A stretch of 64,000 nucleotides of DNA, taken from the NCBI RefSeq assembly GCF_032854445.1, contig NC_088302.1:37948191-38012190 (forward strand). Reading direction: 5' to 3'. Source of the DNA: Liolophura sinensis (lineage: Eukaryota; Mollusca; Polyplacophora; Chitonida; Chitonidae). Below, piece after piece: positions 1-64,000 of this stretch (the first letter of the stretch is position 1; each line of letters starts with the position of its first letter). The notes beneath the pieces were generated by a model. That model saw only the letters and a program-made list of their open reading frames with translations. It was not told where the DNA came from and ran no database searches. The position numbers and the translations under genes are program-made.

Positions 1-1610
1 ATGGACAAGTCCCTCCAGGCCAGATAGCCGACAGTGCAAAGTTCTACACCATCCTAACCAACAACAATTAAAGGGTAAACATGGACAAGTCCCTCCACGC
101 CATATAGCCAACAGTGCAAAGTTCTACACCATCCTAACCCAACAACAATCAAAGGGTAAGCATGGACAAGCCCCTCCAGGACAGATAGCCCGACAGTGCA
201 AAGTTCTACAACCATCTTAACCAACAACAATCAAAGGGTAAGCATGTACAAGTCCCCCCCACGCCAGATAGCCGACAGTGCAAGACTCTACAACCATCCT
301 AACCAACAACAATCAAAGGGGTAAGCATGTACATGTCCCCCCACGCCAGATAGCCGACAGTGCAAAGTTCTACAACCATTTTAATTTACAATAATCAAAG
401 GGTAAGCATGTACAAGTCACCCCACGCCAGATAGCCAACAGTGCAAAGTTGTACACCATTCTAACTTACGACAATCAAAGGGTAAGCATGTACAAGTCAC
501 CCCATGCCAGATAGCCAACAGTGCAAAGTTCTACACCATTCTAGTTTATAACAATCAAAGAGTAAGCATGTACAAGTCCCCCACGCCAGATAGCCGACAG
601 TGCAAAGTTCTACGCCATTCTAACCAACAACAATCAAAGAGTAAGCATGTACAAGTCCCCCACGCCAGATAGCCGACAGTGCAAAGTTCTACACCATTCT
701 AATTTATAACAATCAAACGGTAAGCATGTACAAGTCCCCCACGCCAGATAGCCAACAGTGCAAAGTTCTACACCATCCTAACCAACGACAATCAAAGGGT
801 AAGCATGTACAAGTCCCCCCACGCCAGATAGCCGACAGTGCAAAGTTCTACACCATCCTAACCAACAACAATCAAAGACTAAGCATGTACAAGTCCCCCC
901 ACTCCAGATAGCCAACAGTGCAAAGTTCTACACCATTCTAACCTACGACAATCAAAGACTAAGCATGTACAAGTCCCCCCACTCCAGATAGCCAACAGTG
1001 CAAAGTTCTACACCATCCTAACTTACAACAATCAAAGACTAAGCATGTACAAGTCCCCCCACGCCAGATAGCCAACAGTGCAAAGTTCTACACCATTCTA
1101 ACCAACAACAGTGAAAGGGTAAGCATGTACAAGTCCCCCCACGCCAGATAGCCAACAGTGCAAAGTTCTACACCATTCTAACCAACAACAGTGAAAGGGT
1201 AAGCATGTACAAGTCCCCCCGCGCCAGATAGCCGACAGTGCAAAGTTCTACACCATTCTAACCTACAACAATCAAAGGGTAAGCATGTACAAGTCCCCCC
1301 ACGCCAGATAGCCAACAGTGCAAAGTTCTACACCATTCTAACCAACAACAATCAAAGAGTAAGCATGTATAAGTCACCCCATGCCAGATAGCCGACAGTG
1401 CAAAGTTGTACACCATTCTAACCTACAACAATCAAAGAGTAAGCATGTACAAGTCACCCCACGCCAGATAGCCAACAGTGCAAAGTTCTACACCATTCTA
1501 ATCTACAACAATCAAAGAGTAAGCATGTACAAGTCACCCCACGCCAGATAGCCAACAGTGCAAAGTTGTACACCATTCTAACCTACAACAATCTAAGAGT
1601 AAGCATGTGG
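1..1610. repeat. Minisatellite, ~80-bp unit, about 20 copies
   Basis: Head-to-tail copies of an ~80-bp unit run from the first base of the window to about 1610. Each copy contains a recognisable core (ATGTACAAGTCCCCC, CCAGATAGCC, CAGTGCAAAGTTCTAC, CAACAATCAAAG). Copies differ by scattered substitutions and 1-bp indels. The array extends beyond the left edge. Short ORFs inside it simply follow the repeat and show no protein-like sequence. Many copies carry GGGTAAGC or GAGTAAGC, which resembles a splice donor. The array lies upstream of the first visible exon of the VWA3B-like gene, so it is probably intronic, but this cannot be proven here. Confidence 0.95.
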
Positions 1611-2126
1611 TTGACATCATTCCACAAAATCAGTTTTTATTGAGGTAAAAATGTAAGAGAGGAAAGTAAGTTATTTATGAACAGATCTGTTACAGTTTTA
1701 GCTTAGGTGTTTTTAAGCAAAGAAATAAAGTGGAAGAAATAATGGTACAAAGTTTTTAAGTTCAATATTTTTCTTATGTTATTAAGTATTGAAGGATGAT
1801 TTTCAGTTTCACTTGAGCAAATCATGATACAAAGTTTTAAAATTTAATGTTTTCGTTAGGCTACCCTAATTTCTGAACTGTTTCGCATATGAAAAAGCAA
1901 CTTTCAGTGCAGTTTATGAACATTTTTAATTTGAGTTTGGAGACCAAACTGCATTAATTGTATTGGCCAGTTTCTTCACAAAAAGTATTATTTTATCAGT
2001 CTACTCAGAATAATGTCTTAAGAATATGCTTGAACAAACACCTTGCAAAAATGCGGAAAAGTTGAAGAATTACAGTATCATGTATTTATGGATTATGCAG
2101 AATCTCATATATCTCACTTTTTTTAG
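1611..2126. other. Non-coding AT-rich stretch, probable intron
   Basis: I see no exon, repeat family or long ORF here. It ends in a pyrimidine-rich run followed by AG at 2126, the acceptor of a candidate micro-exon. Confidence 0.5.
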
Positions 2127-2150
2127 ACTTTTAATAACTGTCTTCTTCCT
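2127..2150 (+). CDS. Candidate 24-nt micro-exon of the VWA3B-like gene
   Basis: A strong acceptor (CACTTTTTTTAG) is followed by 24 bases, ACT through CCT, encoding TFNNCLLP, and then a perfect GTAAGT donor. It is phase 0 at both ends and joins in frame to exon 2474-2565 (VSTMRSYMVKV...). No transcript is available, so it remains a prediction. Confidence 0.5.
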
Positions 2151-5100
2151 GTAAGTACAACATCAGAAGTAACACATACCTCCAGCTCATCTGTTTAGAC
2201 AGGCCAAACCTCAGTACCAATCAGAATCAGTTAAAGAGCTGACTTCACTTCTGAAGGCACAAAAATTAGAATTTGATTGGACTACCACAGACTGAGAATA
2301 GATGATCTTTCATATCTAGTTCATAGATCCGTGTAGGGAGTGGCTTCTGCATGTGGATGTGACTATAGCAAGATAGGATCATATGTAAGGCCGTTATTGT
2401 GTGATAATGATATAAATATGACTGGTGGAGATACATTGGTATACATCTAATAGCTCTATTTTTCTTATGACAGGTTAGCACAATGAGGAGCTACATGGTG
2501 AAAGTGACAAAAGCTAGATTTGAGTTGTGCTGTCGTTATATCCGGCTTAAAATCACAGAGGACAGGTAAGTGTTCAATACTCACATGGAACACTCAGGCT
2601 AGTTTAGTATGATGCAATGTCATTGATCCCATGTTGAATTATAAATGCCACAAGGCTAACCTGAGGGTAACAGTTTTGCACAGAAAACCATGCTTTCCCA
2701 GGATGTACCTCGGTGAGATGACTTGATGGAAAATTATAATAGTATCGCTATCTCTACCTCCAGCCATAACCTGGCAGACGTAAATTTGATGGAGAAGTGT
2801 AAGCAGCCAAATTTTCCCAAAGCAGTACTGAACAGATGTCAAGAAAAAAGAAATAAAGGAATGTAAATCATTTGTGTGGACAGCCCCATGTAGGGCTGCA
2901 TAGATCTTGGGGTATTCAGCCGACCTCCAGAAATACCATTCTGGGCAATCCCCAGCAGGTGTTTCATAGGTGAATACAAGGCCCAGAGACATGTGGCTTG
3001 TTCGTTTGAAGCCCACCACTGGCTGAAGATCGTCATAGTTTACAGTATTGCATGGTACTGAATAGGAAGGTTCTCGTACCGTACTGCACAGTTTTAATGT
3101 GCCTGAGGTGGCACTGCACAGCAGGTTCATGACTTCATTGGGCCGTACTAGACAGTAAAGAGCACTCCCTGCTAGCATTACACAGTTTTCTTGGATAGGA
3201 CCTTTGATACTTTGAACCTTATGGTACCATCCAGAACTACTCAGTAATGTACGGTCCGTCATTCAGGCTCAGGTAATTAGATACATACTTTGTATTTATA
3301 TGGGAATTGAAAGTCCAAGGAAACAGTGTTTATAAAATGATTTGCTTTTATTAAAAGTAAACTATCAAGTCGCCTCATGCAGTGTTAAAGATTACTAGAC
3401 AATATTGGCTATTTTCTTTGGTGAGCCATATACCTAATAACAATGTTTTATGTTTGTGCTGCAGTGATAAAATCAAGCAGACAGCTGATACAGGGACAGG
3501 TTCTGACCTCGAAAATAATGGTGGGTAAAACATTGTTTTGCATATGGCCAGAAGAACCATTTCCAAAATGGAGGAGGGGTGGGGGTGGTGGGTTGTGAGT
3601 CTCAGATTAGTCCGTGATATAGGGGTTTGCCTAACAAAATTGACTGCATTTGAAAACAGTGTGACTGTGTGTTGGAGAGGGGGGGGGACTGAAGTGACCA
3701 TTTTCAGAGCTTCAGTCACAAGAGGTTTGATCAGTGAAACTCGCTAAGTTAGTTAAATTTCTGGCTCATTGCGAGACTATCAGGCCTGTGACTAATGGCG
3801 TCCTTTGTTTAAATACAGCTCTTGCTGTTCCGTCTTCAGCTTAAAGTCACGAGGTTTGTTAGGTACATCTGGCTGTGGAAGGTCGACTGTTTCCTTCACC
3901 CATATAAACCTGACCACCATCATAGAGGTGAAAAAGTCTTGAATATGGTGTTAACCTCCAATCAATAAAATATTCAGAATTGAACACCATGGATATTTAT
4001 ATTAATGATACAAAGGAACAGTATCATAATTTTTTTCTCTACAGAGCTGAGTCCAAGAGAGAATATAGATGATCTTCTCAACAGAATAGAAGATCAGGAC
4101 GGTTTGATTCAAGAACACGAAAGGGTAGGAATACCTGTAATTCATTTGAAATACTAACTGTTGGTCTTGATCTGCCCTCTTGATCTGAGGCCTCTGCAGA
4201 TTTTTTGTCCTGCATGCATATTTTTTTTGTAGTTCAGTTTTCCTTTCACTGAAAACATGCTTATCCCTCTCTCATATTTCATATCATTATGAAAGAAAGT
4301 TACTTGTTGTATTAGTCTTTTAACAAAGTGAAACATTTTCCAGCTTTTTTTTTCATATTGAATTGAAACCTGACATATCGCTTCAGCATGACAAACTAAA
4401 GAGCGATTTTGAGTTTCGGACTGTTTCATTTGTTCACTTATGGTAATTTTTGGCCAGTTTCTAGACTACTTGGCTGTTTCTCAGTTATTCTTAATTAAAA
4501 CTGGTACATGGCTGTAGTGAAACAAGTTACAGACCAAGTTTGAGTGGTTTCATGCATTTTAACAAACTACATCATAAATGTAGCTATTATTCTGATGGCT
4601 GAAACTGGTAGGGGACATGCTGCAATTCACCTTAAGTTCATCTTTTGTGGTGACACATTTTGCTTGATTCTGATTGATTCATCCACCTTATTATAGGGCC
4701 ATTTAAGAGGTTGTTTTCTGTGAAGTACAATGGATGATTAATATCTTAAAGCTTAAGTGTTGGCTTCAAAACTGTCAGTTTAAGGATTTTATGTGCTTCT
4801 GAAGGTGTATTTTTACAAACCAAACTTTAGGTGAATTACAGTATTGAAAGGATACTCTTGTGAAAAGTACTGCACCCAACTTGAGCCAGTGCACCCAGAA
4901 AAGTTCACATGTGCAGCCATTTTGTAAATCTGTATGCACCCACCATTTTTTTTTTTTCTGTTTTTCTGTTTTGACCAGTCTTGTAATGTATTTGATCTGC
5001 TAAATGTAAATTATGTTCATTTCATTCACTGTGTACTTTATCCTCCCAGGAACTGAGGGACCAGAATACCAAACTGGTGCGACTCAAGAAAAAAATTAGT

Positions 5101-8100
5101 TTGCTGGAGAAGATTATTGAAACAGACAAGGTGGGGAGTACTGAGTGACCCTGAAACAAGGGGTGACTTTATAAATCGTTTATTTATTTATTTATTTGAT
5201 TGGAGTTTCAGGCTGTGCTGAAGAATATTTCACGTATACAAGAGCAGCCAGCTTTATCATGGCAGGAGACCCACCAACATCCACAAGTTACCTGCAGGCC
5301 TGGAGAGGAAGGCCTGGAGAGGAAGCCAGCATGAGCTTAATTAAACATTTGGTGCCTCTTTAATTAAGAGAAGGAAAGAGAATATGGCCTGCTACTCTGT
5401 GCATGCTTGATGTGTATCAGTGATTGCATGATTCATTTATGTGAAGAGTGGAAGTAAACTAACTGCTGAACTGTTGAAACAACTAACCATTATTTGACTT
5501 GTGTTGTTATTTTATACACTTGTGTTATCCCATATGATTTTTTAATCCTCCACCCCATAAAACTGACCGCTGTTTTATATACAGCTGTAAGTGAAAACTT
5601 CTTGAATGTGGTGTTGAACAGCCACCAAGTAAATAAATGAATAAACCCATAAATCTGACTGCTGCTGTGTAAATAAATTATTCTGAGTTATGGTGTAAAA
5701 TGCATATTAAACTAATAATAAATGAATAAGTAAGTGCCAAAATATCAAAAATAATCTGAATATCACAATTTTTCCTGCACAGAAACAGAAAGAGCCTGCA
5801 GGTTATGAGGTTCCAGGTACAAAGGATGATGAGATGTCACAGCCTATCCTGGCCTTGCGTCATTCCCTGCCCCGTCTTACCACAGTGGGAGAGGAGGTAC
5901 TGGCAAGATGGCAGGATGATGGCTGGTACTACCTAGGTAAGCCCCACACGCTCGTGAGAATAAAATGTCAAGGCTGCTTGCAGTGTTAAATGTATTAAAA
6001 TGACATTTCCATAAGTGATACCGTGACGGAGAGCTTACCTCTTACCTTTTAGTGACTTTCGTCATAAATCTCATACCATTATGTGAGTATTATTGTTTTG
6101 AAAGTGGCCTATGTTTGTGGGAATCTTGAGTTTACCTCCCTTGCCATAGTAAACATTTGATTGTGTAAGATTAAACTCAAAGCTTATGTGTGACCAGTCT
6201 TACGGAAATTTGATCACTTTTATTGTATTTATTTATTTTTTTATTTTAGCCAAGGCCTAACCACTGGGCATTTTATTCATGTGATTGACCATGTTTTTCT
6301 CTAGATTACCAGGATTGTCTCCCTTTGATATTAGAAGGCCATGCTGTAGTAATAGTCCTTACCCATTCATCTGGCAGAAAATGTCACACACTGTCATATT
6401 TTATGAAATATAAATGAAAGCATCACAAAGTTCTATAAACAAAGAGAGAAAGACAGTGTATGGTCCGGATTGTTGCGTCTGGTGTGAATAGATCTTTAAG
6501 GGACTAATTTCTTGATTCTTTTGGTAGGTACCCTTGTGCGCCCTGAGGGGGACTACTCTTACGTGATCAAGGACTGTGGGGGCGCTGAGGAGATAGTATG
6601 GAGAGAGGACATCATCACAGACTCTGATTTGTGGAAACAGACGACCATGGACAAGGTACTCGCACGTTGTCATGTGAAGTATGGTATGCTCCAACCAGCT
6701 AGCAGGCAATTTCACTCAGCTTCCTTTTAGTCAGAAGGTGTCTGTAGTCTAGTGGTTGATTTTCAAGTGCTAGGATAAATAAGGAGTGAGTTGATAAATG
6801 GACTTGCACAGGGAATGTGTAGTTTGTCCTGTTTTCAGTGTTCTAGGTGGCCTCAAGTAGTGGTATGAAAAGCTCAACAACAATCATATGTCCTTGTTCC
6901 TTACATCACATGCGTCGCTGTCTGGCTTTCGCTTTAAACCACTGCCACTGATAGCAAATTTTGTAGAGATATGTTGAACAACGCCGAGGTCACTGTGGTC
7001 ACAGTGATGAGGCAGGAATTGAAGTCAGAAAATACAAACAACCCATCTCAACCTTTGTCTCTAATAATACTTTATACACGTGCATTCTTTTTTTCTAGTG
7101 TATGTACAACATGGTTCTAACAAAACCTGAAACAATTTTATTGAAGATTGATGATTAATTACTCCTGTGGGAGGAGACACGTGATGAGGTTAAGCCTAAA
7201 CAAGCCTATATGCATCTAACAGGCTCCAAAGGTGTGAAGCGAAAGGTAGAGAATGGCGCATGCGCTGTAAGGAGTATGTCGTATGGCTGTTTGTGCAGTC
7301 CAGCATTTATTGAAGAGTACTTGCTTTTCACCACGATATATTCACCATATCTGTACGTCACATGTGGGAATGCTCATGAGTAAAATGCCAAAGGTCAGTA
7401 GGTTATGGCTGGCACTCTCGTTTCCTCCACCCATTAAAGTGGCTGCCAACTGCAGTCAGTTAAAGGGCAAAATTTAAAGGAATAGCTATAGGCATATCTT
7501 TTTCACAGGTGTTTTTTTTTTTTTTTTTGACTTTTTGAAGGAAATTTAAATTGCTGACAAAATAATCTTATTGCTGTGAAGTGAGATTTTCTATACACTT
7601 CAGAAAAAACAGAAATGTTGTTTAGTCAGTTATTTGAAACATTGAAAACATTCACCATTTAATCTGTGAAGTTCATATTTTAACAGACAGATTATCTTAT
7701 TTTTCAGAACTCTGGCAAAGTTTTGTCATTCCACTCAGAGTTAAAGGTAAGTTAGAAATCTTGTTTCACAGCTGTGCGAAACTTCAGAATGAAGCTAAAT
7801 AGTGATCAAGTTTTACATCTGACTTTCACATGTTGCAGACTTCATCAAAAGTGGTGGCCCTGCACCCCGAGTTTTCCTTCAGCTATGCCCCTGCCACTCT
7901 CCTGGAGGCCGCCACAGACAGCGCTGTGTCCCTGCAGTTCTATGATGGGGTACAGGCCAAAGTAGACCTTGAGAACGTCTACTACCTGCCTCCAGAGAAG
8001 TTCACGACAGACGTGAACTACATTAAAAAACAGGAGGATTCTAAGATCAACAAAGTTGTGATTGCCCGAAATGATAACACTGGGCTGTATGAAGAAGGTG

Positions 8101-11100
8101 AGTGTACAGAGTTAGTCTGAATGTGGATGCTTCGTGTTTAGACAAAACACTTATACAGTGACTCTGTATGAGGAAGGTGAGTGTACAGAGTTAGTCTGAA
8201 TGTGGATGCATCATGTTTAGACAAAACACTTATACAGTGACTCTGTATGAGGAAGGTGAGTGTACAGAGTTAGTCTGACTGTGGATGCTTCATGTTTAGA
8301 CAAAACACTTATACAGTGACTCTGTATGAGGAAGGTGAGTGCACAGAGTTAGTCTGAATGTGGATGCATCATGTTTAAACAAAGCACTTATACAGTGACT
8401 GTATGAGGAAGGTGAGTGTACAGAGTTAGTCTGACTGTGGATGCTTCATGTTTAGACAAAACACTTATAAAGTGACTCTGTATGAGGAAGGTGAGTGTAC
8501 AGAGTTAGTCTGACTGTGGATGCTTCATGTTTAGACAAAACACTTATACAGTGACTCTGTATGAGGAAGGTGAGTGTACAGAGTTAGTCTGAATGTGGAT
8601 GCTTCATGTTTAGACAAAACACTTATACAGTGACTCTGTATGAGGAAGATGAGTGTATGAAGTTAGTCTGACTGTGGATGCATCATGTTTAAACAAAACA
8701 CATACAGTGACTCTGTATGAGGAAGGTGAGTGTACAGAGTTAGTCTGAATGTGGATGCATCATGTTTAAACAAAACACATACAGTGACTCTGTATGAGGA
8801 AGGTGAGTGTACAGAGTTAGTCTGAATGTGGATGCTTCATGTTTAGACAAAACACTTATACAGTGACTGTATGAGGAAGGTGAGTGTACAGAGTTAGTCT
8901 GAATGTGGATGCTTCATGTTTAGACAAAACACTTATACAGTGACTGTATGAGGAAGGTGAGTGTACAGAGTTAGTCTGAATGTGGATGCATCATGTTTAA
9001 ACAAAACACATACAGTGACTCTGTATGAGGAAGGTGAGTGTACAGAGTTAGTCTGAATGTGGATGCATCATGTTTAGACAAAACACTTATACAGTGACTC
9101 TGTATGAGGAAGGTGAGTGCACAGAGTTAGTCTGAATGTGGATGCTTCATGTTTAGACAAAACACTTATACAGTGACTCTGTATGAGGAAGGTGAGTGCA
9201 CAGAGTTAGTCTGAATGTGGATGCTTCATGTTTAGACAAAACACTTATACAGTGACTCTGTATGAGGAAGGTGAGTGTACAGAGTTAGTCTGAATGTGGA
9301 TGCATCATGTTTAGACAAAACACATACAGTGACTCTGTATGAGGAAGGTGAGTGTACAGAGTTAGTCTGAATGTGGATGCTTCATGTTTAGACAAAACAC
9401 ATACAGTGACTCTGTATGAGGAAGGTGAGTGTACAGAGTTAGTCTGACTGTGGATGCTTCATGTTTAGACAAAACACTTATACAGTGACTCTGTATGAGG
9501 AAGGTGAGTGTACAGAGTTAGTCTGAATGTGGATGCTTCATGTTTAGACAAAACACTTATACAGTGACTCTGTATGAGGAAGGTGAGTGTACAGAGTTAG
9601 TCTGAATGTGGATGCTTCATGTTTAGACAAAACACTTATACAGTGACTCTGTATGAGGAAGGTGAGTGTACAGAGTTAGTCTGAATGTGGATGCATCATG
9701 TTTAGACAAAACACTTATACAGTGACTCCTCCCTTAACTTTACAAAGTTGGTATTTATTTATTTTACTTCATTTTGTTTGTGATAAACATTTGTTTAAAA
9801 AGAAATGATTATAGTGATTATAAACATCACTATTTTTTTATGCTCCAGTACTTGCACTATGGAATTACTTTATATGACCGAAAATTTCATCCGTGCCTAA
9901 GGTAGATGTTTTGTTCTAAGAATGGTATTTAAGGTTTGTTTGGGAATCAGTATCAAATGTGATATTTGACGACCATTATTTGCCTTTAAAAATGCACTTT
10001 TCAGAGCAAATTTTAGGGCAGATATGACAATAGACCTTCAAAAGATTCACACACTTTTTTTCATGATTAAAATATTAATGTGACGTGAAAGTCTAAGTTA
10101 TTTCAATTTAGAAGCAGAAGACAACATTTAAGTGTGAAAAATTTAATCACTGCACAGAACATGTGGATATCCAGCATTGGAAAATTGATAACTAATTTGT
10201 TTAGTTTCTAAATTTCTAGATTAGCTCATGGATAATTGTACAGAATTTGTTGTAACATTGCAAATGTTCCACTTCAGGAAAAATCCTTGAAAAGCTGGGT
10301 GACAGCAGTCAGTTCGTGATCCAAGGTTCAGATAGATGGGTACAGAAAAGTATGTTTATTTTTGGTGATTTCACAAAACGCTATCGCCTTTATGTTGGTG
10401 ACCGTGTGCTAGCACTGGCTAACCCCAGAAGATGTATCTACAAGCCGGGCCGGATTGAAGCAGTTCACGGCGATCATTTTACAGTTCGCTTTTATGATAA
10501 CACAGTGTAAGTATCCTGTTTAATGAATAAGATGCTTGCCTTGCAGGCATTGGACGGGGAAATACCCTAATTCCTCAACCTTTTCGCATATGACAGTGTA
10601 ACTTTCAGTGCAATTTATACACATTTTCAATTTGATTTTGGAGACAAAACTACATTGGTTAGATTTAGCCCGTTTCAGGGCTTCGCAAAAAGTATGAAAT
10701 TTATCAGTCTACACGAAAGCGTGCCCTCAGAATTTGCTTGAATAAACACCATTGCACGTGAAAAGGTTGAAGAATTACAGTACAAGCATATTTGTACATT
10801 TTTCCACTCTCGCTGTTCTGTTGGACTGGGTGATACTACGAAATTCACTATACTTTGTGGTTAAATGTTAAATGTGGGAGCATTCATCAGCACCTTGCCA
10901 AAGGCTGGTAAAATATCAAGGCAAACAGGTTGTCTCCACCAGCCATAACACTGACCACAGCCATACAGGTGATAAATTCTAACTTGCTCACTCAGTGTCG
11001 TTGATTCAAGTAATACAGTAATTATGTTTTCTTGTTTTATACCTAAATAAATCTCTTCTGCTAAGATCTGTCCATGTCCTGACAGTCACGACTTTCTCTT

Positions 11101-11197
11101 TGACAGGTTGAGTCCCATCAAGGAGGAGAACATGTACTGGCTGTCAGAAACCTTCTACGATGACGCTGTCCGTACAATCCACGCTAAGACATCATGA
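2127..11197 (+). CDS. DUF4537 / Tudor-like protein, C-terminal part (VWA3B-like), 5' incomplete
   Basis: Eleven exons with GT-AG borders join in one frame to a TGA: 2127-2150 (candidate), 2474-2565, 3465-3520, 4045-4124, 5050-5130, 5783-5936, 6528-6655, 7708-7746, 7839-8097, 10278-10506 and 11107-11197. Together they give 410 residues plus stop, and every junction phase matches. The product has a short acidic/coiled-coil segment (ELRDQNTKLVRLKKKI), then three Tudor-like repeats. These start around VLARWQDDGWYYLGTL, VVALHPEFSFSYAP and VLALANPRRCIYKPGR, and each is followed by strand-like residues such as VSLQFYDG or TVRFYDN. This is the layout of the DUF4537 region found in VWA3B and C11orf16. 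No VWA domain is present, so the N-terminal part should lie upstream of the window. Molecular function is unknown. Assignment to VWA3B rather than C11orf16-like is inference. Intron 8098-10277 is largely a minisatellite made of copies of the exon 3' end. Confidence 0.8.
2474..2565 (+). CDS. Exon of VWA3B-like gene
   Basis: The acceptor is GACAG and the donor is GTAAGT. The exon encodes VSTMRSYMVKVTKARFELCC and onward, and ends in phase 2. It joins exon 3465-3520 through a split serine codon. It is the first exon in the window with clearly protein-like content. Confidence 0.65.
2639..3262 (-). CDS. Unrecognised 207-codon ORF inside an intron
   Basis: A single open frame of 207 codons runs antisense to the VWA3B-like gene, between exons 2474-2565 and 3465-3520. 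It starts MTDRTLLSSSGWYHKV and is rich in Cys, Leu and Tyr, with mixed hydrophobic and polar residues. I recognise no domain, signal peptide or clear membrane segment. Its length is unusual for random AT-rich DNA, but there is no supporting splice or promoter signal. It may be a chance ORF, a decayed gene or mobile-element fragment, or a small nested gene. Confidence 0.2.
   Translation of the reverse strand: MTDRTLLSSSGWYHKVQSIKGPIQENCVMLAGSALYCLVRPNEVMNLLCSATSGTLKLCSTVREPSYSVPCNTVNYDDLQPVVGFKRTSHMSLGLVFTYETPAGDCPEWYFWRSAEYPKIYAALHGAVHTNDLHSFISFFLTSVQYCFGKIWLLTLLHQIYVCQVMAGGRDSDTIIIFHQVISPRYILGKHGFLCKTVTLRLALWHL
3755..3975 (+). mobile_element. Degraded tRNA-derived SINE copy
   Basis: The layout matches the copy at 13290-13515: a tRNA-like head, a middle with TTCACCCATATAAACCTGACC, then GTCTTGAATATGGTG and an AATCAATAAAATA tail. 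It lies in an intron of the VWA3B-like gene, just before exon 4045-4124. Confidence 0.6.
5179..5335 (-). mobile_element. SINE fragment (3' half, reverse)
   Basis: It begins with TTTATTTATTTATTTGATTG and continues with GTGCTGAAGAATATTTCACG. These are the reverse complement of the tail (AAATATTCTTGAGTACGGCG) shared by the other SINE copies in this window. It is intronic, directly after exon 5050-5130. Confidence 0.7.
5525..5645 (+). mobile_element. SINE tail fragment
   Basis: Contains CCACCCCATAAAACTGACCG, then GTAAGTGAAAACTTCTTGAA and an AAGTAAATAAATGAATAAA tail, matching the 3' part of the SINE family on the plus strand. Confidence 0.55.
7839..8097 (+). CDS. Exon encoding the second Tudor-like repeat of the VWA3B-like protein
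   Basis: The acceptor is TTGCAG and the donor is GAAGAAG/GTGAGT. It encodes TSSKVVALHPEFSFSYAP, then VSLQFYDG and ending TGLYEE, in phase 1. Its last bases and the donor are the seed of the 79-bp array that follows. Confidence 0.8.
8098..9730. repeat. Minisatellite, 79-bp unit, ~20 copies, seeded at a splice donor
   Basis: The unit starts with the donor GTGAGTGTACAG and ends with CTGTATGAGGAAG, a slightly diverged copy of the exon end CTGTATGAAGAAG. Units are mostly 79 bp, with shorter 74-77-bp variants. Nearly every copy keeps GAGGAAG/GTGAGT; one near 8647 is mutated to GATGAGT. The array fills about three quarters of the intron between exons 7839-8097 and 10278-10506. Confidence 0.95.
10278..10506 (+). 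CDS. Exon encoding the third Tudor-like repeat of the VWA3B-like protein
   Basis: The acceptor is CTTCAG and the donor is GTAAGT. It encodes GKILEKLGDSSQFVIQGSD and onward, then YVGDRVLALANPRRCIYKPG and VRFYDNTV. Phases 1 and 2 fit both neighbours. Confidence 0.8.
11107..11197 (+). CDS. Terminal coding exon of the VWA3B-like gene
   Basis: The acceptor is TGACAG. It encodes LSPIKEENMYWLSETFYDD through HAKTS and a TGA at 11195-11197. The frame is continuous with exon 10278-10506 through a split valine codon. Confidence 0.8.
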
Positions 11198-13205
11198 AGT
11201 CGTGCTAGTGCCTATTATGCTTCACCAGGATGTTCTTGCTAGCTTCCGCTTGAAAAAACGCCTTCCTTGATGTTAGTCTGTGTAGTCAGTAGCTTTGAGA
11301 AAAATTTTATCCTTGCATTAGTGTGTATCAAGGAAAAGTTTGATAGAACGTCATACTCACATTACTAAGGCAACTTGTGCAAATGATGTAAAGCAGATGT
11401 GTGTGTTCTGTCAGTCAGCCTTTTAAACCAGTGAATGGAGATATAGCATGTAAATAATTTGGTGTGTATCTACGGTAGCCTATTTTCATTTGAAATGGCT
11501 TTCAAATTTGTGAACATCTCTTAATTTAGAATTAGCATAGCTAACATATGGGAAACAGTAACAGATGGTCAAAAATGTAACTGTTAGAATGTGAATTGGC
11601 TGCTATCATGAAAACATAGCAATGTACTTCTGACAGCTCCTTCCTTACCCTGCAGACTCAGAATTCTGTAAAACTTATTATCCTTTTAAGTTATGAGGCT
11701 TCTAAACACACTTTATTTAAAAAGAAGTGTTTTCAAGATTTAAATGTGAAACAGTACAGGACAGTCCAATGTGGGGGAGTGGGCTCTAGTGTAGTGGTTT
11801 AAGACCGTTTGCCCTTTAATTGGTTTGACGTGAGGTGCAGGTTCAAATCCCGCTATGGACAGGGAATTTATAGATTCCCCTAACTCTCACTGCTTACAAG
11901 GCCTTAGGGACAGTGATCAATGGAGTATTTCTGTTTGTGCATTCTAACATGTCTCCCACCGAGGTGATCTGCATATTTGTCACGTTAAAAATTGTCAGTA
12001 ACTTACCGTCGGTGGTTTATGCAGCTCAGTATGGGTTTCCTCCACCATAAAACCAACTGCCATAAAACTGTCTAAGCAAAACTTTCTTCACTAAGCAATA
12101 ATCAAGTAAATAAATGAATTAACACCCATTGGCACACAGAATACATGCATTGAGGGCTTTTTTATTTTACAAAGCATTCATTCAGGGCATTTTGTTAGAC
12201 AAAGGTATCTAGATCAGTTTTTCATAGACTTAATTGATGAGTTAACATGACCTAATGGCATTTTATTTCGGTATAATGGTTTCAGGGAAAAGTTACAAAA
12301 AGGCGGACTAGAATTTGAATGCAGACTTAGTAATTATTTCTCCTTACTGAGGGCTTGTGCTTCTTGTATTAAGTCTGATAGGATTTTTAACAGTTTATCC
12401 CAATGCAACGGATCTCTTCAACAGGAATTTTTCAGTATGTTATCATGCATGGTTATGGGAAGTATTTTCATATCAGATTTCCGTCCAGTGTCGATATTTG
12501 AAGTTTTATTTTGTTAGTAAATGTGAACTTAATTAGTGTGCTAGATCACGTGTTGTTGTTTACAAATTACACATGTATTTTTAATCTGTTAAAGTTTTTT
12601 AATAATAATTTTTCTATATACATATATTTTAGATACGATAGTAACTTGCAAATCGTCTACATTGGTACCAATATCCCATATTTTGATGTTCTCGTCTTTA
12701 GAATTTTTGTCATTTTAGGATGTTTTTAGGCCATAGGTCTTGACAAAATCTGGTTTAAGTTAAAGGCCATAGGTACATTTGTTGTTTTGAATATGTAAAA
12801 GTATATAATTGTATGCATGAGGTGAAATGGTCATTTCATACGAGTGTCTTTCTACATGTGACAAAGTAAAAGCTGTATATTTATTTTGCCTAATATTTTG
12901 TCCATGACTGCTGCTTTGTGCAGGATTCTGAGAATTCTATTGATCTTGGAAAGGTGTTGAGAGGTTTGTCTTTGATGTAGCTTGAAACCCTACTAGAAAG
13001 ATGTATGCTTGAACATCAAAAGTAATACTTTATGACCTTTATTTGCCATAACAGTGCACTTTTGGAGGCAAGTAGGCTTTATGTATATGTATGCCAGTGT
13101 TTTCTGGTCGTCATGACTGCAAGTATGGCACTTGTGTGATCAGTCGTGTCAACGCTTGTGAACTGTGATACTTACATAGGCAAAATAAATCATCCATGAA
13201 GTTGT
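11198..13205 (+). other. Probable 3' UTR of the VWA3B-like gene
   Basis: No coding signal follows the stop codon. The best poly(A) signal is AATAAA at 13184-13189. A SINE (11780-12125) lies within this region, so the real 3' end could be earlier. Confidence 0.4.
11780..12125 (+). mobile_element. tRNA-derived SINE
   Basis: An A-box-like stretch (TAGTGTAGTGGTTTAAGACC) is followed by a B box (GGTTCAAATCCC), the internal RNA polymerase III promoter of tRNA-derived SINEs. The 3' part has TTTCCTCCACCATAAAACC and ends AATCAAGTAAATAAATGAA. The tRNA fold is not complete, so I call a SINE rather than a tRNA gene. Confidence 0.7.
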
Positions 13206-13289
13206 TGAATAGGGATTTTGTTGATAACTTCTCACCAGATTTCTCTCATAATCGTTGTAAACTGGCTAGTTGTAGTACACTTTACTTGA

Positions 13290-13515
13290 CTGCACAGGTC
13301 CCGCTGGCTGTCTGAGACATTCAGGCCCTTGACCAATGAAGTCCTGGGTTCAAATCCACCTCTTGACTGTTTTGGCTGCAATTTTAGGTCAGTTTGTCAG
13401 GTACCATCATAGATCAATGGTTTACTCATGTTTTCTCCACCCATAATCCTGGCCATCGTAATAGAAGAGAAAAAGTCTTGAGCACAATGTTAAACCCAAA
13501 TCAAATAAATCCTTC
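13290..13515 (+). mobile_element. tRNA-derived SINE
   Basis: The head carries a B box (GGGTTCAAATCC). The middle has TTTTCTCCACCCATAATCCT, and the tail has AGTCTTGAGCACAATGTTAA and AATCAAATAAAT. Same family as 3755-3975. Confidence 0.7.
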
Positions 13516-13944
13516 TCCTCACTGCCAGTGTATCTCCCAAGTGCTACACAGAAAAACAATGACATTTCAACATTTCAGCTGTGTTAATTTTGGTCTCTGA
13601 GAGAACTGAATATTAAAATCAATTACCAGAAGTAGTATCTTAATAATAACATACTCTGAAGTTGAAAATAGCATTTTGTTGGTATATCATAAAATGCAGT
13701 TCCACATTTGTGTTTCTATGCTTTTACATTATGCTAAGTTTACCATTAAATCAGCAAAACATGATAATAAACTTTGGTAGCAGGTTGGAATCCAGTACCT
13801 ACTTGTGTCAGAAAAATGTCTGGGATAAAACATAAGAGTGGGAAAAGTTTCCTCTGCCTTTATTTTTCATTAAGTTGGAAAATTCCTGATTGTGGAGGAA
13901 AGCACAATGCAGAAAATCAGTTAAGTAGCTTGAGCCGAGTCAGG

Positions 13945-14062
13945 AGGGTGGTCTGGTTACTGGTAAGGTTAGCCAGGTTCCTTCACCTGTGAGCCAGACA
14001 GCTATCATGCAGGCAAAATATCTGAATATGGCGTCAAACTCCAATGAAACAAATAGGCCAAT
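13945..14062 (+). mobile_element. SINE tail fragment
   Basis: Contains CAGGTTCCTTCACCTGTGAG, AAAATATCTGAATATGGCGT and CCAATGAAACAAAT, a diverged copy of the common SINE 3' part. Confidence 0.45.
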
Positions 14063-14221
14063 CCAATGCACAACCTGTAGAAAAATTGTGGGATTTGAGT
14101 TGAGTTTAGGCCTCGTGATGAAAGTGAAATTTTGGTTTTAAGTACAGGAGTAATACCACAAGTTAAAGACAGCTTTGTTATCAGTGTAGGAAACCACCAA
14201 GACCACATTCACTCATTAACA

Positions 14222-15868
14222 TTTATTTGGACCAAATAGCAAGAAGATACATAGTGAGGGGTGTACTTTGTAATTAAGCCAAGTAAATACTGATTACAAT
14301 AACAGCATTGTAAATGGGTTACATGAAAATATGAAAAGCAGTTTATGAGCAATACTGTGCAAAACTGTTGTAATTAAGATTTCATATGGCCTTCAAAAAG
14401 TATGGATAACTATATTTCGCAAGGCAACATGCACAAGATCTGATAAGTATGTTGCAAGGCAGTCACTTATGAACGTGTTATCAGTGAACTGAAGCATATT
14501 TGACAAGAGTGAAAAGAGTGATTGCAGCATTGTCAAACAATGGTTTATCAATATATGTTGTTCATTTCTGCATTTTTAACCCTCAACAACAAAACTACGC
14601 TAAGGTATGAGGGGTCGGTCTAAGTGCCATGGTCTGCTGGAGACAGTATAATGTTCAAAACAATACAAGCAGAACAGATAACTGATGTGCCACTGACTCA
14701 GTAAACTTGAATGATTCCACAGTTAATCTGTGGTAAACACTTTGTAATTCAGTAACTAATTCATCATCAGGAGCCTTTATCCAGACAACTACACACTACC
14801 ATGGCAACACAGTTTAAATCTACAACATACAAGTAGACCGACACAGAGAAAACAGAGGACTAAATAAATGCAAACAAAAAAATCTACATAACTCTACTGT
14901 CTACACATAATGAAAACTAAGTTCACACACACGTATATGGTAAGATGAGTTCTGATTTCTCACAAATGTGCTGTTTGTTGTGAAGTACTTAGAGGTGATC
15001 TCGGGAAGAAAGTTCTGACTGAAGTTTCTGTAAAATGAAAAATTCCGCGAGTGCAAGTCGGTATTCAAAATTGTGGTTATGAAGCAAAATCTCCTAATTA
15101 AAAGCTGGTCACTGTAATACTTTTGTAGCCTTAAAAATAATAGGAGTCCAAAAAATTGTCTGCCAACTCAAACTATACAGTGCAGTGAGTTATTACAAGG
15201 ACTCATATATAAACCCTACACAGGTACATTCACCCCTGTTAGGTACGCAGTACCCAGTCTTTCATCAGAACAATAGTGAGGCTATGTCTTCACCAAGCTC
15301 TAAAGAAAACATGCCTTACATAAGGAATGACCAAGTGTTCCACCATGAAGGTGAATAAAAATCTCCATAACAGAACAACTTCACCACGCATGTCAGCACT
15401 CACTAAACAAAAAAAGCAAATCTTAACAAGCCTTACCATGAATGTTACATTGGCGTCACATTACATGAAGAACACACACTTTCAACATATGCAAAATATG
15501 CACGTTTATCATGTACACCAAGAAAATAAAAAAAATTCATCATGTCATGATTATTACAATTCTCTTTCGTCTGCACACAAGCAATGTATCATCCCTTCAC
15601 TCCTTTGGGAGTCAAAATTTAACTTTACAGTGAGCATGACTGTATCTCAAGTGCCTAACAATAGTTAGACCAATGTCAAGATTAAACGTACGCAAGCATC
15701 CATCAGAACCAATTCCAAGTGTTTCTTGGAATATTTGTTCATTTCACAAGGAAACTAAAAGAAAAAGTAACCTACTCGGTGCAGATTCAAGTCATATCAG
15801 CACTTTATGCACTGACAATATTCAACAACTGATAACATCAGAGACTTGACACTCCCGACAGGAGTCAC
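14222..15868 (-). other. Probable 3' UTR of the zinc-finger gene
   Basis: It follows the zinc-finger stop codon on the minus strand. A minus-strand AATAAA (TTTATT at 14222-14227) gives a plausible end, for a UTR of about 1.6 kb. No coding signal is seen. Confidence 0.45.
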
Positions 15869-18800
15869 TTAAGATTGCATCTGGGTGAAGAGCTCAGCAG
15901 CAGTAGCAAGGGTTGTGACATCTCCGCTTGTACCTGGCTGAGGGTTCTGTTCCACTATAGCATGGGTCACCTCGCCATCATCAGCCGTGTGTACGATGAT
16001 GATGGTCTCCTGGCCTCCCTCTGTCTGCAGCGTGGTGATAGTTTGGCCCTGTGGTAAAGTGTGAGTAGCTTCACCTTCAGTGGTGACCACGGTCGCCATC
16101 TGGACTTCTTGGCCTCCGTACATTCCAGGCTCCAGCTGCTGTATGGCAATGGTCTGGGGCTGTTCTACCTGCCCAGCTGCCTCTGCTTCAATGGCCTGAG
16201 CCTGATCTGGGGTGACCGTCACCTGAATACTCTCTGTCTCCAATGCAGCTTTGGGGTCAAGTTCACCCTCCTCCAATTCTTCACCTTCCTCTTCTGAATC
16301 GCTGTCAGAAAGCTCATCCATTGGGGTCTTGAACACCACATGTTCTCCATGAGCGACGTGCTCTTTGCCGATATGCTCAAGAAGCAGTTTCTTTCTCTTG
16401 AAAGTTTCCTTGCACAGATCACACTGATACGGCGACAGGCGTTTGTGGACAAGCTGAATGTGAGACATCAAGTTGGATTTGTTGTTGAAGCATCTCCCAC
16501 AGTCGGCACACTTGTGAGGCTTTTCTCCGGTGTGGATAAGCATGTGGCGATCAACGTGATACTTCTTGGTGAAACGCTTCTCACAAACGGAGCAGATGAA
16601 GATCTTCTGATTCGGAGACTTCCAGTTCTCGTGGACCCTCTTGGTGTGACCAATCAGGGCACCCAAGGTCTTGAAAGCTGCACTGCATGTGTTACACAGG
16701 TACTGGCGGGTGTGTAGATGCATCCCCTTGATGTGAGTGTTTAAGTTCCCACGGAATGCCGAGTCATAATCACAGTGAGGACACTTGTAAGGTCTTCGTC
16801 CCGAATGTACGGTCCTCATGTGAGAGCTCATGCCAGTCTTCAGCACGACCTTGCCACAGATGGGGCATGGAATTTGCATGCGGTTCTGCTGATGAGACTC
16901 CAGATGACGCTTCATATTTTTAGTCACCTTCCCACAATCCTGGCAAGTTTCTCCATCTTCTTGAGCTCCCTGTGTGGAAACCTTCATGATTCTCTCCCTC
17001 CACTTGGCATTTCTAATTTCTTCTTCATAATCTGTTTCCTCATTATGTTTACTTTTAATATGTTTTACCAGACCAATAAATGCTTTCTCACAGAAAGGAC
17101 ATTTCAAAGCCTCCTCTGTGTTTCTCTTTACGCTGCGTTTCCTGGCATCAACATCTTGGAACAATCCACCAACATCATCATCCCTCCTCTTGCGACGTTT
17201 ACGATCTTCATCATCATCCAGTTTTGCAGATGTGCCATCATCAAGGTTGAGAGGACCAAATTTCTTCTTCTTTAATTTGGGGTCAGTTTGGGTTAAAACA
17301 GATCTTTTGTTACTGGATTCCCAAACAGTTTCTACTTCTACAAATGGGGGAGCCTCCTTAGGTGTCATGGTAACTGCTTGGGCTTTCTTTGCTGACTGAG
17401 GAATGTCATCGTCAATTTGATCAATACTGTACACATCTTGCCCTGTTACATTTACGCCAGAGGTGTCCGGAGATTTGAAGCTGTCCACTGCAAATGCTGT
17501 AAGCACAGGAGGTTCAGGTTCACCTGATGTAGTAACTTCCTTGGTTGGGGTTTCAACATTTGACAGTTCAGGCTCATCAATATCAAAGTCCATCCCATCA
17601 TATCCCTGTGAACGAGTCTTCAGCTTGGGTGTTGTTTCGCTACCTTGATCCTTTGTTTGAGCATTTCCAGACACCTTAGCGCGTTTTCTTGGAGTAGCTG
17701 CTTCATCAAGTTCAACCTCGTCTTCACCAGATCCCTGATCAGCAGTACCAGTTCCCTGCTCAGACGTGCCTTGGTCAACCTCCTTACGCTTTTTTCCTTT
17801 TGTGGCTTTTTGGGGAGATTCTATCTCTTCTTCTTCTTCAACTTCCTCCTCCTTTTTCTTCCTTCCTCGACCCCTCCTTGGTGTACTTTCCTCCTCAGTT
17901 GGTTCTGTTTTTATAGTCGTCTTTGGGGGTCTACCTCTACGTTTACGTTTCTCACCATCATCAGCAGGAGATTCCTCCACACTTTCAACCGCTTCCTCTT
18001 CCACAACAGCTGCTTTTGCCCTTTGTGATCTTCTTCTACTGCCTTCCACAGCCAACTCTGAATCACCAGCTTGCTTTGCTACCTTTTTACCAGCTGCCTC
18101 TTTGGCCGGTGGCGTTTCTTCTACTTCTTTTGGAGTGCCTCTAGCTAAGGATCTTCTGGTCAGCCTTGAAGGTGTTGCTTCTCCAGTCTTCTCAGCCGCA
18201 GTCTCATCCTCTTCCTTTGATTCTTTCCTTGGTCTTCCCCGCCCAGCAGATTTTGGCGCTTCTTCCACTTTGGACTTCTTGGTTGTTGAGTCTGCTTCTT
18301 GCACTTCATCTTTCTGCACCTTTGCTGGCCTACCTCGTCCTCTTTTTGGAGTTGGTGTACTCTTCTCTTCAGTCTCTTTCTCGGCTTCTTTAGGTTCTGC
18401 AGGAGTTGCGACTTTAGCGGGACGTCCTCTTCTGCGAGGCGTTGACTTAGCAACTTCTTCCTCTGCTACAGACTCCGATGTCACTGCTGTTTCCGTCACA
18501 GTTGTTGCAGCTGCAGCTACATTTATATTCGAGCCATTAACCTTGACTTCAGTAGTTTGGGCAGAGAGCTGAGGTGACGGTACGGTTTGGTCTGGTTCGT
18601 CTCTTGGCTGACTAACCTCCATCGATTCCTCTTCCATTTCCACAGTGCTCTGCGCTGGCTGAAGAGATGGCACTTCTGCCTCTTGCCCTTCTGGCTGTGA
18701 TTCAGCCACTTCCATTTCCTCTTCTCTTAACTGGGCTATTGGCTGAATTGTCTGCTGTTCAGTTGTCTGTAACAAAGATGAAACTTCGGCCAACATGTCA

Positions 18801-19092
18801 GCCGCCTGCTGCTGAATGCTTCCAATGCTACTGACTGCTGAACTACCACTAGCCTCAACTTGACTAACAGTGTCTGCTTCTACAGATGTTGAGGGTAGCA
18901 CAGCTGATGTGCTCTGAGTGCTATCTGCCTGCTCTACTTTGGTGGTAACTGGAACATTCTCTGCCTCCTCTGTACCTTCTAATACGAGTTTCAATGGCTG
19001 GCTCTCTTCTGCTGAACTGGCCGATACTTCCTGTACATCTGATCCCTGAACAATAAATGTTTGGGCTGTGAAAGTCTCCGTCTGGCCGTCTT
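15869..19092 (-). CDS. Large second coding exon of the zinc-finger gene (AT hooks, eight fingers)
   Basis: Starts after a CTTTCCAAAAG acceptor with EDGQTETFTAQTFIVQ and runs 1,074 codons to a TAA at 15869-15871. The ATG upstream at 19144 lies in the intron and is not the start. Finger cysteine pairs occur in the order CPFC, CQDC, CPIC, CPHC, CNTC, CSVC, CADC, CDLC. Confidence 0.92.
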
Positions 19093-20167
19093 CTTTTGGA
19101 AAGAAAAATGAGTGTACCATATTACTATTATGTTTAATATACATTTATTGCCTCATTACTGTTCTCTTTTAAATGCTTCATATAATCATGTCACTAGTAT
19201 CCCATCAAGACAAGTTTACAGGAACAACAGAATGGTCTTTCAAATGACTGTTACTATGGTGTTGAGATTATAACAGCATGAGTAGAACTGCACTTGACAC
19301 ATTAATGACTGCACCCCACCATTACTTACCTTGGATGGTGACAGTTTGTTGCGTACTGCTCGCTGATATGGGCTGTTGCACCAAATCTTCAGAGCTGGTA
19401 GTTACTTCTGCCTCTCTTGGTGTAGATGTCTGTACTGGTTGCACGGCTTTGGCCACTGTCGTCTCTCCAACACTGGACAAGGGCGGGTTGTTTGGTCGTA
19501 GCAAACTCCTCATGGGCCGTGCTGTCTTGGAAGGTGAGGACGAGACTGTGGTTGTGATAGTTGGGGAGCCCACAGCTTCCTGGATGGTGACTGTGGGACC
19601 ACCTGTAGTCTGCGGCAATGTCATCACATCAGCAGTTGAGACAAGAGGTGCGCTACCACTCGGCTGAACTATCTGCACCTGTTCAGTAACCACGACTTGA
19701 GGTTGCCCCATAGAATCTGCAGTCACAATATTGGCCACATTTCCATCCTGTATTACTTGACCGTTCACATCGGTTGCCTGTGCAGCTATTGCATTAAACT
19801 GGGCAATGTCAGTTATCGGTACGGTGATCTGACTGCCATCAGCCGTGACATACTGAACATTACCATCCTGGCCACTGTACAGCTCTAGTCCAGCCACACT
19901 GGTCAGAGATTGATCAGAGGTGGGTTGACCAGATTCGTCCACAGTGATGTGTGCTAAGGCACCACCCTCCTGAACCATGACTGTTTCTGATGCGTCCCCC
20001 TCACCAGACTGAATTGTACCGACGTCATCTTTAGAGAAGACAATGCGCTGTCCATCAGCGGTCATGAAACTGCCATCTGGCAGCTGCTGGACAATGATCT
20101 CATCAGTGCCCTCTACATAGGTAGAATCAGACTGGTCAACTTCTACGGAACTTCCAGGATCCTCCAT
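15869..20167 (-). CDS. AT-hook and C2H2 zinc-finger transcriptional regulator, 1,353 residues
   Basis: Two coding exons, 20167-19330 and 19092-15869, join in phase 1 (donor CAAG/GTAAGT, acceptor CCAAAAG). The ATG at 20167 has a good AAAATGG context just after an acceptor, so a non-coding exon lies upstream. The N-terminal ~280 residues are rich in Gln, Thr, Ser, Val and acidic residues, like an activation domain. Residues ~500-690 hold four AT-hook cores (GRPAK twice, GRGRPRK and RRGRPPK) plus a weaker RGRGRKKK, in acidic/Lys-rich sequence. These should bind the minor groove of AT-rich DNA. Eight C2H2 fingers follow at about 940-1190. The first two are short, with 9 instead of 12 residues between the second Cys and first His. 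One linker is canonical HTGEKPHKC. An acidic stretch (DSDSEEEGEELEEGELD) and a Gln/Thr-rich tail end the protein. Role: nuclear DNA-binding regulator by inference; I recognise no named orthologue. Confidence 0.9.
19330..20167 (-). CDS. First coding exon of the zinc-finger gene
   Basis: Encodes 279 residues starting MEDPGSSVEVDQSDSTYVEG and ending TVTIQ, then a phase-1 donor (GTAAGT). The longer reading from 20221 would cross the acceptor at 20175-20180, so its first 18 codons are intronic. Confidence 0.88.
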
Positions 20168-20174
20168 TTTTACA

Positions 20175-22417
20175 CTGAAACAGAGCGAGACTTCTACAAT
20201 TAAACAACAGGACAAAAACAAGCTTATTCAGAGAATTGAAATTCCTAACTACATATGATCCAAGAGGTCACAAAATAAATATGCACACTCAATTTTATTC
20301 AAATCAGACATTTGAAGGAGTGACCCCATGACCAGTCAGAATAAATTAAACCACACAAAACTTATGCAGGAATCCAACTGCTTTTTGAAATTGATCTAAT
20401 GCTTTAACATGAGCATGCACATAAAATTTTCTGAATGACAAACACTTTTGAAAATCTGGGGTTATGGCTATTTAACGCATATATGTGGGAAAAGGAACTA
20501 CAGCTATTTAGTGAACAAGCCATTGTACCTTTCTCTCAAGCTGTGATATTTTTTGTTCTGAAAGTCGGCTGATGCTCACAAAAAATCTCACAAATATCAT
20601 AGCTTAACTTGCTATGTAGTATATGCAGACTGTTCAGCCACTGCTCACTGTTTCTGCATGATCACGAATCCAATTCTGGGAACTAAAAACATGTTGGCCA
20701 ATAAGGTGGAGGCAGCAAACATTTTTTTTTTTCGTGAGGTGGCGCTAGTCTAGTGTGAAGCAGGACCTTGACCCATTGTTAGGTCAAGAATGGACTGTAG
20801 CATAACGTTACAACGTTACAATGTATCAGTTTCTATTGCAACGTCATACTGTCTTTAATGTGATATCATCACAAGCTGGGAAAGGAACATTTGATATCAA
20901 GACGTCCTGCTGTTGGAAGTTTGACAGGTCCACATTGACTGTGTAATGTTCAGCTGTCCTGGAAAAAAATTACAAATATTCCCTTGTTTGTTACTGATCA
21001 AGCAGTCTGTACATTCTGTGATTCAGTCTGTGATTAGCACACCCTAATGTCAAGGGAGGCAATCAGCCAGCTAGACTTGAGGGTGTGAAGTACACATTTT
21101 TAACAGACAGTGGCGCACAGCTATTGCTGAATCAACAACCAAAGTTGAATACAAACAAGCGTATCTGTTTCGCTAAACTATTACATATTTCCACTTCTTT
21201 GTCTTTTAGTCAGCTTGTATTTTTTCCTAGCCCAAAGCTAAGCTTGTCCTACTAATGCAATGCTTAGCTTCTCAGCCACGGACAATTCACTAAAGATAAC
21301 AGCTTGAACCCTACCTTATGTTTTGTATCCACCAATTACCTAAAATGCCCGATACGTAAATATTTCTAAGCCATAATCAGTTCAAACTTTTGAACCAACG
21401 TCCGCCATGTTTGGAATTCCATCTTCAGCAGGTTGATGGGCCATGAATATTGCATCCCAGCAAACATTCTCTTTAAGATGAATTGGCAGGGACAAAATTT
21501 GAATTCCAAACGTGGAGAGCGTTAACTGGTTTGAGTTCCTTGATTCAACAGCTCATTATTTCATTTTTGGTGTGATTATCACAAAGTAATGATAATGAAA
21601 AATGACAATAGCTTCTTTGCAAACCGTTTTTTATCTTTGCAAGGGAAACAAAGTATGTTGTAGGTTTCAACGGCATAATACAAATACCAAAAATTTGCTT
21701 TCCCACAATACCATTAAGCAAGGGTAAGGCATTACTGTATCCCTTCACATTAGGTTATTTTAAGTGAAATGGAGCAGATAAAAACAAAAGATAAAAACAA
21801 GCATTCAAAGTGACATGAGTTTGAGAAGGAAATGGTCATACTAATTGAATTACAAGTGTTACTGGTGTAGATATTATAAATTTATGTAGGTCAGGGAGAA
21901 GCATTCAACGCCCAAAAGTGCCTCTCTTTCATCAAAACAAGAGCATAAAAATCCCTCCATACTTTATTAAAAGCGAGTTCCTGTGCAAATATGAACGCCC
22001 ACCCAAAAATAAACCACACTGACTGCAGGCTTTATTGGGAAAACTCTTGGATCAATTTTAGGCATGGCAAGGTGCCCTCCCTATGCATAGTTACTTAGGC
22101 CCGTGTTGAGTGGAAATCCAAACAGGCGCCATTTTCTTTGTTTCATTAGCGTGCAATTATCACCTAAATACCAAGTATACTCTCCTTAAAACTACAATTA
22201 GCAAATTCTATGATGAACACAAAACAGAGATCCACAAAATTAGGAGGGATAATCATGTAAAAGTTAGGATCTAACCCAAGAAAATTGTCCCCCTTGAACA
22301 AGGGCAAGTAACCGCGTGACTTCGCCATTTTGAAATCTGCATTTTCTCGACTTGGTTATTTCCCCATTAAACCACATGTCTGCAACCTTTCCAGCGATCC
22401 ATAATGTGTGAAATTAC
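20175..22417 (-). other. Intron 1 (5' UTR intron) of the zinc-finger gene
   Basis: Lies between the candidate first exon and the coding start. I see no exon, SINE or array in it, only a short poly-T run near 20730. Confidence 0.5.
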
Positions 22418-22520
22418 CTTATACTCTGCACCGTACCCCGCTGAATCTGTTGTATCGTCTCGTGCTAAGAAACTAGACTTATGAGGAGCGATAATGTGAG
22501 AAAACTGTTCTCAAATAAAA
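22418..22520 (-). other. Candidate non-coding first exon of the zinc-finger gene
   Basis: On the minus strand a GC-richer stretch ends in GAGTATAAG/GTAATT at 22418, a usable donor. It is the nearest plausible partner for the acceptor at 20175-20180. The 5' limit is a guess. Confidence 0.4.
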
Positions 22521-22563
22521 AACGCCATCGTTATGCCGGGAAGATGCCTGGCACGCTGCAAGT

Positions 22564-22579
22564 TTACCCAGAATGCACC
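22564..22579. promoter_or_regulatory. ZNF143/SBF-like promoter motif
   Basis: TTACCCAGAATGCACC closely resembles the CCCAGAATGCA-type core of ZNF143/Staf sites. It lies just upstream of the candidate first exon of the zinc-finger gene. Binding is inferred from the motif only. Confidence 0.35.
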
Positions 22580-22823
22580 ACAGTGCTTCGTCAAAGATCG
22601 CCGACGTCCGTAGAAGTGAGTGCATTCAAGCGGTTCTATGATGTAATAATAATCCATGTTGTTACAAACTTTGTGATAAACGAAGTGCTGAATGTCCTTT
22701 CTAATTACTTGGGAGACGGAAGTGCTTTGACTTTACGCATAAATGTATAAAATAGCAAATGTACCATGAAATAGGATTGAGTATCTTACAAAAAGCCGTC
22801 ACTTCGACGACTGCCTCTCATCT

Positions 22824-22850
22824 ACCACCGTGCAATAACTGTACGGTGGT
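22824..22850. repeat. Short inverted repeat
   Basis: ACCACCGT and ACGGTGGT form a perfect 8-bp stem around an 11-base loop, in the upstream region of the zinc-finger gene. No function is evident. Confidence 0.6.
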
Positions 22851-23270
22851 GCTCATCTGTAGAATTTGTCAGAACGCCCTCTACGTAACCGCCCTCTATA
22901 TATAATATATGTTCAAGCTATCGACATGAGCTTCGATGTATGCCTTCAATAATATTGTATGGATTCTATATGTGTCCTATATATGTATGGCCTATAAATG
23001 TTGCTAAATGTTGCTATTGTAAACTACACGTTTTAAAATTATTTCTGCACTTTCATGTTTTTAAACTGGTTGCGTATAAATATGATTGTTTTTGGATAGA
23101 GAAATGAATACAGCTATCTGTTGTGGAATTGATATTTCAGATAAAGATTACACGGTTTGGCCTGATATTTGTCACGTACTACCAAAAATACCTAGTTGTA
23201 TAGGGACGAATACACGGCGCACGCTGACTGACCAGTGTTGTTGTTGTAGACCATCAACTGCCCACGCGTT

Positions 23271-23350
23271 GGAGCCCAGACTTTTACTAACTTTATGTAG
23301 AGGGTGTTTAGGAGCCCAGACGTTTACTAACTTTATGTAGAGGGTGTTTA
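23271..23350. repeat. Tandem duplication, 2 x 40 bp
   Basis: The 40 bases beginning GGAGCCCAGAC and ending AGGGTGTTTA occur twice in direct succession with one mismatch. Confidence 0.9.
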
Positions 23351-24625
23351 GGTACAAGGCGTTTTGCTACAGGCCATTTTGACCAGATCCCATAGTGTTG
23401 TTGCATGGACGAATATATTTCATCACATGCTCTCTGATCTATGTATAATAATCGTTTTAGCAATTTAATAACACACAAGCATCACTCTTATTACGCACTA
23501 ACAAAGTGGTGGTGGGGAGAGTAAAATGAAATGCCTCGCTGTACCGCCATTGTGCGTATGTATGTTAGACTGACCATATACATACACATTAAAGTTAGCA
23601 GCTGGCCTGCCTACATAAAATAAAGGAGTCATGAATAAATAAACTAATTCTGCACGTTATTGCAAACTCTCAAAGAAAGCTACACACTGTCATCGCCTAG
23701 CAGGTGAAGAGTTTTATTTATTTATTTCCCCGTATTTGTTTATTTATTTTATTTTATTGTTTTGCCTTGGTGGCGAAGAAAAACGAAATGTCCTTCAACA
23801 CAAACCACAGATTCTTTTTCAGGTCACTGGGCCAGATTTAAGGTCAAGGCCACCAGTCAATTATGTAATATAATAAGCCAAATATGTTGGCAAAGACCAC
23901 AGCTGTGAAGGGGATTAAACAAAAGTATATGCACAACTTTCTATCACCAAGAGGCAAAACCCAACTAGTTTTCAGGTATATACAGCTTTCAATTACGTAG
24001 AAGATGAATCCGATGGATTATCAGGTCAGTCCTCCAAAAGTCAAGGTCACCAAGGTCATAAATCGTAAACAATAAGGAACATACGAGGTCAAATTGGGCA
24101 TCGTTTTCTAACACCGAGAGTACAATCCCTGTCCATTTTCAGGTAAGTCGGGCAAAGGTTAATTAAGGCAACCAAGATCTACTATATGAAATAAGCCTTG
24201 AAGGTGGTTCCACTAGAGTACAGTGTGAATAGAATTTAGACAAATTTAATGCACAGTGTGCACTCACCAACTTTTTTTTCAGCCAATGTTGTCCCAGGGT
24301 TAGGTCCTTTATATAGTCACAGACAGTCCAGTCGAATACTTTTGAAGGAGAAAATATTGCCTTGGGAAAAACATTGTCTTGCAAGTGAGTGCCCCACTTT
24401 GTAGTGCCTCATTTCGAATTTATCCTAGCCGAATATCCTATGCCCATCCTGGCTGCACACTGACATTGGCAAGATAGTGTTTGGTTGTCAGCGCAGCGTG
24501 TAGGATACCCCATTCATGATGGGTGTACTGTGGTACCAGTATGGGCATACATGAATTGCTGTATGATTTTACAATGTTAAAACAGTACACATGCATATAT
24601 AATTGTGCCTTTTACTACAACAGCC

Positions 24626-24770
24626 ATGCATTTATTTATTTATTTGATTGTTGTTTCACGCCGTACTCAAGAATATTTCACTTATATGGTGGGAGGAAAC
24701 TGGGCAGAGCCTGGGTGAATCCCAAGACTATCTGCAGATTGCTGGCAGATACATGCAGCTTACAGGGTAT
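24626..24770 (-). mobile_element. SINE fragment (reverse, 5'-truncated)
   Basis: TTTATTTATTTATTTGATTG, then GCCGTACTCAAGAATATTTC, TGGTGGGAGGAAACTGGGCA and CTGCAGATTGCTGGCAGA. This is the reverse complement of the SINE 3' two-thirds; the tRNA head is missing. Confidence 0.8.
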
Positions 24771-25102
24771 TGACGCCTCTGGGTTCTGATAGATGGCCTT
24801 TAACAAATAAATGGACTGAAGCATATTCTGAATTGTGGCTTATCAGGATACCTCTTTGTATTTGCAAATGCTTTGTTATGTATAAATAACACACTGATTA
24901 CTGAAAATGCCAGTGTAAGACGACCAGAGTATTGTCATAATTCATCACCATGATCAAAAGGTTTAGCATTTCTATTCATCTGGTTGTATCACCTGATGCA
25001 CCCACAGGACTTCTACTGAAATGAACTACCTTGTCAAAGACCACATGTGATGGAAACAGAAGATAAGACCAACACAACTGCATTTGCCGAATATTTGAAC
25101 AT

Positions 25103-27873
25103 TTTATTAACGAAAATGTTGTTACACAAAATCTGCAAGCAAAAATTATTGAGTGATGTTCTGAAAGGAAAGAGATGAGAACACTCCAGCTTTGCTTATG
25201 AAACAATAGATGCATTATATATTTTTTTCTTCTTTTCTTTATGTCCAGGTGGCATATGTCCAGCATCTACGCAAGTTATACATGTAGTTTGTAAAAGGGC
25301 TTCTAAGCAGACTTCTTACGAAATACTGAAGGTTATAAATTGAGTTATCTTCAATTTACTAGCAATGATATTGTTATGACAGATAAAAATACATGCAGTC
25401 AGTACTGTCTTTAACTGAGAATTCCTAATCAACAAAAGGGTTACAGTACATTGCAATAATCAATGCCAGAACACATTTCCTCGCTTACAAAATGACAGTG
25501 AGAAACTAAGAATAGCAAAGCTGTAGCCATGGCATGCGGCGTAGAACGATGGTAATATATGTATATATACATGAGAAACACCCACAATAGCACCTCTCAG
25601 TTTAGACATGCTTAACACATGTAATGTCACACAACAAATACTGGTTACTGGCAAGATTTATACAAAGATGAATGTTGTCTTGTCAGTGGGAGGATGAAAC
25701 AGAGAGATTAGACGAAAAGCAAGCACTTGTTCAACACCACAGATATATGTATTTGTTAAACCAAGTAGCAACAAGCACTATATGTTGACATCAAAGATAC
25801 CCACACAAAAGTACACAGAGGTTACATTCACATACAATAGTTTTCCCTGAAATCCTAAATACTTCCCAGCAATCAAAATATTATGACAACTCAATTTGAT
25901 TTGGCAAATCAAGGAGTAGATGGGGGTTTCTTTTGCTCTGTTTGCAGACACTGGGTGTTCCATTTAACAAGTGCAAGGTCTGGAGATTCTTATACTTGTA
26001 TGGAGGGATTGCAGATGGTCAAACCCGGAGGCAAAAAGATTGACCAGGGTGTTGGCTGGTCAGTTAGCATCTGGCACTAGCCTAAAACTACTTGTTAGAC
26101 TATGCAATGATTATAATAGGTGTTATATTATGCTGTTGACCAACACTGATTTCCATTCTCACTAGACCAGCAAAGTTAAGCATGTTAAAAAGGCATTTCA
26201 AATTATTACTCTCAGCTTAAGACAGAAATGCAACATGTTATTCTCATTCAACATCTTTAAATGGCTGCAGCTTGCAATAAATCTCACATTTCAGGTCACT
26301 TACATTTCATTCTGCGTTTACTTTAATTCTGTTTATGTATTTTTGTCACTTAACATTCTCATAATTCACAATGATGTTTGAAATGTGGTCAAACACAAAT
26401 AATGTATTTTGTAAAATTTACACCTGCATACAAGTGTATGAAACCTGTACAATTTTGTTGACCACAGAACAAATCATGAAGGCGTATTTCAACATGAACA
26501 ACTCTACAGTAATAAAAAATTATGAAGGTCCTACAAACATATGGCATTAAATTTAATCACTGGCCACCAGAACATATAACAATGATATATTTCTGTATTT
26601 GCAGCACACTGTGAGAACTGTGCCTGGCAGGTTGGTAAGATCTTACAAAATCACAGTTTCTAAGCCAATACAAAATGCTTACTGATGCTTTCTTGACTTA
26701 TTAAGCCCATAAGCTAAAGATGTGATTAAGAACTGGGTATGCGCTTTCATTAAGACTAACAAAGCACAAACACTAGTCACAGAAGCACACAGCTGAACGT
26801 ATTTACACTATATACACTAAACAACAAAACTTTTCATATAAACTTTATATAAAATCTGGTAGAAAGAACATGAAACATAATTTCAATCTGTTAAATTGAA
26901 CTTTGATGACACAAAGACAATTCATTTTAGAAAACTAGGAGAGGGAAATATGAAAAAAAAACATACTATAGAGCCTGTCAATTGAGGCTCCATGCTTGAT
27001 TAGATCTGCCAAAATAAACACAACCACTGAAGAGCTTTGCATCTGATTAGGCAAAGATCCTGGGTAACTAACATGCACCTTCTTTAACAAATATTCCTAT
27101 ACAAAATCTGAATGGACTTGTACCTGAATTTCCGCTGATTAGAGTTGTCTTTTTTCTGCCCTCTGTGGCAAAAAAAATCAAATTTCTACACATAAATGTG
27201 AACAGCTGCCAGTCTGAAAATCTATTAAGACTGATCCAAAAGCCTTTGTTAATGTCAATGGCACCAGGGAATAAAAGCACAAATATTCATTCCCTTGTGA
27301 AATTATGATACACACAAAATAAAAATGCATGTTAAAAACATCATGAAGAGAGCATTACATTTGAACTTTCAGTTTTAGATCAAAATCAGACATACACAAA
27401 GTTGCTACTTGTGACCAAAATATGTCAGATGCACAAAATAATGGAGATTGGATCATGTCTATATTTATAGTCTCAGCTGAGCTGACTAAACATATGCTTC
27501 ATAAACAATGTCATTTCCACACAGAGCTGGTCTGTGCGCACCTGTCAGATGTAAAGGATGGTATTGCTCGTTGGGTTGGGTGGGCTGGTTTGCATATTCA
27601 AGAGTCCTCAAGTTCTACTTCGCTTGGTCAGTGGAATGCATAAAGGTTCCTTTCACCTCAGGTTAAATGAAAAGCGTCTTTCCAAACCTACATGTAGATG
27701 GCAAGATCGAAAGCTGAGGGTCTCGTTCATTCCATGACAGTAAAACTTGGCAGCAACAGTCATTTGATAACAGTATCCAAGAGATGTGATATTAAATGTG
27801 TGCCACATTGACAAACACATATACCGTATGTTTTAATACATAAAACTCTATTAAATAGTTGGAGTAATGTTCT
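25103..27873 (-). other. Probable 3' UTR of the SMAD gene
   Basis: It directly follows the SMAD stop codon. No coding signal is visible. A minus-strand AATAAA (TTTATT at 25103-25108) gives a plausible end, for a UTR of about 2.8 kb; closer signals may also be used. Confidence 0.4.
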
Positions 27874-42824
<14,951 letters not shown>

Positions 42825-43000
42825 CTGTCTCGAAGAGTATAGTTCAGTTCTTCGATCAAACTTCACCTTTCGACGTGTCTGATAATCCTTGAGGTAGATT
42901 TTGAGGCGGGAAAGAGGATAAAAATTATTTTCCTCTCAATTTCGGCGTTGAGCCAGGGGCTGAAAATTTCTCCAGTATTGTAAAACTGGCGACAGGCAGA
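42825..43000 (-). other. Candidate non-coding first exon of the SMAD gene
   Basis: On the minus strand a less AT-rich stretch ends in CGAGACAG/GTATTT at 42825, a good donor matching the acceptor at 39191. The upstream limit is uncertain. Confidence 0.45.
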
Positions 43001-43800
43001 CGGGAAGCCGCATAACTCGAAACATTGATGAGCCTATCACTGCGCACGGAACAGGAAAAGACTTTTACAGACGTCTGGTTTAGAAGCATTCTTCATACTT
43101 TCGCAGTAGTTGCACATCTTAACTCAATATGTTTTACAGTTTCTTTGCTCTTTAGTTGTTATATTTACACTTGAAGTAAAAAGAGAGAGAAATTGTGTAC
43201 GGATTATGTTTTGTACGATAAGTAAATCACATCCCGGATGTACGAAGGCCTCGAAATAAGTTCGTCCAGAGGCTGACGTCATCAAGAGTGGCGACAGAGT
43301 GTCGGGAGAAAGCTCCATTTCAGTGCGAGGGGTGATGGGCTAGAGAGATACGACAGTTATTCCGTTACATTTAAGTTGAAGGGAAAAGTGCTTTCCCAGT
43401 GGGACGTTGGTGAAGATGTGTAATATTTTTCAAATGAACTGAAATCATAAATGCATTATCGTGAAAGGTGTAAATTACTTTAAAACTGAAAGAGTTTATT
43501 TAAATTCACTGAATCCTCCCCTGCGTTGAAAAGCTTTCACCCAGTCGCCCTAGACAGTCCCCATGCTGGGCGGAGGAAGGCGGCGGAGGACTGACCGAGA
43601 TTTGCATTAAGGTTATGATCCATCAATATTTAGCACATGTGAAATCGAAAGGGATAAGAGAATAGGGGGTGGAGCATATATATTGGGGGCATTTATATTT
43701 GCAGTCTTGTCGGGCGCACCGCCTTGTTAAAGACCGTGTTGGCCCGACGTAACCTTTGACCCGTTTTTGTTTCTATGCCCGCAGTCGAACAACATCAGAG
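42880..43800. promoter_or_regulatory. Probable promoter region of SMAD (possibly shared with GSTCD)
   Basis: This stretch is richer in G+C and CpG than its surroundings (for example GACGTCATC near 43275 and GGCGGAGGAAGGCGGCGGAGG-like sequence near 43570). It lies upstream of the candidate SMAD first exon. GSTCD is transcribed the other way, so a bidirectional promoter is possible; no direct evidence. Confidence 0.3.
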
Positions 43801-44888
43801 CACATGTGCTTAGTTGCTGTGCGAACGCTGTCTCCCACACCCCCTCCCGTTATAATGCAGTCTTCAAGTGGTCGAGGACAGGGCCACAAGCAAGGCAGAA
43901 AATGACCTCGACAGCACCACTACAAAACAAATTTTAAAAGTACTTGTATTTGTGGCGGGTGCTATGTATATGCATGCTGTCAACGGAAGCGCTCGTATTT
44001 AAGTGTCTGCACATGTGTCATGCCTCAAATTATGTGCCACCATAGCTTTTAGTGAAATACAGTTGTATTGTCCAATGAAGATGTCACAGTCATAGTACCC
44101 TCCCTCTTACATTGCAGGAACAGTGCCCACTCCATCCTCACTGCGAACTGCCTCGCTATGTACATCCCCCCTCCCCTCCCCCCCCCCCCCACAACCTCAA
44201 CCTCAACAATGGTTAAATGTACCATCAGTGTTACAACACTACCAAGTTGATCAGTAGTGCTTTACACAATTTGAGTCACACACCTGCAGTTGCCATTTGC
44301 ATACATCATGACAGTATAAGTGTTTGTTGATGTTCGTGTCATTTGTTGTCATAATAGTGATGATTTTAAACAAAACATATTTTATCATCTGAGCTAGAGT
44401 TAGTTGTAGCAGCTACATGTATATGCAACTTTATTAGTACATGTTTTTTGAACTGACACTGCCATCACATACAAAATGCCGTTGACAGGTAGAATAATCA
44501 CGGGTTAACGTTATGAAAGTTGAGGCTTGTCAGTTACAAAACGAAACATGGTAACACTATACCCTGTTAAACCCTCCAAGCAAACATTGAGCAAGCAAAC
44601 AAAATATCCAAGGATGAGAAATCCAGAGGTGCAGTAGTTGTATGATATTTGTTGTCCAAATTTTAAGCATTGTGTGGAAAAGACTGGTGCCCCTATGTCA
44701 CAACATGGCTTCTCAGTGTCACAGTAAAAGTGTGACCAAGTTAACTGTCACATTGTCACATGTCAGTCATTTGCTGGAACCGTGTGACACCTTAAACACT
44801 GCATTTTTCAACCCAAAAACATGACCGACATTGTATAAGTTAAAATATAAATGCTTCGGTACAGTCCTACACCCAATAAAAACAGTGG

Positions 44889-46870
44889 GTGTCACCACTG
44901 TTACATGATGTCACGTTGTCTGTGCTGAACTGTATTGTCATTCCTCAGCCAGTGTTCCTTCTCAGCCACAGCGTCACCCCTCAGCCTGTCACTTACCCCC
45001 CCAGCCACAGTGTCACCCTCAGCCGATCACCCCTCAGCCACAGTGTCGCCCCTCATCTACAGTGTCACCCCTCAGCCAGTGTTCCTTCTCAGCCACAGCG
45101 TCACCCCTCAGCCTGTCACCTACCCCTAGCCACAGTGTCACCCCTCAGCCAATCACCCCTTAGCCACAGTGTCGCCCCTCAGCTACAGTGTCAACCCTCA
45201 GCCAGTGTTCCTTCTCAGCCACAGCGTCACCCCTCAGCCTGTCACCTACCCCCAGCCACAGTGTCACCCCTCAGCCAATCACCCCTCAGCCATAGTGTCG
45301 CCCCTCAGCTACAGTGTCACCCTCAGCCGATCACCCCTCAGCCACAGTGTCGCCCCTCAGCTACAGTGTCATCCCTCAGCCAGTGTTCCTTCTCAGCCAC
45401 AGCGTCACCCCTCAGCCTGTCACCTACCCCTAGCCACAGTGTCACCCCTCAGCCAATCACCCCTCAGCCACAGTGTCGCCCCTCAGCTACAGTGTCACCC
45501 CTCAGCCAGTGTTCCTTCTCAGCCACAGCGTCACCCCTCAGCCTGTCACCTACCCCTAGCCACAGTGTCACCCCTCAGCCAATCACCCCTCAGCTACACT
45601 GTCACTCCTCAGCCGATCACCCCTCAGCCACAGCGTCACCCCTCAGCCTGTCACCTACCCCCAGCCACAGTGTCACCCCTCAGCCAATCACCCCTCAGCC
45701 ACAGTGTCACCCCTCAGCCAATCACCCCTCAGCCACAGTGTCACCCCTCAGCCGATCATCCCTCAGCCACAGTGTCACCCCTCATCCACAGTTTTGCCCC
45801 TTAGGCACAAAGTCATCCCTTAACCACAGTGTAGCCCATTAGCCACAGTGTCACCCCTCAGCCAGTGTTACATGCCCCTCAGCCAAAATGTCACTCCTCA
45901 GCCGCAGTATCACCTCTCAGCCACATTATTACCCCTTGGCCACAGTGTCTCCCCTCAATCACAGTGTCTCACCTCAGACACACTGTCACCCTTTTGAAAG
46001 AATCTCACCCATTTGACAGCAGCAGCAGTGTCACCCCTCAGCCAGTATCACCCCTCCACCATTGTCGCCTTTCAGCCACAGTATCCCTTCTCAGTCACAG
46101 TGTCACCCCTCAGCCGCAGGGTAACCCCTTGGCCAAAGTTTCACCCCTTGGCCAAAATGTCGCACTTTTGACACGGTGTCGTCCCTCAGTCAACATCACT
46201 CCACAGCCGTAATGTCGCCCCTAGTTGCAATGTGACCCTTCCGTCACAGGATCAGTTCTCAGCTACAGTGTCACCCCTCAGCTACAGTGTCACCCATCAG
46301 CCACAGTTTTGCCCCTTAGGCACAATGTCACCCCTTAACCACAGTGTCGCCCATTAGCCACAGTGTCACCCCTCAGCCAGTGTCACATGCTCTCAGCCAC
46401 AGTGTTGCCCCTCAGCCAAAATGACACTCCTCAGCTGTAGTGTCTCCCCTCAATCACAGTGTCTCATCTCATACACACTGTCGCCCTTTTGAAAGAATCT
46501 CACCCTTTTGACACATTGTCACCCTTTTGACACAGTGTCACCCCTTAGTTACAGTATCACCCATCAGCCACAATGTCACCCCTTAGCTGCAATGTTGCCC
46601 CTCTGCCCAAATGTTACACCTCGGCTGCAACATTACCCCTAAGCAGCAGTGTCACCCCCCAGCCATTGTCACCCTTCAGCCGCAGTATCGCTTCTCAGCC
46701 ATAGCATCACCTCTCAATCAGTTTCACCTCTCAGCCACAGTGTCATAACTCAGTCACAGTGTCACCCCTCAGGTACAGTGTCACCCCTCAACCACAAGAT
46801 CACCCCTCGGCCACAACATCACCCCTCAGCCAGTGTCTCCCCTCAGCCATAGTGTCACTCCTGGAATACC
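44889..46870. repeat. Large degenerate tandem array (CAGCCACAGTGTCACC type)
   Basis: About 2 kb built from an ~18-21-bp motif, CCTCAGCCACAGTGTCACCC, and variants. From about 44945 to 45600 a higher-order period of ~126 bp is visible: CAGCCAGTGTTCC recurs near 44948, 45073, 45199, 45378 and 45504. Beyond 45800 the order decays. ORFs of 317 and 211 codons in two frames follow from the absence of stops in the unit and encode only Ser/Pro/Gln/His/Val repeats. It lies upstream of the first GSTCD coding exon. Confidence 0.95.
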
Positions 46871-46984
46871 ATGTCCCCTCCCCCTCCCCCTCCCCACACA
46901 CACTGACAGCAGAACTCTTGAACCTTACCACAGGAATTTTGATGTTACTTTAGCTGAATGTTAAAACAATTGTTCTCCTGAACT

Positions 46985-47085
46985 CTGCCCAGCTTCCTGC
47001 CCCCTTAATACTGACAGCCATTGTATAGGTGAAATATTCAGGATTGTGGTTTAAAACACCAGCCAGAAATATAAACAAATAAAAA
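46985..47085 (+). mobile_element. SINE tail fragment
   Basis: TACTGACAGCCATTGTATAG, GTGAAATATTCAGGATTGTG and AAAACACCAGCCAGAAAT match the SINE 3' part. Confidence 0.5.
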
Positions 47086-47322
47086 TAATTCTATGTAATT
47101 TGACCCTGCTAATAATAATTGTTCACACCGTGCACTTGCCTATTTGTCCAAAACAAACTGATTTATTTATTTGATTGATGTTTCATACTGTCAAAAACGA
47201 ATTGAAGATCATTATTGTAATATTACTGTTGAAAATACTTTTATCATGAAATGATTATCAATGTTTATGAATAAAATAATTGAGCATTTTCATTAGTTTA
47301 AAAAAAAACTTCTGTGTTTTAG

Positions 47323-47709
47323 TGATCCGCATGAGTCAAAATGCTAGATATTTACCTGGAAGGCTGGCAAAGACCAGGCATAGGTCAGCTCTGTTTGACT
47401 ATGTACTCGTGTGCTGTGATGTTCGTGGTGCGGTACTGTAAGTTGAGAAATTACAACCTTATTCTAGTCAAAACGGAGGGACCCTCTGACAACTGTGACA
47501 TCATTGTCTCTGAATGCTGCATTTCTGAACGCTCTTCATTGACAAACACAAATGCCATGGGTCTTCCGTCAGATGTGGCCAGTTGTAGACTACCTGTAGT
47601 AAAGGGACATACAGATAATACGATACGATCGGGATTGTGCTCTTCTGTACGATATATTGCCCTCCAAGCTCATCAAAGTTCACCTACAGAACACTTTGAT
47701 GAAATCTTG
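47323..47709 (+). CDS. GSTCD: GSTCD first coding exon
   Basis: Acceptor GTTTTAG at 47322 and donor GTAAGT at 47710. An in-frame TGA at 47332-47334 precedes the ATG at 47341, which has AAAATGC context and fixes the start. Another ATG at 47331 is out of frame and would open a short overlapping upstream ORF. The exon encodes MLDIYLEGWQRPG through HFDEIL. Confidence 0.72.
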
Positions 47710-50700
47710 GTAAGTATTGAAATCTGTGGCATTAGAATCTATTTTTGACATAACTATGGATCAAGGGGGTTCCTGCTGCATATGAGTGCCACCTCACGGC
47801 ATTAAAAAAAAAGGAACCATTTGTGCAATTTAATAACAATCTCTGAAGACTGCATTTGTCTGTCTTCTACTAGTATGGATGTGCATATATGTGAGAAACA
47901 TACATGTAAGCGCCGGCCGTACTTGGGAAGGTCTGCCAGCAACCTGCAGATGGTCGTGGGTTTCCCCGGGCTCTGCCTGGTTTTCTCCCCCCATAGTGCT
48001 GGCCGCCGTCGTGTAAGTGAAATATTCTTGAGTACGGCGTAAAACACCAATCAAATAAATAAATAAATAAATAAATACCTGTAAGTGGACAGGAGTAAGC
48101 ACCAGATTCGTTTTTCATTATTTATTATTTGAATAACTTGCTAGCACCACATTCCTTATTTGAATCTCAAATAACAAGGTGGCATTATACAAGTGAACAC
48201 CATATTCATTATTCGCGTAACGTATCACCACCAAATTTGACATTCAGATCTTAAATGACCTGCTGGACGTACAGAATTTAGCACTGTGTTGAGCTCATAC
48301 CTCTCGTTATTCAGTTCTTCATTGAAGTGCCAGCTCGAATATGGTGCTAGCACATCATTTGAATCTTGAATAACATGCTGGCAATATACATGTAGAAGTT
48401 AGCACCATATCCATACAATGAATAATGAATGTGGTGGTAGCATGTTATTTGTTCTTCGACCTGTGTCAGCAACCTGTGGATGGTCGTGGGTTTCCCCCGG
48501 GCTCTGCTCGGTTTCCTCCCACCATAATGCTGGCCGCTGTCGTAAAAATATAAATCGTGGTAGAAATATTCTTTAGTACGTCGCAAAACATCAATCAAAT
48601 AAATTGTTTACCGGGCAAAACTGGTATCCTCCGCACAAAAAGCTACATGTGCCTCTCATTGTGTATGTGTGCTTTGTAAGGTTTGATGGTTTCCTCTGGG
48701 CTTTGTTCATGTTCTTTCTCAAATATGGCATAAAATTCAGAAATAATGTTTTTACTGTGGGTGACAAGCAGCGCTTTTACGGTCTGTAAGATGGACGAGG
48801 TTATTATTTTAGGTCAAAGGTGTAGCAAGAAACCTGAAAAATGTTTAACCTCATCCACCTTACTGACTGTAAAACTGCTGCCAGACACCCATAGAAGGAA
48901 AATTATTTCCATTCTTAAACCTCACTCAAAAATTTTAATGTGGAAGAAAAGAAATTAAATAAGAATAACCCCCATACTAAGTTATAATATCCTAGTTGCT
49001 TTATTCTAAATAACGCATGGCCGATGTGACCCACACCAGACCAAACCTTTGCTTCTAAACAGGAGGTTTACCAGCCTACATGGTTATTAATTTAAGTTCG
49101 AATGAGTATCAAACTGATTGCAAATGCAGCTGTTGGTAGTTAATCAGCAAAAAGTTTTGAATAGTGTAACATTCATGGCTAGTGATCTGTTTGTAAGCTT
49201 TGTCAAAGACACATTTCTCACTGTGAAATGATCACTGTTTCCAGGTGGTAACAAAATCGTCTGCTACACACTGGCTAGTACAAACATACATGTATGTTCT
49301 TTCCTTGGTGTCAGGACGCAACAATTTCCTTCGCTGGGAATGGAATATGAAGTTGCAAATTATCTGCCACAGACTGGTTACATATGTTTACCCTTTCTGT
49401 GGTGTCATGATGTCACAATGGTTTCACCAAGGAAGGAATTAAAAATAAAATTATCAGGAGAACGTGTTCTTTAGCACCTGGAGTGTGGCATTTTTTGTCA
49501 ACAAGAGTAATGCCCTGTTTTATAAATACACTTGTCATAGTGTGAGTGACACTAACATGAGAGGCCCTCCGTGGCTCACTTGGTTAGCCTGCTAGTGCAG
49601 CCTAATGACCCAGGAGCCTCTCACCAATGCGGTTGCTGTGAGTTCAAGTCCAGCTCGTGGTGACTCCCTCTCCAGCCAAACATGGGTCTGCCAAAGACCT
49701 GCGGATGGTTGTGGGTTTCCCCCAGGGCTGGCCCCTGTTGCATAAGTGAAATATTCTTGAGCATGGCGTAAAACAATGAAATAAATAAATAAACAGATAA
49801 ATAAATCTAACATGAGATTTATAGGCTTTGATCACTTTCTATTCATTTGAGCATAATACAAAAACGGTTGAGGGTTCTAGAATTCTATCAAGAATCAAGT
49901 TGTTTAATTATCATATTCATTTCATTCACATTCTTGTCACCTCATGATCATGATGATTCTAAATAGTTCTATTGGATTCATTTTGAGGGAGACAACATAC
50001 TCCAATTAATTCCTTGGTTCATGATAAAGAGAATGGTTTTAGTAGATCAGTGATTGTGTTTGACATGATTCATGAGGGGCCTTGGTGGCCTAGTGATTAG
50101 TGGTTAGTTCTGCCAGCAACCTGCAGATGGTCATGTGTTTCCCATGGGCCCTGCATGGTTTCCCTTCACCATAATACTGGCCATGTTCATATAACTGAAA
50201 TGTTCTTGAGTATGGCCTATGAAACCAATAAAATAAATGTACATATTTGATGCGTTTTCTGACTTTTTCAGGGTTTTCGTGGAGGAACCCTCAAATCTTG
50301 CGCGGAGGTGAGAGAAAGTCTTTGAGGTAGTCTTTGATTAATCATTTGATTAATGAATAATTAAATCAATGAATGAACATTTAAGTATTTACCTGATCAC
50401 TATTCATGAGAATAAACATTATAAATGATTTAACTTGGAGGTATCCAGTTACCATTAATCAGATAAATATGTTGAGAAATTTTTGTCTCAGCTTCAGGTT
50501 TGTGACCGACCAGTCCAAAAGTAAATGAATGATTTACATTGCAGGTATCAAGTTGGACAAGATTGTGTGAGGTGGAGATCCCAGGAGCTGTTTGTGGTGT
50601 ACAGAAAACTCTGAAGTACATAAACCCCAATTGTTTGTATACATTACATGATCAGAAAAACCTGTGGTAAGCAGGAGACCCACAGTTCATGCCCAAGTCA

Positions 50701-53700
50701 GGTCATGAGTAAGACCAGGGTTCATCTTCACAATACGCCTTCAGATTTAAGTAGAAAAAAGTCAACCACAACAGCTATGGTTAAAATCTCTAGGAAGCTC
50801 AAAATTTTATACATTGATTCTTTACTGCTGCTCAGTGTAACAAGCACAAGTTGAGGTCTTCCCCCTACTCAGTTTGGCTATTTAAACACTCGCTGTGTAT
50901 CACTTATGTCTTAGGTGCTTGATAAATACGAGTAAGGCGGTAGTCAGAAATAGGAAAGATGGTGTCCAACCAGCCCTTGTTGAGGCCATTTTGTTTAAGC
51001 AGTCATTTGCTTACAGTGATTTGAGAAATATTTTGAAATGGTACAAAATTTTTCCCAGGTATAGCAGTGAGGCAAGGAGTTGTGAGAGCCTCGTGTTCCC
51101 ATCTGAGATAGAACGACTGGAGAAGCACTTGAGAACACCCGTGCTACTGCATAATGATGACAAAAAGAAAGGAGAGGTTCTTTCTGCTCTTCGTAAGAGA
51201 TTTACGAAATCCAGTCTAAGTCATTTACTGCAAGGTAAATTAGAATGTGAAAACATGACAGATCATGTGATGAAGATATTACAGCAAGACATTTGGAAGG
51301 AACATTGTGTGACAAAGTTCCAGATTTTGAAAAAGTTTGAAGGAATTGATACGGTGATTCCTGGAAAGAAGAAACATAAGAAAAAACGGAAAGGAAAACG
51401 TAAGGAGAGACTTGAATTGCTGAAGACTGCTGCTGGAAACAACGTGGTGTTGGGAGCTGTTGATGATTCAGAAAGGAGTGAAGAAAGCGGACGTGGCCAA
51501 AACTGTGAACTGCAGGCAAAAAACAGCTGTGATGGCAGCCCCCCATGCCCAGACAGTGATACAACCATCACAAAAACAATAAAAGCCCTGGATACACTTG
51601 TTACAAATGGGCTCTCAATAGATTCAGAAGAAGCCTCCATTGGAATCCAACACCCAGCTGCCCAGTCTTGTGAGAAGGATGTCAGTCTACATGTAGACAC
51701 ATCAGGGAACCAATCAGATGTCTTGTCTCACCTTGTTCGGTTCATCCACAGCCTGGAGGCAGCTGATGTTCACTTGGATCACTGTTATGTAGAAGGGATA
51801 AAACTTACTCTGGCAGACCTTCTTCTCTTTGTCTTCATTCATTTCTTCCTGGTGAGCTTACCTTAACATATTTGTTTCTCTTTGCTCTCTTAATTTAAGC
51901 AATCATACCCCTAACTACCATATTCTTGTGAATTCAGTTAGTTCGCTCTTTTCTGACACAATTTCACATTACATCTTTGCGTCTGCCTGTTTGGAAGAGT
52001 GATACACCCTGACAATAAAAATGTACTCCCTGACCCTTTTATTGTTTGGCAAAATGTTAAAATTTAGGCGAAGGAAATCACCACTCTGCCTTTTCATTTG
52101 AAAAGCAATCCTTTCAGCTTTCATTTTCTAGCTTGGGGTCTAACGATTGAACCTTGTTGCTGCCGTATGTATTGAAAATCATTTTAGTGGTGTTTGGCTA
52201 GGATGCAACTGAACATAATTACTATGCTGTCTAAACACCATAAATGTCTTGACCTGGCTGAAAATAATTAGATTTTGCTAATGACAGATGACTGACTCAG
52301 CAATCAACCCTCCCCACCTCCACCCACTGCCTCGGAATCAGAAATTCAGTCATGTCATTTTTCCATTGTTTAAATGGTGCTTTCTTTCATCTCAATATTA
52401 TAGAATGGTTTTGACTTTATTTGTTAAAATAATGAAATTAAAATAAAATTTGATCACATATCCTTGCTGACTTGGGTCTTCACAAACAGGTTTCCGTTCA
52501 GTCATCAGGCTTCTCTGTCCAGAAATGCTGTCCAGCTATCCTTCAGTGGTACAGTCACATGACCTCCCTGCCAAGAGTGAGGGCAGTAGCAGAGGATTGT
52601 GGGATGGCTGTCCTACATGTATCTCACCAATCAAACTCCATTCTGGTCAAAGAAATGACTGTTGTCTTGTCAGATGACACAAACACCTTAGACATGGAGA
52701 CTACTTTGAGGTGAGGTTTCAGGCAGCAGGTAGGTTTAGGAGTATGGTCTTTGCCCCTAGGAAGTAGGACACACAGCCCTGTTCAACCAAGCAGTGGAAA
52801 GGTGTTGAAAAGCAAAGAAAACACAAAGACGTATATACACATGTATTCCATTTATTGTTTTTTTTTTCAACTTAGTACAGTGGTTTTAAAACATCAGATT
52901 CTACAGTGGTCTGTATAGTGACCCAGAGGGTATTAGTCATGTCATGTCTATATTATATGACCACTTAAAACCCCAAGCATACATATAAAAGCATATATAA
53001 AGCCATATTTTTTGCTGGAAACAGTTACATTTCAAGGTTCATTCGGCAAATGCATTTATAGATCTGTATTTATATGCATTGTGTTGATGAAATTCAGCAG
53101 TGTATGTGTGTTAAGCACCAAAAACCTGATGGGACATCACTAGTCCCAATATGGTCGGAAAAGGCCACGGTAGAATGTAAAGTTGAAAAAATTGATATTT
53201 TTCTAGAAAGTGTTTAATGGTCTTTCGCTGGCTCATGATTGTTTTGATCTTCAAATGCCCAAATAGTTCTGCCACTCATATGTTGCACTGTTAGATAATT
53301 CAAGAATACTTCTACGGTTTAAAAGTGAACAAAAATTTAAGTTTGTCAATATTAAAAATGTTGATAGCATAAACCAAGTGAAAGCTGTAAGCCTGCTAGG
53401 GGTGTGCTAGTAGTGAGATAATGGCTTGCTACAGTGGCTGGCACTGTAAGGGCTAGGCTGGTGGCTTTGTGTAGGGCACATCTCCAAGATTCTGAAAGAA
53501 TGCCAGTGTTGTGCTGGATGCCTACATAAAGGGTCATACTAAAATCCACCACATTTACTCTCATGTACTGTATATAGAAGGTCTACAGTTGAAATTGGGG
53601 CCTCCATGGCTGAAGTGGTTAGTGTGTCATAGTACAATAGCCCAGGAGCCTCTCACCAGTGCGGTGGCTGCGAGTTCAAGCTCAGGGCATGTTGACTTCC

Positions 53701-56700
53701 TCCTCAACCGTACATGGAAAGGCCTGGCAGCCACCTGTGAATGGTCATGGATTTCCCCGGCCTGGTTTTGTCTCACCATAATACTGGTTTCTGTCATATA
53801 AGTGAAGTATTATTGAGTATGATGTGAAACACCAATAGAATGAATACAACTGAAATATTTTGGGGTACCATGTTGGGGCCTCTTGCACAAAGAAATTGTA
53901 GCCTAACTTGATGGTGGCATGGGAAGATATGTTTTTGACATGTCGCCATGTTAGCCACAATGAACAACAGTTACAATCAACAATCACGTAAATAATTAAA
54001 TGTATGTTGCTGCTCAACATTATATATATGTATATGTATGTATTACTGGTCATTGTAGCTTTGTCAACAGACTAGTTAATAAACTTGAAATTTTGCATTC
54101 ACAGCCACCACAGTAAAGGACACTGTAGACCACTCAAACCCGACGTGGCAAATGCGCTTCAAAAAGTCCAGGTAATAAGCATCAGAAAAAAAACACAAGC
54201 TACAGGGCAATTTCAAAAAGTGTCTGAAACATGTCTCTTCTAATATATGAATATTCTTATGTGTATTTCTGAACAACAGAAAACTGGAATTTGTCAAAAT
54301 TTTAATTATAGCCTGCACTGTTTTCATTTATCACAGAACTTTTTTTAATAAGAAATTAGCATAAAATCTTTGAATCCCCATGTTTCCATGACAAAATGAT
54401 AGAGCCATGGTTTAATCTGATGCATCTGTCTTGTATTCCGTTTTCAGTCTGCTAACATCAGCCCCAGGGTAGGAGAACACCCCTGTGGTGAGGACATTCA
54501 TCTTGACTGGTTAGCCTTCCCAAAAGAGGTTTATCCATTTAACGGTATGCATCTCATACCCAAAACTCTTTCTGTTGTGATCTTAAGAGCCAAGTCAGTC
54601 ACAGTTAGAAGCTGTTTGTATCCTCTTTATCTCAGTATGCATTATTGTAGCCTCACCTGGGATATAGTATGGAGGGATTTTAAGCTCTGGCTTACCGGCT
54701 TGTCACCGACAAGGGCTTAACCCTTATCAGAACACAGCTCCCTTTCCCTGACAGGTCATGCATTTTTTTGTACTTCAGTAACCTCAGGTAGAGTAATAAG
54801 CAGGGCATGCACGGACAAGCCATACCATATTCCAGATGTCAGGCCAGGATAGGAAGCATCATAATCGTCTGGACACTTTAATGTTACGCATTTTACCGTT
54901 TTTTTTTTTTCATTGGAAATTGCTTTCTGATCTAATTTACTTAAATTTGTAAAGAATAATCCAACCAAATGTATGCTTCTTTTTCAATATTTCTTTAACT
55001 GACATTACAATTTCAGTTTCCTTCCAGAGCAGGATGAACAAATCAAAAATAAAATGTTAGTTTATTTTATTTTTCAGACAGTTTACCCAAGTCCAAGGTT
55101 CAAAGTAAATGTGAACAGCTGGAGAATCTTGTCAGTGCTGTGGTGAAGATTGCTCAGCCAGGTCATGTGATCGTAGACTTTTGTTCTGGAGGGGTAACAC
55201 TTGTGGCTTGTTTTCCTTTGTTACAATTCTTGACATCTATGTAAACTGTTACATGTATTTTGACATTTTGAATCCAAATGCTGACTGTTTGGTTTACCAG
55301 TTTGAGCTACCACTGCAACAAAATCATGCAGTCTCATTGCTCAGGGACACTTTGCCTGTTAATTTCAACCAGAAATGTGTTTGGTTCTTAAATATATATG
55401 GTGGTTTTCAAGGGGCTGTATCTATTATATTTCAACAATAAACCTGGCTAACATTGTATATGTGGTGTTCTGGAGTAAGTATATCTCAGTGAAAAGTAAT
55501 GTTATGTGTAAGACTGTCAGTATGGTTAAGTAATATTTTGGAAGCTCACCATTAGAGTTGTTCCCCTTCGTCTAGATCAGCCTTTACAGTAGTTTTGATC
55601 GCTTGTCTTTGTGTGTATCAGGTCACTTTAGTTTGATTTTTAAAAGCTGTGACAAGTTATAATGCTACACAATAGAGTGAAATCCTAAAACTGATAAAGT
55701 GATGCTATCACATTGATGAAAATGAACGTGAATTATTGTGCAGTATACTCCACAACAGTATACCTATTCCACTGTGAAGACAGCCATTTTGTAAGGTACC
55801 CTTCTCAGTACATTTGCATATTGTAAAGTGTGTTGGATTATATGATAAAATGATATCACTCTTTTGTTTATGATGGAATTCTCACTTGAGCTGTAATGTA
55901 CTCTGATTTGCCATTTCAGGGTCATTTGGGTATTGTCATTGCCTACTTGCTACCAGATTGTGCCAAGTAAGTTCACCATTTGCTTTACACATTCAAATAG
56001 GTTTGTTTTATTTGATTTATTTATCTGATGGTGTTTTACACCATACTCAAGAGTATTTCATGTATACGGCAGCGGTCAGCATTATGTTGGCAGGAAATGT
56101 GGCAGAGCCCGGGGGAACCCCACGACAATCCACAGGTTGCTGACAGACCTCCCCACATACGACGGAGAGGAAGCCAGCAAGGGCTAGACTTCAACTCACA
56201 TGACCACATTGGCGAGAGGCTCCTGGATCATTGCGCAAGCTGGCATGCTAACCACCTCAGCCACAGAGGCTCCCCGAATAGGTTTGTAATTGATTCCATG
56301 TGTAAGTCACTGTAAGTATACTGTTGAAACAGTACAAATGACATGTGAAACTTTCATTTGGTTTGATGTCTGTTGTCACCAGCATGGTGTTCCAGTGAGG
56401 CAGCTATGTAAAATCTCGGCATTGAGACCAGTCTGTTACAAGGACACATCAGTATTACCAAAGTATGGTTACAAGAAGAAAGATGTTTAAACAATCAGTG
56501 TCACTATCTATAATATTTTAGGTGTATCTCATCGAGAATAAAGAAGAGTCCTGTCATGAGAGCAAAGAAGAGGGGTTGATGACCTTAGATTGAACAATGT
56601 CATATTATTCCAGGTATGTGTAAGCTGCATTATTCCAGGTAATGGTGGATAGGCACATTGTCCACATTTAGTATAAGCTGCATTATTCCAGTAATGGTGG

Positions 56701-59700
56701 ATAGGCACATTGTCCACATTTAGTGTAAGCTGCATTATTCCAGATAATGGTGGATATGCACATTGTCTGCATTTAGTATAAGCTGCATTATTCCAGGTAA
56801 TGGTGGATAGGCACATTGTCTGCATTTAGTGTAAGCTGCATTATTCCATGTAATGGTGGGTAGGCACATTGTCCACATTTAGTATAAGCTTCATTATTCC
56901 AGGTAATGGTGGATAGGTACATTGTCCATATTTAATATAAGCTGCATTTATTCCATGTAATGGTGGATATGCACATTGTCCACATTTAGTGTAAGGTGCA
57001 GTATTCTGGGTAATGGTGGATATGCACATTGTCTACATTTAGTGTTAGATGCATTATTCCAGTCAGTGGTGGATTAGCATATTCTAAATATTTACAGACG
57101 GTGACATTCACCTTTTCAATCTTTGATTGCTTCCTTGATGTGATATAACTTTTAACTGCCCAGAGAAAGTCAGTTGTTTTTTTTTTTTTTAAATTCCTTA
57201 TATCTCACTCTCTGCCCTGTAGTGACAGCCTTTTTGTGATTGTTTCCAGTGTAACATGGATTATTTTAACGGACAGTTTGACATAGGTGTGTGTCTACAT
57301 GGCTGTGGCGTGGCTACTGACATGGTGCTACAGAAGTGTCTGGACAATCAGGCTGCCTTCGTCGTCTGCCCGTGTTGTTATGGGAAAGTCCAGAACACCC
57401 ACAACATCACTTACCCCAGGAGTGACAGGTTCAGAGAGGCTGGGCTCACAGCAAAGGTAAGCTTTCAGAGAGGCTCAGCTCACAGCAAAGGTAAGCATCA
57501 AGAGAGGCTCAACTCACCATAGAAGTAAGTGTTCAAAGCAGCTCAGCTCACAGCAAAGGTGAGCATGAAGAGAGGCTCAGCTCACAGCAAAGATGAGCAT
57601 CAAGAAAGGCTCAACTCACAGCAGAGGTAAGTGTTCAAAGAGGCTCAGCTCACAGCAAAGGTGAGCATCAAAAGAGGCTCAGCTCACAGCAAAGGTGAGT
57701 GTTCAAAGAGGCTCAACTCACAGCAAAGGTGAGCATCAAGAGAGGTTCAACTCACAGCAAAGGTGAGTATCATGAGAGGCTCAGCTCACAGCACTGGTAA
57801 GCATAAAGAGAGGCTCAGCACAGAGCAAAGTTAAGTGTTCAGAGATGCTCCGTCCTCAACGATGTGTGTACGTGTTTGCATGTATTGTAGTCCTCACAAA
57901 AAGCATACACTGTTAAGTCTGATCCTTTCCATTAACAGGAGTACATTATTTTGGGCCATGCTGCTGATCAAACTGAAGTTGGCATTGAACTAGAAGAACA
58001 AGGTAAGTCTGTTCAGGTTATAGATTTGGGTTGGGTGGTATTGAGCTCATTTTAGAATTGATTGCTTAAGGATTGAAAATAGTAATTTTGGCACTTACCA
58101 CTTAACATGGATTAAAAGTAAGGACAACTATTTTTTTTTTTGCCTTTTTTAAGTGAGTGATAATACACCTAACGCAGTACATAAACAAATACTTGGCGCT
58201 GCCTAGTTGACTAGTTTGACTAAAAATATCTAGATGGACTCTTGAGCAGTTCAGCATGTGAAGTGTATAGCCTTCAGTAGATTTCAGTATCCGCCTCCCT
58301 CTCAGCTACTTGAATAACCTTTTTGCACAACCAGTTTCAGTGATACAATGTATTAAGGGGATTTACTGGGATTCTGCCTTCGCCTTGGGTAAAAGACATC
58401 TTGTATAATTATAGGTGTACAACATGGCTAGCTTTTGCTTGTTTTCTTTTTTGATTCTTCACATAAAAATCACAAAAAAATTAGAAATCTGTTGCTTCAG
58501 AGGCTAAGACAGTGAACATTCATTTCCAGTATAATTCTTCTCAGAGTTATCTTTCCTTTGAATGAGATCTGAGTACGGATCAGTTTGGTTTTTTGTGTGA
58601 TGAAAGGTGCTTCAGAGGGGCAAGAGTGTCTAGCAATTTTGGTACTAATGGTAGTGCCCTTTTGGTAATACTAGAAGTACCTGATTTATGTGGGGGGGGG
58701 GATTGTGACAAGATGCTGTTTTTTTTTTTTTTTTAATATCAACGAATTTTCACTGTGTAAACCAAAGCTTATAATACACCTTAATATGAAATAGGCAAAG
58801 CCTAAGACTGATTGCATTGTGTAGACCTACATATACATCTGTACAGTTTTAGGCAAATTAGTAAGTAAAATATTATCTACATTTACAGTAGCTGAAATAA
58901 TAAACAAAGAATTTGTCAAATATGTATTTATGTTGTTGCATGTAGTGCATTTCTCCAGTCTCTAATTTGTATGTTCTTAAAACACTGTTTGTGTTTAGAG
59001 AACAGAGGCTGTTATCAAGCGAAGAGTCTTTCACTTATAATTGACTTTCCCATCCACCTCACACCCTCCTACAGCATGGACAAGTAAAATGGGGCTGACA
59101 GGCGGAAAAATAATAATTTGAGAAGTCATTGATTTATTTATTTGATTGATGCTTTATGCCGTACTCAAGAATATTTCCCTTTATATGGCTAGAAACCAGG
59201 GAAAGCCCCGGGGAAACCCACGACCAAGCAAGGGTTGCCTTCCCACATGCGATCGGAGAGGTAGAGAAGTCACTGAAATGTGATGCTAGATTTGTAATGA
59301 ATGTATGGCATGTATGATATAAATGGAGTAAAAACATAGATCCTTTGCTTTGAAATAATGATTTGTTGCAGGCTGTTAGCTCATACCAGTAACACCCATG
59401 TTAAGCTAACACTTCCTGTATAGATCAATCTGGGTGGTCTTGTGTCTTAAACTTGTGTGGCTGGTACTCTTTTCTGGCTTATAGCCTTATACATCAACAA
59501 TGATTCCTGCCCAGGTATGTAGCTCAGACAGGAAACTGTGATATCCTTAATTTGAACATTAATATTCATTTTTAGAAACAGTGAATGAAATTGAAGAATG
59601 TGCTGCAAATTGTGAAAAAGTCTTTCTAATAGACTGGATTGGTAGGTAACGGCTTTAAAGATATAATTCACAGTACAAAGTGACAGGTCGGCTATCTGGG

Positions 59701-61180
59701 GAGCGTGGTGAATTGATTTCTCCAGGTTCTATATATCTGGTTTCATTTAACCATAAAATTGATCGACACCATGTAAGTGAGAAATTTTTATGTACAGCAT
59801 AAAAAAAATTGCGTAATTAGTTAAAAAAGAATTTAACAAGAGGTACCACATAAATTCGCTGCATGTGAAAAATATATGCATTTGACAAAAAAGTTTATAG
59901 TGAGAACATTGCAACCTCTGACCACGCTGACCATGTGCCATAAACCAGAGATACATATATACACTTCAGAAAGATTTTATTATTTAAGTTATAACTACTT
60001 GTTATATATAATTATTTGTTTTTTGATTTCAAAATCTGCAATGTATATGGCCCCTGAAATTAAACACAAAAAAAGAAACAGGAAGTAGGAGATGAAAACA
60101 AGTTGGTTAGAAAATGAAATAGATGTATATTATTTATACTGATTATATAATGGATGTATTTGATTTATTTACTCATTTGATGAGAGTGTTACGCTGTACT
60201 GAAGGTTGTTTGACTACGACAATGACCTGCTTTATGACGGCAGAAAACCGTTTGTCTGAAAGAAGACATTTGTGTGAAATTATATTGAATTTCAGTTAGT
60301 GTTTCACTATAAAAAACAATGTAATGTAAGTATTCAATATAGAAAAAAGACAAAACTTAAACATGTTATGACTGGCCTATACATGTAGAAATGGGGACAA
60401 TAAGATCTCTTTCATGAACTGCATTTCACCTCCTGTCTGAACTATATTATCAGATGTCATTTACAGTTGTATACCTGAATGTACTCCTGTCTCTACTTCT
60501 TCCGGATGACTGTTTACTTATTTTATCAATTAAGTGTGATGTAGTTGAAATAAATTGCTAATGAAATATAAGGACATTGACAACACAACATAGTAAAAGT
60601 AAGTAAACAATTTGATTTCTGTTCAGATCGCTGATTTGCACGTGATTGCTCGGATATTTCGATGCTGAACTTTTTCTTGACTTCGTTTTGGGCTCTTACG
60701 CCAACTTTAACTAAAAGTGGCCTAGAAAGAAAACACCACATGGTGATGGTAAATAATTCACCTTTAAACTTAACTGCCTGACTAATTATATTTAAATTCA
60801 TTTTGTCTTTGTCTTTGGAAATGTGAGCTGTCAAATTTAGAAGAAAAACAGACATTCTGACAGCACAACCCAGGGCCTTTATTTTATCAGTGAAATGGAA
60901 CCATCCCAGTGTCCATGACAAGGATGGCAACTGTGTGTAGATTGTCAGTTTGAACATACTTTGCTCACCATTGTTTTAGTGTTAAAGTCTTTGGAGGTAT
61001 GTCAGAATAAATAAATAATTCATCATTACAGGAAAGCACTGTAGTAACCTGGTGGACACAGACAGAGGACTTCTCTTCCAGCAACACGGCTACTCCGTAA
61101 CCCTGTGCTCACTCCAGCCAGTCACATGTACCACCAAGAACAACCTGCTGATTGGTGTCCCACCTGGGAAGTCACGATGA
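47341..61180 (+). CDS. GSTCD: GSTCD orthologue: GST C-terminal and methyltransferase-like protein
   Basis: Exons: 47341-47709, 50272-50307, 50545-50666, 50915-51851, 52490-52710, 54105-54171, 54448-54544, 55078-55193, 55920-55966, 56522-56613, 57250-57456, 57939-58002, 59576-59641 (optional) and 61032-61180. The GST C-terminal-like part has EGIKLTLADLLLFVFIHFFL and ILQWYSHMTSLPRVRAVAED. The C-terminal part is Rossmann methyltransferase-like: DFCSGGGHLGI (SAM-binding loop), LHGCGVATDMV, VVCPCCYG and a final NNLLIGVP. These match vertebrate GSTCD in order. The substrate is unknown to me. At ~840-862 residues it exceeds human GSTCD (~630), mainly because exon 50915-51851 carries a Lys-rich/acidic insert (KKKHKKKRKGKRKERLE). 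The frame is broken around exons 55920-55966 and 56522-56613 by three apparent 1-base indels. If these are real, the product stops before the rest of the methyltransferase fold. Confidence 0.88.
47915..48078 (+). mobile_element. SINE, 5'-truncated
   Basis: GGAAGGTCTGCCAGCAACCT, GATGGTCGTGGGTTTCCCCG and GAAATATTCTTGAGTACGGC, ending AATCAAATAAATAAATAAAT. It is very close to the family consensus seen in this window, so probably a young copy. It lies in GSTCD intron 1. Confidence 0.9.
48440..48606 (+). mobile_element. SINE, 5'-truncated, with internal change
   Basis: Matches the copy at 47915-48078 from GTCAGCAACCTGTGGATGG to the AATCAAATAAAT tail. It has extra bases (TATAAATCGTGG) in the 3' part. 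Confidence 0.88.
49563..49806 (+). mobile_element. Full-length SINE with target-site duplication
   Basis: It has the tRNA-like head (TCCGTGGCTCACTTGGTTAG), a B box (GTGAGTTCAAGTCC), the conserved body and an AAATAAATAAAC tail. It is flanked by CTAACATGAGA at 49552-49562 and 49807-49817. Confidence 0.92.
50070..50240 (+). mobile_element. SINE with internal deletion
   Basis: The head (GGCCTTGGTGGCCTAGTGAT) joins directly to the body (TTCTGCCAGCAACCTGCAGA) and tail (TTCTTGAGTATGG, AATAAAATAAATG). About 90 bases between are missing. Confidence 0.82.
50272..50307 (+). CDS. GSTCD: GSTCD 36-nt exon
   Basis: TTTTTCAG acceptor, GTGAGA donor, 12 codons (GFRGGTLKSCAE), phase 0 at both ends. It matches the conserved GF...LK.CAEVS.WTRLCE block that continues in the next exon. 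Confidence 0.75.
50545..50666 (+). CDS. GSTCD: GSTCD exon (WTRLCE block)
   Basis: Acceptor TTGCAG and donor GTAAGC, ending in phase 2. It encodes VSSWTRLCEVEIPGAVCG through HDQKNL and joins exon 50915-51851 through a split Trp codon. Confidence 0.8.
50915..51851 (+). CDS. GSTCD: GSTCD large exon with Lys-rich insert and GST-C start
   Basis: 937 nt, acceptor TCTTAG, donor GTGAGC. It starts CLINTSKAVVRNRKDG and includes IERLEKHLRTPVLLHNDD (conserved block) and a basic stretch KKKHKKKRKGKRKERLE that could be a nuclear localisation signal. A Ser/Asp-rich low-complexity region follows, then LTLADLLLFVFIHFFL. The low-complexity insert makes this protein longer than vertebrate relatives. Confidence 0.88.
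52490..52710 (+). CDS. GSTCD: GSTCD exon (end of GST-C region)
   Basis: Acceptor AACAG and donor GTGAGG, phase 2 end. It encodes VSVQSSGFSVQKCCPAILQW, SLPRVRAVAEDCGM and a variable tail. Confidence 0.8.
53598..53850 (+). mobile_element. Full-length SINE, older copy
   Basis: Head GGGCCTCCATGGCTGAAGTG, B box GCGAGTTCAAGCTC, and tail GAAGTATTATTGAGTATGAT. Flanks TACAGTTGAAAT and TACAACTGAAAT look like a diverged target-site duplication. Confidence 0.85.
54105..54544 (+). CDS. GSTCD: Two GSTCD exons, 54105-54171 and 54448-54544
   Basis: The first (CACAG acceptor, GTAATA donor) encodes HHSKGHCRPLKPDVANALQK. The second (TTTCAG acceptor, GTATGC donor) encodes SANISPRVGEHPCGEDIHLD and WLAFPKEVYPFN, similar to the DW..LP segment before the methyltransferase domain. 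Phases fit. Confidence 0.75.
55078..55193 (+). CDS. GSTCD: GSTCD exon with SAM-binding motif I start
   Basis: Acceptor TTTTCAG and donor GTAACA. It encodes KCEQLENLVSAVVKIAQPGH and VIVDFCSGG, the first half of the Gly-rich SAM loop that continues as GHLGI in exon 55920-55966. Confidence 0.85.
55920..56613 (+). CDS. GSTCD: GSTCD exons 55920-55966 and 56522-56613 with disrupted frame
   Basis: Exon 55920-55966 encodes GHLGIVIAYLLPDCA and is 47 nt; the conserved phase-0 boundary predicts 48. Exon 56522-56613 is 92 nt, where 90 is expected. Homologous pieces appear in three frames in turn: VYLIENKE, then SPVMRAKKR, then VDDLRLNNVILFQ. This implies one missing base at the first donor, one extra base in GAAGAG and one extra G in AGGGG. 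The net shift gives a stop after KKRG. Sequencing or assembly error is the likeliest cause because all other exons are intact; a real lesion is possible. Confidence 0.7.
56007..56276 (-). mobile_element. Full-length SINE with 11-bp target-site duplication
   Basis: Complete reverse-oriented copy. It runs from the A/T tail (ATTTGATTTATTTATCTGAT on the plus strand) to the tRNA-like head (CTCAGCCACAGAGGCTCCCC). It is flanked by identical 11-bp repeats AATAGGTTTGT at 55996-56006 and 56277-56287, the mark of LINE-assisted retroposition. It sits in a GSTCD intron. Confidence 0.92.
56614..57065. repeat. Minisatellite, ~53-bp unit, ~8-9 copies, seeded at a splice donor
   Basis: Each unit has TGCATTATTCCAG/GTAATGG, which copies the end of GSTCD exon 56522-56613 (TATTATTCCAG/GTATG), followed by GATAGGCACATTGTCCACA and TTTAGTATAAGC. 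Some copies have lost one G at the junction. The array starts right at the exon boundary and stays in the intron. Confidence 0.93.
57250..57456 (+). CDS. GSTCD: GSTCD exon with CPCCYG motif
   Basis: Acceptor TTTCCAG and donor GTAAGC, 69 codons, phase 0-0. It encodes CNMDYFNGQFDIGVCLHGCG and VATDMVLQKC, then AAFVVCPCCYGKVQNT. This is the most conserved part of the GSTCD methyltransferase-like fold. Confidence 0.9.
57457..57850. repeat. Minisatellite, 34-bp unit, ~11-12 copies, seeded at a splice donor
   Basis: The unit GTAAGC..TCAGAGAGG..CTCACAGCAAAG copies the last ~27 bases of GSTCD exon 57250-57456 plus the first bases of its donor. Most copies keep CAGCAAAG/GTRAGY. It lies at the start of the intron, directly after the exon. 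Confidence 0.94.
57939..58002 (+). CDS. GSTCD: GSTCD exon (GHAADQT block)
   Basis: Acceptor TTAACAG and donor GTAAGT, phase 1 end. It encodes EYIILGHAADQTEVGIELEE, corresponding to the FADQT block of vertebrate GSTCD. Confidence 0.85.
59131..59268 (-). mobile_element. SINE fragment (reverse)
   Basis: TTTATTTATTTGATTGATGC, CCGTACTCAAGAATATTTCC and CCCACATGCGATCGGAGAGG are the reverse complement of the SINE body and tail. It lies in a GSTCD intron. Confidence 0.85.
59576..59641 (+). CDS. GSTCD: Optional 66-nt GSTCD exon
   Basis: TTTTTAG acceptor and GTAGGT donor, phase 1-1, 22 codons reading TVNEIEECAANCEKVFLIDW. It can be included or skipped without changing the frame, and vertebrate GSTCD has no obvious counterpart as I remember it. 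It is a candidate cassette exon. Confidence 0.45.
60160..60240 (-). mobile_element. SINE tail fragment (reverse, degraded)
   Basis: TTTGATTTATTTACTCATTT, GTTACGCTGTACTGAAGG and a weak match to the body. Confidence 0.5.
61032..61180 (+). CDS. GSTCD: GSTCD terminal coding exon
   Basis: Acceptor ATTACAG. It encodes KHCSNLVDTDRGLLFQQHGY, SVTLCSLQPVTCTT, NNLLIGVPPGKSR and a TGA at 61178-61180. The GK.C..LVD.DR and NN..IGVP blocks match the GSTCD C-terminus. Its last ~80 bases are the first unit of the array that follows. Confidence 0.88.
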
Positions 61181-62195
61181 CAACAGTAACACTAGAACGC
61201 CTGTGCTCACTCCAGCCAGTCATGTGTACCAGTACCACCAGAAACAATTTGCTAACTGGTGTCCCACCTGGGAAGTCACGATGACAACAGTAACACTAGA
61301 ACACCTGTACTCACTCCAGCCAGTCACATGTACAACCAAGAACAACCTGCTGATTGGTGTCCCACCTGGGAAGTCACGATGACAACAGTAACACTAGAAC
61401 ACCTGTGCTCACTCCAGCCAGTCATGTGTACCAGTACCACCAGAAACAATGTGCTAACTGGTGTCCCACTTAGGAAGTCACGATGACAACAGTAACACTA
61501 GAACACCTGTACTCACTCCAGCCAGTCACATGTACCACCAAGAACAACCTGCTGATTGGTGTCCCACCTGGGAAGTCACGATGACAACAGTAACACTAGA
61601 ACACCTGTGCTCACTCCAGCCAGTCATGTGTACCAGTACCACCAGAAACAATGTGCTAACTGGTGTCCCACTTAGGAAGTCACGATGACAACAGTAACAC
61701 TAGAACACCTGTACTCACTCCAGCCAGTCACATGTACCACCAAGAACAACCTGCTGATTGGTGTCCCACCTGGGAAGTCACGATGACAACAGTAACACTA
61801 GAACACCTGTGCTCACTCCAGCCAGTCACATGTACCACCAAGAACAACCTGCTGATTGGTGTCCCACCTGGGAAGTCACGATGACAACAGTAACACTAGA
61901 ACACCCAGTCATGTGTACAACCTGCTAACTGGAGTCCCACCTGGGAAGTCATGATGACTACAGTAACACTAGAACACCTGTGCTCATTACAGCCAGTCAC
62001 GTGTACCACCAAGCACAACCTGCTGATGGGTGTCCCACCTAAGAAGTCACAATGACTACAGTAACACCAGAAGACCTGTGCTCACTACAGCCAGTCACGT
62101 GTACCACCAAGCACAACCTGCTGATTGGTGTCCCACCTAGGAAGTCACAATGGCTACAGTAACACCAGAAGACCTGTGCTCATAACAGCCTCAGT
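61100..62195. repeat. Minisatellite of the GSTCD C-terminal codons and stop, ~11 copies
   Basis: The ~95-105-bp unit contains TGTGCTCACTCCAGCCAGTC, GTGTCCCACCTGGGAAGTCA and CGATGACAACAG. These are the last codons and the stop of GSTCD plus a short 3' UTR piece. Two subtypes (ACCACCAAGAACAACC and CAGTACCACCAGAAACA) alternate, giving a 202-bp dimer period from about 61100 to 61700. The last copies are more diverged. Confidence 0.95.
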
Positions 62196-62910
62196 GGTAC
62201 AAGTGATTGGACAGTGTTGCAGAGTGATGAGGTGATAAAACAAAGAGATGGTATGATGATTTGAAGCAATAGTACAATGACATAACATAAAATGAGTGTC
62301 ATTGTGTAATTTCTTCGGCCGATGTCTCATTGCTTCACATCTTTGTGTCATTGTGTCAGCGAGCATCGTATACTGCTATGACACAATGATAATCTGTCTT
62401 TTATACTTTCCCATTGTATACTTTCTGCACTGGAGAGTTTCGTACTAGTCTAAGGATATTTTATTTTTTATCTGAAATGTATTAAGCGCAGTAAGTGCCT
62501 TGATCGCTTATTTCATTAATGACCTCTTCCCGGACAAACGTATGATGATACCTCTTATATTTCTTACATGATGCAACTAGACATCTGTGCCCATTTATTT
62601 AGAAGTCTTGGTTCTGTTTTTTGAAGGTGAGCATGAAGTATTTGAGTTTTGTCTGTGAAACCAGACATCCTTTATCATTATTAAGATGTAGTACAAAAAT
62701 TCTGAATTTAACGTTTCAACGTTTTGTTGAGGTCAGTTGTGTTCTGTCATTGTCTTACAACACTTAATGTCTATATAATCAGTGCATTTTAACATGGTTG
62801 AATATACAGTATTGAAATTATCCACAAAAGAGATCACTTTTATTTACTGAACTGTCTTAAAAATCCATTGAACTAAATATTTTAGAGAATAAAAGTCATT
62901 ATGTATGTAT
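61181..62910 (+). other. Probable 3' UTR of GSTCD
   Basis: It begins at the stop codon and includes the C-terminal-codon array. The first convincing AATAAA after the array is at 62888-62893. From 62196 to 62890 I see no coding signal. Confidence 0.4.
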
Positions 62911-62999
62911 GTTTGAGGTTTACCGTCATACTTTTCAGTCATATGATGACGAGGAGTCATTAGGTGTGTGTATATATATTATCTTCTCGTGGCAGGGCG

Positions 63000-63232
63000 A
63001 GTCCATGCCGCCAAGGTGCTGCCACCACTGAAGTGTCATGCCGAACACACCAGACATGACACCCCACCTATTCACATTATACTGACACCGGGCCAATTAG
63101 TCGTGTTTCCTTTGCTCTAACCTCGCAGTGCTAAGTACCAAGCGAGACAGCTGCTAGTACTATTTTTAAAGTCGGGTTTGGTCCCATGGTCTCCCGGCTT
63201 CGAGGCGAATACTCTAACCATTAGCGGTAAAA
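63000..63232 (-). mobile_element. Second tRNA-like SINE family, reverse orientation
   Basis: The minus strand reads TAATGGTTAGAGTATTCGCC (A-box-like) and GGGACCAAACC (B-box-like), followed by an unrelated body. The body (AGCGAGACAGCTGCTAGTAC on the plus strand) differs from the main SINE family here, so it is another family. The exact ends are uncertain. Confidence 0.55.
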
Positions 63233-63627
63233 AAAGTCAATCATTATGGATAATATTATAATTATTGTAAACACGTGCCCTTGTTACAACCATCACAACC
63301 AAAAGGGACGTTACCACAAAGTTGTAACTTCCAATCTCAGAACTCATGTTTTGGTTGACCAAGAACACCTGAAGCATTGTGAGAACTACCGGTGATGTGC
63401 TGGTGAAAGGCCATGACGCATCGTGTGGCGACAAATAATGACTTGTACTTGTCAACTGCTGGGAATTTAAACAAGACAGCCGCTTTAGGTTTTGGCTACA
63501 AGTGGCCTTCCATAATCTAGCCCGGGGGTAAGGTGCTCCACATCCAACTAGTAGTGATCTCTGTGTAATTTTTTGATATTGTCTAAATCAAGATATACAA
63601 TAGTAGCTCTAATCACTATTTAACCAC

Positions 63628-64000
63628 AGTAACAGGCTCATCCAATGTGCGAATCATATTGATAACGTACAATAGCTCTGTTTACGCTTTCACTACAGTA
63701 CCAGGCCCATCCAACGTACAAATCATTCTGATTATATACGGTAGTTCTCTTCACGCTTTCACTACAGTACCAGGCTCATCCAAAGTACAAACCACTTTGA
63801 TTGTGTGTGGTAGTTCAGTTCAATCTTTCAATATCGCCACGATATGGCTGAAAAAATTGCAGGTTGGCGTTAAGCAATAATCTTTCAATCATTCAATCTT
63901 TCACTGCAGTACCAGGACCATTAAACGTACAAATCATTCTGATTACGTATGGTAGTTCTCTCCATACTTTCTCTACAGTGCTAGGCCCATCCACGATACA
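63628..64000. repeat. Minisatellite, ~66-69-bp unit, about 5 diverged copies
   Basis: Repeated CAGGCCCATCCAACGTACAA, GTACGGTAGTTCTC-like and CGCTTTCACTACAGTACCAG segments. It is interrupted near 63830-63890 by ATATCGCCACGATATGGCTG and GGCGTTAAGCAATAATC, which look like the tail of another dispersed element. It runs off the right edge. Confidence 0.85.

Follow-up and report, generated by a model that had tools for sequence, protein, structure and literature searches.

The window analyzed here, a 64,000-bp stretch of the chiton Liolophura sinensis (G000:C8:37948191-38012190, in a 609-Mb genome of 632 contigs), contains genes in which the ends of coding exons are repeated in tandem arrays. Such arrays are carried by four donors (5' splice sites) and one stop codon, apparently belonging to two genes that lie in the window and its left flank. 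The 80-bp and 79-bp arrays appear to lie in one of these, a gene with a Pfam DUF4537 domain. The other plus-strand gene is presumably GSTCD-like. The features are listed below; the array junctions were read from the sequence, several exon limits were set by eye, and copy numbers were taken from one haploid assembly.

1..1608, + strand: 80-bp minisatellite (TRF and sequence), about 29 copies in all; a further 785 bp of the array lie left of the window, beginning at L003:9207
2474..2565, + strand: putative exon following the 80-bp array (VSTMRSYMVKVTKARFELCCRYIRLKITEDR), an open frame between AG and GTAAGT, set by eye
7839..8097, + strand: coding exon with Pfam DUF4537 (PF15057, 8e-12), ending ...NTGLYEEG, limits by eye
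8085..9728, + strand: 79-bp minisatellite, 21 copies (TRF and sequence)
56522..56613, + strand: GSTCD-like exon ...VDDLRLNNVILFQ (sequence; limits by eye)
56618..57074, + strand: 53-bp minisatellite, 8.6 copies (TRF and sequence)
57250..57456, + strand: GSTCD-like exon with a methyltransferase domain (Pfam Methyltransf_32, 1.1e-7), ending ...FREAGLTAK
57430..57850, + strand: 34-bp minisatellite, 12.4 copies (TRF and sequence)
57939..58002, + strand: next GSTCD-like exon (...YIILGHAADQTEVGIELEEQ) (sequence; limits by eye)
61032..61180, + strand: final coding exon of the GSTCD-like gene, with its stop codon TGA at 61178-61180 (sequence; start by eye)
61102..62190, + strand: 98/202-bp minisatellite (TRF, several overlapping rows, and sequence)

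The assembly was first published as Liolophura japonica (according to excerpts of PMC11068029) and was later corrected to L. sinensis (PMC12441733). On another of its contigs, C99, seven cox1 matches, one of them shorter, lie about 15.5 kb apart, and the mitochondrial genome therefore seems to have been assembled there as a head-to-tail concatemer. The cox1 sequence can be read with the invertebrate genetic code and looks molluscan, and amphioxus was rejected as the source of the DNA.

Each of the five units includes the edge of the exon it adjoins. The 80-bp array begins at L003:9207, left of the window, within a coding exon that reads ...ILTYNNQR/GTAAGC, and its unit contains the 5' splice site AAAGG/GTAAGC. 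The 79-bp array starts 13 bp inside the exon ending at 8097, such that the unit consists of the final 13 bp of the exon, GTGAGT and intron sequence. Similarly, the 34-bp array starts 27 bp inside the exon ending at 57456, an exon with one match in the whole genome, and its unit consists of the final 27 bp of the exon followed by GTAAGC. TRF placed the start of the 53-bp array 4 bp into the intron, and the unit holds ATTATTCCAG/GT, in which ATTATTCCAG is the 3'-terminal 10 bases of the exon at 56522-56613. That exon reads VYLIENKEES, MRAKKR and VDDLRLNNVILFQ in three different frames, with two frame shifts in the assembly that may reflect assembly error, polymorphism or decay. The 98/202-bp array opens 76 bp ahead of the stop codon, which its unit contains together with the last 25 codons. 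About 80% of its own intron is filled by the 34-bp array and about 70% by the 53-bp array. TRF also reported longer periods superimposed on the units (391 bp on 79, 202 on 98, 213 on 53 and 102 on 34), as would be expected from block exchange inside arrays. Two further arrays touch no identified exon: one of 1.9 kb with a 19-bp unit (CTCAGCCACAGTGTCACCC) and higher-order periods at 44961-46862, and one of about 1.2 kb with a 69-bp unit, running from 63619 to L004:776 downstream of the GSTCD-like gene.

A preliminary description had reported four arrays, each repeating the end of the adjoining exon or coding sequence, and this core observation is sound: TRF recovered all four in the window, and we could read the junction of each from the sequence. 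A fifth, the 80-bp array at 1-1608, had been missed; its exon lies upstream of the window. The arrays had also been said to start exactly at the exon end, which is loose, as starts lie up to 76 bp inside. That the functional copy is left intact does not hold for the 53-bp case as assembled, given the three frames of its exon. Among the few exons identified in the minus-strand genes of the window, no exon-overlapping array was seen, which says little.

The units are specific to their loci. All five are mutually unrelated, except for splice-site letters common to the 80-bp and 34-bp units, whose similarity score was reached by 3 of 200 shuffles. Genome searches with the 79-, 34- and 202-bp arrays, using a search that skips very common words, listed only their own places. 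The unrelated units and these matches rule out one dispersed mobile repeat, in agreement with the preliminary description. We also considered coding repeats as a source; of 14 donor arrays, 4 have a unit length divisible by three, the share expected by chance, and we rejected this candidate.

Because the window had been chosen for its arrays, we took an independent sample of exons outside it, in the same genome, from matches to myosin heads, kinesins and SNF2 domains. The sample consisted of 190 exons (62 myosin, 90 kinesin and 38 SNF2) in 137 regions with 600-bp flanks, or 226,597 bp. Matches containing in-frame stops were excluded (myosin, 19 of 81; kinesin, 42 of 132; SNF2, 19 of 58), as was one whole-domain SNF2 match without stops, and the search scored 65 of 213 myosin candidates and 122 of 207 kinesin candidates. 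Splice sites were scored with generic weights; the donor remained uncalled in 19 of the 190 exons and the acceptor in 9. Two boundaries (the L085 donor and the L038 acceptor) were placed manually once their arrays had been seen, and the TRF score cut was moved from 100 to 90 after L075, with a score of 90, had been seen. At a score of at least 90, 74 merged TRF arrays covered 11.2% of the sampled bases, and arrays were also found free in introns of the sampled genes. In 14 random regions of the genome (26,600 bp), 4 arrays covered 2.3% of bases, a density that is lower than that of the sample but not significantly so (p-value = 0.08).

We found that arrays span both types of exon-intron boundary. 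Ten of the 171 called donors were spanned (L023, L030, L035, L075, L083, L085, L088, L117, L121 and L125, the last with two possible donors, both within the array), compared with 2.55 expected under even placement over non-coding DNA and boundaries (p-value = 0.0003; exons of one gene are not independent). Arrays spanned 5 of 181 acceptors (L038, L052, L073, L116 and L129), no significant excess over the 2.70 expected (p-value = 0.14); at L052 the array spans the acceptor by only 7 bp, and the true acceptor is uncertain. With automatic calls only, the counts were 9 of 170 donors (p-value = 0.0013) and 4 of 180 acceptors (p-value = 0.28). In the window region itself only donors and one end of a coding sequence carry arrays, and all acceptor cases come from the sample. 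The confinement to exon 3' ends that had been suggested from the window is not supported, as acceptors are spanned too, and 10 donors and 5 acceptors do not depart from an even split (p-value = 0.30). Spread in the downstream direction only, likewise proposed, holds in the window but not across the genome, which also has acceptor-spanning arrays and arrays placed upstream. The lean of the window toward exon 3' ends may reflect an approximately fourfold donor excess and, because acceptors are affected too, in part chance. Arrays at L040, L070 and L094 have an edge within tens of bases of a splice site that itself falls outside the array. The unit at L040 resembles the exon end and looks decayed; with a TRF start 51 bp after the exon match, it was not counted as a donor array.

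The donor excess, about fourfold, is real in this sample but unexplained, and with 10 spanned donors found where about 2.6 were predicted, more than tolerance may be at work at donors. One explanation would be that 5' splice sites act as a mutational hot spot, perhaps through co-transcriptional DNA damage or R-loops, and repeatedly seed tandem duplications of splice-junction DNA. Consistent with this, an excess appeared at every TRF cut tried (90, 100, 150 and 300), including 9 of 171 donors at a cut of 100 (p-value = 0.001), and donor arrays occurred in all three families, at 4 of 62 myosin, 3 of 90 kinesin and 3 of 38 SNF2 exons. The 5' edges of arrays also peaked in the last 50 bp of exons, with 9 in 8,550 bp compared with 31 in the 102,079 bp that make up the next 600 bp of intron (p-value = 0.0015). 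However, the numbers are small, and exons within a gene are not independent. Moreover, array starts are numerous in the first 150 bp of introns as well (13 in 25,650 bp), so that a broader exon-edge effect is possible; against that rate, 4.3 edges were expected and the p-value was only 0.033. Acceptors shifted in the same direction, by a smaller and non-significant amount (p-value = 0.20). Array coverage itself was lowest beside exons, at 6.6% in the first 50 bp after donors and 4.1% before acceptors; after donors it peaked at 14.9% (300-350 bp) and then fell to 11.1%, and before acceptors it climbed to 18.0%. We therefore regard a hot spot as the origin of these arrays as an unlikely, though not negligible, explanation. 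It is similarly doubtful that 5' splice-site DNA is a genome-wide hot spot of tandem duplication, running at about four times the intronic rate and leaving about one donor in 20 with a minisatellite made from its own junction.

Most of the extra donors in the arrays are intact. Copies could be counted in 11 donor arrays, where 114 of 128 downstream copies retain the GT; the per-array means of any dinucleotide would give about 112, and in these arrays we saw neither purging nor protection of extra donors. For the window arrays, the copy alignment gave 25 of 28 downstream copies for the 80-bp array, 19 of 20 for the 79-bp array, 8 of 11 for the 34-bp array, and 5 of 8 copies after the first intronic one for the 53-bp array, whose row starts from that copy. 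The alignment excluded L085 and L075 and held a row without any further copy for L030; at L083 the unit came out as 57 bp compared with 63 bp by TRF, and copy counts there are rough. L085, counted apart, kept the GT in 0 of 3 downstream copies. We also compared donor strength within arrays, again with the generic weights, and 78 of the 113 downstream donors scored reached at least the score of the first donor of their array. Half or more did so in 8 of 11 arrays, the others being L035 (1 of 16), L117 (1 of 4) and the 53-bp array (2 of 5). With so many downstream donors at least as strong, choice by position and not by strength must be assumed; the first donor, the putatively used one, would then be selected mostly by where it lies.

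Intact downstream donors, together with the donor excess, could also arise if selection kept the arrays because spare 5' splice sites help, for instance by recruiting U1 and so protecting the transcript or its splicing. Yet when set against the other 9-mers of its unit, the donor 9-mer shows no clear advantage in conservation, its mean percentile being 0.40 across 12 rows (about 0.44 once the empty L030 row is removed). In addition, L085 has lost its extra donors, acceptors carry arrays too, and further arrays lie free inside introns. We consider such selection very improbable.

The preliminary description had linked the arrays to intron gain, and we asked whether the introns that carry them are young. 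For four of the nine donor arrays that fall inside domain models, a gene of the same family elsewhere has a donor at the identical position and in the identical phase. The same is true of 60 of the 159 donors without arrays; for the nine, shifted positions gave a mean of 0.3 exact matches and a maximum of 2. Within 2 residues, the counts were 7 of 9 for array donors and 109 of 159 for the others, with 3.1 of 9 at shifted positions. Because sharing with paralogues is as frequent as for other introns, the array introns of the sample appear, as a group, no younger; judged from these positions they look as old as the rest, and nothing points to intron birth. The idea that such arrays are steps toward new introns, via tandem duplication of AGGT-bearing DNA, has been raised for the amphioxus globin mirages (in the text excerpted from PMC3087553) and for tandem genomic duplication generally (likewise from PMC3443670), and the large share of their introns filled by the 34-bp and 53-bp arrays would fit it. 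Given the paralogue positions, we give this idea very little credence, and the proposed link was not supported in the sample. Finally, an assembly artefact is scarcely conceivable, for although arrays are hard to assemble and one adjoining exon carries two frame shifts, the mean HiFi read of 8.3 kb (as given in an excerpt of PMC11068029) exceeds the arrays of the window, and the same pattern recurs at 15 sampled boundaries.

Taken together, these results lead us to favor, as the probable explanation, mirage-type arrays that form by local tandem duplication and unequal exchange and are tolerated at exon edges, with the outermost original copy still spliced. We infer both the mechanism, duplication followed by exchange, and the use of the first donor. 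A short segment that by chance spans an exon edge would be duplicated in tandem, and unequal exchange or slippage would then enlarge the duplication into an array. At a donor, the copies would fall in the intron, and the first donor, beside the true exon, would keep being used; with that donor in use, we propose, the mRNA would be unchanged and the array nearly neutral. At an acceptor, the arrangement would be mirrored and the last copy would be the one used, whereas copies made at a stop codon would turn into 3' UTR. The location of non-coding DNA would thus set the direction of spread. Local duplication with tolerance explains the anatomy of the arrays but not the donor excess. The earlier interpretation, a local process that repeatedly expands splice-junction DNA, is therefore partly supported: the arrays are independent and locally born, and donors are spanned more often than under even placement, but its restriction to exon 3' ends and to downstream spread is not upheld.

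The chiton arrays are mirages, with a unit that spans an exon-intron boundary, and they do not constitute a new type of structure. To our knowledge, mirages were previously known only from single lancelet genes; in the amphioxus Adh genes, their copy number is reportedly polymorphic. About 5% of the donors sampled in this mollusc carry mirages, which suggests that these are no lancelet peculiarity. They also provide many natural tests of how the spliceosome chooses among up to 29 near-identical donors, and if the donor excess proves to be genome-wide, it would connect splice sites with DNA instability. In a search of open-licence literature, we found no report of mirages in a mollusc, and an excerpt on abalone describes an ordinary intronic minisatellite (PMC6905558).

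As described in excerpts of two reports, amphioxus mirages are minisatellites spanning exon-intron boundaries in Adh3 and in the globins BflGb6 and BflGb9, with similar repeats in PGBD5 and TnC; they occur at donors and acceptors, have units of about 10-160 bp, carry splice signals in many copies, and are spliced regularly (PMC3087553, PMC3902484). Two haplotypes are described as well (PMC3087553, in excerpt). The chiton units likewise span boundaries, both 5' and 3', with gene-specific sequence. The differences are that the host is a mollusc rather than a cephalochordate, that arrays reach about 29 copies, that a sampled frequency can be given (donors in 10 and acceptors in 5 of 190 exons), and that the chiton arrays are described here from genomic sequence. 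The AGGT model of intron gain, as excerpted from PMC3443670, shares the tandem duplication of AG/GT-bearing DNA, but the chiton arrays lengthen existing introns. Internal tandem repeats in human segmental duplications resemble them as minisatellite expansions found partly at exon-intron boundaries; half of those, according to an excerpt of PMC2812944, lie in coding sequence and alter it, whereas the chiton copies lie outside the true exon end.
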